From: Microbacterium natoriense
GTDB taxonomy: Bacteria > Actinomycetota > Actinomycetes > Actinomycetales > Microbacteriaceae
Direction: 5' to 3'
NCBI RefSeq assembly: GCF_030816295.1
Contig: NZ_JAUSXV010000001.1
Span: 3,720,001 to 3,784,000, forward strand
Length of the DNA: 64,000 bases
Under the pieces are notes generated by a model. That model ran no database searches. It was not told the DNA's origin and saw only the letters and a program-made list of their open reading frames with translations. Positions within the stretch are counted from its first letter, which is position 1, and each line of letters opens with the position of its first letter. Of the stretch, positions 1 to 64,000 are shown in pieces. Position numbers and translations under genes: made by a program.

Positions 1-1836
1 GAGCAGAACGGGGTTCGCCCGACGCAGAGCCTCCTTGATACCCATGGAGCCGGCGATCTTGAACGCCATCTCCGAAGAGTCGACGTCGTGCGCGGCGCCG
101 TCGACGATGGTCGCCTTGACGCCGACGATCGGGTAGCCGGCGAGGACGCCGACGTTCATCGCGTCCTGGAAACCGGCGTCGATCGAGCCGATGTACTCAC
201 GAGGGATGCGACCACCGGTCACGGCGTTCACGAACTCGTAGGTCTTGTCGTTGTCGAGCTCGAGCGGCTCGATGTTGAACTGGATCTTCGCGAACTGACC
301 CGAACCACCGGTCTGCTTCTTGTGCGTGTAGTCGTGCTTCTCGACGGCCTTGCGGATCGTCTCGCGGTACGCCACCTGCGGCTTGCCGACGTTCGCCTCG
401 ACGTTGAACTCGCGCTTCATGCGATCGACGAGGATGTCGAGGTGCAGCTCGCCCATGCCCTTGATGGTCGTCTGACCGGTCTCGGGGTTGAGCTCGGTGC
501 GGAAGGTCGGGTCCTCCTCAGCGAGCTTCTGGATGGCGACACCCAGCTTCTCCTGGTCGGCCTTGGTCTTCGGCTCGATCGCGACCTCGATGACAGGCTC
601 GGGGAACGTCATCGACTCGAGGACGACGGGCGACGTCGGGTCGGTCAGCGTGTCACCGGTGGTGGTGTCCTTCAGACCGATGACGGCGTAGATGTTGCCC
701 GCGGTGACCGAGGGGACCGGGATCTCCTTGTTGGCGTGCATCTGGAAGATCTTCCCGATGCGCTCCTTCTTGCCCTTGGTCGAGTTGATGACCTGGGCGC
801 CGGAGTCGAGCTGGCCCGAGTAGACGCGCACGTAGGTCAGGCGACCGAAGAACGGGTGCACCGCGACCTTGAACGCGAGAGCCGCGAACGGGTCGTTCGC
901 GTCGGGGTGACGCTCGATGATCGTGTCGTAGTCCTTGGGATCGTGCGCCTCGATCGAGCCCACGTCGAGCGGGTTCGGGAGGTAGTCGACGACCGCGTCG
1001 AGCATCGGCTGCACACCGCGGTTCTTGAACGCGGAACCGCAGAGCACCGGGTAGATCTCGGATGCGACGGTGAGCTTGCGGATGGCGCCCTTGATCTCGG
1101 CGACCGTGAGCTCCTCACCGCCGAAGAACTTCTCGAGCAGAGCGTCGTCGGTCTCGGCGACGGTCTCGAGGAGCTGCTGACGGTACTCGTCGGCCTTGTC
1201 CTTGAGATCGGCCGGGATCTCCTGGATCTCGTAGGAGGCGCCCATGGTGACGTCACCCTTGGCATCGCCGGCCCAGACCAGCGCGCGCATCTCGACGAGG
1301 TCGATCACGCCGATGAAGTCGTTCTCCGCGCCGATGGGCAGCTGGATGACCAGCGGCTTCGCGCCGAGGCGATTGATGATGGTGTCGACGGTGAAGTAGA
1401 AGTCCGCGCCGAGCTTGTCCATCTTGTTGACGAAGCAGATGCGGGGGACGTTGTACTTGTCGGCCTGACGCCACACGGTCTCGGACTGGGGCTCGACGCC
1501 CTCCTTGCCGTCGAAGACGGCGACAGCACCGTCGAGGACGCGGAGCGAGCGCTCCACCTCGACCGTGAAGTCCACGTGACCGGGGGTGTCGATGATGTTG
1601 ATCTGGTTCTTGTTCCAGTAGCAGGTCACGGCGGCAGACGTGATCGTGATGCCGCGCTCCTTCTCCTGCTCCATCCAGTCGGTGGTCGACGCGCCGTCGT
1701 GCGTCTCGCCGAGCTTGTGGTTGACGCCCGTGTAGAACAGGATGCGCTCGGTGGTGGTGGTCTTGCCAGCATCGATGTGAGCCATGATGCCGATGTTCCG
1801 AACCTTGCTCAGGTCGGTGAGCACGTCTTGTGCCAC
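1..1836 (-). CDS. fusA: Elongation factor G, partial (C-terminal end beyond window)
   Basis: EF-G is the ribosomal translocase GTPase, acting in the cytoplasm and also in ribosome recycling. The complementary strand reads in one open frame from GTG at 1836 to the window edge, 612 codons; a full EF-G is about 700 residues, so roughly the last 90 are missing. The G1 P-loop reads AHIDAGKTT near residue 19, the G3 region reads IDTPGHVDF, and the G4 motif reads VNKMDK. The GTG start follows an AAGGACA ribosome-binding sequence and gives [20 protein letters not shown], the usual EF-G beginning. It is the last visible gene of the rpsL-rpsG-fusA str operon and lies 84 bp after rpsG, with a strong stem-loop between them. 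Confidence 0.98.
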
Positions 1837-1882
1837 AGGAGTGTCCTTATCTTTTTGGCAGTCGTACTGCGAAGAGTGGGGT

Positions 1883-1913
1883 GCCCGCCCCCGGCGAGTG
1901 GCCGGGGGCGGGC
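1883..1913 (-). other. Intercistronic stem-loop between rpsG and fusA
   Basis: A perfect 13-bp GC-only inverted repeat (1883-1895 pairing with 1901-1913) closes a 5-nt loop just after the rpsG stop. No U-run follows on the transcribed strand, so a full intrinsic terminator is unlikely. A partial terminator or mRNA processing/stability element that tunes fusA relative to the ribosomal proteins is the likely role (inference). Confidence 0.7.
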
Positions 1914-1920
1914 GAAGCTG

Positions 1921-2394
1921 TTACCAGCGGTAGTGAGCGAACGCGCGGTTCGACTCGGCCATCTTGTGCGTGTCCTCGCGGCGCTTGACCGCGGCGCCGA
2001 GGCCGTTCGACGCGTCGAGGATCTCGTTCTGCAGACGCTCGGTCATCGTCTTCTCACGACGACCCTTGGCGTAGCTGACGAGCCAGCGCAGCGCGAGGGT
2101 GTTCGCGCGGTGCGGCTTGACCTCGACCGGCACCTGGTAGGTCGAGCCACCGACGCGGCGGCTCTTGACCTCGAGGGTGGGACGGACGTTGTCGAGCGCC
2201 TTCTTCAGCGTGGCGACGGCATCCTGGCCGCCGTTCTTCGCCTCGACGCCCTTGAGGGCGTTGTAGACGATCGACTCGGCGAGGGACTTCTTGCCGTCGA
2301 CGAGGATCTTGTTGACCAACTGGCTGACGATCGGAGCGCCGTATACCGGGTCGTTGACGACGGGACGCTTAGGTGCGGGACCCTTACGAGGCAT
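1921..2394 (-). CDS. rpsG: 30S ribosomal protein S7
   Basis: S7 is a primary 16S rRNA-binding protein that organises the head of the small subunit and contacts mRNA and tRNA near the E site. The 157-residue product starts [10 protein letters not shown] and contains the family stretches [22 protein letters not shown] and the C-terminal [13 protein letters not shown], at normal length. It lies 5 bp downstream of rpsL and 84 bp upstream of fusA, the universal str operon order, and is surely co-transcribed with rpsL. Confidence 0.99.
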
Positions 2395-2399
2395 CTAAC

Positions 2400-2768
2400 T
2401 CAACCCTTCTTCGCACCGTAGCGGCTGCGAGCCTGCTTACGGTTCTTGACGGCCTGGGTGTCCAGGGCGCCACGGACGATCTTGTAACGCACACCGGGGA
2501 GGTCCTTGACACGACCGCCGCGGACGAGCACCAGCGAGTGCTCCTGCAGGTTGTGGCCCTCACCGGGGATGTACGCGGTGACCTCGGTCCCGTTGCGGAG
2601 CTTCACACGAGCGACCTTGCGCATCGCCGAGTTCGGCTTCTTCGGGGTGGTGGTGTAGACGCGGGTGCAGACCCCGGCCTGCTGCGGGTTCGACTTCAGG
2701 GCGGGCGCCTTGGTCTTCGAGACCTTGGGCGAGCGACCCTTGCGAACCAACTGCTGAATGGTTGGCAC
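2400..2768 (-). CDS. rpsL: 30S ribosomal protein S12
   Basis: S12 sits at the decoding centre of the 30S subunit and controls decoding accuracy. The 122-residue protein starts [12 protein letters not shown] and carries [13 protein letters not shown] and [13 protein letters not shown]. Both lysines that mutate in classical streptomycin resistance (positions 43 and 88 in E. coli numbering) are wild type, so S12 gives no resistance here. A purine-rich AGGAGAGA ribosome-binding site precedes the ATG. It is the first gene of the operon; the promoter is about 165 bp upstream, leaving a long 5' leader. Confidence 0.99.
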
Positions 2769-2932
2769 GTTCTCTCCTCATAGTGCTGCACGGTGACAGC
2801 GTGATGGATTCACATCAGACCCACCGGCGCGCCGGAACCGACGTGCTTTTGTGGTGGTGGGTATGCCGTGGGGGCGGACCGGCAAGGTGCCGACGCCCAG
2901 CGCGCACGTCAAGACGTGCACACACCTGATCA

Positions 2933-2961
2933 AGTGTAATGCCGCGTAACGTGGCGGTCAA
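2933..2961 (-). promoter_or_regulatory. Promoter of the str operon (rpsL)
   Basis: On the complementary strand, a -35 element TTGACC (2956-2961) is followed after exactly 17 bp by a -10 element TACACT (2933-2938). This is a near-consensus housekeeping sigma promoter pointing at rpsL. The predicted leader of about 160 nt contains a small palindrome (GCACGTC, two bases, GACGTGC) near 2914-2929. Confidence 0.75.
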
Positions 2962-2966
2962 ATGGA

Positions 2967-5900
2967 TCAGCGCAGATCGCGGATCCGCGCCGCCACCGAT
3001 CCGCTCTCCCCCGTCCGCCGTTCGGCGGTGACCGCGATGATCAGCAGCACGGCGCCCATCACCGCGAGCGTGATCCACCACGGCATCGACTCGATCCCGC
3101 GACCGATCTGCACCGAGAACACGAACACGTTCTCGATCGGGAGCACGATGAGGCCGATCAGGAAGGGTGCGGCGAGCCGACCCCTCGAGCCGACGAGGAT
3201 GGCGGCGAGTGCGAGGACCATCACCAGGATCGCCCGCCAGGTGAGCGGATCGGTGAACGTCGACACGATCGACGCGCTCATCATCGTGACGATGCCCGGC
3301 GCGAGCAGCGCCCAGGAACCGGTCCAGCGACCGGGCCAGCTGTCGAGCGTGGGCCTGCGCTTCGACGGGCTCAGCGACCCAGGGGTGAGGCTCGGCGACC
3401 CAGGGGGGAGGATCGGCGACCCAGGGGTGAAGTTCAGAGCTCCGGCGATCAGCAGGAATGCGCCCAACGGGAGCGAGAACCACTCCACTCTCAGGTCGCG
3501 CGGACTCCACGCCACGACGGCGGTCACGAACGCGATCGCGAACAGGAACCAGACCGGCGGCATCAGAGTCGCCCTGCTGCGGAGAGTGGACGCCGTCGAC
3601 ACGACCGCGAGCAGATAGGCGAGCATCAGCGCCCACATGGCCCAGATCGAGAACCAGTCGCGCTCGATCGCGAACCACGTGCCCGCGGCGAGCGCAAGAG
3701 CCGCTGGAGCCCCCAGCCACCGGCTCGACTGCAGGGGCGCGCTGTCGGAGGTTCTGCGGATGCCGCGGCCTGCGAGCATCAGGGCCAGAGCCGCCACCGC
3801 GCTGGCCCCGAGGCACGCCAGGAAGAGACCGGCGCCGCGGAGCGAGGGGAAGTCCCATCCGAGACCGATCCTGATGGCCTGGATCGTGCCGACGCTCGCC
3901 GCGAGGCCCGCGGCGAGCAGGGTCGGGGTGCGCAGCATCCGCAGCCGGCGCACGCGCCCCGCCGCTTCGCTCCGCCCGAAGAAGCGCGCGAGTGCGAGCA
4001 GCAGCCAGCCCGCCGCGAGCAACCCGCCCACGCGCCACGGAATCGAGGTCTGCCCCGCCGGGTCGGGCTCGACGACCGCGACGATCGCGAGCAGCGGTCC
4101 GATCGCGACGACCAGGCCTGCGGCGTACAGGGCGACCGCGCGCGCTCCACGCAGAGTCAGGAGCACGGCGACGAGCGCTGCGCCCAGAGTCGGCGGCAGC
4201 AGATACGCCTCGAGCAGGTCGACGCCGATGAGGCCCCACACGCACCACAGCGCTCCGGTGAACGCGGCTGCCGAGACCGCCCACGCATACCGGCGTCCGG
4301 CGAACAGCGCGGCGGCCGCGGCGCCGAGACCGAGGATCAGCAGCACGAGGAATGCCGTGCCGAGTCCGGCCGCATCGCGCCAGAGCGCGAGGAGGATCGC
4401 GATCGCGCCGGTCAGCAGCGACGACGCTTCGATCGCGACCCGCGCGGCGTCGGCAGCGCCGACGGCGTGACCTCTCTCGAGCAGTGCAGCGCGTATCAGC
4501 GGCGTCGCCGGCAACGCCAACGCCACCAGCATCGCGATGATCGGCAGGGTCACCGGAGAACCGCTCGACGGCAGCAGCTGCGCGCCCAGGCACACGATCA
4601 CGACGGCGAGAGTCGGGACCAGCATCCCCGCGGCCATCGTGCGCACGGTGACCGTGAGACCGGGACGGCGCGTGACCAGCAGCGAGACGGCCAGCACGAA
4701 CATCAGCCCGGTGGACAGGGCCGTCCAGCCGCTGCGCTCGACGACGACCTGCAGGACTCCGATGCCGAACGGCACCGCCGAGACCACGAGCACCGTCTGC
4801 CATGCCCGCGCCCCGATGCGGGGCAGGTAGGTGGCCGCGATCGCGACGGCGAGACCCGCGGACGCCGTCAGACACAGCTGGGCGATGCCGTCGACGCCGC
4901 TCTCGCCGAGCGCGGTGGAGACGAGCGTCAGCGCGAACGCGAAGCCGACTCCGACGTACACGAATCGCAGCCGGGCCGGGAGCACACCGGCCAGGACGGC
5001 GAGCGCGAGAAGCGTGCCGACGCCGGCGAGCGGGACGATCGACGGCTCACGCCAGGCGATGACGGCTGAGGCGATCAACGCCACGTGTGCGGCGACGATC
5101 AGAACGATCCGAGTGCCGGCAGCCGAGACCCTCACGTAGCGGAGGACCAGGGCGACCACGACGACAGCGACGGCGAGCACGGCCACAGACACGGGCAGCG
5201 GCAGCACCTTCGCGCAGCCGAGCACCAGAACGGCGGCGGCCGCCATGACCGACGACACACGAGCGGGGGCGGTCGCGAGCGAGCGGATGCTGTCACGTCG
5301 CCGCGCGAGCGCACTGAACACGGCGAGCCCCGTGCTGACCGCGGCGAGACCGACGATCAGGCCCCATTCCATCGCTCCGCCCGTGACTTCCGCGCGGGGA
5401 CTCCGCTGCATCACCTCGGTGATCGCGACCACGCCGTTCAGCGCGGCGAAGCCGAGCAGGACCAGAGCCGGGAGAGCCAGCACGGCGAACGAGCCGCCGA
5501 CGACGAACCCGCGCGGCACGGTGCGCGGAAGCGGAACGACGGCCCCGACGAGAACGAGGGCGACTGCGGCCGCAGCCGGGATGATCGCGAACATCCACGA
5601 CACGTCGACCGAGGCCGCGCCCGCGAGGGCGTACACCGCCAGCACGACCGCCGCGGAGCCCGCACCGCCTGCCCCGATTCCCCAGAGCGGTCCGAGCATC
5701 CGCCGCGACGCGATCGTCGCGTGCGCCGCCATCAGGACCAGGAGGCCTGCGGCCGTCAGCAGGAACGGCGTGAAGCTGCCGCCGATCCGCCACAGGAGCA
5801 CGAGCGCGACGAGCGCGCTGATCAGCTGCAGCGCCGTGAGGGTGATCTGCTCGACCCTCGGCGGACGCAGCCACTCGATGAGACCGGCCGCAGCGTAGGC

Positions 5901-6686
5901 GACGCCGATCGCGCCGAGCACGGCCCAGAGCGGTGCGCCGACACCTGCGCCGATCATCGCGGGCACGAGCGACAGGGCGACGAGCGAGGTCCACTGCCAG
6001 ATGCGGATGCCGCGGGCGAAGCTCGCGAGCAGCATGACGGTGCCCGCGACAGCCGTCGCCGCCGCGGAGGTGAGCCAGGGGTCGATCTCCGGAGCGGCGA
6101 GTTGGGCGACTGCGTGCACGTCCAGTCCGCCGAACACGAGCCCGAGCCCGCCGACCGCCTCGGCCGAGAAGCGCAGGCCCCGTCGCGACAGCAGCCAGGC
6201 TCCGCCGAGGAACAGCAGGGTGATGAGTCCGACGATGACGCCGCGCAGCGCCTTGTCGGCGAGATCGGGGTTGAAGTAGGTGAACACGATCGCCGCGACG
6301 GCGAAGAGCCCGGCCCCCGCGGTGGCCAGCACGGACTGCAGCGTCGCGCTGCTCTGCGGGGCCGATGCGGATGCGGTCGCCGGATGCGAACCGCGCGGTG
6401 CCGACGACGGAGTCTGTGATGAGGCCGTATGCGGGCGGGGAGCCGCTCCGACCGGTGCGAGCGGGATGACGGGCAGGCGTCGCAGCAGCTCGTCACGGGC
6501 GCGCAGCGCGTTCGCGGCGGCGACCGAGGCGTTCCACACCTCGATCGCGACGGGACCGCGGAAGTCGGAACCGCAGCGGGCGCAGCATCCGTCTGACAGC
6601 ATCCACTGGCACACCGGGCAGTTGGCGTCGTCGAGCAGCTGCCGGGCGACCGACTCGCCCCAGGTCGATACCTGCGTCGTCGTCAT
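2967..6686 (-). CDS. Giant polytopic membrane protein with N-terminal zinc ribbon (SCO7613-like)
   Basis: The 1,239-residue product begins with a short soluble part holding two cysteine pairs (C23-x2-C26 and C35-x2-C38), a zinc-ribbon pattern. A Pro/Ser/Ala linker follows, then more than 1,000 residues of almost continuous hydrophobic segments rich in Ala, Leu and Val, probably over 25 membrane spans. I recognise the architecture as the large actinobacterial membrane proteins annotated 'SCO7613 C-terminal domain-containing'; no function is known to me. ATG at 6686 was chosen because GGACAGGAG precedes it and it overlaps the upstream stop as TGATG; the frame extends 17 codons further. It is last in a three-gene operon with an Xre regulator and a DUF2975-type protein. 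Near its end, three 21-bp repeats encode a Pro/Ser/Gly-rich loop. Confidence 0.85.
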   Translation of the reverse strand: MTTTQVSTWGESVARQLLDDANCPVCQWMLSDGCCARCGSDFRGPVAIEVWNASVAAANALRARDELLRRLPVIPLAPVGAAPRPHTASSQTPSSAPRGSHPATASASAPQSSATLQSVLATAGAGLFAVAAIVFTYFNPDLADKALRGVIVGLITLLFLGGAWLLSRRGLRFSAEAVGGLGLVFGGLDVHAVAQLAAPEIDPWLTSAAATAVAGTVMLLASFARGIRIWQWTSLVALSLVPAMIGAGVGAPLWAVLGAIGVAYAAAGLIEWLRPPRVEQITLTALQLISALVALVLLWRIGGSFTPFLLTAAGLLVLMAAHATIASRRMLGPLWGIGAGGAGSAAVVLAVYALAGAASVDVSWMFAIIPAAAAVALVLVGAVVPLPRTVPRGFVVGGSFAVLALPALVLLGFAALNGVVAITEVMQRSPRAEVTGGAMEWGLIVGLAAVSTGLAVFSALARRRDSIRSLATAPARVSSVMAAAAVLVLGCAKVLPLPVSVAVLAVAVVVVALVLRYVRVSAAGTRIVLIVAAHVALIASAVIAWREPSIVPLAGVGTLLALAVLAGVLPARLRFVYVGVGFAFALTLVSTALGESGVDGIAQLCLTASAGLAVAIAATYLPRIGARAWQTVLVVSAVPFGIGVLQVVVERSGWTALSTGLMFVLAVSLLVTRRPGLTVTVRTMAAGMLVPTLAVVIVCLGAQLLPSSGSPVTLPIIAMLVALALPATPLIRAALLERGHAVGAADAARVAIEASSLLTGAIAILLALWRDAAGLGTAFLVLLILGLGAAAAALFAGRRYAWAVSAAAFTGALWCVWGLIGVDLLEAYLLPPTLGAALVAVLLTLRGARAVALYAAGLVVAIGPLLAIVAVVEPDPAGQTSIPWRVGGLLAAGWLLLALARFFGRSEAAGRVRRLRMLRTPTLLAAGLAASVGTIQAIRIGLGWDFPSLRGAGLFLACLGASAVAALALMLAGRGIRRTSDSAPLQSSRWLGAPAALALAAGTWFAIERDWFSIWAMWALMLAYLLAVVSTASTLRSRATLMPPVWFLFAIAFVTAVVAWSPRDLRVEWFSLPLGAFLLIAGALNFTPGSPILPPGSPSLTPGSLSPSKRRPTLDSWPGRWTGSWALLAPGIVTMMSASIVSTFTDPLTWRAILVMVLALAAILVGSRGRLAAPFLIGLIVLPIENVFVFSVQIGRGIESMPWWITLAVMGAVLLIIAVTAERRTGESGSVAARIRDLR
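3372..3434 (-). repeat. Three tandem 21-bp repeats inside the giant membrane protein gene
   Basis: Three in-frame copies (3372-3392, 3393-3413, 3414-3434) differ at few bases and share the core gcgacccagggg. They encode a repeating heptapeptide of the type PGSPxLx in a loop between hydrophobic segments near residue 1090. Copy number could vary between strains without breaking the frame. Confidence 0.85.
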
Positions 6687-6904
6687 CACGGCTCCTGTCC
6701 GTCGGGCACCCAGCGCAGGATGTCGCCCGGCTGGCATTCGAGCACTCGGCAGATCGCGTCGAGAGTGGTGAAGCGCACGGCTTTGGCACGACCGTTCTTG
6801 AGGACGGCGACGTTGGCCGGGGTGATTCCGATGGCGTCGGCGAACTCCTGCACGCTCATCTTCTTGCGGGCGAGCTGCACGTCGAGGTCGATCACGATGG
6901 GCAT
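6686..6904 (-). CDS. Small Xre/Cro-type HTH regulator (YozG-like)
   Basis: A 72-residue single-domain DNA-binding protein of the short Xre type usually paired with DUF2975 membrane proteins. The helix-turn-helix is visible as MSVQEFADAIGITPANVAVL (about residues 16-35), followed by KNGRAKAVRFTTLDAICRVL and a conserved end CQPGDILRW. Its start overlaps the stop of the upstream DUF2975-type gene and its stop overlaps the start of the giant membrane protein gene, both as TGATG, so translation of the three is probably coupled. It probably autoregulates the operon through the palindrome at 7409-7425; that is inference from the usual behaviour of such pairs. Confidence 0.88.
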   Translation of the reverse strand: MPIVIDLDVQLARKKMSVQEFADAIGITPANVAVLKNGRAKAVRFTTLDAICRVLECQPGDILRWVPDGQEP

Positions 6905-7380
6905 CAGACGACCTCGGAGAGATCCTGCTCGAGCTCGAGCGCCTTGCGCAGGAGTCCGCGGAGCACGACCACGAGCAGCGCCAGCGCCGCGCTCACCACG
7001 ACCCCGAGGACCGCGAGGAGCGTGAGCGAGAGCGACACCGCCCGGCTTGCGACGATCACGATGTACGAGGCGAGGATCAGCACGCCTGCCGAGATGAGCG
7101 CGGCGAGGATCACGTCGACATAGCGGAAGGCCTCGACGCGGAAGATGCGGTCGGCCTGCACGAGGGAGAGCAGGAACCAGATGCACACCAGCGTGACCTC
7201 GACGAGGCCGAGGAAGACGACCGCCCCGATGATGCCCGGGATCTCGAGCTGGGCGACATCGGGGTTCCGGCTGGCGGTGATGCGGGCGACTTCGGGGATC
7301 ACGAGGACCTGACTGGCCACGAGGAGTCCGAGCAGGACGAGGATCAGCACCTGGAGGATGACGGTGACGCGAGGCTGCAT
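6904..7380 (-). CDS. DUF2975-type four-helix membrane protein
   Basis: The 158-residue product has four predicted membrane spans at about residues 7-27, 47-72, 86-111 and 119-141, and an acidic C-terminus. The layout and the immediately following small Xre regulator are characteristic of DUF2975 membrane protein/YozG-like pairs, whose molecular role is unknown. The ATG at 7380 is the first gene of the operon, directly downstream of an A+T-rich segment with an inverted repeat. Start choice is firm because the frame is blocked by the divergent promoter region. Confidence 0.82.
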   Translation of the reverse strand: MQPRVTVILQVLILVLLGLLVASQVLVIPEVARITASRNPDVAQLEIPGIIGAVVFLGLVEVTLVCIWFLLSLVQADRIFRVEAFRYVDVILAALISAGVLILASYIVIVASRAVSLSLTLLAVLGVVVSAALALLVVVLRGLLRKALELEQDLSEVV

Positions 7381-7408
7381 GACGACCCTATCGATCAGCA
7401 ATGGATAT

Positions 7409-7425
7409 CTATCGAAAAACGATAG
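7409..7425. promoter_or_regulatory. Palindromic operator candidate for the DUF2975/HTH operon
   Basis: Perfect 6-bp inverted repeat ctatcg (7409-7414) and cgatag (7420-7425) around an AAAAA spacer, in the most A+T-rich stretch of the divergent region. A further half-site ctatcgat lies at 7388-7395. The position just upstream of the first gene makes it the natural binding site for the operon's own Xre protein (inference). Confidence 0.55.
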
Positions 7426-7530
7426 TGACTGTGCCGGCGCGGATGCTGCGGATCGGCTCTTCTCACAGCGGATCCGCAGGTCGGATGACCTCGGCCGTGG
7501 GGCCCGGAACCTCACGTCGGGTCGTCGTCC

Positions 7531-7536
7531 TATGCT
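7531..7536 (+). promoter_or_regulatory. -10 element TATGCT of a leaderless promoter for the SARP gene
   Basis: The hexamer ends six bases before the GTG at 7543, so transcription should start at the initiation codon itself. This favours GTG 7543 over the next in-frame ATG at 7546. Confidence 0.65.
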
Positions 7537-7542
7537 TGCCAG

Positions 7543-10500
7543 GTGATGCAGCGCACTCCGCGGGTCGCCGTGCTCGGCCCGGTGAAGGTCGCCGCGGCCG
7601 ACGGCATCCCGCTCGACATCCCCGGCGCGACGTCGCGCGCCCTCCTGGCGTCGCTCGCGCTCGGCGGCGGCGCATCCCGCAGCGTCGACGCGATCGCCGC
7701 CGACGTGTGGGGCGACGACCTGCCCGCAAATCCGCGCGGAGCAGTGCAGACCCTCGTGTCCCGGCTGCGTTCCCTGGCCGGAGCCGACATCATCCGCAGC
7801 GACGCGATCGGCTATGCGCTCGGCGTCGCCGTCGACAGCGACCTCGCGATCGCGAGAGACGCGGATGCCGCCGCCGCGCGTCTCCCGGAGGGCGATGCGG
7901 CGCGACTGCCGCTGCTGGAGCACGCCCTGTCGCTCTGGCGCGGAGAGGCGGGGGCGGATCTCGCCCACTCCCCCGTCGCGCTCGACCTCGCAGCCGCCGT
8001 GAGCGCACTGCACGATCGCCTCCGCGCGGCGCGCTCGCGCTCGCTCATAGTTCTCGGCCGCGCGGCCGACGCGATCCCGGCGCTGGCCGCTCTCGCCGAC
8101 TCGAAGCCATACGACGAGGAGGCGCACGCTCAGCTGATGACGGCTCTCGTCGAGGCCGGGCGCGAGCAGGAGGCACTGGCCGTGTTCGCGCGGCTGCGGA
8201 CCCGACTGCGGGATGATCTCGGCTCTTCTCCGAGCAAGGACACGAGCGCGTTGAACGCCCGCATCCTGCGCGGCGACGAGGCGACTGCGCCCGCGCGGGT
8301 GCGCATCGGGCTGCAAGCCGCTCCGAACGAGCTCATCGGCCGCGATGACGACGTCGAGCGCATCGAGGCACTGCTGGCGACCAGCCGGCTCGTGACGATC
8401 CTGGGCCCGGGCGGCCTCGGCAAGACCCGGCTGGCGCAGGCGGTGGCGGCGGCATCCGACGCGCCGGTCGTCGCGGTCGTCGCCCTGGCCGGCATCCGCG
8501 CCGATGCCGACCTGGAACCCGCCATCGGGGCGGCGCTGGGCATCAGCGAGAGTTCTGCCGGCAGCCGGCTGTCCGACGCGCGATCGCAGCCCGACCTGCG
8601 CACCCGCATCGTCGCGCTGCTGGGCGAGCGACCGGCGCTGCTCGTTCTCGACAACTGCGAGCAGATCATCGACGCGGCCGCGGCCTGGGCCGCCGACATG
8701 CTCGGCGCAGTGCCGACGCTGCGGATCGTCACGACCAGTCGGACGCCCGTCGCGATCGCCGCCGAAGCGGTGTACCCGCTCACCGCGCTGAGCGCGGGCG
8801 ACGGCGAGGGCCCGGCGGTGCGGCTGTTCCTCGAACGGGCGCGTGCGGCGCGCCCCGACGCGAGACTCGACGGAGCGACCGTCGCCCGGCTCTGCGACCG
8901 CCTCGACGGACTGCCTCTTGCGATCGAGCTCGCCGCCGCACGCGTGCGCACCATGACCGCCGAGCAGATCGAGTCTCGCCTCGAGAACCGCTTCGCCCTG
9001 CTGACGAGCGGCGACCGCGCCGCGCCCGAACGCCATCGCACCCTGCAGGCTGTGATCGAGTGGAGCTGGGACCTGCTCGACGACGACGCCAGGAACGCGC
9101 TCGTCCGGTTGTCCCTTCTTCCGGCAGGCTTTTCGACGGTCTCGGCGTCAGCAGTGCTCGGCGAGAGCGCCGTCGACGACCTGCTCGACCGGCTGGTCTC
9201 CCAGTCCCTGCTCGCGGCGACCGATACCGGCACGGGTGTGCGGTTCCGCATGCTGGAGACGGTGCGCGAGTTCGGCCTGGCCCGGCTTGCAGCCTCGGGC
9301 GCCGAAGACGACGCGTGGCATGCCGTGCTGGCATGGGCAGGCGGCTTTTCCCGGATGCCGGGGGCTGCGCTGTTCGGCGAGTGCGCGCCGGTGCGCCCCG
9401 ACGTTCTGGCAGAGCTGAACGCCGAGAACGACAACCTGGTCGCGGCGCTGCGCTACGCCGCAGAGAGCGGACTTTCCGCCGATGTCGTGCGGATCTTCTC
9501 TGCGCTGATGTCCGCGTGGGTCGTGCGCGGCGCGTTCACGGAGTTCTTCGGATTCACACCGATCGTGATCGCGGCGCTCGACGGGCTCGACCACGACGCG
9601 GTGTCCGCCGATCTCCTCGTGAGCGTCCTGCTGCCGTGCGGGCTGATGGCCCTCGTCGGCGAGGACCCGCGTGGGCTCGGCGCCATCAGCCGCCTGCGCC
9701 GCATCGCCCGCACGCCCGGCGTGATCTTGAGCCCAGCCTTGGCGGCGCTCCTGTCGGTGACCGTGCAGGTGTCGCGTCCGGAGCGGATGATGGCGGTCCT
9801 GCGGGCGTTGCGCGAAGAGCCCGAACCGGCCGCGCGCCTGGTCGGAGAGTTCCTCACCTCGCAGACGGCCGAGAACACCGGCGACACCGTCACGGCCGCT
9901 TCGTCGGCGCAACGCGCCTGGGAGCTGGCAGGAGAGATCGACGACCGGTGGATCGGCACGCTCGCGGCGAGCGCGGCGGCACAGGTCGCCGGCCAGTCGG
10001 GCCATCACGCGGATTCTCTCGTCTGGCTCGACCGTGCCCGACGCAGCGCCGAGGGTTTCGACGTGTCGGAGGAGCAGGTGCAGCAGGACTGGACGCGAGG
10101 CATCGCTCTGCTCGGCCTCGGCCGCCTGGACGAGGCCGAGAGCGTCTTCGAAGACGTGTCCCGTACGGCCGAGCTCACCCAGCAGGGGGTGGAGTACGCG
10201 GCGCTGGGCTGGTTCGGCCTCGCGGAGGTGGCGCGCACACGCCGTGACCTCGAGGGGGCGGTGGCAGGCTATCGACGATCTCTGGCCGGCTTCCCGTCGG
10301 GCGATCAGCGCGCCACCCCGTGGTACCTGGTGCTGCTGGCGACCCTCATCACGGCCTCGGTCGCCGACGAGCTGCTCCCCGCTGCTGACCTCGCGCGGTG
10401 GGCGAACCGCCTGCGGACACGGACCCTGGCTCTGCACCGTATGAATCCGACCTACGTCGACCGACCGGTGATCGGCACAGCGCTGGCGGGCTGGTCGTCG

Positions 10501-10740
10501 TGGGCGCTGACCACGCCGACCGAGCAGGATCGCGGTCTGCGGGGGCTGGCACTGGCCGAGCTTCTCGGCGCTCGACAGGATCTGCCGAGCCTGTCGCTCA
10601 CGGCGCTGTTTGCACAGGCGCGAGGAGTGGTCGGAGCCGAGGCCGTCGCCGCGGCGCGCGCCGCGGCATCCGCTCTGCCATCCGAGCAGCTCGTCGATGA
10701 AACGCTGCGCGTGCTGACGCATCGAGTCCCCGGCCGCTGA
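7543..10740 (+). CDS. AfsR/SARP-family transcriptional regulator with BTAD and NB-ARC domains
   Basis: A 1,065-residue cytoplasmic regulator. Residues 1-85 look like the SARP winged-helix DNA-binding domain (starting VAVLGPVKVAAADG), residues about 90-235 like the helical BTAD region, followed by an NB-ARC/STAND ATPase: P-loop GPGGLGKT with Lys294, and a Walker B-like segment LLVLDNCEQI near residue 365. The rest is helical and probably TPR-like. Proteins of this design couple a signal to activation of nearby genes after ATP-driven oligomerisation. No antibiotic biosynthetic cluster adjoins it; the convergent neighbour is a DrrAB-type exporter, a possible target. A leaderless promoter fits the GTG start. 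Confidence 0.88.
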   Translation: MMQRTPRVAVLGPVKVAAADGIPLDIPGATSRALLASLALGGGASRSVDAIAADVWGDDLPANPRGAVQTLVSRLRSLAGADIIRSDAIGYALGVAVDSDLAIARDADAAAARLPEGDAARLPLLEHALSLWRGEAGADLAHSPVALDLAAAVSALHDRLRAARSRSLIVLGRAADAIPALAALADSKPYDEEAHAQLMTALVEAGREQEALAVFARLRTRLRDDLGSSPSKDTSALNARILRGDEATAPARVRIGLQAAPNELIGRDDDVERIEALLATSRLVTILGPGGLGKTRLAQAVAAASDAPVVAVVALAGIRADADLEPAIGAALGISESSAGSRLSDARSQPDLRTRIVALLGERPALLVLDNCEQIIDAAAAWAADMLGAVPTLRIVTTSRTPVAIAAEAVYPLTALSAGDGEGPAVRLFLERARAARPDARLDGATVARLCDRLDGLPLAIELAAARVRTMTAEQIESRLENRFALLTSGDRAAPERHRTLQAVIEWSWDLLDDDARNALVRLSLLPAGFSTVSASAVLGESAVDDLLDRLVSQSLLAATDTGTGVRFRMLETVREFGLARLAASGAEDDAWHAVLAWAGGFSRMPGAALFGECAPVRPDVLAELNAENDNLVAALRYAAESGLSADVVRIFSALMSAWVVRGAFTEFFGFTPIVIAALDGLDHDAVSADLLVSVLLPCGLMALVGEDPRGLGAISRLRRIARTPGVILSPALAALLSVTVQVSRPERMMAVLRALREEPEPAARLVGEFLTSQTAENTGDTVTAASSAQRAWELAGEIDDRWIGTLAASAAAQVAGQSGHHADSLVWLDRARRSAEGFDVSEEQVQQDWTRGIALLGLGRLDEAESVFEDVSRTAELTQQGVEYAALGWFGLAEVARTRRDLEGAVAGYRRSLAGFPSGDQRATPWYLVLLATLITASVADELLPAADLARWANRLRTRTLALHRMNPTYVDRPVIGTALAGWSSWALTTPTEQDRGLRGLALAELLGARQDLPSLSLTALFAQARGVVGAEAVAAARAAASALPSEQLVDETLRVLTHRVPGR

Positions 10741-10754
10741 GACCCCCGGGTTCG

Positions 10755-10800
10755 CGTCGAGACCCCCGGCTGGCGGGGTGCGCAGCAGGGGGTCTCGACG
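10755..10800. terminator. Stem-loop between convergent SARP and ABC exporter genes
   Basis: A perfect 13-bp stem (10755-10767 with 10788-10800) closes a 20-nt loop. It lies between two convergent genes and could act in both directions, although U-runs are poor. The stem core gagaccccc also occurs just upstream at the SARP stop and, as an inverted pair, at 13891-13922, hinting at a dispersed genomic element. Confidence 0.6.
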
Positions 10801-10830
10801 ACAGAGCGGGGCTCGGCGGAACGGTGGGAG

Positions 10831-11670
10831 TCAGGCCCGGCGCATGTACGCCCGGACCGTGAGCGGGGCGAAGATCGCGACGATCACCGCGGCGCCGAGG
10901 ATCGAGATCCAGGCGTCCGCTCCGAACACGCCGTTGTTGACGAGGTCGCGGACAGCGGTGACCAGGTGCGACACCGGATTCACGTTCACGAAGCCCTGAA
11001 GCCAGCCGGGCATGGTGTCGACCGGCACGAAGGCGTTCGACAGGAACGTCAGCGGGAACAGCACGAGCATGGAGATGCCCTGCACGCTCGACGCCGTGCG
11101 CGCGATCACTCCGAAGAAGGCGAAGATCCAGCTGATCGCCCAGGAGCATCCGATCACGAGCAGCCCTGCCGCCACGACCGCGCCGATGCCTCCCTCGGGG
11201 CGCATGCCCATGATGAAGCCCATGACGAAGGTGAGAGTCGTCGCGATCGCATAGCGGAGGGTGTCGGCGAGCAGCGCACCGGAGAGCGGTGCGATGCGCG
11301 CGATCGGCAGCGAGCGGAACCGGTCGAACACGCCCTTGTCCATGTCCTCCCGCAGCTGGGTGCCCGTGACGACCGAGGTGGTGATCACGGTCTGCACGAG
11401 GATGCCGGGGATGATCACGGGCAGGTACGACGCGACATCGCCCGAGATCGCCCCGCCGAAGATGTAGGTGAACATCAGCGTGAAGATGATCGGCTGAAGG
11501 GTCACGTCGAACAGCTGCTCTGGCGTGCGGCGGATCTTCACGAGTCCGCGGTAGGCCATGGTGAGCGTGTTCTGCACGCTCTGGCCGAGGCTGGTGCGGT
11601 TCTTCAGATGGCGCTCGGATGCCGGGACGATCATCCTGGCCGTCGAGGGCGCCGTGGCGATGGCGGTCAT
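10831..11670 (-). CDS. ABC-2 type transporter permease (DrrB-like)
   Basis: A 279-residue membrane subunit with six predicted spans; the central segments contain PGILVQTVITTSVVTGTQL and NPVSHLVTAVRDL, typical of DrrB/ABC-2 permeases that export drugs or lipids. Its ATG overlaps the stop of the ATPase gene by 4 bp (ATGA at 11667-11670), so the two form an operon and presumably one exporter. Substrate unknown. The partner ATPase is frameshifted as sequenced, so whether this exporter works depends on that point. Confidence 0.9.
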   Translation of the reverse strand: MTAIATAPSTARMIVPASERHLKNRTSLGQSVQNTLTMAYRGLVKIRRTPEQLFDVTLQPIIFTLMFTYIFGGAISGDVASYLPVIIPGILVQTVITTSVVTGTQLREDMDKGVFDRFRSLPIARIAPLSGALLADTLRYAIATTLTFVMGFIMGMRPEGGIGAVVAAGLLVIGCSWAISWIFAFFGVIARTASSVQGISMLVLFPLTFLSNAFVPVDTMPGWLQGFVNVNPVSHLVTAVRDLVNNGVFGADAWISILGAAVIVAIFAPLTVRAYMRRA

Positions 11671-12663
11671 GCGTGCACCTCTTCCTTCTGTGCGTCTGCG
11701 TCTTCGCCGACCGTGGCCGGCTTTCCGGTGATGGTGAGGAACACCTCGTCGAGCGTCGGCTTCTGGACACTGAGCTCGGTGACCCGGATGCCGCTCTCCC
11801 GCAGGGTGATCAGGAGATCGGCGATACGGTTCGGGTCGGCCATCGGCGCCGTGATTCGCGCGGCCTCAGGCGAGAGCGTGCCCCGCACGCCCAGCATCCG
11901 CTCGATCGCGGTGAGCGCGTCAGCCGTGTCGGCGGCGTCCTCGAGACGCAGCTGCAGGCTCGAGGCTCCCACCGACGCCTTGAGCTCGTCGCTCGTGCCT
12001 TCGGCGACGACCTTGCCGTGGTCGATCACGGCGATGCGGTCGGCGAGCTGATCGGCCTCGTCGAGATACTGCGTCGTGAGGAGGACGGTCGAGCCGGTCG
12101 CCACGAGCTCGCGGATCGTGTCCCACATCTGGCCGCGTGTGCGCGGGTCGAGGCCCGTGGTGGGCTCGTCGAGGAAGATCAGGGGCGGCTGCGCGATAAG
12201 GGATGCGGCGAGGTCGAGGCGACGGCGCATGCCGCCCGAGAAGTCCTTGAGCGGGCGTCGGGCCGCCTCGGCGAGACCGAAGCGCTCGAGCAGCTCCTCC
12301 TGCTTGCTCTTGGCCTCACTGCGGCCGAGGCCGAGCAGCCGGGCGAAGATCATGAGGTTCTCGGTCGCCGAGAGCGTCTCGTCGACCGAGGCGAACTGCC
12401 CTGTGACGCCGATGAGCTGACGGACGATCTGCGGGTCTCGCACGACGTCGTAGCCGAAGATGCGGCCCGAGCCGCCGTCGGGTCGCATGAGGGTCGCGAG
12501 CATGTTGATGGTCGTCGTCTTGCCGGCGCCGTTCGGGCCCAGGACTCCGTAGACGGTGCCGGTCTTCACTCGGAGGTCGACGCCGTCGACCGCGCGGTTC
12601 TGTCCCGAACACCTTCACGAGTCCATCGGCCTCGACGGCCCAATCTGCGTTGTGATTTGTCAT
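11667..12663 (-). CDS. ABC transporter ATP-binding protein (DrrA-like), apparent one-base frameshift near codon 20
   Basis: Energises the DrrB-like permease. From ATG at 12663 the frame reads MTNHNADWAVEADGLVKVFG and then loses the family pattern; the right continuation, NRAVDGVDLRVKTG, lies one frame over. Removing one C from the run at 12604-12606 gives a normal 331-residue protein with Walker A GPNGAGKT (about 42-49), signature FSGGMRRRL and Walker B LIFLDEPTTGLD. As written, only a truncated protein from an internal GTG at 12569 could be made; it would lack the first strands and has no clear ribosome-binding site. Sequencing error in a homopolymer is the simplest explanation; a true mutation is possible. 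A GATGCT hexamer six bases before the ATG supports the upstream start. Confidence 0.82.
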
Positions 12664-12746
12664 GGGGACAGCATCCGCTTGCCCGCTTGCACGACGCTGT
12701 CGCGGCGCTGTCGCCCGCTGTCAGGCGCCGCCCTACGATGAAACCG

Positions 12747-13394
12747 TCAGACCGAGTCGGGGCCGAAGGGCGAGTCGAGCGACTCGGTGAGCTCCGCCAG
12801 CATCGCCTCGATCTGGGGCTCGACGTGCTGCGAGATCGCCGCCTGGATGTGCAGGCGGTGTCGGAGCATCAGCCCGCAGATCTCCCGGCCGACCATGTTG
12901 GCGTACTCGTCGGCGAGGGCCACCTCCTGCCGGAGCGCGGCCTTCGCCTCGTCGCTCAGGGGCGGCAGCGGCGGCAGCTCCTCGGCTGCGTCATCGGCCA
13001 TCCCCGCGATCGTGAACAGGAACGGCGCACCGGGCACCGGATCAGGATCGAGCGGGAGTCCGTCGAACTCGGGGTCGAGGTTCTCGGCCGGCCGGTAGCT
13101 GCGCGCCCTGTTGCGTGCGGCCTGCTGGTCGAGCTCGCGCTGCAGCATCGGCAGATTCCGCGCCGTGTACTCGGCGACCGCGCTGTCGACGATCGCCTTG
13201 ATGCGGGTGGAGAGCCCGTGCTGAACCCCGTGCGGCGTGTTCGACGCGATGCCCGCTGCCGAGAGCACGGGGGAACCCAGGCAGCGGCGGCACGGCGCGA
13301 CGCGACCGCGGTGGGTTGCCGGCTCCCAGCGCGGCACCCAGCGCAGCCAGGCCTCCACGGCCTGGTCGACCTGCGTCTCCAGTGAGCGCTCCAC
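12747..13394 (-). CDS. Hypothetical protein with CxxC motif
   Basis: A 215-residue, probably soluble protein I do not recognise. The N-terminal part contains CRRC; the middle is Pro/Asp-rich (LDPDPVPGAP); the C-terminal third is predicted helical (EAKAALRQEVALADEYANMV) and ends acidic. GTG at 13394 is preceded by TGAGGA and by a TACGCT hexamer at exactly the leaderless distance, which fixes the start. It is divided from the exporter operon by 83 bp. No function can be assigned. Confidence 0.75.
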   Translation of the reverse strand: MERSLETQVDQAVEAWLRWVPRWEPATHRGRVAPCRRCLGSPVLSAAGIASNTPHGVQHGLSTRIKAIVDSAVAEYTARNLPMLQRELDQQAARNRARSYRPAENLDPEFDGLPLDPDPVPGAPFLFTIAGMADDAAEELPPLPPLSDEAKAALRQEVALADEYANMVGREICGLMLRHRLHIQAAISQHVEPQIEAMLAELTESLDSPFGPDSV

Positions 13395-13400
13395 TCCTCA

Positions 13401-13406
13401 AGCGTA
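13401..13406 (-). promoter_or_regulatory. -10 element TACGCT, leaderless promoter
   Basis: Read on the complementary strand, TACGCT ends six bases before the GTG at 13394. Confidence 0.6.
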
Positions 13407-13441
13407 AGGCGCGCCGGGCGTGTCGTGCGCGATTCGCCGCG

Positions 13442-13933
13442 TCACTCGTCGCCGTGTTCCTCCCACGGCCAGCGCGGATGCTGCGCTCTGGTGCGCCGGA
13501 GCGCCACCCCGCTCCACGAGGCGACGGCGGCGGACAGCACCAGCACGGCACTCGCGCCACCTCGTACCAGGTCGCCCGCGACTGCGGTGGAGACGATCAG
13601 ATCGCCGGTGCCCAGCAGCACCGCGATCCAGACGGCAGCCAGATGGACCAGCCCGGTGAGGATCGCGACGGTCGGAACCGAGAAGAACGACGGCCGCGCC
13701 GGACGCACCGCGAACCAGAGAGACAGGGCGAAGACCCCGACTGCTGCCGCCATTCCGATGATCCCCGGACCCTGACCGAGGTCGGTGACGGCGATGATGT
13801 CGGCATCGGTCGCGAAGCTCAGCGCCCCCAGACCGAAGACGGCCAGGGCGAAGAACCCGATCGTCGCGAGGGCGAGGGCCAGCAACGCAGAGACCCCCGC
13901 GGACGGCGGTCTGCGGGGGTCTGGCGAGGACAT
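13442..13933 (-). CDS. Small integral membrane protein
   Basis: The 163-residue product has four hydrophobic segments (about 13-38, 54-74, 82-107 and 118-138) and a charged C-terminal tail RRTRAQHPRWPWEEHGDE. It resembles the uncharacterised four-helix proteins common in Microbacteriaceae; I cannot name a function. It starts 7 bp after the stop of the upstream membrane protein gene, so the two are probably co-transcribed. Its first codons contain an inverted repeat (13891-13900 with 13913-13922). Confidence 0.78.
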   Translation of the reverse strand: MSSPDPRRPPSAGVSALLALALATIGFFALAVFGLGALSFATDADIIAVTDLGQGPGIIGMAAAVGVFALSLWFAVRPARPSFFSVPTVAILTGLVHLAAVWIAVLLGTGDLIVSTAVAGDLVRGGASAVLVLSAAVASWSGVALRRTRAQHPRWPWEEHGDE

Positions 13934-13940
13934 GCGAGTC

Positions 13941-14942
13941 TCAGCGGGCGAGCGTCGGGCCCGCCTCGAGCGTGCGCTCGTACTCGCGCTGCGCCTCGGC
14001 GTTCAGCTCGGTCTTGCGAGCGCCGCTGCGGGCGACCCAGGCGCCGAACCAGATCGTGAGCTCGCGCCCGAAGACGAACGCGGCGATCGCGAGCGGCGCG
14101 AGCAGCTGCTCGTTCACGAGCTGAGCGCCCTCAGAGGCGGTGAGCCGCCAGAACGGTTCCTGGACGAGCTGCCCGAGGATGTGGCCGCCGTAGGCGATGA
14201 CTCCGACGATGATGCCGAAGATCACCCAACGACCCCACTTGCCGCGGTTGATGAAAGCGCCCAGCAGCCAGAAGCCGAGGTAGAAGACGACGACCGGCAC
14301 CCAGAACCCGAAGGTCGTCAGTGGTGCGAGGGCCGCTTCTCCGAGGTTGTCGGCGGTCACGTCGCCGGCCAGCGCTCCGAGACCGAGGATCGTGCCGAGG
14401 TAGAGGATCGCGAAGGAGAGAGCGGCGAGCAGGCCGATCGCTCCGGCGGTGCCGCGGTTTCCGCGCTCACGCGGCGGCTCAGGAGCCTGCACGAAGATGG
14501 GCTGCTGCTGCAGCGGCACGACGATCGGCGTCTCGGCGGGCACCGGTTCGGATGGCACGATGCGTGTCTCGGTGTCGTCGGCCGTCGAATAGGCGTTGTC
14601 GGCCATCGTGGACTCGCTGTGCGAGACCGGAGTGTCGAGCACCGTGGTCTCGTCGTCCTGTGCCGCGATCTCGTTCAGCGCCGGAGTCGAGAACGTACCG
14701 GGGTGGTCGCGCTCGGCCTCTTCGAACGCGGCGAGATCGGCGTCGGCTGCGGCCGTCGCATCGGCGTCGCCCGCGGGTGCCTTGTCGGCGTCTTCCGCTG
14801 CCGTGTCTTCCACGGTTTCGGGGGTCTGGCCCGGCACCGCCGCGCTCGCCGCTGCGGCCGCGTCGAGACCGGCGTTCGCGCTGTCGACGACGTCGTTCAC
14901 GTCGGCCGGCTGCTCGTGCTTCGGAACCTCGGGGTCACTCAT
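13941..14942 (-). CDS. Membrane protein with long acidic Ala-rich N-terminus
   Basis: A 333-residue protein. The first 160 residues are disordered-looking, rich in Ala, Asp, Glu and Thr. A basic stretch RERGNRG precedes five hydrophobic segments, and the protein ends with a charged tail. This suggests a cytoplasmic acidic extension on a membrane core; the function is unknown. The ATG at 14942 follows GAGAGG at 8 bp. It is the upstream partner of the 163-residue membrane protein. Confidence 0.78.
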   Translation of the reverse strand: MSDPEVPKHEQPADVNDVVDSANAGLDAAAAASAAVPGQTPETVEDTAAEDADKAPAGDADATAAADADLAAFEEAERDHPGTFSTPALNEIAAQDDETTVLDTPVSHSESTMADNAYSTADDTETRIVPSEPVPAETPIVVPLQQQPIFVQAPEPPRERGNRGTAGAIGLLAALSFAILYLGTILGLGALAGDVTADNLGEAALAPLTTFGFWVPVVVFYLGFWLLGAFINRGKWGRWVIFGIIVGVIAYGGHILGQLVQEPFWRLTASEGAQLVNEQLLAPLAIAAFVFGRELTIWFGAWVARSGARKTELNAEAQREYERTLEAGPTLAR

Positions 14943-15040
14943 GGGGTGCGCCTCTCATCGGATGTGATCAGTGCGAGGGTACCGCCGCGCGTTCGAGCGC
15001 CGTCGGAGGCGTGCCGACGTGTCGCTGAGCCCGGCGCGGA

Positions 15041-15193
15041 TCAGGGCAGGATGCTGCGCATCCCCTCTCCGACGAACTGCGCCATCGCGGGCACGATCGG
15101 CAACGCGAACCACACCAGCCCGACGATGACCCCGGCGCACAGCATCCCCGCGATCCAGCTGATCGCCAGATTGCGTCCCCCCACTCGTGCCAT
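15041..15193 (-). CDS. 50-residue single-pass membrane protein
   Basis: A short ORF starting MARVGGRNLAISWIAGMLCA and ending in a short amphipathic tail. Residues about 10-37 form one membrane span. It is supported by a TAGCGT hexamer exactly six bases before the ATG and by its good GC3 codon pattern. No function recognised; it is short enough for automatic gene callers to miss. Confidence 0.65.
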   Translation of the reverse strand: MARVGGRNLAISWIAGMLCAGVIVGLVWFALPIVPAMAQFVGEGMRSILP

Positions 15194-15199
15194 GCCTTC

Positions 15200-15205
15200 A
15201 CGCTA
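15200..15205 (-). promoter_or_regulatory. -10 element TAGCGT, leaderless promoter
   Basis: On the complementary strand TAGCGT ends six bases before the ATG at 15193 of the 50-residue protein. Confidence 0.6.
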
Positions 15206-15249
15206 CGGCTGCTCGTCCACCCGGGACGCACGCAACGCCGGGCGATGTA

Positions 15250-16215
15250 TCAGTCGTGCACCATCGCGGGCGACGAGGCGTCCTCGGCGATCAGCTCCGG
15301 CTGCCCGGCGCCGTCGGCGGACACCGACCACACTCCCCCGTCGACGCCGTAGGCGACGGTGTCGTCGTCGATCCACGCGGCCTGATCGTCGACGTTGCGG
15401 TCCTCGGCAAGCGGCGTCTCCTGCATGGTCGCGAGATCCAGCACGTACAGCCGCCACGGATCATCGACGCTGTCGTTCACACGCTTCTTGAAGACGATCC
15501 TCGTGCCGTCGGGCGACAGCGACGGACACTCGACATTCTCACGCAGGGCGGTGGCAGACCACTCGCTCACGTCGCCCTCGACGAGGTACGTGGTCCCCGC
15601 CGTGGAGACCGTCGCGAAGAAGGTGTCGTCGTCTTCCGCGAACGTCACACCCCAGTAGTTGACGTCGACGCGGTGCACGCGCTCACCGTCGATGTAGAGC
15701 GGGATGCCCTCGAGGGAATCGACGATTCGTCCGGTGTCACGGTCGTAGATGCCGGTCCGCGTAGAGAAGTTCGTGCCGGCGTAGTTGTCGCCCGTGACGA
15801 AGACGGTCCAGGCCACCATCCGGCCCGAGGGCGAGACGCGAGCACGCGTCGGCACGCCGCTGTACGTGAAGGTCTCGGTCGGCGTGAGATCGGCGTCGAG
15901 CACCTCGACCTTGGTCGTCGGCTTCAGGCTGCCCTCGACGCTCACGCACACCGCGGTGTCACCAGCCGCGTAGAAGCGATTGCATTCGAGTCCCGTTCCC
16001 GTGCGCCCCGGGGCTCCGCCTCCGTCCTGCAGCACGACGGAGCCCTCGGAATCACGGACATAGAGTCCGTGGTCGGTCGCAGGCACGACGTCTCCGGCGG
16101 CGTGCACCCTGTCTCCGCTGCGGGCCACGGCGTAGAGCGAGTAGCCGATCCCGACGCCGGCGAGCACGAGCGCCGCGGCGCCCACGAGCACGACGCGCTT
16201 CCTCATCGATGTCAC
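15250..16215 (-). CDS. Membrane-anchored TolB/WD40-like beta-propeller protein
   Basis: A 321-residue protein with an N-terminal hydrophobic anchor (about residues 6-30, after MRKRV) and an extracytoplasmic part of repeated beta motifs such as SPSGRMVAW, SLSPDGTRIVF and DDQAAWIDDDTVAYG, typical of TolB-like propellers. The role is probably protein interaction or ligand sensing at the surface; no enzyme residues are recognisable. GTG at 16215 is preferred because GGAGGAG precedes it and it overlaps the MFS stop as GTGA; an ATG lies three codons later. It forms an operon with the MFS gene. Confidence 0.8.
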   Translation of the reverse strand: MTSMRKRVVLVGAAALVLAGVGIGYSLYAVARSGDRVHAAGDVVPATDHGLYVRDSEGSVVLQDGGGAPGRTGTGLECNRFYAAGDTAVCVSVEGSLKPTTKVEVLDADLTPTETFTYSGVPTRARVSPSGRMVAWTVFVTGDNYAGTNFSTRTGIYDRDTGRIVDSLEGIPLYIDGERVHRVDVNYWGVTFAEDDDTFFATVSTAGTTYLVEGDVSEWSATALRENVECPSLSPDGTRIVFKKRVNDSVDDPWRLYVLDLATMQETPLAEDRNVDDQAAWIDDDTVAYGVDGGVWSVSADGAGQPELIAEDASSPAMVHD

Positions 16216-17480
16216 GCGAGCTCCTCCGCAGGGTGGCGATCGGGACGGATCAGCACCGCGGCCGCGATCAGCACCGCGAGGAGCGCGAGTGCAGCGGCGG
16301 CGAATGCGGCCGTCATGCCCCAGAACGTCCACGCCGCGCCGAACATGATCGCCGCGAACAGTCGACCGGTCGCCTGACCGGTCTGCAGCAGGGCCATGCC
16401 TCCCGCGCGCCGCTCGCGGGGAATACGGGGACCCGCGAGCGCCATCAGCACGCCGTCCGTCGCCGCGTAGAAGACGCCCAGCAGCGCGAGCATCAGCACC
16501 AGCAGGAACGGACCGTCGATAGGCAGCAGCAGTGTCGAGTACGCGCCGATCAGGGCGAGGTTGCCGAGCAGGAACGGCAGTCTCCGGCCGATCCGATCGG
16601 CTAGACGCCCCATCGGCACAGCCAGCAGGAGATAGACCAGAGCGCTGCCGAGCGGAAGCAGCGGGAAGAACGCGGCATCCAGCTGCAAGCGCTCCTGGAG
16701 ACCGAGGTAGAGGAAACCGTCGCCGACCGTCGCGAGGCCCAGGATCGTGGCCGCGATCAGGAGCCGGCGGAAGACCGGCTCGCCCAGGATCCGCACGGTC
16801 TCGCGCAACGTGGGCCGGGGAGCACCGACGGGCATGGAACTGCGACCGGGCACGAAGGCGATCAGCACCAGCACGCCCAGGCTCGCGACGCAGAAGCTGA
16901 CGATGAAGACCGCGTCGAAGGCATCCGCCAGCATCCACAGCAGTCCGAACGCGGCGAGTGGACCCAGCAGCGCACCCGCGGTGTCCATCGCGCGGTGCAC
17001 GCCGAAGGCCCGCCCCTGGTGCGCGTCGTCGACGGAGAGGGAGATCAGTGCGTCGCGTGGAGCGGTACGGATGCCTTTTCCGATCCTGTCGACCGCGAGG
17101 GTCGCGGACAGCGCCACGGTCGAGGCTCCCGCGAGCAGGAGGAACGGCTTGCAGACCGCGGACAGTCCGTAGCCGATGCCGGCCACGAGCTTGTGCTGCG
17201 ACCAGCGGTCGGCGACGTGTCCGCCGAGCAGGCGCACGAAGGCCGTGACGCCGTTGTACAGACCATCGAGGAAACCGAAGGCGAGCGGGGTCATGCCCAG
17301 CCCGATGACGAGGTACAGCGGGAGTACCGCCGTGACCATCTCCGAGGAGAGATCCGTGAGCAGGCTCACGACTCCGAGTGCGATCGCGGTGCTGCCGACT
17401 CCGGCCGCGCGGCGGCCCACCTGAGGGTGGACCGCCGCGCCGCCTTCGTCCTGCCGCGCTTTGCTGCCGGCGAGATACAT
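16212..17480 (-). CDS. MFS transporter
   Basis: A 422-residue, 12-span major facilitator protein. The loop 2-3 motif appears as GGHVADRWSQHKLVAG, a later copy as GRLADRIGRRLPFLLG, and the 4-5 region as DRIGKGIRTAPRDALI. These point to a drug/metabolite-exporter-like group; the substrate is unknown. ATG at 17480 was chosen over the longer frame to 17522 because the latter would overlap the upstream coding end. It sits 4 bp after the chitosanase-phosphoesterase stop and overlaps the propeller gene downstream, so all three may be one transcript. Confidence 0.85.
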   Translation of the reverse strand: MYLAGSKARQDEGGAAVHPQVGRRAAGVGSTAIALGVVSLLTDLSSEMVTAVLPLYLVIGLGMTPLAFGFLDGLYNGVTAFVRLLGGHVADRWSQHKLVAGIGYGLSAVCKPFLLLAGASTVALSATLAVDRIGKGIRTAPRDALISLSVDDAHQGRAFGVHRAMDTAGALLGPLAAFGLLWMLADAFDAVFIVSFCVASLGVLVLIAFVPGRSSMPVGAPRPTLRETVRILGEPVFRRLLIAATILGLATVGDGFLYLGLQERLQLDAAFFPLLPLGSALVYLLLAVPMGRLADRIGRRLPFLLGNLALIGAYSTLLLPIDGPFLLVLMLALLGVFYAATDGVLMALAGPRIPRERRAGGMALLQTGQATGRLFAAIMFGAAWTFWGMTAAFAAAALALLAVLIAAAVLIRPDRHPAEELA

Positions 17481-17484
17481 GTCG

Positions 17485-20097
17485 TCAGTGGCAGGTGATC
17501 GTGCTGGTGTCGGCCACTGCACCGCCCACGGCGATGAGCTTCGTCGTCACCGAGGAGTCGGTGAAGTCGAGCTGCAGCACGCCGTACTTGTCACCCACGC
17601 GCTTGACGCTGTTCGGCTTGACGTTCTCGTAGCCGGTCAGGTTCACGCCGCCCATGCCGGCGACGATCTCGACCGTGCCGTTCGCCGCTGCCGCACCCGT
17701 CGCCGACTGCGGAGCGAAGCGCTCGTAGTCGTGATCGTGGCCGTTGATGACCAGTTCGACGCCCGCGTTCGCCATGAGTCCCCAGACCTCATCTGAGACG
17801 CCCTCGTTGCCGTGGGTGCCGGAGGTGAAGGCGGGGTGGTGGTAGTACGCCACGGTGCACTGCTTGGTGCTGGCGGCGAGATCGGCCTTGATCCAGTCGA
17901 TCTGCGCCTGCTCGTCGAAGCGGTTGGAGTTCAGCGCGATGAAGTGCCAGTTGCCGTAGTCGTAGCTGTACCACATCTTGCCCTGCGGGGTCGCGCGGGC
18001 GCCGAAGTAGTCGCGGTACGCCTTCTCGTCGCCCTTCTCGGTCTCCTCGTTGTAGTCGGTGTCGTACGACTCGTGGTTTCCGGGCACCGGCCAGGTGTTG
18101 TTCTTGAACTTGCCCCACGACTTGTCGTAGTTGTTCATGAAGTCCTCGAAGTGGCCGTCGTCATAGGCCATGTCGCCCATGGTGATGTAGAAGGCGGGGT
18201 TCAGGGACTGTGCGAGCGTCGCCGTGGCGAAGTGCTGGCAACCGGAGCTGGGCGCCGAGCAGCCCGTGCCCGCGATGTCGCCCGCGCCGACGACGCGGAA
18301 CGTCGTGCCGCCGGGGTTGCCTCCGTCGGTGCCGGCCGTGCCGTACGCCTCGACCTCGAACAGCGAGTAGCCGTAGGCGGTGCCGCGGGCGGTGCCGTAG
18401 ATGCGCAGGTAGCGGCCGGTGCCGTTCAGATTCGTGAACTCGTCGGTGCCGCCGTTGCCCGCCGCTTCCGTGGCGAGCGTGCTCCAGGTGGCGCCATCGG
18501 CCGACATCTCGATGCGGTACTTGCTCGCATAGGCGGCCTCCCACTTCAGCACGACCTTCGAGACCGCGGCTCCGGTGCCGAGGTCGATGCGCACCCACTG
18601 CGGGTCCACGCCCTCGACGCTCGACCACCGGGTGGTCGCGTTGCCGTCGACGGCCTTCGCGGCTTCGAAGCCCGTGCCCTCGACCGTCGACGCCGTGACC
18701 GGCTTGTTCTTCGAGATCAACGCGGCGGTACCCGGCGTCGTGGTCGGGGTCGGAGTAGGGGTCGATGTCTGCGTGGGTGTCGGGGTCGGGGTCGGCGTGG
18801 AGCCTCCGCCGGTGCCTGCCGTGCCGTAGACCTCGGCTTCGTAGAGGGAGTAGCCGTAGGCGGTGCCGCGTGCGGTGCCGTAGATGCGGAGGTAGCGGCC
18901 GGTGCCGGTGAGGTTGGTGAACTCGTCGGTGCCGCCGTTGCCTGCGGCTTCGGTGGCGAGGGTGGTCCAGGTGGTGCCGTCGTTCGAGGTCTCGATGCGG
19001 TATTTGGAGGCGTAGGCGGCTTCCCATTTCAGGACGACCTTGTTCACGGTGGAGCCGGTGCCGAGGTCGATGCGCACCCACTGCGGGTCCACGCCCTCCA
19101 CGCTCGCCCAGCGGGTGGTCGCGTTGCCGTCGACCGCCTTCGCGGCTTCGAAGCCCGTGGCCTCGACCGTCGACGCCGTGACCGGCTTGTTCTTCGAGAT
19201 CAACGTCGCCGTGCCGGGGTTCTGCGTCGGAGACGCCGTCGGCGTCGGAGAAGACGTAGGGTTCGGGCCGCCGATCTCATCGAGCGGCCAGCGGGGCGTC
19301 GGGTTCGACGGGATGCTGAAGGCCTCGCCGTAGACCGACCAGTTCAACGGGGTGTCGAGGTTGAGGTTGCCCGCGCGGAGCCACACCCGCTGAGCCGTCT
19401 CGATGCGCGTGACGTCTTCGTGGGCCGCCTCCTTCTGCATCTCGATGACGCGAGCGTCGAGGAAGGCGTTGAGATACGTCGTCTCGTTGCCGCCCTCCGC
19501 CGGTGTCTTGGCCTTCTTCCTCGCCTCGGTGCGGATGTCCTGCATGCCGTCGAAGCCGTGCACGACCGCGGCGTCGTAGTAGATGAACTGGCCCAGTGCG
19601 CCGATCTTGTCGCTGAGTCCGAGATCGACCGAGGGGTCGAAGTACCATTCGCGGGTCAGGTCGCGCTGCGCACGCTGGAACGCGGCTTTGGCGCCCTCCG
19701 CCTTCCACGCCGCCTCATACGCGGACCCGAGACCGGCGTGCGAGTCGGTGCCGTCGACGCTGCGCAGCGCGGGGAGGTACTTCGCCAGCCCGTTGCTCGG
19801 GTACTTCTTCGTGTACCGCTCGACGAGCTCCAGCATGTCGCTCGTTCCCGAGGTGAACCCGATGATGCCGCCGGTGTAGCCGCGCCCGTCGTCGATGTCC
19901 TCGATGTAGTCGTACCGGTTGTACCAGTCGAGGACCGAGTTCTCGGCCGAGGTGACGATCTCCTGCGCGATCTCCCGCTTGACCGGGTCGCGCAGGCTGA
20001 CGGTGGTGGCTGCCTGGGCTGAGGTGGCGATGAGGCCGCTGAGCGGTATCACGATCGCAGCAGCCAGCAGAGCCAGCAATGGTCGACGTTGACGCAT
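17485..20097 (-). CDS. Secreted GH46 chitosanase fused to two discoidin (F5/8 type C) domains and a metallophosphoesterase
   Basis: An 870-residue secreted enzyme. Residues 1-29 are a signal peptide ending SAQA. Residues 30-265 match GH46 chitosanases: SAENS holds the catalytic acid Glu52 and DGRGYTGGIIGF the catalytic Asp70, spaced 18 residues apart as Glu22/Asp40 in the Streptomyces N174 enzyme. A Pro/Thr/Ser linker leads to two nearly identical discoidin-like domains (about 296-427 and 457-588), probably carbohydrate-binding. Residues 598-870 are a calcineurin-like phosphoesterase with Asp607, GDxxY at 641, GNHE at 673-676, HH at 753-754 and GHDHDYER at 786. All metal-ligand motifs appear present. 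Chitosanase plus phosphoesterase in one chain is unusual. Expression is probably controlled through the palindrome at 20121-20149 and the divergent ROK gene. Confidence 0.93.
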   Translation of the reverse strand: MRQRRPLLALLAAAIVIPLSGLIATSAQAATTVSLRDPVKREIAQEIVTSAENSVLDWYNRYDYIEDIDDGRGYTGGIIGFTSGTSDMLELVERYTKKYPSNGLAKYLPALRSVDGTDSHAGLGSAYEAAWKAEGAKAAFQRAQRDLTREWYFDPSVDLGLSDKIGALGQFIYYDAAVVHGFDGMQDIRTEARKKAKTPAEGGNETTYLNAFLDARVIEMQKEAAHEDVTRIETAQRVWLRAGNLNLDTPLNWSVYGEAFSIPSNPTPRWPLDEIGGPNPTSSPTPTASPTQNPGTATLISKNKPVTASTVEATGFEAAKAVDGNATTRWASVEGVDPQWVRIDLGTGSTVNKVVLKWEAAYASKYRIETSNDGTTWTTLATEAAGNGGTDEFTNLTGTGRYLRIYGTARGTAYGYSLYEAEVYGTAGTGGGSTPTPTPTPTQTSTPTPTPTTTPGTAALISKNKPVTASTVEGTGFEAAKAVDGNATTRWSSVEGVDPQWVRIDLGTGAAVSKVVLKWEAAYASKYRIEMSADGATWSTLATEAAGNGGTDEFTNLNGTGRYLRIYGTARGTAYGYSLFEVEAYGTAGTDGGNPGGTTFRVVGAGDIAGTGCSAPSSGCQHFATATLAQSLNPAFYITMGDMAYDDGHFEDFMNNYDKSWGKFKNNTWPVPGNHESYDTDYNEETEKGDEKAYRDYFGARATPQGKMWYSYDYGNWHFIALNSNRFDEQAQIDWIKADLAASTKQCTVAYYHHPAFTSGTHGNEGVSDEVWGLMANAGVELVINGHDHDYERFAPQSATGAAAANGTVEIVAGMGGVNLTGYENVKPNSVKRVGDKYGVLQLDFTDSSVTTKLIAVGGAVADTSTITCH
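18334..19212 (-). repeat. Internal duplication of the discoidin domain coding sequence
   Basis: Two nearly identical copies (18817-19212 and 18334-18729) are offset by exactly 483 bp, 161 codons. Long stretches are identical at DNA level, for example around 18656 and 19139, and the proteins differ at only a few positions. This indicates a recent in-frame tandem duplication or ongoing gene conversion. Confidence 0.9.
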
Positions 20098-20120
20098 GAT
20101 TCCTCCGTGAGGGTTGGGGG

Positions 20121-20149
20121 GTAAAGAATGTTTAGGAAAGATTCTTTAC
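20121..20149. promoter_or_regulatory. Palindromic operator candidate upstream of the chitosanase gene
   Basis: A perfect 9-bp inverted repeat gtaaagaat (20121-20129) and attctttac (20141-20149) encloses an 11-nt centre; read on the chitosanase strand the centre contains TTTCCTAAA. It is 24 bp upstream of the chitosanase ATG in an otherwise GC-rich region. From memory it resembles the TTTCCTAAA-type palindrome bound by CsnR, the ROK repressor of Streptomyces chitosanase genes; that comparison needs alignment. Confidence 0.65.
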
Positions 20150-20271
20150 GAAGAGTTATACCGGAGGAACGTTCGTCACGCAATGGGCGGATGGCGCGGT
20201 TCTCCTGCCGTTCATCTGCGCTGCAGGTCTGTAGCATGCGGAGTACCCGACCATGAGACATCGAGGACATC

Positions 20272-21480
20272 GTGCCCACTCCCCCGACCGGAACCAGCGT
20301 CGTCCGAGCCATCAACGCCCGTGCCGCCCTGCGGCTGCTTCTCGACCGCGGTCCCTTGAGCCGTCCCGAGATCGCGGCCCTGCTCGCGGTGTCGAAGCCC
20401 ACGGCCTCGCACCTGCTGACACAGCTCCGCGAGAGCGGCCTCGTCAAGAGCGACGGCAATCGCGACGGGGCCGTCGGACGCGCGGCCGAACTGTTCAGCG
20501 CGAACGAGACCGCGGCGTACGCCGCCGCCATGGATGTCACTCCGGAGCGCACGGAGGCCGTCGTGATCGACTTCGCGGGCTCGGTGATCGGCGCTTTCTC
20601 CCTCGACACGCAGGACGGTGTCGAGGTCGACCCCGCCGCGCAGGTGCAGCGCGCCTTGACCGGCGCGTGCGCGGATGCCGGCATCGCCGCAACCGCTGTC
20701 CGCAGAGTCGTTATCGGCATCCAGGGCGCGATCGATCCGACATCCGACCGCCTGCGCTTCGCCGCGCATCTGCCCGGTTGGCAGCGGCCGGGACTCACCG
20801 TCGCCCTGCAGGACAGCGTCGGCGCTCCCGTCGACATCGAGAACGATGTGAACCTCGTCGCGATCGCCGAACGTGCGCACGGTGTCGCGACCCGCGACGA
20901 CAGCTTCGTCGAACTGTGGGTGTCGGACGGCATCGGCATGGGGCTGATGTTCGGAGGACGCGTTCATCGCGGCCTCACGGGCGGGGCCGGCGAGATCGCC
21001 GAGCTGCCGGTGCCCGGCGCGCCCGTGCCGCAGGAGACGAACGAGTTCGGGGCGAGCGGCATGCAGGCGCTCGCCGGCGCACCTGCGCTCGGCCGCGTGC
21101 TGGCCGAGCACGGGTTCTCGGCCGACACTGCGGTCCAGGCCATGACAGAGGCGGTCGCCGCCGGCGGCGACGGCGCAGCATCCGCCCTCGACGAGATCGC
21201 CTCGCGGCTGGCACTCGGCCTCTCGGCGGTCGTCGCGATCGTGGATCCCGATCTCATCGTGCTCGCCGGCGACATCGCGCTGGCCGGCGGCGAGCGGCTG
21301 CGCAGCCTGGTGCAGCATCACCTGCACGCGACCGTCGTCGCCCGCCCTCCGGTGCTGCTGTCGAGCCTGGACGGCAACCCGGTGCTCGACGGCGCATTGC
21401 GACTCGTGCTCGAGCGCGTGCAGGACGAGGTTCTCGACACCGTCAGCGGCGGCCAGTCGAAGCCGGCGGGCGACGACTGA
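20272..21480 (+). CDS. ROK-family transcriptional regulator, possible chitosanase repressor
   Basis: A 402-residue protein with a winged-helix N-terminus (LSRPEIAALLAVSKPTASHL, about residues 28-47) and a ROK sugar-kinase-like body. The body has FAGSVIGAFS, GIQGAID, IENDVNLVA and GIGMGLMFGG, but the usual ROK zinc-binding Cys-rich motif is not visible. Such proteins repress sugar-use genes and release DNA on binding an oligosaccharide. It is divergent from the GH46 chitosanase across 174 bp with a strong palindrome, the arrangement expected of a CsnR-like regulator. GTG at 20272 follows GAGGA. A role on the convergent maltose-type transporter cannot be excluded. Confidence 0.85.
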   Translation: MPTPPTGTSVVRAINARAALRLLLDRGPLSRPEIAALLAVSKPTASHLLTQLRESGLVKSDGNRDGAVGRAAELFSANETAAYAAAMDVTPERTEAVVIDFAGSVIGAFSLDTQDGVEVDPAAQVQRALTGACADAGIAATAVRRVVIGIQGAIDPTSDRLRFAAHLPGWQRPGLTVALQDSVGAPVDIENDVNLVAIAERAHGVATRDDSFVELWVSDGIGMGLMFGGRVHRGLTGGAGEIAELPVPGAPVPQETNEFGASGMQALAGAPALGRVLAEHGFSADTAVQAMTEAVAAGGDGAASALDEIASRLALGLSAVVAIVDPDLIVLAGDIALAGGERLRSLVQHHLHATVVARPPVLLSSLDGNPVLDGALRLVLERVQDEVLDTVSGGQSKPAGDD

Positions 21481-21495
21481 CCGCGATCGCGGAGA

Positions 21496-22404
21496 TCAGC
21501 CCTTGGTCGCGCCGGCGGTCAGCCCGCCGACGATGTACTTCTGCAGGAACAGGAACAGGATCATGACCGGGACGGCCGCCATCACCGCGCCGGCCGAGAA
21601 CGCCGACCAGTCCGCGTAACGCGGGTTCGCGACGAGCTTCGTGAGCCCGACCACAAGGGTCTGCTTGTCGACGTCGACGAGCATGATGCTCGCGATCACG
21701 TACTCGTTCACGGTTCCGATGAACGACAGCAGCGCCACGACCGCCAGGATCGGAGCGACCAGCGGCAGGATCATCGTGAAGAAGATGCGCGCGTGACCCG
21801 CACCGTCGATGCGCGCCGCCTCGTCGAGCTCGATCGGCAGCGTGTTGAAGAAGCCGTACATCAGGTAGGTGTTCACGCCCAGCGCTCCACCGAGGTACAC
21901 GAGGATGAGGCCGGTGTGCGTGTTCAGGCCGATGGCCGGGAACCAGTCGCCCAGCGTGGTCATGAGCAGGAAGATCGCCACGACCGCGAGCAGCTGCGGG
22001 AACATCTGCACGACGACGATCGTCACGAGTCCGACACGACGGCCCGTGAACCGCATGCGCGAGAACGCGTAGGCGGCAAGCGCGCCGATGAACACGGTCG
22101 ACGCACCCGTGATCACCGCGATCAGGAGCGTGTTCAGGAACCACAGGCCGTAGGGGTTCTGCGGGTCGCTGAGGATGCGCACGTAGCTGTCGATGCCGAT
22201 GGCCGAGAACAGCTGGTTCGACCCGGTCAACGTGCCCCGCGGGTTCAGCGAGGCCGACAGCACGTACAGCAGGGGGAACAGCGCGAACGCGCTGACCACG
22301 ATGGCGACGAGGTGACGCCATCCGGTGTCGGCGAACCACTGTCCGAAACTGCGCTTGCGCGGGGCGAGGAGCTGCTCGTTCGTGACGGTGCGGGCGGTGC
22401 TCAT
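21496..22404 (-). CDS. Maltose-type ABC transporter permease (MalG-like)
   Basis: A 302-residue inner-membrane permease with six spans. The EAA loop that contacts the ATPase reads ELDEAARIDGAGHARIFFTM, followed by ILPLVAP, typical of CUT1 carbohydrate importers. The ATG at 22404 overlaps the malF-like stop as TGATG. It is last in the operon binding protein-MalF-MalG; no ATPase gene is nearby, so a shared MsmX/MsiK-type ATPase elsewhere is expected. Confidence 0.92.
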   Translation of the reverse strand: MSTARTVTNEQLLAPRKRSFGQWFADTGWRHLVAIVVSAFALFPLLYVLSASLNPRGTLTGSNQLFSAIGIDSYVRILSDPQNPYGLWFLNTLLIAVITGASTVFIGALAAYAFSRMRFTGRRVGLVTIVVVQMFPQLLAVVAIFLLMTTLGDWFPAIGLNTHTGLILVYLGGALGVNTYLMYGFFNTLPIELDEAARIDGAGHARIFFTMILPLVAPILAVVALLSFIGTVNEYVIASIMLVDVDKQTLVVGLTKLVANPRYADWSAFSAGAVMAAVPVMILFLFLQKYIVGGLTAGATKG

Positions 22405-24008
22405 CAGTTCAGCTCCTCGAGTGCCTTGGTCTTGCGGAAGCTGATGATCGAGATCGTCGCCACCACGATGAAGATCAGGATGGTGAAGGCGGAGGCCAGA
22501 CCGTAATCGCGGTTCTGGCCGGTGAAGGCCACCTTGTAGACCATCGAGATGAGGATGTCGGTGTGCCCGACCGGGATGTTCACGTCGTCGAAACGGGGTC
22601 CGCCGTTGGTGAGCATGTAGATCAGGTTGAAGTTGTTGAAGTTGAACGCGAACGACGAGATCAGCAGGGGCGCGACCGTCACCAGCAGCAGCGGCAGCTT
22701 GATGCGGCGGAAGATCTGCCACGGGTTCGCGCCGTCCATGACGGCCGCCTCGTTGACCTCGGAGGGGATGCCCTGCAGCGCGCCCATGCACACGAGGAAC
22801 ATGTAGGGGAAGCCGAGCCACAGGTTCACGATCAGCACCGACACCTTCGCGAGCGTCGGATCCGTGAGCCACGGGATCTCGGCGCCGCCGAAGATCACCT
22901 GGTTGATGAACCCGAAGCTCTCGTTCATCATGCCGGCCCAGACGAGGGCGGAGAGGAAGGCGGGGAACGCGTAGGGCAGGATCAGGATGATCCGGTAGCC
23001 GTTGCGGAACCGCATCCTCGTGTTGTTGAAGACCAGGGCGAGCAGCAGGCCGAGGAAGAAGGTGGAGGCCACGGAGACGAGGGCGAACACGAACGTCCAG
23101 ATCGTCACGGAGATGAGCGGACCGCGGATGGACTCGTCGCTGACCGCGCGCACGAAGTTGTCGAAGCCGACCGTCGTCTGCCAGCCGGGCAGCAGCTGCT
23201 CGCCGTCGTCGGCGGTGAAGGCCCCGGTGCCGAGATCCGAGTACACGGTGCCCGTGTCGGAGTCGGTGATGGTGTCGGCATCCGCGTCGTACTCGAGCGT
23301 CGAGATGTACAGGTACCCCTTCTGACCGTCAGGGGCGCGAAGGCTGCCGTCGTTGGGGTCGTCGCTGAAGGGCACCGACAGCTTCTCGAGCTCGGCCGAC
23401 AGCGTGAACACCTTGGCGAGCGGAAGCGTGGTCCATCCATCGGTGGCGACCGCCTGACCGCCCTCGAAGTCGGCGTCGACCTCCTGCAGAGGCTGTTCCG
23501 CGGTGCCGAGCAGGGCGTCACCGGAGTCGGGGTCGGTGACGAGAAGGCCGTAGGTGCCGAACTGCTCGACGACGGTCACGGGGTATGTCGGCGAGTCCTC
23601 GACGCGTTCCTGTGCAGACGCGAGCAGCGAGGAGATCGCCTGATCCTTGGTGCCGTTGTGTCCGGTGCCGTAGTTGGTGAAGCCGATGTACCCCGTGTAG
23701 AGCAGGGTGAACACCTGGAAGATCACGAGGAAGATGATGCCGGGTGTGAGGTACTTCGCCGGGATCATCTTGCGGGAGAAGTAGATCCAGTTGACGAGCA
23801 CGGCGACCACGACGACGACGCCGAGGATCAGCCACTCCTGATGCGTGAAGAGCACGTACGCCGCGTACAGTGCGATCGCGTCGACGACGGCGAGCAACAG
23901 GATCTTCAGCAGAGTCCAGCCGATCGGCGCGGATGCCGCTTCGGCGATCTTCGCGGCCTGACGCTGGCGCTTGGTCGGAGGAGCCGTGGGCTCGGCGGTG
24001 TCTGTCAT
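22404..24008 (-). CDS. Maltose-type ABC transporter permease (MalF-like, with large extracytoplasmic loop)
   Basis: The 534-residue permease is longer than typical 300-residue CUT1 permeases because it carries two N-terminal spans and an extracytoplasmic domain of about 150 residues (about 110-260), as in E. coli MalF. The EAA loop is EVNEAAVMDGANPWQIFRRI with KLPLLL after it. This architecture favours maltose/maltodextrin as substrate over other oligosaccharides. It is separated from the binding-protein gene by 69 bp with a strong hairpin and overlaps malG. Confidence 0.92.
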   Translation of the reverse strand: MTDTAEPTAPPTKRQRQAAKIAEAASAPIGWTLLKILLLAVVDAIALYAAYVLFTHQEWLILGVVVVVAVLVNWIYFSRKMIPAKYLTPGIIFLVIFQVFTLLYTGYIGFTNYGTGHNGTKDQAISSLLASAQERVEDSPTYPVTVVEQFGTYGLLVTDPDSGDALLGTAEQPLQEVDADFEGGQAVATDGWTTLPLAKVFTLSAELEKLSVPFSDDPNDGSLRAPDGQKGYLYISTLEYDADADTITDSDTGTVYSDLGTGAFTADDGEQLLPGWQTTVGFDNFVRAVSDESIRGPLISVTIWTFVFALVSVASTFFLGLLLALVFNNTRMRFRNGYRIILILPYAFPAFLSALVWAGMMNESFGFINQVIFGGAEIPWLTDPTLAKVSVLIVNLWLGFPYMFLVCMGALQGIPSEVNEAAVMDGANPWQIFRRIKLPLLLVTVAPLLISSFAFNFNNFNLIYMLTNGGPRFDDVNIPVGHTDILISMVYKVAFTGQNRDYGLASAFTILIFIVVATISIISFRKTKALEELN

Positions 24009-24026
24009 CTCGTCCCCGTCGTGGAG

Positions 24027-24060
24027 CTGCCGGGGCGGACGGCTGCGTCCGCCCCGGCAG
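24027..24060 (-). other. Stem-loop between malE-like and malF-like genes
   Basis: A perfect 14-bp GC-rich stem (24027-24040 with 24047-24060) and a 6-nt loop. Hairpins at this place protect the upstream binding-protein mRNA and lower permease expression in many ABC operons; that role is inferred. Confidence 0.7.
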
Positions 24061-24077
24061 GTGGTGCTGGTGGTGTC

Positions 24078-25292
24078 TTACTTGATGGCCGCGGTCACGT
24101 CGTCGACGAGCTTCTGCCACGTCGTCTTCGGGTCCGCACCGTTGATGATCGCAGCCTCGGCCACGCCCCAGAACTGCCACACCGAGCCCATGGCCGGGAT
24201 GGCCGGCATCGGAACGGCGTCGGCGCCGACGGCCTGGAAGCCGGCGATGATCGGGTCGGAGGCAGCCTCGTCTGCAGCAGCCGTGAGTGCGGGCAGGACG
24301 TTGCCGGCCTTGAACAGCTCGAGCTGGACGTCCTTCGTGCCGATGTAGTTCACCAGGAAGTCGTTCGCAGCGACCTTGTTCTTGGACTCGGCGCTGACGA
24401 AGAAGCCCTTGACGCCGGCGAACGGCGACGCGGTCTCACCGGTGGGGCTGGGGACGGGGTCGATCGCCACGTTGATGCCCGCGTCGACTGCGGCGCCGAC
24501 GTTCCACGGACCGGTCAGCCAGAAGGCCGCCGTGCCGTCGAGGAACTGCTGCTTGGCGATCTCGCCGTCGACGTCGGTGTTGAGGTTTCCGGTGCCGTTC
24601 TTGCCTTGGGCGGCGAGCCAGTCGGCGAAGGCGAAGCCGCCCTCGCTGCCGAGCTGCAGGTCAGCCGAGTCGTAGCTGCCCGAGTCGTCGGTGCCGAAGA
24701 CGGGGGCGCCGAATGCGGTCTGGAACGGATACAGGTGGTACGGGTTGCCCTCTGCGCCCTGTTCGACGACGAACTTGCCCTTGGAGATCATGTCGTCGAA
24801 GCTCGTGGCGGCCGCCGGAACGAGGTCGGCGTTGCGCAGCACGGCGATGTTCTCGACCGCGTAAGGAAGCATGTAGACGGTGCCGTCGTAGGTCGCGGCC
24901 TGGAGCGCGACCGGGAGGTAGTCGGACGCCGAGTCGCCGAGTTCGAGAGGCGCGACGACGCCGTTGGTGGACAGCTCGCCCAGCCAGTCGTGCGCGCCCA
25001 TGACGATGTCGGGGCCCTTGCCGGTCGGGACCTGCTGGATGAAGTCGTCCTTCATGTCGTCGACGGACTTGCCGACGAGTTCGACCTTCACACCGGTCTT
25101 CTCCTCGTAGGAGTCAGCGGCGCCCTGCAGCGCGTCGACGCGCTCGGAGTCGACCCAGACGGTCAGGGCGCTGGCGGCGTCGTCGCCCTTCGAGTCGTCG
25201 TCGCTGCTCCCGGTGGAGCAGCCGGCGAGCGTCAGAGTCGAAACCATGGCGATCGCGCCGAAGGCGGCGATGCCCCTCTTGTTCACCTTCAT
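24078..25292 (-). CDS. Maltose/maltodextrin-type substrate-binding lipoprotein (MalE-like)
   Basis: A 404-residue lipoprotein: residues 1-24 form a signal peptide with lipobox TLAG|C and acylated Cys25. The mature part starts with an acidic linker and then ALTVWVDSERVDALQGAADSY, with later GPDIVMGAHDW and FWLTGPWN, the pattern of MalE-type proteins. It captures extracellular malto-oligosaccharides for the MalF/MalG-like permease. It heads the operon, and two AAGCGCTT boxes upstream indicate LacI-family control; no LacI-type gene is in the window. Confidence 0.93.
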   Translation of the reverse strand: MKVNKRGIAAFGAIAMVSTLTLAGCSTGSSDDDSKGDDAASALTVWVDSERVDALQGAADSYEEKTGVKVELVGKSVDDMKDDFIQQVPTGKGPDIVMGAHDWLGELSTNGVVAPLELGDSASDYLPVALQAATYDGTVYMLPYAVENIAVLRNADLVPAAATSFDDMISKGKFVVEQGAEGNPYHLYPFQTAFGAPVFGTDDSGSYDSADLQLGSEGGFAFADWLAAQGKNGTGNLNTDVDGEIAKQQFLDGTAAFWLTGPWNVGAAVDAGINVAIDPVPSPTGETASPFAGVKGFFVSAESKNKVAANDFLVNYIGTKDVQLELFKAGNVLPALTAAADEAASDPIIAGFQAVGADAVPMPAIPAMGSVWQFWGVAEAAIINGADPKTTWQKLVDDVTAAIK

Positions 25293-25333
25293 TGGTGTGA
25301 GCCTCTCTCAGTGCGTGTGGCCTGCAGGACTGC

Positions 25334-25341
25334 AAGCGCTT
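25334..25341. promoter_or_regulatory. LacI-family operator core AAGCGCTT, box 1
   Basis: The palindrome aagcgctt, in context gcaagcgcttac, lies 42 bp upstream of the malE-like ATG. It matches the usual LacI/MalR operator centre; the regulator is not encoded in this window. Confidence 0.7.
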
Positions 25342-25430
25342 ACAGTATGCACCGACATCAGCCTGATGCGCAATGGAAGTCCGTGTCGATACCAGACTGT
25401 GACCGCATGCGAGTACATGCAACAAGGTGA

Positions 25431-25438
25431 AAGCGCTT
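25431..25438. promoter_or_regulatory. LacI-family operator core AAGCGCTT, box 2
   Basis: A second copy in context gaaagcgcttcc, 97 bp from box 1 and 29 bp upstream of the yajQ -10 hexamer. It may act on the divergent yajQ promoter as well as allowing looping between the two boxes (inference). Confidence 0.6.
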
Positions 25439-25467
25439 CCAAGACTGCGCGGAAATGGGCGGGTCGC

Positions 25468-25473
25468 TAGACT
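25468..25473 (+). promoter_or_regulatory. -10 element TAGACT, leaderless promoter of yajQ
   Basis: TAGACT ends six bases before the ATG at 25480. Confidence 0.65.
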
Positions 25474-25479
25474 TTTGCC

Positions 25480-25968
25480 ATGGCTGACAGTTCCTTTGAC
25501 ATCGTCTCGAAAGTGGATCACCAAGAGGCAGAGAACGCCCTGAATCAGGCCCACAAGGAGATCGAGCAGCGCTACGACTTCAAGGGCACCGGTGCGTCGA
25601 TCGCGTGGAGCGGCGAGCAGGTGCTGATCATCGCGAACACCGAGGAGCGCGCGAAGGCGGTGCTCGACGTGTTCCAGTCGAAGCTCATCAAGCGCGGCAT
25701 CTCCCTGAAGAGCCTCGACTCGGGCGAGCCCTTCGCCAGCGGCAAGGAGTTCCGCATCGTCTCGAGCCTCAAGGACGGCATCTCCTCCGAAAACGCGAAG
25801 AAGATCGGCAAGCTCATCCGCGACGAGGGCCCCAAAGGCGTGAAGAGCCAGATCCAGGGCGACGAGCTGCGCGTGCAGTCCAAGAGCCGCGACGACCTGC
25901 AGGCGGTGATCGCATTGCTGAAGGGCAGCGATCTCGACATCGATCTGCAGTTCATCAACTACCGCTGA
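25480..25968 (+). CDS. yajQ: YajQ-family nucleotide-binding protein
   Basis: A 162-residue cytoplasmic protein of normal family length, starting [20 protein letters not shown] and containing [11 protein letters not shown] and [20 protein letters not shown]. The family folds as two ferredoxin-like domains; members in proteobacteria bind cyclic di-GMP or nucleotides, but the role in actinobacteria is not established. It is monocistronic, leaderless by the -10 position, and closed by a strong terminator. Confidence 0.95.
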
Positions 25969-25990
25969 GGCGGGCTCGATCGGCAGGGAA

Positions 25991-26043
25991 ACCGGCCGGA
26001 TGCCGCGGGAACAGTCCGCGGCATCCGGCCGGTTCTCGTTTTC
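25991..26043 (+). terminator. Intrinsic terminator after yajQ
   Basis: A perfect 18-bp stem (25991-26008 with 26016-26033) with a 7-nt loop is followed by a T-rich tail ttctcgttttcc. It is the best intrinsic terminator in the window. Confidence 0.92.
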
Positions 26044-26398
26044 CCCACCTGCGATCGAATACTGATATACGGGTTTAGTTCGGAAAGACTGGGTACGTCG
26101 CATCCGGAGCGACAGACGATGTGTCTCGTGCATGATGCGCTGTCGGCTCAGCGCTGCGATCTCTGATCGCGGTTCACGCCTTGTGGGGACCGGGCCGGCT
26201 GACAGCTCCGTGCAATGCATCGACCATGGTCGGCGGGCGCCCCCTACGCTCGCCGACCACGGAAACATTTATTACGAACCATCTGGGAAATCCCCTGCCG
26301 CAGGACTCGTGTTGGCAATGCAGCGCACTTCGTGATGTAGTTGCCATCCGGGCGATTCATGGGGAACCCGGATATGGACATGCAACTGGGGGCGATCC
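26044..26398 (+). other. 355-bp leader region before the GntR gene, no convincing gene
   Basis: Lower in GC than its surroundings, with A+T-rich patches near 26058-26078 and 26261-26285. A 9-bp inverted repeat (26227-26235 with 26251-26259) lies in its second half. A 73-codon frame (26181-26402) ends in an ATGA overlap with the GntR start, but its codon use is poor and it resembles nothing I know. The region most likely holds the GntR promoter and leader. Confidence 0.5.
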
Positions 26399-27031
26399 AT
26401 GAATAGAAGAGGACTGGGGTCCGGGCGCGGCGAGACGAAGCAGCTGCTCGCCGAGGAGGTCTTCGCGCATATCGCGTCGCAGATCGTCGACGGCACACTC
26501 GCGCCTGGGCAGCGCATCCGCGACGTCGAAGTGGCGGACGAGCTGCACGTGTCGAGGACGCCGGTCCGCGAGGCGCTGCAGCGCCTGGAGCGCCTGGGCA
26601 TGGTGACGATGTACCCGAGCCGGTACACCGAGGTCACGGCGGTCACACCCGAGGTCGTCGCGCAGACGCTGGAGTTCGCCGGCTACCAGGCGGGAGTGAC
26701 CACGCGCATGGGACTTGCCAGGGTCGACGACGCCGAGCGCGTGCATCTCGCCGGACTCGTGGAGGAGATGTACGCGGCGCAGGGCGGAAGCGACATCTCC
26801 CGCACTCGTTGGGCGGTGTTCTCTTATCTCAGCGATCGCTGCGACAATGCGCAGCAGCGATCCCTGATCCAGGACGCCGGCATCACCCTGTTCCGCAATC
26901 TGCGGGACTGGGATGTCCCGGAGGACGACCGGCAGCGGATGCAGCAGATCTATCGCGACTTCCGCGACGCCGTTCTCGACGGCGATGGCGACCGGGCCGA
27001 GCTCCTCGCCCGCGCGATGCACTACGTCTGA
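26399..27031 (+). CDS. GntR-family transcriptional regulator
   Basis: A 210-residue regulator. Residues about 15-80 are a GntR winged helix (IASQIVDGTLAPGQRIRDVE and LHVSRTPVREALQRLERLGM). The C-terminal half is helical and would be the effector domain, FCD-like in size, but I do not see the full set of metal-binding histidines. The target is unknown. Its 3' end overlaps the convergent alpha/beta hydrolase gene by 10 bp. Confidence 0.85.
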   Translation: MNRRGLGSGRGETKQLLAEEVFAHIASQIVDGTLAPGQRIRDVEVADELHVSRTPVREALQRLERLGMVTMYPSRYTEVTAVTPEVVAQTLEFAGYQAGVTTRMGLARVDDAERVHLAGLVEEMYAAQGGSDISRTRWAVFSYLSDRCDNAQQRSLIQDAGITLFRNLRDWDVPEDDRQRMQQIYRDFRDAVLDGDGDRAELLARAMHYV

Positions 27032-28056
27032 TCGGCAGCCGCCCACCCGCGCACCCAGCGGTCGAGCCTCGCGTAGGCCTCCTCGCGGGCCTCGTGCCGT
27101 GAGAGGAACACGTCGTGAAGGGCGCCGTCGATGCGCTCGACCGTCACGGTCGGACCGAGTTTCAGCGCCGCCTTGGCGATGTCGTCGACGACCAGCACCG
27201 TGTCGGCGGACGTGAGATCGGCCGACCATCGGGTCGGTGTCGCGGAGCGCGCCGACAACAGCACGCACACCGGCACGGCGATCGAGAGGCCGGCCGCGAC
27301 TTTCGCGTGTCCGGCCAGGATGGCGCGGAACCACCCGGCGTGCACCGCCATGGTCTGCACCGGGCGCCAGGCCAGATTCACGTCCACCGGATCGTCGGGA
27401 TCGGCGACTTCCTGCTGTGCCCGCGTGTAGAAGCCGAGATCGACCTGTGGTGCGGCCTCGAGAGGACGCAGCCGCGCCTGAAGTTCGGCCATCGGCGTGA
27501 TCAGCGGACGGACCGACGCCACCTGGAACTCCAGCCACGGACTGTTCAGGATGACGGCATCGGCGGCGCCAGGGTGCCGCGAGGCCCACAGGCTCAGCGT
27601 GAGTCCGCCGGTCGAGTGCCCGAGCAGGACCAGACGACGGCCGGATGCCGTCCCTTCGGAGCCGCGGCCCATCGCCACGAGAGCCGCTTCGATGTCCTCG
27701 TCGTAGGTGGAGAGATCAGTGATGTAGCCGGGCGTCTGCCCCTGACGCAGGCTGCGGCCGTACTTGCGCAGGTCGAGAGCGAAGAACCGCGCACCGCGCG
27801 CTGTCCAGAAGCGGGCGAGGCGCTTCTGGAAGAAGTAGTCCGACCAGCCGTGCACATAGAGCACGTCGACATCGTCGAGCGGGCGCCGCCTTGTCAACGG
27901 GTTCCTGAACCTGCCGAAAGGTCTGTCCCACCAGCCGGACTCAGTCGGCAGCGCTCTGACCAGCGTCGCGACCACCGGGCCTTCGTGATCGTCTGCGAGT
28001 TCGAGCGTCCGCTGCGCGAACTCGTCGCCGAGGACGTCGGGGATCCACTCAGACAT
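27022..28056 (-). CDS. Alpha/beta hydrolase (serine hydrolase/lysophospholipase-like)
   Basis: A 344-residue cytoplasmic hydrolase. The nucleophile elbow is GHSTGG with Ser148, preceded by the beta-strand RLVLLG; an oxyanion-region motif YVHGWSDYFF is near residue 67, and the C-terminal GALHDVFLSRHEAR supplies the likely catalytic His. The fold and motif order match lysophospholipase/monoglyceride-lipase-like enzymes, but substrate is not predictable. The ATG is positioned six bases after a TAGCCT hexamer. Confidence 0.85.
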   Translation of the reverse strand: MSEWIPDVLGDEFAQRTLELADDHEGPVVATLVRALPTESGWWDRPFGRFRNPLTRRRPLDDVDVLYVHGWSDYFFQKRLARFWTARGARFFALDLRKYGRSLRQGQTPGYITDLSTYDEDIEAALVAMGRGSEGTASGRRLVLLGHSTGGLTLSLWASRHPGAADAVILNSPWLEFQVASVRPLITPMAELQARLRPLEAAPQVDLGFYTRAQQEVADPDDPVDVNLAWRPVQTMAVHAGWFRAILAGHAKVAAGLSIAVPVCVLLSARSATPTRWSADLTSADTVLVVDDIAKAALKLGPTVTVERIDGALHDVFLSRHEAREEAYARLDRWVRGWAAADQT

Positions 28057-28062
28057 GCGGCC

Positions 28063-28068
28063 AGGCTA
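28063..28068 (-). promoter_or_regulatory. -10 element TAGCCT, leaderless promoter of the alpha/beta hydrolase
   Basis: On the complementary strand TAGCCT ends six bases before the ATG at 28056. Confidence 0.6.
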
Positions 28069-28079
28069 GCCGACCGCGA

Positions 28080-29453
28080 TCACTCCCCGCGGGAGACCCG
28101 CACCATCACGTCGCGCGGGACGACCTTGACCCGTGCGCGCTCCTGTGGGGCGCCCAGCGCGATCTCATGCTCGTCGAGTCGGTGCCAGCCCTCGAGGTCG
28201 GTCCACTTCACGCCACGCTCCTCCAGGAGCGCGGTCACGGAGTCCTCGGAGGGATCTTCAGGCTGCCACCAGGAGCCCTGGTCGTTGATGATGTGACGGA
28301 CAGTCTCCATGGCGTCGGACTTGGTGTGGCCGATGAGGCCGACCGGTCCGCGCTTGATCCAACCGGTCGCGTAGATGCCGGGAACGCGCTGGTTCGAGTC
28401 CTTCGCGAGGACCTGACCCTCGCGGTTGGGGATCACGCCGTGCTTCTTGTCGAACGGCACACCGGGCAGCGGCGAACCGAAGTAGCCGATGGCACGGTAG
28501 AGCGCCTGCATCGGGACCTCGCGCAGCTCGCCCGTGCCGATCGCGCCGCCCTGACCGTCGGGCTGTGTGCGCTCGTAGACGAGGGCTGCGACCCGGCCGC
28601 TCTCGTCGGTGCGCACCTCGACCGGACGCGCCCAGAAGTGCAGGTGCAGTCGACGGGATGCCGTACCGCCCGCGTTGTTCACGGAGTCGCGCTTGCGCCA
28701 CGACTGCAGCACGCGATCGATGACCATGACCTGTTTGTTGCTGGCGACGGCATCCTTCGACGCCTCGTCGTAGTCGAAATCCTCGTCGTACACGACCATG
28801 TCGACGTCGCGCAGTTCGCCGAGCTCGCGCAGCTCCAGCGGGGTGAACTTCACCTGAGCGGGCCCGCGTCGACCGAACACGTGCACATCGGTGATCCGGC
28901 TCGCCGAGAGCCCCTCGTACACGTTCTCGGGCACCTCGGTGACAAGCAGATCCTCCGCGTGCTTCGCGAGCATCCGCGCGACATCGAGGGCCACGTTGCC
29001 GTTGCCCAGCACGCCCACGGATTCGGCGTCGAGCGGCCACTCGCGCGGCACGTCGGGGTGGCCGTCGAACCAGCTGACGTAGTCGGCCGCGCCGTAGGAG
29101 GCGACCGCGTCGATCCCGGGGATGTCGAGCGCGGTGTCGCGGATCGCGCCAGTCGCGAAGATCACCGCGTTGTAGTGCTTCTTGAGATCGTCGAGCGTGA
29201 TGTCCTCACCGAAGCGCACGTTGCCGAACAGGCGGATGTCGCCGCGGTCCAGCACGTCGCGCAGAGCCGTGATGATGCCCTTGATGCGCGGGTGGTCGGG
29301 GGCGACGCCGTAGCGGACGAGCCCGTAGGGCGCGGGAAGCTGCTCGAACAGGTCGATCGACACGTCGAACTTGCGCTCGGCCTTGAGCAGGATGTCGGCG
29401 GCGTAGATGCCGGCGGGGCCTGCGCCGACGATGGCGAGTCTGAGCTTGGTCAT
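28080..29453 (-). CDS. fprA: Ferredoxin/flavodoxin-NADP+ reductase (FprA type)
   Basis: A 457-residue FAD enzyme of the adrenodoxin-reductase type that moves electrons between NADPH and ferredoxins. The FAD-binding motif is VGAGPAGIYAAD (about 9-20), the NADP motif is GVLGNGNVALDVAR (about 147-160), and the second FAD segment is IYATGWIKRGPVGLIG. ATG at 29453 follows AAAGGA. In the sequence as given, the frame upstream is open into the polyprenyl synthase gene and would predict an 826-residue fusion; this is caused by the frameshift at 29605-29608 and fprA itself is complete. Confidence 0.95.
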   Translation of the reverse strand: MTKLRLAIVGAGPAGIYAADILLKAERKFDVSIDLFEQLPAPYGLVRYGVAPDHPRIKGIITALRDVLDRGDIRLFGNVRFGEDITLDDLKKHYNAVIFATGAIRDTALDIPGIDAVASYGAADYVSWFDGHPDVPREWPLDAESVGVLGNGNVALDVARMLAKHAEDLLVTEVPENVYEGLSASRITDVHVFGRRGPAQVKFTPLELRELGELRDVDMVVYDEDFDYDEASKDAVASNKQVMVIDRVLQSWRKRDSVNNAGGTASRRLHLHFWARPVEVRTDESGRVAALVYERTQPDGQGGAIGTGELREVPMQALYRAIGYFGSPLPGVPFDKKHGVIPNREGQVLAKDSNQRVPGIYATGWIKRGPVGLIGHTKSDAMETVRHIINDQGSWWQPEDPSEDSVTALLEERGVKWTDLEGWHRLDEHEIALGAPQERARVKVVPRDVMVRVSRGE

Positions 29454-29497
29454 GAGGGTCCTTTCCTCACGCTGCGCGTGCGCGCGGCGGCATGGGG

Positions 29498-30560
29498 TCA
29501 GCGGGAGCGCTCGGCCAAGGACTCGGCGAAGCGGGTGAGTGCTTCTCGCACCGTGCCCTTGGGCAGCGGGGCGAGCGCGTCGATGGCGTCGCGGGTCCAG
29601 GTGAGGGGCGAGCTCGAGGGTCTTCTGCGTCGAGCCGTGATCGCGCAGCTCGGTGAGCGGTCCGTCGAGGATCGAGGGGTCGGCGCCGTCGGCGATGCGC
29701 GCGACTCCGTCGTCGATGCGCGCCGCGAGTTCGGCGGATGCCGCGTCGGGCTCGGCCTTCAGCAGCAGGTAGGGCATGGTCGGCACACCGGCACGCAGAT
29801 CGGTGCCCGGCACCTTGCCGGTGTCCTCTGGCTTCGCGGAGAGGTCGATCACGTCGTCGAGGAGCTGGAATGCGACGCCGATCTTCTCGCCGTAGACCCG
29901 CATCGGCTCCTCGTACTCGCTGGGCGCATGCGAGAAGATCACGCCGGCCTGCGTGGCTGCGGCGATCAGCGAGCCGGTCTTGTCGGCGAGCACCTGGATG
30001 TAGAACTCGATCGCGTCGTCACCGGGCTGCGCGCCGAGCGTCTCGTGCATCTGGCCGAGGACGAGCCGCTCGAAGGTGTCGGCCTGCAGGCGGATGGCCC
30101 GGTCGCCGTGACGGGCCATGAGCTGGCTGGCACGGGAGAACAGGATGTCGCCCGTCAGGATCGCGATGTTGTTGCCCCACACGGTCTGCGCGGCGGGAAC
30201 GCCGCGGCGCCGATCGGCGCCGTCCATCACATCGTCGTGATACAGCGAGCCGAGGTGGGTGATCTCGAGCGCCTTGGCGATGTCGATCACGGCATCCGTG
30301 TTGCCCTCGCCGAGCTGAGCGGCGAGCAGGGTCAGCACGGGGCGGATGCGCTTGCCTCCGGCCTCGTAGAGGTAGCGGCTGGTGACGTCCGCGAGCGGGT
30401 CGGCGACGCGCACATCCTCGGCGAGCCCCGTCTCGACGAGCTCGAGCCCGTCCTCGATGGAGCGGGCGACGCGGCGCGCGGCCGGGCCGATGAAGATGCG
30501 GTCGCTGAAGCCGAGACGGCTCGCCAGTCGCGAACCCGGGGCGATGGGGCTCGAAGTCAC
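29498..30560 (-). CDS. Polyprenyl diphosphate synthase (menaquinone side chain), apparent one-base frameshift near the 3' end
   Basis: A trans-isoprenyl diphosphate synthase that builds the isoprenoid tail, here probably for menaquinone given menG, menF and menD nearby. The first Asp-rich motif is HDDVMD (109-113) and the second is LLDDVIDL (235-239); both are intact. After residue 318 (STQKTLELA) the reading breaks. Removing one G from the GGGG at 29605-29608 restores LTWTRDAIDALAPLPKGTV through to a stop at 29498, giving a normal 353-residue protein. Without the correction the frame runs through into fprA. GTG at 30560 is fixed by a TAGGCT hexamer six bases upstream. Sequencing error is the likeliest cause. 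Confidence 0.9.
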
Positions 30561-30566
30561 GGATCC

Positions 30567-30572
30567 AGCCTA
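30567..30572 (-). promoter_or_regulatory. -10 element TAGGCT, leaderless promoter of the polyprenyl synthase
   Basis: On the complementary strand TAGGCT ends six bases before the GTG at 30560, just after the menG stop, so this gene has its own promoter. Confidence 0.62.
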
Positions 30573-30583
30573 CCTGGGTGCGA

Positions 30584-31297
30584 TCACTCGGGCTTGCGGG
30601 CCCGGTGCAGGGCGACGATGCCGAAGGACAGGTTGCGATACGCCACGTCGGTCCAGCCCGCCTCGCGGATCCATGCCGACAGAGCGCGCTGGTCGGGCCA
30701 GTCGCGGATGGACTCGTTCAGATAGTCGTATGCATCGCCGTTCGTGCCCGCGACGCGCGCGACGCGGGGCAGCACCTGAGCGTTGTAGAACCGGTAGGCG
30801 CCGCGGAAGAGCTTGCCCGGTGGCGTCGAGAACTCGTTGATCACGAGCCGCCCGCCGGGCTTGGTGACGCGGAAGAGCTCGCGCAGCGCCTTCTTCGGGT
30901 CGTTCACGTTGCGCAGCGCGTATGACATCGTGACGGCGTCGAACTCGGCGTCGCCGAAGGGGAGGTTCGTGGCATCTGCTTCGACGAACGACAGATTGCG
31001 CATGCCGCCGTGTCGGCGCTGGCCCTCTGCGAGCATCCCGGGCGAGAAGTCGGCCGCGACGACCTCGGCGCCGCTGCGGGCGAGGGAGGCCGACGACGAG
31101 GCCGTGCCCGCACCGAGGTCGAGGATGCGCTCCCCCGGCTTCGGGGCGACGGCGCGCGTCGTCGCGGCGCGCCAGAGCGCGTCATTGCCTACCGTCATGG
31201 CCGTGTTCGTGCGGTCGTAGCCGGCCGCGACCTGGTCGAACATGCCGCTGACGCGGGCGGGGTCCTTGCCGAGATCTGCGCGATTGGGCTCTGTCAC
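30584..31297 (-). CDS. menG: Demethylmenaquinone methyltransferase
   Basis: A 237-residue SAM-dependent methyltransferase (UbiE/MenG family) performing the last step of menaquinone synthesis. The SAM motif I is ERILDLGAGTASSSASL, with GMFDQVAAGYDRTN near the N-terminus, DAVTMSYALRNVNDP and GGRLVINEFSTP as further family signatures. GTG at 31297 is fixed by TAGACT six bases upstream. It is followed by the polyprenyl synthase that makes the tail of its substrate. Confidence 0.95.
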   Translation of the reverse strand: MTEPNRADLGKDPARVSGMFDQVAAGYDRTNTAMTVGNDALWRAATTRAVAPKPGERILDLGAGTASSSASLARSGAEVVAADFSPGMLAEGQRRHGGMRNLSFVEADATNLPFGDAEFDAVTMSYALRNVNDPKKALRELFRVTKPGGRLVINEFSTPPGKLFRGAYRFYNAQVLPRVARVAGTNGDAYDYLNESIRDWPDQRALSAWIREAGWTDVAYRNLSFGIVALHRARKPE

Positions 31298-31303
31298 GCC
31301 TTC

Positions 31304-31309
31304 AGTCTA
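31304..31309 (-). promoter_or_regulatory. -10 element TAGACT, leaderless promoter of menG
   Basis: On the complementary strand TAGACT ends six bases before the GTG at 31297. Confidence 0.63.
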
Positions 31310-31336
31310 GGCGGGCCTCGCTGGACGCTCCCCCGC

Positions 31337-31897
31337 CTAGGCGGGTCGGTCGAGGCCGAGGGCGACCAAGCGGTCGAGCCAGACATCCGCGGTGGCATCG
31401 TCGAAGGGCGGGAGCTGTTCACGCACCTGCTGCTCCAGCTCGAGCGCCAGCGCTTCGAGGTGGGTCATGATGTCAGCCGGGTAGCCGAACTCGGCACTGT
31501 GCTGCGCCCACTCGTCGCGGTCGTCGACCCAGGTTCCCCGCTCGCCCACCACGCGGACGACATCGAGATCCATGTCGACGCCGGTCGCGAGCAGCGGATC
31601 GTCCGACCAGCGCACATCCCACCCCAGGTCGATGTAGATGCGCATGCCCTTGGGATGATCGCGGTTCACCGTGAGCGCGTAATCCTGCCGGCCGGCGGGG
31701 ATCAGGGTGACGTTGGGGCTCCAGGTCGTGAACTCGCGCCCCGGCCGCGCGCTGTGCCATCCGACCGGCTGGCCGATCCAGTCGCCCCACTCGTCTGCGC
31801 CGAGGTAGACGCACTCGTGCCGCCAGTGCGGCGAGTCGTCCCATTTGCGCCACTGCGTGATCATCTCGGTTCCGGGTGCGGGACGTCCGTCGCTCAT
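31337..31897 (-). CDS. DUF402 (FomD-like) domain protein
   Basis: A 186-residue cytoplasmic protein. The stretch GMRIYIDLGWDVRW and the acidic VDMDLDVVRVV, followed by WVDDRDEWAQHSAEFGYP, fit DUF402, whose members include phosphonate-related and nucleotide phosphatases with a metal site built from Asp residues. A specific substrate cannot be given. It is divergent from menF with only 60 bp between the starts, each with its own -10 hexamer. Confidence 0.82.
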   Translation of the reverse strand: MSDGRPAPGTEMITQWRKWDDSPHWRHECVYLGADEWGDWIGQPVGWHSARPGREFTTWSPNVTLIPAGRQDYALTVNRDHPKGMRIYIDLGWDVRWSDDPLLATGVDMDLDVVRVVGERGTWVDDRDEWAQHSAEFGYPADIMTHLEALALELEQQVREQLPPFDDATADVWLDRLVALGLDRPA

Positions 31898-31903
31898 GCC
31901 TTC

Positions 31904-31909
31904 AGCGTA
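31904..31909 (-). promoter_or_regulatory. -10 element TACGCT, leaderless promoter of the DUF402 gene
   Basis: On the complementary strand TACGCT ends six bases before the ATG at 31897. Confidence 0.62.
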
Positions 31910-31945
31910 CGTTCCCGTGCCGGAATCGCGATCTCGCCTCGAAGG

Positions 31946-31951
31946 TAGGCT
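31946..31951 (+). promoter_or_regulatory. -10 element TAGGCT, leaderless promoter of menF
   Basis: TAGGCT ends six bases before the GTG at 31958. The intervening ggaagg also looks like a ribosome-binding site, so a short leader is an alternative. Confidence 0.6.
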
Positions 31952-31957
31952 GGAAGG

Positions 31958-33208
31958 GTGAGCACGAGGCTGGTCGTGGAGACCCGCGAGATCGACCCGG
32001 TCGAAGACCTTCTGGCGTACGCCGACCCCGCTGTACCCCTGGCGTGGCTGCGCCGCGGCGACGGCATCGTCGCGGTGGGTTCCGGCACCGTCGCCGAGAT
32101 CCGGGTTCCTCCTGGCGAAGACGTCGCACGCTCGGCGATCATCGCCTCGGCCTGGCAGGAGCTCGTGCGGGACGCCGAGATCGACGACCCGCTGGGCCTC
32201 CCCGGCACCGGCCTCATCGCATTCGGTGCGCTCACGTTCGATGAGGACTCGAGCGCCGACAGTGTGCTCCTCGTCCCCTCCACCGTCATCGGGCGCCACC
32301 GCGGGCGCAGCTGGCTGACCCGCATCCGCTCCTCCGATTCCGACGCGTCGCATGTGGCGGATCCGCAGACCTACGGCCCGCACTGGGCGGGAACCGTCGG
32401 CCCCGGCGCACAGAGCCCCCAGGGGTATCAGGACTCGGTGCGCGGCGCGCTCTCCCGCATCGCCGACGGCGAGCTCAGCAAGGTCGTGCTCGCGCGCGAC
32501 CTCACCGGCAGCATCCCCGCCGGGTCCGATCTGCGCCGACTCGTGCGCGCCCTCTCGAGCGGCTACCCCGACACCTGGGCGTTCGCGGTCGACGGATTGA
32601 TCGGTGCGAGCCCCGAGACGCTGGTCACCGTGCAGAACCGCACGGTGACGGCCCGCGTGCTCGCGGGCACGATCGGCCGCGGACCGGATGCCGACGCCGA
32701 CACCGTCGCCTCGGCCCACCTCGCATCGAGCACGAAGGATCTCGATGAGCACGAGTACGCCGTGCAGAGCGTGCTCGCCTCGCTGCGCCCGCACACGCGT
32801 GTGCTGGCAGCGAGCGAGCAGCCCTTCCTGCTGAAACTGCCGAACCTGTTCCACCTCGCGACCGATGTCGAGGGAGAGCTCGCCGAGGGCGAGTCGTCGC
32901 TCGACCTGATCGGCGCGCTGCATCCCACCGCCGCGGTCGCCGGCACCCCGACCCCTGCGGCGATCGCCGCTATTCGCGAGCTCGAGCCCTTCGACCGTGG
33001 CCGCTATGCCGGGCCGGTCGGCTGGGTGGATGCGTCGGGCAACGGCGAGTGGGCCATCGCGCTGCGCTGCGCCCAGTTCACCGCCGGCGCCGAGGACATC
33101 GCGGTCACGGCCTATGCGGGTGCGGGTATCGTCGCCGGGTCCGACCCCGAGTCGGAGCTGCTGGAGACGCGGGTGAAGTTCCGCCCGCTCGTCGACGCGC
33201 TCGCCTGA
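31958..33208 (+). CDS. menF: Isochorismate synthase
   Basis: A 416-residue chorismate-binding enzyme that converts chorismate to isochorismate, the entry to menaquinone synthesis. The catalytic half includes LSKVVLARDLTGSI, ALHPTAAVAGTPTP, and the signature FDRGRYAGPVGWVDASGNGE. An EntC role in siderophore synthesis is possible by family, but menD and menG close by favour menaquinone. GTG at 31958 fits the promoter spacing. Confidence 0.92.
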   Translation: MSTRLVVETREIDPVEDLLAYADPAVPLAWLRRGDGIVAVGSGTVAEIRVPPGEDVARSAIIASAWQELVRDAEIDDPLGLPGTGLIAFGALTFDEDSSADSVLLVPSTVIGRHRGRSWLTRIRSSDSDASHVADPQTYGPHWAGTVGPGAQSPQGYQDSVRGALSRIADGELSKVVLARDLTGSIPAGSDLRRLVRALSSGYPDTWAFAVDGLIGASPETLVTVQNRTVTARVLAGTIGRGPDADADTVASAHLASSTKDLDEHEYAVQSVLASLRPHTRVLAASEQPFLLKLPNLFHLATDVEGELAEGESSLDLIGALHPTAAVAGTPTPAAIAAIRELEPFDRGRYAGPVGWVDASGNGEWAIALRCAQFTAGAEDIAVTAYAGAGIVAGSDPESELLETRVKFRPLVDALA

Positions 33209-33223
33209 CGCCTAGGACCGCAA

Positions 33224-33329
33224 TGGTCGTTGAGCGAGCGAAGCGAGACGAAACGCGCTTCTCCGGCCCGCGCCACGGGATTGAAACCGCGTTTCGTCTC
33301 GGTCGCTGCGCTCCCTCGCTCAACGACCA
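33224..33329. repeat. REP-like long inverted repeat between menF and ppk2
   Basis: The outer arms tggtcgttgagcgagcg (from 33224) and its complement ending at 33329 pair; the inner arms agacgaaacgcg and cgcgtttcgtct pair as well. The centre is about 30 nt. It lies between convergent genes and may end transcription from both sides. The arm sequence is of a kind I associate with dispersed palindromes in Microbacteriaceae genomes (recalled, not searched). Confidence 0.75.
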
Positions 33330-33344
33330 CGGGGGCGACGGGCC

Positions 33345-34187
33345 TCAGCTGGCGGCGAGGCGCTTCTTCTCGGCCGCCACGTCGAAGTCCGCCTTCGGCC
33401 ACTGCGGGTCGATGTCTTCGAGGGCCGCGAGCAGCAGCTCCTGCACCGCGAGCCGGGCGTACCACTTGGCGTTCGCCGGAACCACGTGCCAGGGCGCGAC
33501 CTCGGTCGAGGTGCGCTCGAAGACCGTCTGATACGCGGCCATGTACTCGTCCCACAGCAGCCGCTCGTCGACGTCGCCCGGGTTGTACTTCCAGTGCTTG
33601 TCCGGCCGCTCGAGCCGCTCCATGAGGCGTTCCTTCTGCTCGTCGCGGGAGATGTGCAGCATGACCTTGACGATCCGGATGCCGGATGCCGCGGCATCCG
33701 CTTCGAACTGATTGATCGCCGCGTATCGCCCCTCGATCTCCTCCGGCGCCGCGAGTCCCCGCACTCGTCCGATCAGCACGTCCTCGTAGTGTGAACGATC
33801 GAACACCCCGATGAACCCGGGCTCCGGCAGGCGCTTCGCGATGCGCCAGAGGAAGTCGTGCGAGCGCTCCTCGTCGGTCGGCGCCTTGAACGCGGTGAGC
33901 GAGACGCCCTGGGGGTCGACCCCGCCGACGACGTGACGCACGATGCCGCCCTTGCCGGCCGAGTCCATCGCCTGCAGCACGAGAAGCACCGCGTCCTTGG
34001 CGACGCCGGCGCGGCTCTCGGCGAACAGTCGCTCCTGCAGCTCGTTCAGGTCGTCGAGCCCGGCCGCGAGAGCGCGGGCGCCCTCGGCTTTGCCACCGGA
34101 GAACCCCGGCTTGCTTTCAGGGTCGACATCGGCGAGACGGAATCCCTCACCGACCTGCAGCTCGCGTGTCCAGGCATGTGCGTTCAT
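33345..34187 (-). CDS. ppk2: PPK2-family polyphosphate kinase
   Basis: A 280-residue polyphosphate:nucleotide phosphotransferase. The P-loop-like motif is QAMDSAGKGG, the second phosphate-binding region is FDRSHYEDVLIGR, and NQFEADAAASGIRIVKVML then KHWKYNPGDVDER complete the PPK2 pattern. It regenerates nucleotide di- or triphosphates from polyphosphate; the precise class is not clear. ATG at 34187 is preferred over GTG 34193 because CATGAT stands six bases before it. It lies 16 bp after menD in the same direction. Confidence 0.92.
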   Translation of the reverse strand: MNAHAWTRELQVGEGFRLADVDPESKPGFSGGKAEGARALAAGLDDLNELQERLFAESRAGVAKDAVLLVLQAMDSAGKGGIVRHVVGGVDPQGVSLTAFKAPTDEERSHDFLWRIAKRLPEPGFIGVFDRSHYEDVLIGRVRGLAAPEEIEGRYAAINQFEADAAASGIRIVKVMLHISRDEQKERLMERLERPDKHWKYNPGDVDERLLWDEYMAAYQTVFERTSTEVAPWHVVPANAKWYARLAVQELLLAALEDIDPQWPKADFDVAAEKKRLAAS

Positions 34188-34203
34188 GCACACATCATGC
34201 CAG

Positions 34204-35868
34204 TCAGCGCGGCAGCGGCACCTCGATCAGCTGCCGCCCCGCTGCAGGCGTCGTGAGCACCTGATCGAGAGCGGCCCTGGTCGTCACGCGGTGGTAGGCC
34301 CAACCGTAGGCGAGAGCGAGATGCTCGAGGTGCACGTCATGCGGAGTGTAGAAGGCGCGATCCAGGTCGGCTGGCGGAGCGGATGCGGCGACCTCGAGGC
34401 CGTCGAAGATCGTGCCGCCACCGTCGTTGCCGACGATCACCTGCAGCCGGGGCTGCGGTTCGTCGGGCGGCAGCAGCAGTGCGCCGACGTCGTGCAGGAA
34501 GGCGAGATCTCCGAGCAGCACCCGGGTGATGCCCTGCGCGCCCTCGGCCTGCGAGGCCGCAGCGATGCCGGTCGCCGTCGCGATGATCCCGTCGATGCCG
34601 GCGAGTCCGCGGTTCGCATGGACGGGCACCTTCTTGCCGCCGAGCACCGAGTCGGCCACGCGGACGAGGCGCGAAGACCCGAACACCAGCCGGTCGTGCG
34701 GCCATGTCGCCCGCCACACGGCGTCGACGAGCAGCTCGCGGTAGAGCGGGCGGCGCACCGCCTCGAGTTCGGCCTGCACGGCGTCGCGACGCGCGGTGAA
34801 GTCCTTGGAGGCGAGCCCGTCGACGTCCGGAGCGCGCTCGCTGAGATCGACGGCGAGAGCGGCGGATGCCGCCATCCATGCGCCGAGCCACTCGCGATCC
34901 GCCTCGCCGGGCGCGACCGAGACGGATGCCGCTGGCGTGGTCCGTCCGTTCAGATCCAGCGCCTCTCCCCCACGACGCACCGCGATCACCTCGACCTCGG
35001 AGCGGGAGAGCAGGCGGGCCGCTTCGCGGCTGAGGGTCGGGTGCCCGAGCACCACCGCGCGTTCGATCCGTCCGCCCAGCGCGGGGTCGTTCAGCAGCGC
35101 CCGGTATCCGTGCACGACGCGGCGTCCGAAGCGCGCCCCGCTCACGATCTCGGCGATCAGCGGCCACGAACCCTGGTGCGCGATCTCCTCGGCGTCGGCA
35201 CCGGCGTCAGCCCCGGCGATCACGACGGTGCGCGGTCCCTGCTCGAGCACCCTCGCGGGCTCGGCGACGCGCAGGGGCACGGAGCCGGGTTCGACCTCGA
35301 AGAGCGGCACCGTTCCCGACAGCGGCTCACGCGCGGGCAGGTTCAGATGCACGGGGCCGGCGACGCCGGGCAGTCCGCCCTCGGCATCCGCTCCGCACGC
35401 CACCGACACTGCACCGGCCGCGAGACCCGACCAGTCCCCGTCGCCCGGCACGGGCGCGTCGAGCGACAGGCGCACGAACGGCGTGAACACCCCTGGTTGG
35501 ATCGTCGCCTGATTCGCCCCGACACCGCGCAGTTCGGGCGGCCGATCGGCGGTGAGGAGCAGCAGCGGGACGCCGGCGTGAAAGGCCTCCATCACGGCAG
35601 GGAGCAGGTTCGCCACGGCGGTTCCCGAGGTGCAGACGACGGCCGTCGGAGCGCCGGTCTCGCGCGAGAGCCCGAGGGCAGTGAAGCCCGCGACCCGCTC
35701 GTCGATGCGCACGTGCACGCGGAGCAGGCCGCGTCCGTGGAAGTGCACCGCCGCGAGGGCGAGTGCCTGGGACCGGGATCCCGGCGAGAGCACGAGATCG
35801 CGCACGCCGTGCGCGATGAGGTCTGCAATCAGGGAGGCCGCGGCATCCGTCGCCGGAGAAGCCCTCAC
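34204..35868 (-). CDS. menD: 2-succinyl-5-enolpyruvyl-6-hydroxy-3-cyclohexene-1-carboxylate synthase
   Basis: A 554-residue thiamine-diphosphate enzyme that adds a succinyl unit from 2-oxoglutarate to isochorismate. The N-terminal PYR region has DLVLSPGSRSQALALA and RIDERVAGFTALG with the catalytic Glu; the TPP-binding segment near the C-terminus reads LLGDLAFLHDVGALLL and IVGNDGGGTIFDGL. It overlaps the upstream PLDc_N-type gene by 4 bp (ATGA), and ppk2 follows. Confidence 0.96.
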   Translation of the reverse strand: MRASPATDAAASLIADLIAHGVRDLVLSPGSRSQALALAAVHFHGRGLLRVHVRIDERVAGFTALGLSRETGAPTAVVCTSGTAVANLLPAVMEAFHAGVPLLLLTADRPPELRGVGANQATIQPGVFTPFVRLSLDAPVPGDGDWSGLAAGAVSVACGADAEGGLPGVAGPVHLNLPAREPLSGTVPLFEVEPGSVPLRVAEPARVLEQGPRTVVIAGADAGADAEEIAHQGSWPLIAEIVSGARFGRRVVHGYRALLNDPALGGRIERAVVLGHPTLSREAARLLSRSEVEVIAVRRGGEALDLNGRTTPAASVSVAPGEADREWLGAWMAASAALAVDLSERAPDVDGLASKDFTARRDAVQAELEAVRRPLYRELLVDAVWRATWPHDRLVFGSSRLVRVADSVLGGKKVPVHANRGLAGIDGIIATATGIAAASQAEGAQGITRVLLGDLAFLHDVGALLLPPDEPQPRLQVIVGNDGGGTIFDGLEVAASAPPADLDRAFYTPHDVHLEHLALAYGWAYHRVTTRAALDQVLTTPAAGRQLIEVPLPR

Positions 35869-36203
35869 GGACGCGCGTCCGGGGCGTCGCCCTCGTCCTC
35901 GAGACGCGCGAGCTCGGCCTCGAGCTCGGCGATGCGAGCGTCCTGTTCCTTCTTGTCGATGCTCCGCAGGAACGCGGGGTCGTCATCGGGTGCGTAGGGC
36001 CGCGCGTCCTGGTCATCGGCGCGCCGGCGTCCGATCGTGAACCAGAGGATCCCGCCGATCACCGGGACGACGATGACGATCGCGATCCACACGCCCTTGG
36101 GCACGCCGCGGTGCCGCGTCGCCGGCTGCACGGCGCAGTCGACGATGCTGAACACCCAGAACACGGCGGCCAGAAATCCACCGACGATCAACAATCTCGC
36201 CAC
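35865..36203 (-). CDS. PLDc_N-type small membrane protein
   Basis: A 112-residue protein with two membrane spans (about 2-24 and 37-58) separated by CAVQPATRHRGVPKGVW, the pattern of the phospholipase D nuclease N-terminal (PLDc_N) domain without the catalytic part. A charged tail ends in a short coiled coil (QDARIAELEAELARLEDE). Function unknown. It leads the PLDc_N-menD-ppk2 operon, with TACACT six bases before the GTG at 36203. Confidence 0.85.
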   Translation of the reverse strand: MARLLIVGGFLAAVFWVFSIVDCAVQPATRHRGVPKGVWIAIVIVVPVIGGILWFTIGRRRADDQDARPYAPDDDPAFLRSIDKKEQDARIAELEAELARLEDEGDAPDARP

Positions 36204-36209
36204 CCTTTC

Positions 36210-36215
36210 AGTGTA
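36210..36215 (-). promoter_or_regulatory. -10 element TACACT, leaderless promoter of the menD operon
   Basis: On the complementary strand TACACT ends six bases before the GTG at 36203. Confidence 0.63.
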
Positions 36216-36255
36216 GGCGCGTCACGACGCCCGGGGACCGCGTACCCCGCGTTGT

Positions 36256-36261
36256 TAGACT
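36256..36261 (+). promoter_or_regulatory. -10 element TAGACT upstream of the small membrane protein at 36271
   Basis: TAGACT ends nine bases before the ATG at 36271, so the transcript would have no leader or only about three bases. Confidence 0.55.
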
Positions 36262-36270
36262 GCGCGGATC

Positions 36271-36672
36271 ATGCCTCGCCCGCAGCTCTCGCACCGGACC
36301 GAGCGGATGCTGATCGTCAGGGTCGCCATCGCTCTCGGCCTCGCCGTGCTGCTCCTCGTGGGAGCCTGGTCGAACTCCCATGGCGAGAGCCGCGCAGGTT
36401 CCGCCCTCTGCCTGGCGTCGGGCGTCTCGGCGAGTTCGGTCTCCGATCATCAGGAGATCGCGGCGACCGACACCGCCATGCCGGACGCGGGCCTCGTCGG
36501 CATCTGCGCGCTCGTCGTCTTCCTGCTGGTGCTGGTCGCGCTGCGGCTGCTCAGCCCGCGGACGGCGTTCTGCCTCGGACGGAACGCCGTCGCATCCGCT
36601 TCTCCTCGCGCCGGCCCCACGACGTTCCCGCCTGCCCTCACTCTCGCGCAGCTCTCCCTCTCACGGACCTGA
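36271..36672 (+). CDS. Small two-span membrane protein
   Basis: A 133-residue protein with two hydrophobic helices (about 13-33 and 74-94), an extracytoplasmic loop with one Cys, and a Ser/Ala/Pro-rich tail. Not recognised beyond a loose likeness to short uncharacterised actinobacterial membrane proteins. It precedes the DsbA-like gene by 53 bp on the same strand, so a role beside it in the envelope is possible. Confidence 0.68.
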   Translation: MPRPQLSHRTERMLIVRVAIALGLAVLLLVGAWSNSHGESRAGSALCLASGVSASSVSDHQEIAATDTAMPDAGLVGICALVVFLLVLVALRLLSPRTAFCLGRNAVASASPRAGPTTFPPALTLAQLSLSRT

Positions 36673-36725
36673 TTCCGGGCGCTCCGCGCTGCCCCGATTC
36701 ACTCACCCCTGTGTCTGGAGACCCC

Positions 36726-37367
36726 ATGAAGACCTCGTTCAAAGCCGTCATCATCACCATCGCCGTCATCGTCCTGCTCGCCCTCGCCGCCATCGTCTAC
36801 GCCATGAACCAGCAAGCCCAGAAGCCCACCGGAGACGGCGAAACCGTCCGTCCCGATTCGCACGTCCTCGACGAGGGAGGAGCGGATGCGGTCACCCTCG
36901 TCGAGTTCCTCGACTTCGAGTGCCCGTCGTGCGGGCAGTTCTTCCCGATCGTGGAGGACCTGCGCGAGAAGCACGACGGCGACATCACGTACGTCGTGCG
37001 CTACTTCCCGCTGCCCGGCCACATCAACTCCACCCAAGCCGCGCTCGCTGCGGAGGCCGCGGCTCAGCAGGATCGCTTCGAGGACATGTACCGCACCCTG
37101 TTCGAGACGCAGCAGCAGTGGAGCGGGCAGCCGACCGAGACACCCGAGGTGTTCCGGACGCTCGCCGAGGACCTCGGTCTCGACATGCCCGCCTACGACG
37201 CGGCGATCGCGGATCCGGCCACGCTCGAGCGCGTCCTCTCCGACAAATCCGACGGAGAGGCCCTCGGCGTGCAGAGCACCCCGTCGTTCTTCATCGACGG
37301 GGAGCTGCTCGAGCTCACCGCGTGGGGCGACCTGGAGACCGCGATCGAGAAGGCGCTCCAGGACTAG
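36726..37367 (+). CDS. Membrane-anchored DsbA-family thioredoxin-like protein
   Basis: A 213-residue protein with an N-terminal membrane anchor (about 6-27) and an extracytoplasmic thioredoxin fold. The active site is CPSC (Cys66-Cys69) in FLDFECPSCGQFF, and the cis-proline loop reads VQSTPSFFIDG. It probably oxidises or isomerises disulfides of secreted proteins. CTGGAG stands 5 bp before the ATG. Its stop overlaps the stop of the convergent monooxygenase gene by 4 bp. Confidence 0.92.
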   Translation: MKTSFKAVIITIAVIVLLALAAIVYAMNQQAQKPTGDGETVRPDSHVLDEGGADAVTLVEFLDFECPSCGQFFPIVEDLREKHDGDITYVVRYFPLPGHINSTQAALAAEAAAQQDRFEDMYRTLFETQQQWSGQPTETPEVFRTLAEDLGLDMPAYDAAIADPATLERVLSDKSDGEALGVQSTPSFFIDGELLELTAWGDLETAIEKALQD

Positions 37368-38710
37368 GCCTCGACGGCGACCGGCTGCCCTGCCACGCCG
37401 AGCGTCTCGCGCAGCGTGGCACCCTCCTCGTACGACGTGCGGTACGTTCCGCGTTCCTGCAGCAGCGGGATGACCCGGTCGGTGAACTCGTCGAGACCGT
37501 GCGGAGTGAGGTGGCCGACGACAGTGAACCCGTCGGTCGCCCGTTCCTGCACATAGCGGTCGATGTCGGCGGCGACCTGGTCAGGCGTGCCGACGAAGGT
37601 GTGGTTCGCGGTGAGCCGGATGATGAGATCGCGGATGCTGAGCTTCTCGGCTTCGGCGACCTCGCGGAGCTTGGCGATCCGGCTGCGCACCGCCGCGTGC
37701 CGGTTCGCGAAGCCCTGCGCCGACTCGGCCCCGGTGTCGGGCTCGACGTCGGGCAACGGTCCGTCGGGATCGTAGCCGCTGAAGTCGCGGTTCCAGACCT
37801 GCTCGAGGTAGGTGATCGCCGTCTCCGGGCGCACCTGGGCGAGAGCGATCTCGCGCGAGCGCTCGCGCGCTTCCTCCAGAGTGTCTCCGAGCACGAACGA
37901 CGCCGCGGGGAGGATCTTGAGGTCGTCCTCCTGACGCCCGACCGCAGCGAGGCGTCCCTTCACATCGCGATAGAACTCCTGCGCATCCTCGAACTCGGTG
38001 TGCAGCGAGAAGATCACGTCGGCGTGCGCGGTGGCGAAGTCGCGGCCGTCGGCCGAGTCGCCGGCCTGCACGATGAGCGGGCGATGCTGCGGCGATCGCG
38101 GCACGTCGAACCGCGCGTCGATGTCGAACAGGTCGCTGCGGTGCGCGACCTGCTCGATCGCGTCCCGGCGCAGGAACTCTCCGGTGTCGGCATCCGCGAG
38201 GATCGCATCGTCACGCCACGACGCCCACAGCCGCTTCGACAGCTCGGCGAACTCGGCGGCCCTGCGGTAGCGGTCGCCGTGGTCGAGGAACCCGCCGCGG
38301 CGGAAGTTCGCCCCGTGGAACGCGTCGGAGCTGGTCACGGCGTTCCACCCGGCACGGCCGTTCGAGAGGTGGTCGAGGGTCGCGAGTTGGCGGGCGAGCT
38401 CATAGGGCTCGTTGAAGGTCGTGCTCAGCGTGCCGACGAGCCCGATGTTCTCTGTGACCGCGGCCAGCGCGGCGAGGATCGCCAGCGTGTTCGGGCGCCC
38501 GAGCACGTCGAGATCGTGGATGCGGCCGCGGTGCTCGCGGAGGCGCAGGCCCTCCGCCAGGAACAGATAGTCGAACAGCCCCCGCTCGGCGTTGCGTGCG
38601 AAGTACTCGAACGACGAGAAGTCGATCTGGCTGCCTGCCGTGGGGTCGGTCCATACGGTGGTGTTGTTCACGCCGGGGAAGTGCGCGGCGAGGTGGATGC
38701 GACGGCTCAT
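37364..38710 (-). CDS. LLM flavin monooxygenase, NtaA/SnaA/DszA type (copy A)
   Basis: A 448-residue two-component flavin monooxygenase that would use FMNH2 from a separate reductase. Family features include AGSQIDFSSFEYFARNAERG, LVGTLSTTFNEPYELARQ, NGRAGWNAVTS, FRRGGFL and VPRSPQHRPLIVQAGDS. This group cleaves C-S or C-N bonds in sulfur compounds and chelators. It is last in the GNAT-LLM-LLM operon read leftward, overlapping the preceding monooxygenase gene by ATGA. A close paralogue lies at 48621-50000. Confidence 0.93.
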   Translation of the reverse strand: MSRRIHLAAHFPGVNNTTVWTDPTAGSQIDFSSFEYFARNAERGLFDYLFLAEGLRLREHRGRIHDLDVLGRPNTLAILAALAAVTENIGLVGTLSTTFNEPYELARQLATLDHLSNGRAGWNAVTSSDAFHGANFRRGGFLDHGDRYRRAAEFAELSKRLWASWRDDAILADADTGEFLRRDAIEQVAHRSDLFDIDARFDVPRSPQHRPLIVQAGDSADGRDFATAHADVIFSLHTEFEDAQEFYRDVKGRLAAVGRQEDDLKILPAASFVLGDTLEEARERSREIALAQVRPETAITYLEQVWNRDFSGYDPDGPLPDVEPDTGAESAQGFANRHAAVRSRIAKLREVAEAEKLSIRDLIIRLTANHTFVGTPDQVAADIDRYVQERATDGFTVVGHLTPHGLDEFTDRVIPLLQERGTYRTSYEEGATLRETLGVAGQPVAVEA

Positions 38711-39912
38711 GCGGAGACCTCCTGTGCGGCGAAGCGACTGGACCGGAGCGGCAGGCCCAGACGCTGCCGCAGAGTGGGCGAGGCATCGTCGTCGTGCAGG
38801 ATGCCGGCGGCGCGCGCCACCGGGATCACCTGCTCGGTGATCGCGGTGAGATCGGCCGGCAGGCGAGCCGGGCGCAGGCGGATGCCGTCGACTCCGGCCG
38901 CGGCGAGGGTGCGGATCTCGTCGATGATCGTGGCCGCCGTGCCGATGGCGATGTGGGCATCGGTGGCGATCGGCGCCCGTTCCTCCAGGCGATCCCAGGC
39001 CTCGACGGCGGCCGCTTCAGTCGCCTCGATCAGCACGAGAAGGTCGGCGAACACGCGCAGCCTCTCTGGTTCGTCACGCACCTCGGCGGCGGCCTGCTCG
39101 ACCTCGGCGACGATCACCGCCGCCTCCTCGGCGCCGCCAGGGGTGATGAACACCACGTCCGCGTGCTCCGCGGCGAACCGGTGCGGGATGCTCTGATGTG
39201 CCAGGGCGGTGATCAGGGGCTGACCCTGCGGCGAGCGCGGCACGATAGAGGCGCCGGTGATCGAGAAGAACTCCCCCTCGAAATCGGCGTTGTGCACCCG
39301 TTCCCGATCGAGGAACCGGCCCGACTCGACGTCGCGGATGATCGCGTCGTCCTCCCAGGAGTCGGCCAGGCGACGGATCGCGTCGACGACCTCTCCAGCC
39401 TCGCGGAACGCCGCCTGCCACGCGGGGTCGTCCTCGACGTGGCCGGAGGCGGGGAACCCGACGGGTCCGTCGCCTCGCCGGCCGAAGTTCGCCCGCTCCT
39501 GCGGAGAGGAACCGGCGACGATGCGGGCACCGGCCCGTCCGAGGCTCGCGTGATCGAGGGTCTGGAGGCCCGTCGCCAGGTGGAACGGCTCGGGATGCGT
39601 CGTGGTCACCGTGGGGATCAGCCCGATCCGACGGGTGAGCGGCGCGAGGAACGACGCGACGAGCAGTGCGTCGAGCCGTCCGCGCACGCGGTCGCGGCGG
39701 ATGCCGGCATCTGCCTCTGCGGTCCGCCCCTCGAGCGTGAGCGCGTCTTCGATCGTCGCGAACACGACCCCGGCGTCGTCGGCCGCGCGCACCAGGTCTC
39801 GCCAGTATCCCGCCGTCGTGAGCTCGGTCGGCCTCGCCGTGGGCTCGCGCCATGCGGCAGGGTGCCAGCCCGCTCCGTCGAGCGCGACGGCGATGTGCAC
39901 CTTCTCAGTCAT
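38707..39912 (-). CDS. LLM flavin monooxygenase, about 400-residue type (copy A)
   Basis: A 401-residue luciferase-like monooxygenase starting MTEKVHIAVALDGAGWHPAA. The stretch IGLIPTVTTTHPEPFHLATG is the substrate/flavin-side beta-alpha unit, followed by GRAGARIVAG and VPRSPQGQPLITALAHQ. Specific substrate unknown; the neighbourhood suggests organosulfur compounds. ATG at 39912 follows AAAGGA. The protein at 47404-48600 is a clear paralogue, sharing ALDGAGWHPAAWREP and IGLIPTVTTTH. Confidence 0.92.
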   Translation of the reverse strand: MTEKVHIAVALDGAGWHPAAWREPTARPTELTTAGYWRDLVRAADDAGVVFATIEDALTLEGRTAEADAGIRRDRVRGRLDALLVASFLAPLTRRIGLIPTVTTTHPEPFHLATGLQTLDHASLGRAGARIVAGSSPQERANFGRRGDGPVGFPASGHVEDDPAWQAAFREAGEVVDAIRRLADSWEDDAIIRDVESGRFLDRERVHNADFEGEFFSITGASIVPRSPQGQPLITALAHQSIPHRFAAEHADVVFITPGGAEEAAVIVAEVEQAAAEVRDEPERLRVFADLLVLIEATEAAAVEAWDRLEERAPIATDAHIAIGTAATIIDEIRTLAAAGVDGIRLRPARLPADLTAITEQVIPVARAAGILHDDDASPTLRQRLGLPLRSSRFAAQEVSA

Positions 39913-39959
39913 CTGTGGTTCCTTTCGATCACGAGGACGCATGTCCCGCGAGGGTCTTG

Positions 39960-40679
39960 TCAGCCCGCGAGCACGCGGTCGTCGACGGGCGTGCGCACCG
40001 CGAGGAAGGTGGTGTGCCGACGGAGGGTGAAACCGAGACGCTCGTACACGCGGATCGCACCGATGTTCGCCGCCGCCGCGTGCAGCAGGGCGCGGTCGCC
40101 GCGCTGCTGGATGTGGAAGGCCACGTCGAGCACGAGCCTCGAAGCGATGCCCTGCCCGCGGTGCTCGGCATCCGTGGCGACCGCGCTGATCTCGGTCCAT
40201 CCCTCCGGATGCAGCCGCTCCCCCGCCATCGCGATCAGTCGCCCCTCGCGGCGGATGCCGACGTAGCGACCGAGCTCGTGCGTACGAGGGCGGAACGGCC
40301 CCGGCTGGTTGCGCTCCACCAGCGCGAGCATCTCGGGCACGTCATCGGCGCCCAGCAGCACCGCCTCCTCGTCGGGCCGAGGGCGCAGAGCATCCGTCTG
40401 CACGAGCTGCACGCCCGCACCACGACCGAGCTCCTGCCACCCCTCGGGAAGATCCGGGTCCGCACCTGATATCCCGATCTCCTCACCCGGACCGACGAGT
40501 TCGGTGAGCGCCTGCCACACCCTCGGGTGCTCCCAGGTGCGGACCGCGACGAACGGCGCGACCTCCGAGGGGTAGCGCCGAACGAGGTCGTCGCCGATCG
40601 CGAAAGACGAGTGCGGCCCCGTGAGCGCATGCCACGCGGGGTTGTCGAGGACGTCGTCTCCTGGTGCCGTGTGCGACAT
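39960..40679 (-). CDS. GNAT-family N-acetyltransferase at the head of the LLM operon
   Basis: A 239-residue acetyltransferase; the acetyl-CoA-binding motif reads TDAEHRGQGIASRLVLDVA, followed by ALLHAAAANIGAIRVYERLGF, both in the C-terminal half. The N-terminal half may be a second, degenerate GNAT fold. In the proposed pathway it would N-acetylate an S-modified cysteine before oxygenation. Start at 40679 (MSHTAPGDD) was chosen for spacing to an AACGGAACG sequence; an ATG six codons upstream is possible. It is first of the leftward GNAT-LLM-LLM operon. Confidence 0.82.
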   Translation of the reverse strand: MSHTAPGDDVLDNPAWHALTGPHSSFAIGDDLVRRYPSEVAPFVAVRTWEHPRVWQALTELVGPGEEIGISGADPDLPEGWQELGRGAGVQLVQTDALRPRPDEEAVLLGADDVPEMLALVERNQPGPFRPRTHELGRYVGIRREGRLIAMAGERLHPEGWTEISAVATDAEHRGQGIASRLVLDVAFHIQQRGDRALLHAAAANIGAIRVYERLGFTLRRHTTFLAVRTPVDDRVLAG

Positions 40680-40930
40680 GGGATCGTTCCGTTTCATCGA
40701 GTGTCGAGATGGGTGTCCCCACGTTAGGAGCACACCGTCGGGTCAGGGGCCGCCAACAGCCGACTGTGTCGCCTCATGACCGAACACGTCGGCGCGTAAC
40801 GATCGGCGTCGGTCTTTGACCACGCGCGTCAGCGCATGACCACCGGCGCCCGCGGCACCTCGGGGCGGTGAGAACATCGCCCATCGGCATTCCGCCGCCC
40901 CCTCGCTGCAACCACGGAAGGAGCCCTGTC
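40680..40930. promoter_or_regulatory. Divergent control region between the leftward and rightward monooxygenase operons
   Basis: This 251-bp region separates the GNAT-LLM-LLM operon from the ABC-LLM operon. Three TGACC direct repeats (40777-40781, 40817-40821, 40837-40841) sit on the same face of the helix, 40 and 20 bp apart; two are within catgacc. A CGTAAC motif is at 40795-40800, also seen at 56023 and 56043. A strong AAGGAG precedes the permease ATG. A shared activator or repressor site is likely; its identity is unknown. Confidence 0.5.
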
Positions 40931-42001
40931 ATGCCCGCCACGCCCACATCACGCTCGACGATCGTCCGCTACATCGCGTCGAGGCTCGGCCAGTCGCTGA
41001 TCGTGCTCTGGGCGGCGTACACGGTGTCGTTCATCGTGCTGTATGCGCTGCCGAGCGACCCGGTGGCCCTGCTCGCCGGCGGCGACGCGAGCGATGTGAC
41101 GCCGGAGCAGCTCGCCGAGCTGACCGCGCAGTACGGCCTCGACAAGCCGCTCGTCGTGCAGTACCTCCTCCGCCTCGGCGGAGTGCTCCGGGGTGACTTC
41201 GGCACCTCGATCGCGACCGGACGCCCCGTGTCCGAGGTCATCGGCGAAGCCGTCTCCCCCACTCTGCAGCTCGTCGGGCTCGCCTTCCTGATCGCCGTGC
41301 TCGCGGGCGCCGGTCTCGCGGTGCTCGCCACCTATGTGCGAGGGCGCGCACTCTCGACCTTCCTGCTGGGCCTGCCGCCTCTCGGCGTCGCGATCCCCTC
41401 GTTCTGGTTCGGGCTGATGCTCATCCAGTGGTTCTCGTTCCAGCTGCCACTGTTCCCGGCGATGGGCGACAAGAGCGCCGTCTCGCTCGTCCTGCCGTCG
41501 ATCGCCCTCGCGCTGCCGACCGGCGCCATGATCGCGCAGCTGCTCTCGAAGAGCCTGGCCACAGCCCTCGGCGAGGCCTACATCGACACCGCGCGGGCGA
41601 AGGGCGCCGACCGTCGTCGAGTGCACCTGCGACATGCGCTGCGCAACGCGGCCCTCCCCGCCATCACGATGACCGGCCTGATCGTCGGTCAGCTGCTCAG
41701 CGGCACGGTCGTCACCGAGACCGTCTTCTCACGCCCCGGCGTCGGCCGGGTCACGGCATCCGCGGTGCAGCAGCAGGACATCCCCGTCGTGCAGGGCATC
41801 GTGCTGTTCGCGGCCGCCGCCTTCGTTCTCGCCAACCTCGCGGTCGATCTCGTCTACCCGCTGCTCGATCCGCGCATCCAGCTGACGGCGGCACCGCGCC
41901 GCCGCCGTCAGACCCCCGTCCCCACGCACGCTGAGGCCCCCGTGGCCGCGGAGGCCGCCACCGACTTCGACACCGACGCCGTACTGGAGGCAGCACGATG
42001 A
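40931..42001 (+). CDS. Peptide/nickel-type ABC transporter permease (DppB-like)
   Basis: A 356-residue permease with six spans, starting near IVRYIASRLGQSLIVLWAAY. The EAA-type loop reads EAYIDTARAKGADRRRVHLR and NAALPAITMTGLIVG follows, typical of DppB/OppB. With its partner permease, fused ATPases and binding lipoprotein it forms a complete importer for peptide-like solutes. ATG at 40931 follows GGAAGGAG. A Pro/Ala-rich tail of about 40 residues is unusual. Confidence 0.93.
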   Translation: MPATPTSRSTIVRYIASRLGQSLIVLWAAYTVSFIVLYALPSDPVALLAGGDASDVTPEQLAELTAQYGLDKPLVVQYLLRLGGVLRGDFGTSIATGRPVSEVIGEAVSPTLQLVGLAFLIAVLAGAGLAVLATYVRGRALSTFLLGLPPLGVAIPSFWFGLMLIQWFSFQLPLFPAMGDKSAVSLVLPSIALALPTGAMIAQLLSKSLATALGEAYIDTARAKGADRRRVHLRHALRNAALPAITMTGLIVGQLLSGTVVTETVFSRPGVGRVTASAVQQQDIPVVQGIVLFAAAAFVLANLAVDLVYPLLDPRIQLTAAPRRRRQTPVPTHAEAPVAAEAATDFDTDAVLEAAR

Positions 42002-42947
42002 GCGAGACCACCGCCCTGCTGCCCCACACCGCACAGCATCCGGTCGACGGATTCGGTGCGACGGCGGGCGACCGCTTCCAGGACGCGGTCGCCGACCGCG
42101 CATCCCGCGCCGCCGCTCGACCGACGTGGACGAGCAGGTTCGGCTGGTTCGCCCGGCGGCCGGCAGCAGCGCTCTCCCTGCTCTGGCTGCTCGTCGTGAT
42201 CGTCGCCGCGCTCTGGCCGAGCGTCATCGCGCCGGGCGATCCGCTCGTGGGCGTGCCCGCGGAGAACCTGCAGGGGCCGTCGGCGGCGCACTGGTTCGGC
42301 ACCGACCAGATCGGCCGCGACCTGTTCACGCGCGTCGTGCACGGCACCTCGCTCACCATCAGCGCGGCGTCGATCGCCGTGGCCGTCGGCCTCGTCGTCG
42401 GCTCGGTGCTGGGCCTCGTCAGCGGTTTCGCCGGCGGCAGGACGGATGCCGTCATCATGCGCGCCGCCGACGTGCTGCTCGCGATTCCCGGGCTGCTGCT
42501 GTCGCTCGCGATCATCACGGCTCTGGGCTTCGGCACCGTCAACGTGGCGATCGCGGTCGGCATCGCCAGTGTGGCGTCGGTGTCGCGCATCATGCGCTCC
42601 GAAGTCATAAAGGTGCGCAGTTCCGCGTACATCGAGGCCGCACGCGCCTCGGGCAACGGGTGGCTGCGCGTGCTCCTGCGGCACGTGCTGCCGAACTCCA
42701 CGGGGCCGGTGATCGTGCTCGGAGTGCTCGAGTTCGGCGGCGCGATCCTCGCGGTGTCGGCGCTGAGCTTCCTCGGCTACGGCGCCCCTGCTCCCGCGCC
42801 CGAATGGGGAGCGCTCGTCTCCGGCGGCCGCGACTTCCTGCGAGGCGCCTGGTGGCTCACGACGCTCCCCGGCCTCACCATCGCCCTCACCGTGCTCGCC
42901 GCCAACCGGCTGGCGCGAGGGCTCGACGACGAAGGGACGGGCAGACG

Positions 42948-42951
<4 letters not shown>
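41998..42951 (+). CDS. Peptide/nickel-type ABC transporter permease (DppC-like)
   Basis: A 317-residue permease. A cytoplasmic N-terminal extension precedes the first span at about residue 60; GTDQIGRDLFTRVVHGTSLT is the conserved DppC periplasmic motif, and the EAA loop reads YIEAARASGNGWLRVLLRHV with LPNSTGPVI after it. It overlaps the DppB-like stop by ATGA and the ATPase start by ATGA, so the three are translationally coupled. Confidence 0.94.
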
Positions 42952-44669
<1,718 letters not shown>

Positions 44670-44672
44670 CCC

Positions 44673-44702
44673 CCGCACCCGCACCCGCACCCGCACCCGC
44701 AC
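44673..44702 (+). repeat. Five perfect hexamer repeats (ccgcac) before the binding-protein gene
   Basis: Five tandem copies of ccgcac fill the 44-bp gap between the ATPase stop and the AAGGAG ribosome-binding site of the binding-protein gene. Copy changes would move the ribosome-binding site relative to the upstream stop without changing any protein. Confidence 0.9.
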
Positions 44703-44713
44703 AAGGAGTCTTC

Positions 44714-46336
44714 ATGAACCGCACCCGCATCATCCTCGTCGCCGCGCTGGCGGTGACGACCGGACTCGTCCTCAGCGCCTGCGCCGGCGCCGCCCCAGCC
44801 GGCACCTCCGACTCCGACGCCGCAGCGACCCCCGTCGACGGCGGAGACCTCACGTTCGCGATCGCGAACGACCCGATCTCGCTCAACCCGTCCGGCATCG
44901 GCTCGGGCAACGACACCTGGTACGTGACCCGCCAGCTCGTCGACTCGCTGCTCTACCAGAACCCCGACACCGGCGAGCTGGAACCGTGGCTCGCGACCTC
45001 GTACACGGCTAACGACGACGCGACCGCGTTCACGTTCGAGCTGCGCGACGACGTCACGTTCTCTGACGGCACGCCGTTCACGGCGGCGAACGTCAAGGCG
45101 ACCTTCGACGACATCATCGCAGCAGGCGCTCTGAGCCAGTCCGTGAGCAGCTTCGTCGGCTACCAGGAGACGAAGATCATCGACGACGACACGGTCGAAG
45201 TCGACTTCAGCACCCCGAATGCCGCGTTCCCGAATTCGACGGCCGCGGTCGGCCTCGGAATCGTCGGAGACGCCACCCTCGCGGTGCCCTTCGCCGAACG
45301 GGCGGACGGGAAGTCCGTGGTCGGCACCGGCCCGTTCACGCTCGACACGTACACGAAGGATGTCGAGACCGTACTCACCGCACGCGACGAATACGCCTGG
45401 GCGCCGGAGGCGCTCGGCAACGACGGTCGCGCCCACCTCGACACCGTGACGTTCCAGATCGTGCCGGAGGCGAGTGTGCGCACGGGGAGCCTGACCTCGG
45501 ATCAGGTCGACGTGATCGGCGGCGTGCAGCCGAACGACGTGCAGACCCTCGATGATGCCGGGTACCCGCTGGTCTCACGAGGGAACCCGGGCATCAGCTT
45601 CGGCCTGTCGTTCAACCTCGCGCGTCCCGTCGTGTCCGACATCGCGGTGCGCGAGGCCATCTCGACCGCCATCGACCCGAAGGTCGTGCGCGACACCGCG
45701 CTGAACGACCTCTTCCACGTGGCCACGAGCGCGCTCGCCAAGAACACCCCGTCGTGGGCTGACGAGAGCGAGCACTTCTCCCACGACCCGGACCACGCAT
45801 CCGAGCTGCTCGACGAGGCGGGGTGGACCGAGGGCGCCGACGGCATCCGCACCAAGGACGGCCAGCCGTTGACCCTCCACCTCGCCTGGATCACGAACTT
45901 CGGCCCCAACCAGACGTCGCTCGAGCTGATCCAGCAACAGCTCAAGGCCGTCGGCATCGACGTCGTGCTCGAGGGCAGCACGGTTCCCGAGTTCCTCGAG
46001 AAGCAGGCCTCCGGCGACTTCGACATCGTCTGGGGCAACCTGTCTCGTGCGGACGGAGACGTGCTGCGCACGCAGTACTCGGTGGCGACGACCAAGCTCA
46101 ACATCGACGATCCCGAGCTCGAGGCGCTGCTGCAGGGCCAGCTCGCCGCGGGTGACAAGGCGGCGCGCGACAAGATCCTCGCCGAGGCGCAGGCCCGAAT
46201 CGCGAGCCAGTACTACCAGATCCCGGTGCACGAGCTCACCTCGATCCTCTCGACGCAGTCCTCCGTGCACGGCGTGTCGTTCGGCGCCGACTCCCGGCTG
46301 GATTCTCTCGTGGGCGCGTGGAAGGACGCGAACTGA
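44714..46336 (+). CDS. Peptide-type (family 5) substrate-binding lipoprotein
   Basis: A 540-residue lipoprotein: signal peptide with lipobox VLSA|C (Cys23), then an Ala/Thr/Asp linker and LTFAIANDPISLNPSG. The family 5 signature region appears as LEPWLATSYTANDDATAFTF and ELRDDVTFSDGTPFTAANVK. It captures the extracellular solute, predicted from context to be a sulfur-containing amino acid or peptide derivative rather than an ordinary peptide. Its stop overlaps the following monooxygenase start as TGATG. Confidence 0.94.
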   Translation: MNRTRIILVAALAVTTGLVLSACAGAAPAGTSDSDAAATPVDGGDLTFAIANDPISLNPSGIGSGNDTWYVTRQLVDSLLYQNPDTGELEPWLATSYTANDDATAFTFELRDDVTFSDGTPFTAANVKATFDDIIAAGALSQSVSSFVGYQETKIIDDDTVEVDFSTPNAAFPNSTAAVGLGIVGDATLAVPFAERADGKSVVGTGPFTLDTYTKDVETVLTARDEYAWAPEALGNDGRAHLDTVTFQIVPEASVRTGSLTSDQVDVIGGVQPNDVQTLDDAGYPLVSRGNPGISFGLSFNLARPVVSDIAVREAISTAIDPKVVRDTALNDLFHVATSALAKNTPSWADESEHFSHDPDHASELLDEAGWTEGADGIRTKDGQPLTLHLAWITNFGPNQTSLELIQQQLKAVGIDVVLEGSTVPEFLEKQASGDFDIVWGNLSRADGDVLRTQYSVATTKLNIDDPELEALLQGQLAAGDKAARDKILAEAQARIASQYYQIPVHELTSILSTQSSVHGVSFGADSRLDSLVGAWKDAN

Positions 46337-47373
46337 TGACCGAGCAGAAGATCATCGACGCCGGTTTCACACTCGCCGGAAACTACCCCGAGGCCGACCC
46401 GGTGGCCGGTCTCGAAGAGACGTTGCAGCTGTTCGAGTTCGCTGAGGAGATCGGCCTGCAGGTCGCCGGCATCCGCCAGCGCCACCTCGAGCGCGGTGTC
46501 TCGTCGGCGCTCACGTTCCTCGCAGCCGCGACCCAGCGGACCCAGGCGATCCGCCTGGAGACCGCGGTGGTACCGCTCGGCTACGAGACGCCGTTCCGGC
46601 TGGCCGAGGACTTCGGCACGGTCGACGCGCTGTCGAAGGGGCGGCTCAACGTCGGGGTGAGCTCGTCCGCCCCGCACGGGGCGCTGCTGCGCCACCTCGG
46701 CCGCCTGGAGGAGGACGGCGACATCGACGCCTATGTGCTGATCTCCCGGTTCCTCGAGGCGCTCGAGGGTCGCGCGCTCGGCGAGGACATCTACACCCCC
46801 TACGGCCCGCAGACGCCGCGCGTGCAGCCGCACATCCCGGGGCTGCGCCAACGGGTCTGGCTGGGGGGCGGCTCGGCGCGCTCGGTGCGCTGGGCGGCTG
46901 AGCAGGGTCTGAAGCTTCTGCTCGGCAACATCACCTCTGCCGACAACGGCGACGCGTTCGAGACCGCGCAGCGCGTGCACATCGACGACTACTACGCGCA
47001 TTTCGCGGGCCCCGGCGAGCCGGCTGTCGGCGTGGAACGCGTGATCCTGCCGATCGACAGCGCGACTGCCGATCAACGCGAGCGATACACCGCCTTCGCC
47101 GACAGTCGCCACGAGCGCACGACGCAGCCCGTGAACGGGCATGTCTTCCAGCGCGACCTGTTCGGCACCGCCGACGAGATCGTCGATCGTCTGCTCGCCG
47201 ACCCGGCGATCGACGGACGCACAGAGCTGCGAGTCGCCCTGCCCTATGCCCTCGCACTGGAGGACTACCGGCAGATCCTCTCCGACATCCGTCATGCCGT
47301 CCTCCCCCGCCTCGGCTGGGCGCCGACAGCATCCGCTCTCGCAAGCAGCAGCCCCGTGAGCACCGCCGCCTAG
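46336..47373 (+). CDS. LLM flavin-dependent oxidoreductase
   Basis: A 345-residue luciferase-like protein. The N-terminus is divergent (MTEQKIIDAGFTLAG), but IRLETAVVPLGYETPFRLAE, DALSKGRLNVGVSSS and VWLGGGSARSVRWAAEQGL are typical. Substrate unknown. It is coupled to the binding-protein gene by a TGATG overlap, so it belongs to the importer operon, which argues that it acts on the imported solute. Confidence 0.9.
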   Translation: MTEQKIIDAGFTLAGNYPEADPVAGLEETLQLFEFAEEIGLQVAGIRQRHLERGVSSALTFLAAATQRTQAIRLETAVVPLGYETPFRLAEDFGTVDALSKGRLNVGVSSSAPHGALLRHLGRLEEDGDIDAYVLISRFLEALEGRALGEDIYTPYGPQTPRVQPHIPGLRQRVWLGGGSARSVRWAAEQGLKLLLGNITSADNGDAFETAQRVHIDDYYAHFAGPGEPAVGVERVILPIDSATADQRERYTAFADSRHERTTQPVNGHVFQRDLFGTADEIVDRLLADPAIDGRTELRVALPYALALEDYRQILSDIRHAVLPRLGWAPTASALASSSPVSTAA

Positions 47374-47403
47374 ACCACCGCCGTACCCACCAAGGAGCAC
47401 ACA

Positions 47404-48600
47404 ATGAGTTCACGACTTCGCATCGGCGTCGCCCTCGACGGCGCCGGCTGGCACCCCGCCGCCTGGCGGGAGCCGTCATCGCGGCCCGCCGAGCTGTTCA
47501 GCCCCGACTACTGGGTCGACCTCGTGCGCATCGCCGAGGAGGGCCTGCTCGATTTCGCCACCATCGAGGACTCCCTCGCCCTGCAGTCCTCCGAGCGCAG
47601 TGGCCCCGACGACCGCACCGATGAGGTGCGCGGCCGGCTCGACGCGCTGCTGATCGCCGCGCGGGTATCGCCGGCGACCTCGCACATCGGTCTGATCCCC
47701 ACCGTCACGACCACGCACACCGAGCCGTTCCACGTGTCGAAAGCGGTCGCGACTCTCGACTACACGAGCGAGGGGCGCGCCGGCTGGCAGGTCAAGGTCT
47801 CGGGCCGTGCCGACGAGGCCGCGCACTTCGGCCGCCGGGAGCACCCCGGCACCGAAGTCTCCTGGGGCGATCCGGCGTTCGATGTCCTCGTCGCGGAGTT
47901 GTTCGACGAGGCGGCCGATGCGGTCGAGGTCGTGCGTCGGCTCTGGGACAGCTGGGAGGACGACGCCGAGATCCGCGATGTCGCGACCGACCGCTTCCTG
48001 GATGCCGACAAAGTGCACGAGATCGACTTCGAGGGGCGGTGGTTCAGCGTCCGTGGCCCGTCGATCACGCCGCGTCCGCCGCAGGGGCAGCCCGTCGTCG
48101 CCGCCCTCGCGCACGCCGAGGTTCCCTACCGCCTGGCCGCGCGTGCGGCCGACGTGGTCTTCGTCACGCCGACGGATGCCGCGCACGCACGCGCGATCCT
48201 CGACGATGTCGGCGCGGCGGCGACAGCCGTGAGCCGAGAGGGATCGCCTCTGCAGGTGTTCGCAGACATCGTCGTCTTCCTCGACGAGCGCGACGGCGAG
48301 AGCGCCGCCGACCGCCTGCGCCGTCTCGACGCCGTGGGCCGACCGCTCACGAGCGATGCCCGGATCTTCACCGGCTCGGCATCCGAACTCGCCGACGTCA
48401 TCGCAGAGTTCGGTGCCCTCGGCTACGACGGAGTCCGCCTGCGGCCCGGCGTGCTCACCGATGATCTGCCGCGCATCGCCGGCGATCTCGGCGCGGAGCT
48501 GCGTGCTCGCGGGCTCTTCCACGACGCCTACGAGGCCGACACCCTGCGCGGCCTGCTCGGGCTGCCCGAGAACATCCCCAGCCGCTACGCGGCCGTCTGA
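47404..48600 (+). CDS. LLM flavin monooxygenase, about 400-residue type (copy B)
   Basis: A 398-residue paralogue of the protein at 38707-39912, starting MSSRLRIGVALDGAGWHPAA and sharing IGLIPTVTTTHTEPFHVSKA, RGRLDALL and the segment PQGQPVVAALAHA. AAGGAG precedes the ATG. The duplicated pair suggests related but distinct substrates or step specificity. It lies in the rightward ABC-LLM operon. Confidence 0.92.
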   Translation: MSSRLRIGVALDGAGWHPAAWREPSSRPAELFSPDYWVDLVRIAEEGLLDFATIEDSLALQSSERSGPDDRTDEVRGRLDALLIAARVSPATSHIGLIPTVTTTHTEPFHVSKAVATLDYTSEGRAGWQVKVSGRADEAAHFGRREHPGTEVSWGDPAFDVLVAELFDEAADAVEVVRRLWDSWEDDAEIRDVATDRFLDADKVHEIDFEGRWFSVRGPSITPRPPQGQPVVAALAHAEVPYRLAARAADVVFVTPTDAAHARAILDDVGAAATAVSREGSPLQVFADIVVFLDERDGESAADRLRRLDAVGRPLTSDARIFTGSASELADVIAEFGALGYDGVRLRPGVLTDDLPRIAGDLGAELRARGLFHDAYEADTLRGLLGLPENIPSRYAAV

Positions 48601-48620
48601 CCGAACCGGAGGAGAACGAC

Positions 48621-50000
48621 ATGACCACCAGATCACGCAAGCAGATCATCCTCGCCGCGTATGTCGGCGGGGTCAACGAACACACCCTGTGGGAGCACCC
48701 GGATGCCGGGAGCCAGATCGACTTCTCGACGTTCCGGCACGTGGCCCAGACGGCCGAGCGGGGCCGCTTCGACTACTTCTTCCTCGCGGAGGGCCTGGCA
48801 CTGCGGGCGCGCGCCGGACGCATCTTCGAGCACGACATCGCCGGCCGCCCCGACACCCTGCCGGTTCTCGCCGCGCTCGCGGCCGTCACCTCGCACATCG
48901 GACTCGTGGGCACGCTGAACGCGACGTTCAACGAGCCCTACGAGCTGGCCAGACAGATCGCCAGCCTCGACCACCTCTCCGGTGGCCGAGCGGGGTGGAA
49001 CGTGGTCACCTCGTTCGACGCGTTCACGGGCGCGAACTTCCGACGTGGCGGTTTCCTGCCGCACAGCGAGCGCTACGTGCGCGCCGAGGAGACGGTCGCG
49101 ACGATCCGTCGGCTGTGGGACTCGTGGGCCGAGGACGCGATCGTCGCCGACAAGGCCTCGGGCGAGTTCCTCGCCGATGCCGACGCCGGAGCATTCGTGC
49201 AGACGAGCAGTCAGTTCGACATCGCCGGCCGCTTCACGGTGCCTCGCAGCCCCCAGGGCCGACCGGTCATCGTGCAGGCGGGCGTCTCACCCCAGGGGCG
49301 CGACTTCGCGGCATCCACCGCCGACGCCATCTTCTCGCCCTACGCGACTCTCGCGGAGGGCAAGGCGTTCTACGCCGATATCAAGGAGCGGGCCGCCCGG
49401 TTCGGCCGAGGCCCGGAGGAGATCAAGATCCTCCCGGCCGCCGGATTCGTGCTCGGTGATTCTCAGACGGATGCCGAGGAGAAGGCTCGGCACATCCGCG
49501 AGCAGCAGCTGACCGACAAGACCATCCAGGTCACGTTCGAGCAGGTGTGGAACCGCGACCTGTCGGCGTACGACCCCGACGGACCGCTGCCCGACATCGA
49601 TCCCGACCCGGAGGCGGCGCCCATCATCCAGGGCCGCGCCTTCGTGTTCCAGGATCGGTTCGAGACGGTGCGGAAGTGGCGGGAACTGGCCGATGAACGC
49701 GGCCTCACACTGCGCGGGCTCGCGCACGAGGTCTCGGGCAAGGCCGCGTACGTCGGCACCGCCGCGCAGATCGCCGATCAGCTCGACGCCTTCGTGCAGG
49801 AGGACGGCGGAGATGGCGTCGTGATCGGATCGCATATCGTGCCGGCCGGTCTCGACGAGTTCGTCGACCAGGTCGTGCCGCTGCTGCAGGAGCGCGGTTC
49901 GCTGCGCACCGACTACGAGAGCACGACGCTGCGTGACAATCTCGGGCTTCCGGTTCCCGCACGCGACGCCGAGCTCGCCGGAATCGAGGCCGTGCGATGA
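48621..50000 (+). CDS. LLM flavin monooxygenase, NtaA/SnaA/DszA type (copy B)
   Basis: A 459-residue paralogue of the protein at 37364-38710, with GSQIDFSTFRHVAQTAERGR, LVGTLNATFNEPYELARQI, GGRAGWNVVTSFDAF and VPRSPQGRPVIVQAGVSPQG. It requires reduced flavin from a partner. CCGGAGGAG precedes the ATG. It overlaps the DUF1684 gene by ATGA. The DszA-type plus 400-residue-type pair occurs on both sides of the transporter. Confidence 0.94.
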   Translation: MTTRSRKQIILAAYVGGVNEHTLWEHPDAGSQIDFSTFRHVAQTAERGRFDYFFLAEGLALRARAGRIFEHDIAGRPDTLPVLAALAAVTSHIGLVGTLNATFNEPYELARQIASLDHLSGGRAGWNVVTSFDAFTGANFRRGGFLPHSERYVRAEETVATIRRLWDSWAEDAIVADKASGEFLADADAGAFVQTSSQFDIAGRFTVPRSPQGRPVIVQAGVSPQGRDFAASTADAIFSPYATLAEGKAFYADIKERAARFGRGPEEIKILPAAGFVLGDSQTDAEEKARHIREQQLTDKTIQVTFEQVWNRDLSAYDPDGPLPDIDPDPEAAPIIQGRAFVFQDRFETVRKWRELADERGLTLRGLAHEVSGKAAYVGTAAQIADQLDAFVQEDGGDGVVIGSHIVPAGLDEFVDQVVPLLQERGSLRTDYESTTLRDNLGLPVPARDAELAGIEAVR

Positions 50001-50866
50001 CCCTGCAGGCCGAGGTCGACACGCACGACGACTTCGCTCAGGAGTGGGAGGCCTGGCATCAGACGCACGAGAAGAAGCGCGCGGACCCGCACGGCTTCCT
50101 CGCCGTCACGGGCCTGTTCTGGCTGACCGACGAGCCGACCAGGGTGCCGGGGCTGCCCGGCCTGTGGAGCACCGGGGTGGACGGGCCTGTGGTCGAGCTC
50201 GGGCCCGGCGAGGCGCTGCGGTTCGGCGAGACGCCGATCAGCGGAAGGCACGGATTCGGGCCGATCGCGGAGCGCGACGGCATAACGGTCGCGTTCGACG
50301 GAGGCGTGGTCGAGATCGCCAAGCGCGGCGGTCTCGACATCCTGCGTCCGCGTCGCGCCGACTTCCCGTTCCTGCGCTCCTACGACGGGACCAGCGTCTT
50401 CACGGCCGACCCGAAGTGGCGGATACCGGCGAGGTTCGTGCGGTTCATCGCGCCGCGGGCGATCGAGGTGGGAGCGGCGGTCGACTCGCTGGCGCACGTG
50501 TACGACTCGCCAGGCTACGTCGAGTTCGAGGTCGACGGCGAGACGTTCCGGCTGCTCGCCTTCCCCGGGTACGCCGCGGGCTCGCTGTTCGTGCTGTTCA
50601 CCGACGCGACGAGCGGCGTCACGACCTACAAGGCGAACCGCACCGTGACGATCGAGGTGTCCGACGAGAGCGACGAGACCGTGATCGACTTCAACCGGGC
50701 GGTGAACCTGCCGTGCGCGTACACGGACTTCGCGACCTGCCCGCTGCCGCCGGCCGAGAACCACCTGCGCATCGAGGTCGTCGCCGGCGAGAAGACCCCG
50801 ACGGCGAGGGTCGAGGGCGTCGTCTCCGACGCGGGGATCGTGCCTGCGGCATCCCCCACCATCTGA
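49997..50866 (+). CDS. DUF1684 domain protein at the end of the monooxygenase operon
   Basis: A 289-residue soluble protein. The N-terminus EWEAWHQTHEKKRADPHGFL followed by AVTGLFWL, and the later segments GYVEFEVDGETFRLLAF, DATSGVTTYKANR and FNRAVNLPCAYTDFATCPLP, match DUF1684. The biochemical role is unknown to me; its place suggests a part in handling the oxygenation product. It is the last gene before the convergent repeat region. Confidence 0.9.
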   Translation: MTLQAEVDTHDDFAQEWEAWHQTHEKKRADPHGFLAVTGLFWLTDEPTRVPGLPGLWSTGVDGPVVELGPGEALRFGETPISGRHGFGPIAERDGITVAFDGGVVEIAKRGGLDILRPRRADFPFLRSYDGTSVFTADPKWRIPARFVRFIAPRAIEVGAAVDSLAHVYDSPGYVEFEVDGETFRLLAFPGYAAGSLFVLFTDATSGVTTYKANRTVTIEVSDESDETVIDFNRAVNLPCAYTDFATCPLPPAENHLRIEVVAGEKTPTARVEGVVSDAGIVPAASPTI

Positions 50867-50924
50867 GCTCTCGCTTCAGCTGTCGTCCCGAGTGCGCGTT
50901 TGTCGTCGCGTTTCGGCCCACGCC

Positions 50925-51207
50925 CCGAGGTGCGTGTCCTGGTCGCCTGCCACCTGAAAGGCGGCATCAACACGCACCTCGGCGCCGTGGCAGAGGCGCC
51001 CGCGAAGCTGCACCACATCCTCACCTCCCACCACGCCCCGAGGTGCGCGTCATCGTCGCCTCCCACCGGAAAGGCGGCACCAACACGCACCTCGGCGGGC
51101 GAAGGACGGGCGCTCAACGGACGTCAAAGTCCCCCCTCTGCGCCCACGCCCGAGGTGCGCGTCATCGTCGCCTCCCACCGGAAAGGCGGCATCAACACGC
51201 ACCTCGG
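50925..51207. repeat. Three 58-bp palindromic repeats at 113- and 112-bp spacing
   Basis: Copies at 50925-50982, 51038-51095 and 51150-51207 are each exactly 58 bp and nearly identical. Each begins ccgaggtgcg and ends cgcacctcgg, giving a terminal stem of up to 13 bp (perfect in copy 1), with a second possible internal pairing cgcc/ggcg. The spacers of 55 and 54 bp are unrelated except that each copy is preceded by ccacgc. The array fills the 384-bp gap between two convergent genes; no gene is seen in it. Confidence 0.92.
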
Positions 51208-51250
51208 GCGCCATGCCGGCGCGAGCATGCTCGTGCGAGGGAGGGTCGAC

Positions 51251-51772
51251 TCAGAGATCCAGCCCGAAGGCCAGCAGGTCGAGGAACCGGCCCGGCTCGA
51301 CCTCGATGCGGTGTTCGCGCTCGTGCAGTCGGCGGAATCCGAGCTTGGCGTACAGCGCGTGGGCGCCGAGCATCTCCGGGCCGCTGTTCATCACGACCCG
51401 CTCGACGCCGCGCTCCTCCGCGAGCGCGATGACGTGCCGGGTGAGAGCTTCTCCGATGCCTCGGCCGCGCGCCGACGGCGCCACCGCGAGCTGCCGGAAG
51501 TCGAGTTCGCCCTCTCGCGCGAGTTCCGACAGGCGTTCGCCCGGACGCGGGACCCACACCGTGCCTATGATCGCGCCGGCGGCGTCTTCTGCGACCCAGA
51601 CATCTCCAGACTCGACCCGCGCGGCGACGTCTCGCAGTGAGTGCAGGTACGCCGGCGACAGCTCGGAGTAACTCGAGCTGTACGCCTCTTCGGTGACCTG
51701 TCCGGCGACGTCGTAGTCGTCGGCCGTCGCGATCCTGATGACGAGGGTCTGCGGTGCAGCGGATGCCGTCAT
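51251..51772 (-). CDS. GNAT-family N-acetyltransferase at the end of the amino-acid ABC operon
   Basis: A 173-residue single-domain acetyltransferase. The acetyl-CoA pyrophosphate loop is VAPSARGRGIGEALTRHVIA, followed by VVMNSGPEMLGAHALYAKLG, the usual motif B. By position with the M20 gene, the LLM gene and the polar amino-acid importer it is the best candidate for N-acetylating the imported amino acid, as SnaA/SnaB do in Bacillus (established for B. subtilis, inferred here). Its ATG overlaps the monooxygenase stop by ATGA. Confidence 0.9.
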   Translation of the reverse strand: MTASAAPQTLVIRIATADDYDVAGQVTEEAYSSSYSELSPAYLHSLRDVAARVESGDVWVAEDAAGAIIGTVWVPRPGERLSELAREGELDFRQLAVAPSARGRGIGEALTRHVIALAEERGVERVVMNSGPEMLGAHALYAKLGFRRLHEREHRIEVEPGRFLDLLAFGLDL

Positions 51773-52911
51773 GAACGGGCCGCCTCGAGCGGCCGTTCGG
51801 CTGCGGCGTCGAGCCCCCACACCTCGGCGAGCAGCTCGAAGGAGCGCACACGGTCGCGGGGATCGTGCGTGATCGTGGTGACCAGCAGCTCGTCGGCCGC
51901 AGTCACGCGCTGCAGCGTCGCAAGCCGTTCTGCGACAGCATCCGGATCCCCGACGAAACGGGTATCGAGGCGATCGGCGACGACGTCGAGCAGGTCGGGC
52001 TCGAACGGTTCGACGAGCGCATCTTCGGGGCGGGGATAGGCGATGGCGCCCTGGCCGGCGCGGATGCTGTGCACCCATTCAGCGTAACCGCGCCCGATGC
52101 GTTCGGCGTCGGACGCGGTGTCGGCGACCAGCACATCAGCCGAGACGATCACGCGCGGCTCTGCGAGCGCACCGGGACGGAACGCACGACGGTACGCGTC
52201 GACGGCGTCGAGCACGAAGCTGCCCGCGACATGGTAATTGGCGCCGAAGGGCAGCCCGAGGCGTCCGGCGAGCTCAGCGCTGATGCCGGCGGTGCTGCCG
52301 TGCAGCCACACCTGGATGTCCTGTCCCTCGGCCGGGGTCGCGTGAATCGGAACACCCTCGGGTGCGGCATAGTTGCCGTCGATCAGGGCGAGGATGTCGA
52401 GGACGTCCTGCTCGAAGCGGTCGGCGTCGCCCGCCGTGCGGCGCAGCAGACGCGCCTGAGCGGTGAAGCGTGCGGCGTCGAACGCGAAGGGCTTCGCCGC
52501 AGGCAGCAGCAGCCCGTCGACCACGCGAGCTGCGCCCGCGGCGGGAGGTGGCGTCGCGGCGGCACCGCTGGAACCGGAGCGTCCGATGCCGAGATCGAAG
52601 CGCCCCGGATGAAGAGCGGCGACGACTCCCGCAGCCTCGACGACCTGGAGGGCCGCGTAGTTGCCGATGATCGTCGCTGCGGTCCCGATGCGGATGCGCT
52701 CGGTGGCCGCGGCGATCGCGGCGAGCAGCACATGCGGAGCCGACCCCGCCACGCCGGGGTTCAGGTGATGCTCCGCGAGCCAGAACCGGTGATATCCGAG
52801 ATGCTCGGCGGCACGCGCGAGTTCGATCGTGTCCCGCAGCCCCTGCCCCGGGGTCGACCCTTCGCCGAACGGGGAGAGATCGAGGATGCTGAGTGGCGTG
52901 CGGTCGGTCAT
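51769..52911 (-). CDS. LLM oxidoreductase (MsnO8-like)
   Basis: A 380-residue luciferase-like monooxygenase. It starts TPLSILDLSPFGEGSTPGQG and has YHRFWLAEHHLNPGVAGSAP and IRIGTAATIIGNYAALQVVE, close to the short LLM group often annotated MsnO8. It lacks the longer insertions of the DszA type. It lies in the operon of a polar amino-acid ABC importer and a GNAT, and is separated from the binding-protein gene by 95 bp with a hairpin. Confidence 0.92.
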   Translation of the reverse strand: MTDRTPLSILDLSPFGEGSTPGQGLRDTIELARAAEHLGYHRFWLAEHHLNPGVAGSAPHVLLAAIAAATERIRIGTAATIIGNYAALQVVEAAGVVAALHPGRFDLGIGRSGSSGAAATPPPAAGAARVVDGLLLPAAKPFAFDAARFTAQARLLRRTAGDADRFEQDVLDILALIDGNYAAPEGVPIHATPAEGQDIQVWLHGSTAGISAELAGRLGLPFGANYHVAGSFVLDAVDAYRRAFRPGALAEPRVIVSADVLVADTASDAERIGRGYAEWVHSIRAGQGAIAYPRPEDALVEPFEPDLLDVVADRLDTRFVGDPDAVAERLATLQRVTAADELLVTTITHDPRDRVRSFELLAEVWGLDAAAERPLEAARS

Positions 52912-52966
52912 GTCTGTGTCCTTCTCGGTGGCATTGTTGCGGGGAGGCGGCGGCGGGAGGAGAGCA

Positions 52967-52999
52967 GTGCGGACCGGCGCCCCTCACGCCGGCCCGCAC
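52967..52999 (-). other. Stem-loop between binding-protein and LLM genes
   Basis: A 13-bp stem with one mismatch (52967-52979 with 52987-52999) and a 7-nt loop just after the binding-protein stop. It may stabilise the binding-protein message or reduce read-through into the monooxygenase and GNAT genes. Confidence 0.6.
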
Positions 53000-53006
53000 C
53001 ATCCGC

Positions 53007-54005
53007 TCAGGACTTGGGCAGCCCCTGCGGGTTGACCTCGGACTTCTCGATCCCCTCGGAGTCGAGGCCCCAGGCATCGAGGAGCTCGGAGTACGTGCCG
53101 TCGGCGATGAGCTGGTTGAGGACGATGCTGACCGGCTCGATCAGCCCGTTGCCCTTCGCCGTGCCTGCGGCGATGCTGGCCGCGAGCGGCCAGCCACCGG
53201 GGACGATGCCGACGAGTTTGGTGTCACCGGTCTCGCGCGCCGCCCACGCGGAGGTGGCGTTCGGGCCGAAGGTGACGTCGACGCGACCTGACTGCAGGGC
53301 GAGGACCGATGCCGCGTAGTCGTCGTAGTACTGCAGCTCGGCGGGCGCCTTGCCATCGGCCTCGAGCTCTTCGTTCCACTTCAGCAGCACCTGCTCCTGG
53401 TTGGTGCCGGAGCCCACGACGATCTTGAGGCCCGAGATGTCGGCGGCCCCCTCGATCTTCTCGATGTCGCTGTCGGCCTTCACGTAGAAGCCGAGCAGGT
53501 CCTGCCGATAGCTCGCGAAGTCGAAGAGCTCCTTGCGCTCCTCGGTGACCGTCACATTCGAGGTGATCAGGTCGTACTTGCCGGATTGGATGCCGAGGGG
53601 CCAGTCGGCCCAGGCCACGACGACCGGGTTGTACTCCAGGCCGAGTCCTTCTGCGATCAGGCTGCCGATGTTCGGCTCGGTGCCGGCGGGCAGCGTCTCG
53701 CCTTCCGGCACGTACGCGAGCGGCGGCACGTAGGCGGCGACCGCCACGGTGAGCTTGCCCGGCTCGATCGGCTCGAAGCCGCTCTTCTTGAGCGCCTCGA
53801 CGGCTTCCGGGACGACGTCTCCCTCGATCCATTCGATGTCGTCCGCCGAGACGTTGGCCGATGTCGCCGCAGGTGTCGGCGTCGCGTTGTCGGCGACCGC
53901 CTCGGCCGGACGGTTGAGGGTGACGGCGGCCACGACGCCGACGATCGCGATGACCGCTGCCGCGGCCACTCCGATCGCGACGCCCTGCTTCTTGCTGAGT
54001 GCCAT
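53007..54005 (-). CDS. Polar amino-acid-type (family 3) substrate-binding protein, membrane-anchored
   Basis: A 332-residue protein. An N-terminal span (about 8-29) without a lipobox anchors it; a Thr/Ala/Pro linker follows. The family 3 fold is seen in KLTVAVAAYVPPLAYVPEGE, IQSGKYDLITSNVTVTEERK and ISGLKIVVGSGTNQEQVL. It would bind an amino acid or derivative and pass it to the permease upstream. In context, a cysteine derivative is the most attractive ligand; this is inference. Confidence 0.92.
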   Translation of the reverse strand: MALSKKQGVAIGVAAAAVIAIVGVVAAVTLNRPAEAVADNATPTPAATSANVSADDIEWIEGDVVPEAVEALKKSGFEPIEPGKLTVAVAAYVPPLAYVPEGETLPAGTEPNIGSLIAEGLGLEYNPVVVAWADWPLGIQSGKYDLITSNVTVTEERKELFDFASYRQDLLGFYVKADSDIEKIEGAADISGLKIVVGSGTNQEQVLLKWNEELEADGKAPAELQYYDDYAASVLALQSGRVDVTFGPNATSAWAARETGDTKLVGIVPGGWPLAASIAAGTAKGNGLIEPVSIVLNQLIADGTYSELLDAWGLDSEGIEKSEVNPQGLPKS

Positions 54006-54069
54006 GTGAATCTCCTTGGTGAGTGGTGCTGCGGCGCCTGCTGTCAGGCGCCGCGTCGGGTCGTGCGGG

Positions 54070-54861
54070 TCAGCCCAGAACCTTGGCCAGGAACTCCTGG
54101 GTACGCGGATGCTGGGGAGCGGTGAGGACCTCGGCGGGCGGGCCCTGTTCGACGATCACGCCGCCGTCGAGGAACACCACGCGATCGGCCACCTCACGGG
54201 CGAAGCCGATCTCGTGGGTGACGATGATGAGCGTCGTGCCCAGCTGGGCGAGATCGCGGATGACGTCGAGCACCTCTCCGACGAGCTCGGGGTCGAGTGC
54301 GCTCGTCGGCTCGTCGAACAGCAGCACCTTCGGCTTGAGCGCGAGGGCCCTGGCGATCGCGACGCGCTGCTGCTGGCCGCCGGAGAGCTGACGCGGATAG
54401 GCGTCCGCCTTGTCGGCGAGTCCGACCCGGTCGAGCAGGCCGAGAGCCAGCTCACGGGCGTCGTCCTTTGTCAGCCGCTTGAGGGCGATCGGCGCCTCGG
54501 TGACGTTCTCGAGCGCCGTGAGGTGCGGGAACAGGTTGAAGTTCTGGAACACGATGCCGACCTGCGTGCGCCGCCGGAGGATCTCGCGCTCGTGCAGTTC
54601 GTGCAGCTTCTCGCCGCGGAGCTCGTAGCCGATCAGCTCGCCGTCGACCGTGACCGATCCCCGGTCGACGCTCTCCAGGTGGTTGATGGTGCGCAGCAGC
54701 GTCGACTTGCCGGAGCCGCTCGGTCCGAGCAGGGCGATCACCTCGCCGGGCCTCACGGTGAGATCGATGCCGGACAGCACCTCGACCCCGCCGTAGCTCT
54801 TGTGGACGTTGTGGATCTCGACGAGTCCGCGGGTGGCGGTCTCTGCGACGACGGTGGTCAT
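54070..54861 (-). CDS. Polar amino-acid ABC transporter ATPase (GlnQ/TcyC-like)
   Basis: A 263-residue ATPase with Walker A LLGPSGSGKST (near 43), Q-loop QNFNLFPHLTALENV, signature LSGGQQQRVAIARAL and Walker B VLLFDEPTSALD. These are the near-invariant motifs of glutamine/cystine-type importers. Its ATG overlaps the permease stop by ATGA, and the binding-protein gene follows after 64 bp. Confidence 0.95.
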   Translation of the reverse strand: MTTVVAETATRGLVEIHNVHKSYGGVEVLSGIDLTVRPGEVIALLGPSGSGKSTLLRTINHLESVDRGSVTVDGELIGYELRGEKLHELHEREILRRRTQVGIVFQNFNLFPHLTALENVTEAPIALKRLTKDDARELALGLLDRVGLADKADAYPRQLSGGQQQRVAIARALALKPKVLLFDEPTSALDPELVGEVLDVIRDLAQLGTTLIIVTHEIGFAREVADRVVFLDGGVIVEQGPPAEVLTAPQHPRTQEFLAKVLG

Positions 54862-55910
54862 CGGACTTCCTTTCCTGCAGAGGCGACGACGGGCGCGGCA
54901 TCCGCTCCCCCTGCTGACGGCGGGGCGTCTCCCAGCCGCGCCCACTGCACACGGATCCAGTGCCGAGCCTGCTGGAGCGGGGTCGGCGGCAGTGCACGCA
55001 CGGAGCCGCGGGCGAAGTGCCGCTCGATGTAGAACTGCGCGACGCTGAGGATGGTCGTGATGATCGTGTACCAGACCACCGCGACGAGCAGCAGCGGGAT
55101 GACCCGGCTGTTGCGGTTGTAGATGACCTGCACGGCGTAGAACAGCTCGGGGATCGCGATCACGAACACGACCGATGCCCCCTTGACCAGGCCGATCACC
55201 TCGTTGGTCGCGTTCGGGATGATCGAGCGCATCGCCTGCGGGAGGATGATGCGGAACAGCCGCCGGGCCGCCGGGATGCCGAGGGCCGCCGCGGCCTCCT
55301 GCTGGCCGTGGTCCACCGAGATCAGCCCTCCGCGGATGATCTCGGCCGAGTACGCGGCCTGATGCAGGCCGAGCCCGAGGATCGCCGCCGCGAAGGCGCT
55401 GATGAGCTGCACAGTCGGGAACTCGACGATCCAGAAGTCGGTCGTGAAGGGCGTGCCGAGTCCGAGCGTCGGGTACAGGTAGCCGAGGTTGTACCAGACG
55501 ATGATCTGCACGACCAGCGGCACCGAGCGGAAGAACCAGATGTATCCCCACGCGGCCGAGCTCAGCAGGGCCGACTTCGACAGCCGCCCGAGCGCGATGA
55601 TCGTGCCGAGCACGAAGCCGACCACCGCCGAGACCGCCGTGATCGACAGCGTGTAGCCGATGCCGATCAGCACAGGGCCGGAGAAGAAGTACTCGGCGAA
55701 CGTGCCCCACATGTAACGGTCGTTCGTGACGAGGCTCCAGGCGAACTGGGCGACGGCGAAGACGATCACCGCGGCGATCGTCCACCGCCACCAGTGGCGG
55801 GTGTGCACCACGGTCACGGCGCCGAGATCGACCTTCGTGCGGTTCTCGACGGGACGGTCGATCTCGGGATCGACCGGGGCGCCGACGGGCGGAGCGGCGG
55901 TGTCAGTCAT
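54858..55910 (-). CDS. Polar amino-acid ABC transporter permease
   Basis: A 350-residue permease. An 80-residue N-terminal extension with one extra span precedes the HisM-type core (GIGYTLSITAVSAVVGFVLG), and the EAA loop reads HGQQEAAAALGIPAARRLFR followed by IILPQAMRSIIPN. One permease gene implies a homodimer. It shares ATGA overlap with the ATPase gene. The 154-bp gap before it contains CGTAAC motifs (56023, 56043) and may hold a promoter. Confidence 0.93.
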   Translation of the reverse strand: MTDTAAPPVGAPVDPEIDRPVENRTKVDLGAVTVVHTRHWWRWTIAAVIVFAVAQFAWSLVTNDRYMWGTFAEYFFSGPVLIGIGYTLSITAVSAVVGFVLGTIIALGRLSKSALLSSAAWGYIWFFRSVPLVVQIIVWYNLGYLYPTLGLGTPFTTDFWIVEFPTVQLISAFAAAILGLGLHQAAYSAEIIRGGLISVDHGQQEAAAALGIPAARRLFRIILPQAMRSIIPNATNEVIGLVKGASVVFVIAIPELFYAVQVIYNRNSRVIPLLLVAVVWYTIITTILSVAQFYIERHFARGSVRALPPTPLQQARHWIRVQWARLGDAPPSAGGADAAPVVASAGKEVR

Positions 55911-56064
55911 GATGATCCTCGTGTTCCCCGCAGCGCCCGGTGCGCCGCGTGAAGCCAAGCTAGGGTCATCCGCGCCGCCCGTCCCAGCCGCGATTCACAC
56001 GTCGCAACCGGCCGACGCACGCCGTAACCGAGAGGCTCGCCCCGTAACACGACGAGGCGAGCGG

Positions 56065-57375
56065 TCAGGCGTTCCGGAGGATCTGGTCGGTCACCCTGAC
56101 CGAGAAGTACAGGGCGTCGACGGGGATGCGCTCGTCGGCGGCGTGGAACTCGCCGAACACGTCGAAGTCATCGGGCACGCGCAGGGGCACGAACCCGTAG
56201 CCGCGGATGCCGAGCTGAGCGAGGTGCTTGTTGTCGGTGCTCGCGGGCAGCAGATACGGAACGACGAGACCGCCGGGATCCTCCGCCGTGATCGCGTCCT
56301 GGAGGACATCGAGCAACGGTGCGTCCAGGGGCGATTCGATCGCGGGAACCGGACGCCCCCAGGCGATCTCGACGTCGTCGCCGACGATCCCCGCCAGCTC
56401 CTCGTGGAGCGCGGCATCGGCCCCCGGGAGCACCCGGATATCGAGGCGCGCGATCGCCTCGGCGGGGATCACGTTGGTCTTGCCGCCCGCGGCGAGCACG
56501 GTGGGTGAGACCGTGTTGCGCGCCGAGGCGCCGACCAGAGACGCGACGAAACCGAGGGTCTCGAGCTCGGCGTCGAGGTCGGCTGCGGAGAAGCGGATGC
56601 CGCGGTGTCGCCCGAACACGTCGAGGAAGCGGTTCAGGGCGGGAGTGCGCACGACGGGGAACTCGTGCTCCCCCACCGCCGTCACCGCACGAGCGAGGCG
56701 CACGACGGCGTTGTCGGGGGTCGGCCGCGAGCCGTGCGCGGCATGACCCCGAGCCGTGATCGTGGCCCAGGTCACGCCCTTCTCCGCCGTCGCGACGAGG
56801 TAGGCACGGCGGTCGTCGGCGAGCGGAACCGAGAAGCCGCCGACCTCGCTGATGGCCTCGGTCGCACCGGCGAACAGCTCGGGACGGTTGCGGACGATCC
56901 AGCGCGCGCCCCACACTCCCCCGGCTTCCTCGTCGGCGAAGAACGCGAAGATGAGGTCCCGTCGGGGCACGATGCCCTGTCTCCGGTACTCGCGGGCGAT
57001 CGCGAGGATCGTGCCCGCATAGTTCTTCATGTCGACCGCGCCCCGCCCGTACAGGACGCCGTCGTGGATCTCGGCGCCGAACGGCGGGTGGGTCCAGTCG
57101 GCCTCCGCCACAGGCACGACATCGAGATGCGCGTGCACGACCAGGGCACCGGCATCCGGATCCGACCCTGCCAGCCGTGCGACCACGCTCGCCCGGCCTG
57201 CCTGCGGCTCGACGAGTTCGACGCGGTAGCCGACCTCCTCCAGCATCTCCTTCACGAACAGCGCAGCGCGGGTCTCGCCGTCGCCGATCGTGGCGGCCTC
57301 GCCCGTGTTCACACTGTCGATGCGGATGAGCGCTCGGATGAAGTCGAGGGCCTCGTCTTCGAGAGGAGTGGTCAT
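56065..57375 (-). CDS. M20-family metallopeptidase/deacylase
   Basis: A 436-residue zinc hydrolase of the ArgE/DapE/CPG2 group. The metal-site motifs are VVHAHLDVVPV (His83, Asp85), GRGAVDMKN (Asp115), and FFADEEAGG (Glu149 catalytic, Glu150 ligand), with FHAADERI at the C-terminal end. Members remove N-acyl groups from amino acids or cleave dipeptides. In the proposed pathway it would free cysteine from N-acetylcysteine, as the B. subtilis M20 deacetylases do (inference). Nine bp separate it from the CMD gene. Confidence 0.92.
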   Translation of the reverse strand: MTTPLEDEALDFIRALIRIDSVNTGEAATIGDGETRAALFVKEMLEEVGYRVELVEPQAGRASVVARLAGSDPDAGALVVHAHLDVVPVAEADWTHPPFGAEIHDGVLYGRGAVDMKNYAGTILAIAREYRRQGIVPRRDLIFAFFADEEAGGVWGARWIVRNRPELFAGATEAISEVGGFSVPLADDRRAYLVATAEKGVTWATITARGHAAHGSRPTPDNAVVRLARAVTAVGEHEFPVVRTPALNRFLDVFGRHRGIRFSAADLDAELETLGFVASLVGASARNTVSPTVLAAGGKTNVIPAEAIARLDIRVLPGADAALHEELAGIVGDDVEIAWGRPVPAIESPLDAPLLDVLQDAITAEDPGGLVVPYLLPASTDNKHLAQLGIRGYGFVPLRVPDDFDVFGEFHAADERIPVDALYFSVRVTDQILRNA

Positions 57376-57383
57376 CTCGGGAC

Positions 57384-57737
57384 TCAGTGCTGGTGCTCTG
57401 CGCGCGCGTCGCCCGCGAGCTTGAAGGCGAGCCGGCCGTGCGCGTAGCCGCCTCCCGCTCGGATCGCCGTGGCCACCCAGGCCGCCTCGGCGAGCTCGGC
57501 TTCCGTGGCTCCTGCTCGCACGGCGTTCTGAGAGTGACCGTCGATGCAGTACACGCACTGGGTCGTGATCCCGACGGCCAGCGCGATCAGCTCACGGTAC
57601 TTCAGCGGGATCTCCCGGCCCTCCGTGGCGAACACGGCCTGATCGAAGGCGGCGAACGCGGCGAGGATGTCGGGCGTCTCGTTCTTGTAGACGCGGGTGA
57701 AGGTCTTGTCTGCGGCGCGATCGAAGTAGTCGGACAC
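57384..57737 (-). CDS. Carboxymuconolactone decarboxylase/AhpD-like protein
   Basis: A 117-residue all-helical protein with the redox-active CMD motif CVYCIDGH (Cys61, Cys64, His68), as in AhpD-type peroxidase partners. It may handle peroxide or sulfenic by-products of the flavin oxygenases; that role is inferred. GAGGAG precedes the ATG. It is first in the leftward operon CMD-M20-permease-ATPase-binding protein-LLM-GNAT. Confidence 0.9.
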   Translation of the reverse strand: MSDYFDRAADKTFTRVYKNETPDILAAFAAFDQAVFATEGREIPLKYRELIALAVGITTQCVYCIDGHSQNAVRAGATEAELAEAAWVATAIRAGGGYAHGRLAFKLAGDARAEHQH

Positions 57738-57818
57738 GTGCTCTCCTCAGGATTTCTGGCCGCGCGGGCGCCCGGCGCTCCCTCACGGTAACCGCGGCGA
57801 GGAGAGCGGATGACACGC

Positions 57819-57837
57819 GATGACGCGGATCGTCATC
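57819..57837. promoter_or_regulatory. Inverted repeat in the divergent CMD/nitroreductase region
   Basis: A perfect 7-bp inverted repeat gatgacg (57819-57825) and cgtcatc (57831-57837) with a 5-nt spacer lies in the 198-bp gap between divergent genes, 82 bp from the CMD start and 99 bp from the nitroreductase start. It could be a shared operator. A ggtaaccg motif at 57787 resembles the CGTAAC motifs noted upstream of the two importers. Confidence 0.5.
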
Positions 57838-57935
57838 CCGCGTCTCGGAGCGTCTTCGACGATCGTTCATTGCGTCGCATGTCGCCAGGTTGCACGACGG
57901 CCCACCGTGCCACCCCCAGGGGCGAGACTCGTCGC

Positions 57936-58763
57936 ATGGCAGATGTGATCGGCACGGGGACCCTGCTGCGCGACCGCTACGGCGTCGACGCGGATGACGA
58001 AGCGCTGCACCTCGACGACTCCGGCACGATCCGGGGTCTACTGGCCCACCATTCGGTGCGCGCGTTCGAGCGGCGTCTCGTGTCACCGGCGATCGTCGAC
58101 ACTCTGATCGCGGCGTCGCAGTCGGCGTCGACCTCGTCGAACCTGCAGTCGTGGAGCGTGGTGGTCGTCCGCGACGAGGCCCAAAAGAGCGCGGTGGCCG
58201 CGCTGGCCGGCGATCAGCAGTTCATCCGTGAGGCGCCGCTCTTCCTCGTGTTCGTCGCCGACTGGGCCCGGGGAGCGGCGATCTCGCGCAGCCGCGGCGA
58301 GGCGTCCGAGGGCATCGACTACTTCGACAGCACACTCGTCGCGACCATCGACGCCGCGATCGCGGCGCAGAACGCGGTCGTGGCCGCCGAGTCGCTCGGT
58401 CTCGGCGCCGTCTTCGTCGGCGCGGTGCGCAACCGCCCCGACGAGCTCTCCGCGCTGCTGGAGCTGCCGGACGCGTCCTACCCGGTCGTCGGCGTCGCGG
58501 TCGGCTGGCCTGATCCTGCGAACCCGGCGCGGGTCAAGCCCCGCCTCCCGCAGTCGGTGGTCCGCCACGACGAGCGGTACTCCCCGGCATCCGTCGACGA
58601 CCTCGCCGACTACGACGACGCCCTTCGGGTCTTCAACGAGTCGCAGGGGCGGACAGGGAGCTGGCTCGATGCGGTGGTCGCCCGCGTGCGCAGTCGATCA
58701 GCGCTGCACGGGCGTGAACGGCTGCGCAGCATCCTGTCTTCCCGCGGACTGCCCTCGGCATGA
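57936..58763 (+). CDS. Nitroreductase-family FMN oxidoreductase (NfsA/Frp-like)
   Basis: A 275-residue flavoenzyme; LLAHHSVRAFERRLVSPAIV is the family N-terminal signature, SASTSSNLQSWSVVVV the FMN phosphate/isoalloxazine site, and SLGLGAVFVGAVRN the C-terminal FMN motif. Frp-type members produce free FMNH2, which the LLM monooxygenases need; no other flavin reductase is in the island, so this is the best in-cis candidate (inference). ATG at 57936 was chosen for the GAGACT hexamer six bases upstream. It overlaps the selO start by ATGA. Confidence 0.9.
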   Translation: MADVIGTGTLLRDRYGVDADDEALHLDDSGTIRGLLAHHSVRAFERRLVSPAIVDTLIAASQSASTSSNLQSWSVVVVRDEAQKSAVAALAGDQQFIREAPLFLVFVADWARGAAISRSRGEASEGIDYFDSTLVATIDAAIAAQNAVVAAESLGLGAVFVGAVRNRPDELSALLELPDASYPVVGVAVGWPDPANPARVKPRLPQSVVRHDERYSPASVDDLADYDDALRVFNESQGRTGSWLDAVVARVRSRSALHGRERLRSILSSRGLPSA

Positions 58764-60274
58764 GCGGCGGGGCCGCGGTGACGGAGTGGATCGCCCGGAG
58801 CCCTGCGCTCGAAGGGCAGTCTCCGCCGCTGCTCGAGCGAGTGTGGGCGAGCACGCTGCCCGAGCTCTCACGGCCGGTCGCGTCGGCGCACACCCCGCGA
58901 CCGCGGCTGTTGACCCTGAACGAGGAGATCGCGCGTGAGCTGGGTCTCGCTGCGGAGTACCTGCGATCGGATGCAGGCATGCGCTTCCTCACCGGCGAGG
59001 CGTACGATCCGGGATCGACGCCGGTCGCGCAGGTGTACGCGGGGCACCAGTGGGGTGTGTACAAGCCGATCCTCGGCGACGGCCGCGCCGCGCTCCTCGG
59101 CGAGCGTCGCGACCGCCAGGGGCGTCTGCGCGACGTGCATCTGAAAGGCATCGGCCCCACGTCGATGTCGCGGGTGGACGGCTTCGCCACTGTGGCGCCG
59201 ATGCTCCGCGAGTATCTGATGGGCGAGGCGATGCACGCTCTCCGGGTCCCCACGACCCGCGCGCTGGCCGTGGTCGCGACCGGCGCGCCACGCGAGCTCG
59301 ACGGGGTCGTGGCGCCGGGAGCGGTCCTCGCACGCACAGCGGCGAGCCACATCCGCTTCGGCTCCTTCGAGTACGCCCGCGCGCACGACGACCCCACGCT
59401 GCTGCGCCGCCTCGCCGATCACACGATCACCCGCCACCACCCGCACGCGGCGTCCGCCGAGCATCCGCATCGGTCTCTCCTCGACGGCATCGTCGAGGCC
59501 GTGGCTGCTCTGACGGCCGACTGGATGAGCCTCGGGTTCGTGCACGGCGTGCTCAGCACCGACAACGTGCTCGTCTCGGCGGAGACCATCGACTACGGCC
59601 CTTGCGCGTTCCTCGACGAATACGAACCGGGGGCGCACTTCAGCTCGATCGACCGGTTCGGCCGATATGCGTACGATCAGCAACCCGCCATCATGCGTTG
59701 GAACCTCGAGCGATTGGGCGACGCGTTCGCGCCGCTGCTCGCCGATGATGCGGATGCCGGCGAGCGGATCGCTCAGGAGATCGTCGCGTCGTTCGACGCG
59801 CGCTACCGCGTTCATCGTGGGCGGGCGTTCCACGCGAAGCTCGGTCTCGATCACCGGGTCTCCCCCGCTGTCGCGTCGGATCTCGCGGACGACGCGCTCG
59901 CGCTGCTCGCCGAGCATGCCGTCGACTTCACCGGGTTCTGGCGCGACCTGGCGGCCGCCGCGGACGGCGACGAAAGGCCGCTGCGCTCCCGCTTCCTCGG
60001 CCCCGTCGCAGAGCTCGACGGATGGCTGATCCGCTGGTCGTCCCTCGATCCCGATGCCGACCTCATCCGGGCGGCCAACCCCGTCTACGTTCCCCGCAAC
60101 CACATCGTCGAGGAAACCCTCGAGGCCGCCACCGCAGGCGACCTCGAGCCCTTCGAGCAGCTGCTCGATACGCTCCGCGATCCGTACACCGAACGGACCG
60201 GCGGCGAGTACCGGCGCTTCGCCCTGCCCGCCCCTGAGGGAGCCGCGCGCCACATCACCTATTGCGGGACGTGA
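58760..60274 (+). CDS. selO: Protein adenylyltransferase SelO (YdiU family)
   Basis: A 504-residue pseudokinase-fold enzyme that attaches AMP to proteins. Conserved stretches are VYAGHQWGVYKPILGDGRA, HLKGIGPTSMSR (nucleotide lysine), RFGSFEYAR, FVHGVLSTDNVLV and IDYGPCAFLDEY with the metal-binding Asp. The C-terminus ends CGT, with cysteine where many family members have cysteine or selenocysteine. SelO is linked to oxidative stress and glutathionylation in E. coli, which suits the sulfur/redox surroundings. It is coupled to the nitroreductase gene by ATGA. Confidence 0.95.
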   Translation: MSGGAAVTEWIARSPALEGQSPPLLERVWASTLPELSRPVASAHTPRPRLLTLNEEIARELGLAAEYLRSDAGMRFLTGEAYDPGSTPVAQVYAGHQWGVYKPILGDGRAALLGERRDRQGRLRDVHLKGIGPTSMSRVDGFATVAPMLREYLMGEAMHALRVPTTRALAVVATGAPRELDGVVAPGAVLARTAASHIRFGSFEYARAHDDPTLLRRLADHTITRHHPHAASAEHPHRSLLDGIVEAVAALTADWMSLGFVHGVLSTDNVLVSAETIDYGPCAFLDEYEPGAHFSSIDRFGRYAYDQQPAIMRWNLERLGDAFAPLLADDADAGERIAQEIVASFDARYRVHRGRAFHAKLGLDHRVSPAVASDLADDALALLAEHAVDFTGFWRDLAAAADGDERPLRSRFLGPVAELDGWLIRWSSLDPDADLIRAANPVYVPRNHIVEETLEAATAGDLEPFEQLLDTLRDPYTERTGGEYRRFALPAPEGAARHITYCGT

Positions 60275-60295
60275 TCGACGACCGGATGCGCCGCC

Positions 60296-61363
60296 TCAGT
60301 CCATCGGGATGAGGATGATCCGATCGTCGCCATCGCCCGGATCTCCGCGGCCATCCGTGTTGTTCGTCAGCATCCAGACCGCGCCCTCCGCGACCAAGAC
60401 GTCTCGCAGCCGCCCGAATCGGCCGAAGTAGTCCTCGGTGCTCGACGCGAGATCGTCGAGCGGCACGCGACGCAGCCGCTCTCCGCGGAGGTTCGCGATC
60501 AGGATGTCCGAACCGGTCACCGCGATTCCGCTCGGGCTCGCCTCAGAGGGTCGCCACTGCTGCACGGGATCGATGAAGTCGCCATCGCCGGCGGTCCCTT
60601 CGACCTCCGGCCAGCCGTAGTTGCCGCCCGGTTCGATGACGTTGAGCTCGTCCCAGGTGTCCTGCCCGAACTCGCTCGCGTACATCATGCCTTCGGCATC
60701 CCACCCGATGCCCTGCGGGTTGCGATGGCCGTAGCTGTACACCGGCGAATCCGGGAAGGGATTGTCTGCCGGGATGCCTCCCTCGGCGGTGAGACGCAGG
60801 ATCTTGCCCGACAGCGCCTCGACGTCCTGCGCGCTGTCGCGCTCACCTGCGTCGCCCGTCGTGATGTACAGCATCCCGTCAGGTCCGAATGCGATGCGCC
60901 CGCCGTTGTGGTTCGACGCGGACGGGATGCCGTCGATCACGCTGGTGGGCTCCCCCAGCGAGAGCTCGCCGGGCTCACCGAGAATCGTCCTGCGCTCCAC
61001 GCGGTTCTCGTCCACGCCCGTGACGTAGGTGAAGAGCTCGTCATCGCGCACGGCCAGACCGAGCAGCCCTCCCTCGCCGCCGGGCGCGACGCCGTCGATC
61101 ACTCCGACCTCGTGCCGCTCACCGTTCTCATCGAACTCGAGCACTCGGGCGCTGTCGCGTTCGCTGACGAGCAGAGCGTCGCCGTAGAACACCATCGACC
61201 AGGGGGTGTCCAGCCCGTCGGCGAACGTCACGGGAGCGGGTGCGGACGCCGAGACGACCGGGGCCTGCGGCGTACAGGACGTGAGCAGCAGTGCGGATGC
61301 CGCGGCGAGCGCCCCCGTGATGATCGATCGTCCCCGCGTCCGTCTCCCGCTGGTTCTTGTCAT
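60296..61363 (-). CDS. PQQ-dependent sugar dehydrogenase-like lipoprotein (glucose/sorbosone dehydrogenase)
   Basis: A 355-residue secreted lipoprotein: signal peptide with lipobox LLTS|C (Cys30). The six-bladed propeller of the Gdh-B/sorbosone dehydrogenase type shows LDTPWSMVFYGDALLVSER, GGEGGLLGLAV, NHNGGRIAFGPDGMLYITTG and YGHRNPQGIGWD, including the His/Arg residues of the PQQ site. Whether it is loaded with PQQ is unknown; no pqq genes are seen. It is convergent with selO. Confidence 0.9.
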   Translation of the reverse strand: MTRTSGRRTRGRSIITGALAAASALLLTSCTPQAPVVSASAPAPVTFADGLDTPWSMVFYGDALLVSERDSARVLEFDENGERHEVGVIDGVAPGGEGGLLGLAVRDDELFTYVTGVDENRVERRTILGEPGELSLGEPTSVIDGIPSASNHNGGRIAFGPDGMLYITTGDAGERDSAQDVEALSGKILRLTAEGGIPADNPFPDSPVYSYGHRNPQGIGWDAEGMMYASEFGQDTWDELNVIEPGGNYGWPEVEGTAGDGDFIDPVQQWRPSEASPSGIAVTGSDILIANLRGERLRRVPLDDLASSTEDYFGRFGRLRDVLVAEGAVWMLTNNTDGRGDPGDGDDRIILIPMD

Positions 61364-61466
61364 ACCCCCATCCAACGCGTGCGGTCGGCGTGACGGAAGA
61401 GCCTTCGCGGCCTCTCGACGTAACCTGGCATCGACACCCGAGGACTCACGGCACGAGGAGGACACG

Positions 61467-61928
61467 TTGACCGCCATCACTATCCGGCCGATCTCACCGT
61501 CCGACGCGGGCGAGGTGCTGACGCTCCAGCGCGCCGCCTTCGTCTCGGAGGCGCAGATCTATGCAGATCCCGACCAGCCGCCGCTCACGCAGTCACTGCC
61601 CGAGCTGGAGGCAGAGTTGCGCACCGCGAAGGGCGTCGTCGCCGTGCTCGACGGAAGGATCGTCGGCGCGCTGCGCGCCCGTGAAGGCGACGGTCTGCTG
61701 CAGATCGGCAGGATCGCGGTCGCCCCCGACGTCCAGGGCGAGGGAATCGGAAGGCGGCTGCTCGACGCGATCGAGGACGACACCGACTGCGAAGAGGCCG
61801 AGCTGTTCACCGGCAGCCTGAGCGAGGCGAACATCGCGCTGTACGAATCGTGCGGATACCGCGAGACGGAACGCATCGACCAGGGCGACGGCACGGCGCA
61901 GGTCTTCATGCGCAAGCGGCTGCGCTGA
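61467..61928 (+). CDS. GNAT-family N-acetyltransferase, TTG start
   Basis: A 153-residue acetyltransferase with VAPDVQGEGIGRRLLDAIED as the acetyl-CoA loop and GSLSEANIALYESCGYRETE as motif B, fitting RimI/PhnO-like GNATs. TTG at 61467 is the start because AGGAGG stands at ideal distance and upstream in-frame starts would run into the divergent lipoprotein gene. It has its own intergenic region; the substrate is unknown. Confidence 0.88.
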   Translation: MTAITIRPISPSDAGEVLTLQRAAFVSEAQIYADPDQPPLTQSLPELEAELRTAKGVVAVLDGRIVGALRAREGDGLLQIGRIAVAPDVQGEGIGRRLLDAIEDDTDCEEAELFTGSLSEANIALYESCGYRETERIDQGDGTAQVFMRKRLR

Positions 61929-61945
61929 GCGGCATCCGCCATCGC

Positions 61946-61951
61946 TACGCT
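61946..61951 (+). promoter_or_regulatory. -10 element TACGCT, leaderless promoter of the MprF-like gene
   Basis: TACGCT ends six bases before the ATG at 61958. Confidence 0.62.
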
Positions 61952-61957
61952 GGGCGC

Positions 61958-64000
61958 ATGATCGAGGAGCGCTCCCCCGCGACGGGAATCCTCGCCGTGC
62001 TGCGACGGATACCGGCCACGCTGTGCATGGTCGCCGTGATACTGGCGGTGGGCGTCGTCTCTCGCGGACTCTGGGCTCCGTTCGAAGACGCCGACCTGTT
62101 CGAAACCATCGCCTACGGTCTCCCCGCGTTCAGCGAGGGCAGATGGTGGACGCCCCTGACCGGCACGTTCTTCGTGAACCAGCCCTGGGTCTACGTGTTC
62201 ACGATCTCCGGTTTCTGGGGCATGGCCTATCTCGAGTTCCGTCGGGGAGCAAGAGCGGCGCTCGCCTACTACTGGGTCGGACAGCTCTTCGCGATCCTCG
62301 CGACCGCCGCGCTGCTCCTGATGCTCTCGCAGTTCGAATGGGAGTGGGCGCAGACCCAGGCCGCCGCTCTCGATGTGGGGGCGTCCGGCGGCACGATGGC
62401 GTGCATCGCCGCCGCAGTCGGCCTGTTCCGCCCGCCATGGCGCGTGCGCGGCTGGCTCGTGCTGCTCGGCTTCGTGTTCATCGCGATGCTGTTCTGGGGT
62501 GCGATCGCCGATCTCGAGCATCTGCTCGCCGTGCTGCTCATCCTCGCCGTCGATCGGACGCTGCGTGTGCGCCGCACGACCGTGCGCGAGCAACGGCTCA
62601 TCGCGGTGATCGCGGTGCTCGTCCTGGGTGCGATCGAGATCATCACGATCCTGGTGCCCACCGACGGCCCTTTCGGCCCGACTTCTCCCGCCTCCGGCGG
62701 CTTCATCGACCTGGCGATCGATGTCGTCGTGATCGCCGTCCTCGTGAGCGGACTCCGCAGAGGTCGCCGCTGGTCATGGGTCCTCGTCATCCTCCTCGGA
62801 CTGTTCAACATCCTGGTGGCCGCGCTGGTGCTGACCTTGATCACCCTGACCAGCCAGACCCAGGTGGATCTGCGCTGGGACGGCGAGACCGAGCTCGCTC
62901 TCGCGAACGGATTCCTCTGGCTCGTCCTGCTCGTCTACCTCGTCTGGGTGCGGCGCGCGTTCCGGGCGAGGCGCCGGTCAGGGATCGGCATGTCACCGGC
63001 CCCGACCGTCGAGGACCTCACGGCCGAGCTGCGCGCGCACGGCGGCGGAACGCTGTCGTGGATGGCGACCTGGGAGGGCAACAGCTACGCCCGTACCAGC
63101 GGAGGGATCGTCGCATATCACCGTCGGAACGGCGTCGCGCTCGCGCTCGCCGATCCCGTCGGACCTGCCGAGACTCGGGCCGCGGCGGTGCAGGAGTTCG
63201 TGCACGCAGCCGAGCAGGCGGGCCTCATCCCCTGCTTCTTCAGCGCCGACGATGCGACGCGTGCGGCTGTGCCGTCGGGCTGGCGCAGTCTCGTGGTGGC
63301 GGACGACACGATCGTGGATCTGCCGGGTCTGACCTTCACCGGCAAGCGCTGGAACTCCGTGCGGACCTCGTTGAACAAGGCCGGTCGTGAGGACATGACC
63401 TTCCGCCTCACCCACCTCAAGGCCGAATCGTGGGGCGTGCAGCAGCAGCTGCGCGCGATCTCGGAGGCCTGGGTCGGCGACAAGGACCTCCCCGAGATGC
63501 GCTTCACGCTCGGCACGCTCGAGGAGGCGGAGGCGCCGGAAGTGCGTCTGGCGTTGGCCGTCGCACCGAACGGCGACGTCGACGGATTCCTGTCGTGGCT
63601 GCCGATCTACGGCGAGCACGGCGTCGTGCGCGGCTGGACGCTCGACCTCATGCGGCGCAGGGACGGCGGATTCGGTCCCGTCATGGAGTACCTCATCGCC
63701 TCATCGGCGCAGCAGTTCTCCGACGAGGGGTGCGAGATCATGTCGCTCTCCGGCGCTCCGCTCGCCCACGACTATCCCCCGGACGCCGGAATGATCGCGG
63801 CACTGAGCGAGCGGCTCGCCGAGGCTCTGGAGCCGGTATACGGCTTCGGCTCGCTGCACCGCTTCAAGCAGAAGTTCCACCCGCGCTACGAGACCATGTA
63901 CCTGCTGTTCCGCGACGAGAGCGATCTCGCCGCGATCGGCGGGGCGTTGACCAGGGCCTTCCTGCCCGACGCGACGCTGCGGCAGTTCGCAGGTGCAGGC
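61958..64000 (+). CDS. MprF-like membrane protein with DUF2156 (phosphatidylglycerol lysyltransferase-type) domain, partial
   Basis: The 681 codons seen remain open at the right edge. Residues about 20-330 contain around nine membrane spans, some resembling a rhomboid-like layout (FWGMAYLEFRRGARAALAYY, ALDVGASGGTMACIAAAV). From about 345 the soluble domain begins: TWEGNSYARTSGGIVAYHRR, PCFFSADD, RWNSVRTSLNKAGRED, MSLSGAPLAHDY, and FGSLHRFKQKFHPRYETMYL. Such domains transfer aminoacyl groups from tRNA to phosphatidylglycerol to alter surface charge; LysX-type variants also exist. No tRNA synthetase domain is seen so far. Confidence 0.88.
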   Translation, partial: MIEERSPATGILAVLRRIPATLCMVAVILAVGVVSRGLWAPFEDADLFETIAYGLPAFSEGRWWTPLTGTFFVNQPWVYVFTISGFWGMAYLEFRRGARAALAYYWVGQLFAILATAALLLMLSQFEWEWAQTQAAALDVGASGGTMACIAAAVGLFRPPWRVRGWLVLLGFVFIAMLFWGAIADLEHLLAVLLILAVDRTLRVRRTTVREQRLIAVIAVLVLGAIEIITILVPTDGPFGPTSPASGGFIDLAIDVVVIAVLVSGLRRGRRWSWVLVILLGLFNILVAALVLTLITLTSQTQVDLRWDGETELALANGFLWLVLLVYLVWVRRAFRARRRSGIGMSPAPTVEDLTAELRAHGGGTLSWMATWEGNSYARTSGGIVAYHRRNGVALALADPVGPAETRAAAVQEFVHAAEQAGLIPCFFSADDATRAAVPSGWRSLVVADDTIVDLPGLTFTGKRWNSVRTSLNKAGREDMTFRLTHLKAESWGVQQQLRAISEAWVGDKDLPEMRFTLGTLEEAEAPEVRLALAVAPNGDVDGFLSWLPIYGEHGVVRGWTLDLMRRRDGGFGPVMEYLIASSAQQFSDEGCEIMSLSGAPLAHDYPPDAGMIAALSERLAEALEPVYGFGSLHRFKQKFHPRYETMYLLFRDESDLAAIGGALTRAFLPDATLRQFAGAG

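Follow-up and report, generated by a model that had tools for sequence, protein, structure and literature searches.

A gene island at positions 37364–58763 of the window, a 64,000-nucleotide stretch of the Microbacterium natoriense genome, probably scavenges organic sulfur in joint expression with sulfate assimilation (we put the probability at roughly 0.75). We read it as a variant of the yxe/ytm type of kit, to which it adds another importer and, by prediction, a sulfur regulon. The importer–monooxygenase kit is widespread and, to our knowledge, uncharacterised. The organosulfur assignment, first made in an earlier note on this DNA, is backed by a predicted DNA element common to the island and sulfate assimilation, by YtnJ and MoxC as the nearest solved relatives of two of its monooxygenases, and by the sulfur genes that neighbour such kits elsewhere.

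Gene content and layout

The three operons and the divergent nitroreductase gene described in the earlier note were confirmed gene by gene from the open frames, the context of their starts and the domains called in them (Table 1). A leftward block consists of GNAT1-LLM2-LLM1, a rightward block of DppB-DppC-DppDF-SBP5-LLM3-LLM4-LLM5-DUF1684, and a second leftward block of CMD-M20-permease-ATPase-SBP3-LLM6-GNAT2, with the nitroreductase gene divergent from CMD. The fused DppDF ATPase reported there indeed has two ABC domains in one chain of 573 amino acids. The island accounts for half of the genome's Bac_luciferase matches (six of 12 in 4.19 Mb). The 154-bp gap between the M20 and permease genes has its own promoter-like element, so this second leftward block may be transcribed as two units, CMD-M20 and permease-to-GNAT2. 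A search of 140000 bases, from the window plus four related loci, gave no Rfam riboswitch that reached its gathering score. None of the usual flavin reductase families was found inside the island, and FMNH2 would therefore have to be supplied by genes outside it; a weak copy of the predicted element accompanies one FMN reductase gene of the genome.

Table 1. Genes of the island and copies of the predicted 36-bp element (window coordinates).
Feature	Position	Strand	Evidence
LLM1, NtaA/DmoA-family FMN monooxygenase	37364..38710	-	PF00296 and TIGR03860 over cut-off
LLM2, short divergent NtaA-type paralogue	38707..39912	-	PF00296; 4-bp overlap with LLM1
GNAT1 acetyltransferase	39960..40679	-	FR47 and Acetyltransf_1 over cut-off
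Predicted element facing DppB	40766..40801	+	score 17.7; 130 bp upstream
DppB-type permease	40931..42001	+	PF00528, PF19300
DppC-type permease	41998..42951	+	PF00528
DppDF, double ABC ATPase	42948..44669	+	PF00005 twice, oligo_HPY
SBP5, family-5 solute-binding protein	44714..46336	+	PF00496
LLM3, divergent LLM nearest TIGR04027	46336..47373	+	PF00296
LLM4, short LLM2-like paralogue	47404..48600	+	PF00296
LLM5, LLM1 paralogue	48621..50000	+	TIGR03860 over cut-off
DUF1684 protein	49997..50866	+	PF07920, 149.6 bits
GNAT2 acetyltransferase	51251..51772	-	PF00583
LLM6, MsnO8-family LLM	51769..52911	-	TIGR03558 over cut-off
SBP3, polar-amino-acid-type binding protein	53007..54005	-	PF00497
ATP3, amino-acid ABC ATPase	54070..54861	-	best NCBIfam model TcyN cystine ATPase
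PERM3, amino-acid ABC permease	54858..55910	-	PF00528
Predicted element, permease operon	55993..56028	-	score 37.4; 83 bp upstream; seed, in training set
M20 metallohydrolase, PRK07906 type	56065..57375	-	PF01546; NF005913
CMD/AhpD-core protein	57384..57737	-	PF02627; TIGR00778 over cut-off
Nitroreductase-family protein	57810..58763	+	PF00881; start 57810 or 57936
Weak predicted element facing CMD	57811..57846	-	score 13.2; 74 bp upstream
Weak predicted element facing nitroreductase	57869..57904	+	score 15.0; 32 bp before ATG 57936

Monooxygenases, importers and accessory proteins

LLM1 and LLM5, 56% identical to each other, passed the NtaA/DmoA model TIGR03860 (423.5 and 415.2 bits; cut-off 279.7), which LLM2 and LLM4 missed (234.4 and 254.0 bits). 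The nearest solved structures were YtnJ and MoxC for both LLM1 (290 bits; NTA monooxygenase entry 278, EDTA entry 167) and LLM5 (304 bits; 271 and 164, respectively). LLM6 passed the MsnO8 model TIGR03558 (285.3 bits; cut-off 166.95). LLM3 and SBP5 had their best NCBIfam matches in TIGR04027 (KPN_01858-type LLM) and TIGR04028 (KPN_01854-type binding protein), in both cases under the curated cut-off (78.8 against 412.9 and 362.2 against 468.5 bits). A separate NtaA-type LLM gene of the same genome overlaps a gene of the O-acetylhomoserine sulfhydrylase type.

Cystine transport models were the best NCBIfam matches of ATP3 (TcyN ATPase, 327.6 bits, under the cut-off of 406) and PERM3 (cystine permease, 130.5 bits, under 300). 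All 116 aligned copies of SBP3 retain Arg157 and Pro248; we take the arginine to be a carboxylate-binding residue, and the proline occupies the position of an aspartate in AncQR that presumably binds the alpha-amine. NikA-type (nickel-binding) proteins ranked top among the solved relatives of SBP5, an observation that counts against the organosulfur reading.

The M20 protein passed NF005913/PRK07906 (560.7 bits; cut-off 382), and the nitroreductase scored 186 bits with NF008033, under its cut-off of 223. At another locus (L092), no more than 7 kb separates a 74% relative of GNAT1 from transsulfuration-type genes. A fold search with the DUF1684 model (mean pLDDT 75.5) returned only six chains at E <= 0.001, all uncharacterised haloarchaeal proteins and the same ones as in the sequence search of the family. 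For one gene cluster, an MmgE/PrpD reading, which would match yxeQ (presumably the MmgE/PrpD counterpart), was rejected: a scan of one member against Pfam drew nothing at 1e-5, and its sequence reads by eye as an HNH/13E12-type protein.

The Bacillus subtilis yxe and ytm operons combine YxeK/MoxC and YtnJ/CmoJ with a GNAT, an M20 protein and a polar-amino-acid importer, and the island likewise joins an amino-acid-type ABC importer, GNAT, M20 and NtaA-family LLM in one locus. As the earlier note proposed, the island departs from the Bacillus versions: it adds an importer of the peptide/metallophore type as well as DUF1684 and CMD, and its LLMs number six, among them an MsnO8-type protein and two long/short pairs. 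Its M20, which passes the PRK07906 model, may differ too.

A predicted element common to the island and sulfate assimilation

The 36-bp element consists of TKACG-like repeats with a 10-bp period and is a putative functional operator. The matrix was trained on the SBP3-operon (amino-acid-importer) promoters of relatives (44 sites kept; 68 non-redundant upstream regions). In the 1.38 of 4.19 Mb of the own genome that were scanned, sites scoring at least 17 preceded the permease, sulfite reductase and DppB genes and a menC-like gene; the strong site ahead of the last counts against a sulfur reading. The sole match without mismatch to the three-unit pattern in the genome lies upstream of sulfite reductase, and the CMD-facing element overlaps a pattern site with three mismatches (57823–57855; one of six in the genome). 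Should translation of the nitroreductase begin at 57810, the element facing it would fall within the coding frame.

Among 798600 control positions, none reached 17.5 and one scored at least 15. The sulfite-reductase promoters of Microbacterium, which lay outside the training set, had the element in 29 of 42 cases at a score of at least 12 and in 24 of 42 at a score of at least 15, against 2/153 and 0/153 control lead promoters; the controls were drawn from seven Microbacterium genomes and the counted genomes are related, so that p-values overstate independence. At a score of at least 12, unique sites were found in promoters, likewise outside the training set, of the Dpp importer (8/12), of rhodanese genes (10/14) and of LLM2-led operons (5/9). 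As a point against the organosulfur reading, the element was scarce in promoters led by GNAT1 (2/23), M20 (2/12), CMD (3/20) and flavin reductase (1/17). It was absent where the called lead was SBP3 (0/42), LLM6 (0/9), ATP3 (0/7), GNAT2 (0/4) or LLM1 (0/3), many of which are operon-internal genes, and was not found upstream of the metY-LLM operon of the same genome (best score 0.7). Because the predicted element is common to parts of the island and to sulfate-using genes, the island probably recovers organic sulfur.

Recurrence in Microbacterium

LLM3 at 61% identity or more was present in 10 of 149 genomes of the genus, nine of which also had SBP3 (Fisher 2e-7). The two genes lay at most 15 kb apart on one contig in eight of these nine and on two contigs in the ninth (G143); this co-occurrence argues against a chance grouping. 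SBP3 itself was found in 25 of the 149 genomes, one copy being only 38% identical. A named strain, M. hydrocarbonoxydans SA35 (locus L104), carries an SBP3 of 98% identity. In the close relative G143, GNAT1 is followed directly by LLM3-LLM4-LLM5, and the locus (L068) is without the Dpp importer, SBP5, LLM1 and LLM2, which counts against the organosulfur reading.

This pattern bears on the possibility that two separate systems adjoin by chance or transfer, the amino-acid-importer operon alone serving sulfur and the Dpp-LLM3-LLM5-DUF1684 genes something apart. The modules do occur singly, SBP3 without LLM3 (at 61% or more) in 16 of 25 genomes and LLM3 without SBP3 in one (G121), and the G143 locus fits such a division. 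We nevertheless consider it very unlikely: the Dpp promoters bearing the element include the window's own, and both importer types stand together on Agrobacterium vitis and Haematobacter plasmids.

Sulfite reductase of the type of this genome (presence at E <= 1e-40) was found in 59 of 149 Microbacterium genomes, in one by a fragment. The idea that the island stands in for a missing sulfite reductase was rejected (10/25 genomes with the island against 49/124 without it; Fisher 1.0). Its presence is independent of sulfite reductase, an observation that counts against the organosulfur reading.

Related kits in other bacteria

The neighbourhood search suggested in the earlier note recovered related kits in Leucobacter and Streptomyces and also in Rhizobium, Agrobacterium and Pantoea, some adjoining cysteine synthase, ssuE/msuE or sulfatase genes. 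One Streptomyces run unites relatives of LLM4 and LLM5 with those of SBP3 and GNAT1, which is further evidence against two separate systems. Eighty named SBP3 loci, the best of 418, were compared with 20 arbitrarily placed loci. Near SBP3 in these best 80 there were rhodanese (13/80 against 0/20), flavin reductase (19/80 against 0/20) and DAO-type oxidase genes (20/80 against 0/20). Not enriched in the same comparison were Cys/Met PLP enzymes of the sulfhydrylase type (4/80 against 2/20), cysteine synthases (3/80 against 1/20) and relatives of SBP5 (14/80 against 2/20); the first two results count against the organosulfur reading, and the last is as two separate systems would have it. All six SBP3 plasmid neighbourhoods opened, of 238 records, contained GNAT, LLM and amino-acid importer genes; among them, one had cysteine synthase, one msuE, and one an SsuA-type importer and sulfatase.

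The plasmid kits of A. vitis (L327), Haematobacter (L328) and Pantoea (L329) comprise an MsnO8-LLM, an LLM, an M20 or amidohydrolase, a GNAT, an amino-acid ABC transporter and a binding protein. They resemble the island in SBP3 (best copy 51–53% identical), ATPase (65–69%) and permease (50–53%), and in the first two a peptide-type importer adjoins the kit. In contrast, their NtaA-type LLM is only 34–39% identical, the stretches opened gave no DUF1684 or CMD match, and BLAST aligned the M20 aminoacylase of A. vitis with the island M20 at an E value of 0.054, too weak to be meaningful. As for the earlier suggestion that the combination may be undescribed, the layout with both importers is already present in the annotated A. 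vitis and Haematobacter plasmids, where the stretches opened are without DUF1684 and CMD.

Alternative substrates

SsuD and Corynebacterium glutamicum Seu release sulfite from sulfonated compounds. Desulfonation of sulfonates or sulfonate esters, in which the LLMs would free sulfite for sulfite reductase to complete, would explain the element common to sulfite reductase. An SsuA-type importer, an aryl-sulfate sulfotransferase and a sulfatase flank the kit of Streptomyces NBC_01001, and SsuD-like LLMs occurred in 5 of the best 80 of 418 SBP3 loci against 0/20, a difference that was not significant. We regard this explanation as unlikely, given that LLM1 and LLM5 score 50.9 and 44.3 bits with the SsuD model TIGR03565 (cut-off 518.2), that GNAT, M20 and the amino-acid importer would have no obvious role, and that 15 of 25 island genomes are without this type of sulfite reductase at E <= 1e-40.

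NtaA-family enzymes also cleave C–N bonds, which is a point against the organosulfur reading, and EDTA/NTA monooxygenase systems use a peptide-type importer, sharing this and the LLM family with the island. A sulfur-free role in C–N cleavage of aminopolycarboxylates, opines or metallophores after NikA-like import, as the solved NTA and EDTA entries, the NikA-type neighbours of SBP5 and the DAO-type oxidases of the best 80 of 418 loci would allow, is highly improbable, since those entries score under YtnJ/MoxC and the element is common to sulfite reductase and rhodanese genes.

Proposed route and significance

Under organosulfur scavenging, the polar-amino-acid-type and peptide/metallophore-type importers would take up organic molecules that contain sulfur; the probable cargoes are cysteine derivatives substituted at sulfur, together with conjugates of larger size. 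N-acetylation of the imported amino acid would fall to the GNATs; LLM1 and LLM5, using FMNH2 and perhaps with LLM2 and LLM4 as partners, would oxidise the carbon adjoining sulfur so that the C–S bond is broken; and the M20 hydrolase would strip the acyl group to release cysteine. This N-acetylate, oxygenate and deacylate route fits the parts of the island. Gene content, recurrence of the kit and the common sequence element are observed; the substrates, each enzymatic step and the operator role of the element are our inference. A more specific and rather improbable version is an actinobacterial dual-importer regulon in which an unrecognised regulator would recognise the TKACG-like direct repeats of 10-bp period, LLM1+LLM2 and LLM5+LLM4 would be two-subunit C–S monooxygenases, SBP3 would directly import sulfur amino acids with a blocked amine, such as N-acetylated, mercapturate-like ones, and the Dpp-type importer would handle peptide-sized conjugates.

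The DNA element common to sulfate assimilation gives a testable reason to place this importer–monooxygenase kit in sulfur nutrition. As sulfite reductase of this type occurs in just 59 of 149 genomes, many Microbacterium strains would be unable to do without organic sulfur unless another type replaces it. The element is also a starting point for finding a sulfur regulator in the Microbacteriaceae and for working out what DUF1684, CMD and the short members of the LLM pairs do.

Gene content of the island

The window lies in a genome of 4.19 Mb that consists of a single contig. Gene starts were picked by overlap and ribosome-binding context, and within the island a codon-usage caller gave the same starts except for GNAT1 and the nitroreductase. 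Domain scans bore out every gene that the earlier note had named from the sequence alone. Twelve luciferase-like monooxygenase (LLM) matches were found in the genome, six of them inside the island (LLM1-LLM6). The NtaA/DmoA cut-off was passed by LLM1 and LLM5 and not reached by LLM2 and LLM4, whose matches lie chiefly in the first ~290 positions of the model. LLM3 is a divergent LLM with TIGR04027 as the nearest model, LLM6 passed the MsnO8 model and the M20 metallohydrolase passed PRK07906. The gap between the convergent DUF1684 and GNAT2 genes is filled by three tandem, similar hairpin units of ~65-70 nt each, possibly a two-way terminator; a genome search with one unit found just these three copies.

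Coordinates of the window, the hairpin units and features at other loci
Feature	Position	Remark
Window	G000:C1:3720001-3784000	
Hairpin unit 1	window 50921-50990	MFE of the three units -38 to -44 kcal/mol, z -5 to -7
Hairpin unit 2	window 51036-51100	
Hairpin unit 3	window 51145-51212	
PF13454 FAD-NAD(P)-binding protein	L065:2490-4433	~650 aa
NADPH-FMN reductase gene (PF03358)	L249:887-1456	weak element copy, 3 mismatches
OsmC-like gene	L248:1578-2129	weak element copy, 3 mismatches
Element site before menC-like gene	L288:912-947	score 19.0
Further NtaA-type LLM of this genome	L102:7898-10506 (G000:C1 ~2489898-2492506)	270.7 bits

Enzymes and ligands

The solved structures nearest to LLM1 and LLM5 were Bacillus subtilis YtnJ and MoxC (290 bits for LLM1, 304 for LLM5), MoxC being YxeK. 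Behind them came a nitrilotriacetate monooxygenase entry (278 for LLM1, 271 for LLM5), DszA (244/255), DmoA (207/182) and EDTA monooxygenase (167/164). YxeK and YtnJ/CmoJ act on N-acetylated S-substituted cysteines, cleaving their C-S bonds, and the NTA/EDTA enzymes cleave C-N bonds; because relatives cleave either bond, the LLM family alone is not decisive. In the amino-acid-type binding protein SBP3, Arg157 and Pro248 are present in 116 of 116 copies. AncQR has an aligned Arg, at a position that we take to bind the carboxylate, and has Asp in place of Pro248, where the alpha-amine is presumably bound. Judged from the alignment, this Asp-to-Pro exchange would fit an amine-blocked ligand, although other residues could stand in for the Asp. 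Cystine-transporter models scored best for the importer ATPase and permease, both under cut-off. The peptide-type binding protein SBP5 is nearest to NikA-type binders.

A predicted control element common to the island and sulfate assimilation

The upstream regions of SBP3 operons were similar by eye, and a 36-bp matrix was therefore built with the window's own copy as seed; of 95 regions, 68 were non-redundant and entered the training, which kept 44 sites and dropped 24 regions. The element consists of TKACG-like units with a 10-bp period. It scored at least 12 at 67 of 69 permease promoters, but this count is circular, the matrix having been trained on them.

Outside the training set, 20 kb around the genome's own sulfate-assimilation genes were scanned, a stretch with ferrochelatase-like, sulfite reductase, CysH, CysD, CysN and SsuABC-like importer genes (named by eye; sulfite-reductase and NMT1 domains from a domain scan). 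The best site (23.1) lay 66 bp before sulfite reductase. Among the sulfite-reductase promoters of 42 Microbacterium genomes with loci at hand (own included; 59 carry the gene), 29 scored at least 12 and 24 at least 15, vs 2/153 and 0/153 control lead promoters; a score of at least 15 occurred at one of 798600 control positions. Unique sites of at least 12 were also found at promoters of the Dpp importer (8/12), rhodanese (10/14), SelO (2/3) and genes led by LLM2 (5/9), LLM4 (8/27), LLM3 (4/16) or DUF1684 (4/19), and at CMD (3/20), M20 (2/12), GNAT1 (2/23) and flavin reductases (1/17). No element was seen where SBP3 (0/42), LLM6 (0/9), ATP3 (0/7), GNAT2 (0/4) or LLM1 (0/3) was called as lead. 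The stretches held 536 other leads, which include rhodaneses, and 17 of these reached 15.

A three-unit pattern with at most three mismatches matched six sites in the whole genome, and the backwards pattern one. Two overlapping sites precede sulfite reductase, where the genome's only zero-mismatch site lies, one is in the island's CMD promoter, and the sixth has no same-strand gene close downstream. The remaining two, both weak copies, lie elsewhere in the genome, each ~45 bp upstream of a gene listed in the table, one the NADPH-FMN reductase and the other the OsmC-like gene; this reductase could supply the island's monooxygenases. A scan of 1.38 Mb of this genome, window included, gave sites of at least 17 before sulfite reductase, DppB, the permease (part of the training set) and a menC-like gene. 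The last lies 7 bp before a gene read by eye as menC (o-succinylbenzoate synthase) and speaks against a clean sulfur reading. We read the element, on its sequence distribution, as marking a predicted sulfur regulon.

A further NtaA-type LLM of this genome, just under the cut-off, overlaps an O-acetylhomoserine sulfhydrylase-type gene; the promoter of this pair has no element copy.

Distribution in Microbacterium

SBP3 was present in 25 of 149 Microbacterium genomes and LLM3, at no less than 61% identity, in 10; nine had both (Fisher 2e-7). Around these matches 33 stretches were fetched, several stopping at a contig edge. In the 24 holding SBP3, companions counted from best-match rows were GNAT2 (20), M20 of the window's type (at least 59% identity; 15), GNAT1 (13), CMD (9) and LLM6 (9). 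Next after near relatives of the Dpp importer came LLM4-LLM5 (L061, L062, L070, L076) or else a second M20 that shares 34-37% identity with the one in the window (L063-L066, L071, L086, L087), accompanied by LLM3, DUF1684 or both; L083, L084 and L085 showed neither. More distant Dpp relatives had an aminotransferase beside them instead (L073, L074, L077, L081, L090). LLM2-LLM1 were neighbours in eight stretches and LLM4-LLM5 in five. In the close relative G143, whose SBP3 is 88% identical, the corresponding locus (L068, L069) has LLM3-LLM4-LLM5 directly after GNAT1 and lacks the Dpp importer, SBP5, LLM1 and LLM2, a layout that counts against the unity of the island.

A PF13454 FAD-NAD(P)-binding protein stands next after LLM2-LLM1 in seven of the eight stretches, the eighth stopping at the pair; the window's island is without it. 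At L092, a locus without SBP3, a GNAT1 relative (74%) has as neighbours, all at no more than 7 kb, two rhodaneses, one flavin reductase and one enzyme each of OAH/OAS-sulfhydrylase type, CBS/cysteine-synthase type and cystathionine gamma-synthase. Sulfite reductase of this genome's type (E <= 1e-40) occurred in 59 of 149 genomes (57 of 135 good-quality ones), which suggests, judged from this one type, that sulfate assimilation is widely lost or lacking in the genus.

Related loci beyond the genus

A search of named genomes with SBP3 alignment A2 gave 418 loci, the nearest relatives being M. hydrocarbonoxydans SA35 and MAG SH_68_12 (98% each). The best 80 of the 418 were mostly from Microbacterium, then Agromyces, Leifsonia, Cryobacterium, Pseudoclavibacter, Leucobacter and others, with one Rhizobium locus. 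Compared with a control set of 20 stretches of 20 kb, placed arbitrarily in seven Microbacterium genomes (0/20 in each case), these 80 contained DUF1684 (35), the PF13454 protein (30), DAO oxidase (20), flavin reductase (19) and rhodanese (13, p 0.04), kinship among the loci making such p-values generous. SsuE-like FMN reductase (10/80 vs 0/20) and SsuD-like LLM (5/80 vs 0/20) were not significant, and Cys/Met PLP enzymes (4/80 vs 2/20), cysteine synthases (3/80 vs 1/20) and SBP5 (14/80 vs 2/20) were not enriched. An SBP3 that shares 80% identity with the one in the window is encoded on a contig of 4.5 kb labelled Stenotrophomonas maltophilia P13 (L145), likely through contamination or recent transfer.

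On plasmids, SBP3 relatives occurred in 238 records (E <= 1e-40). All six neighbourhoods opened combined GNAT, LLM and amino-acid importer, four had an M20-type hydrolase or amidohydrolase, and two (A. vitis, Haematobacter) a peptide-type importer within the same stretch. The Haematobacter stretch includes a cysteine synthase, and msuE lies near the Rhizobium leguminosarum kit. In Streptomyces NBC_01001, another of the six, the kit is flanked by an SsuA-type importer, an aryl-sulfate sulfotransferase and a sulfatase. BLAST gave no meaningful similarity between the M20 aminoacylase of A. vitis and the window's M20; the two possibly represent different superfamily branches in the same role. Three more regions were opened from an LLM5 search: that of S. 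clavuligerus holds GNAT and LLM genes together with ssuE and a glutathione S-transferase-like gene, and those of Rhizobium and Agrobacterium a peptide-type importer and an MsnO8 LLM.

The organosulfur interpretation is supported more firmly than could be known from the window's sequence; we infer the island's substrates and N-acetylation route. The kind of system is already known and the island is a version of it, distinct by its two-importer layout, paired LLMs and DUF1684/CMD companions, and by a predicted control common to the island and sulfate assimilation.
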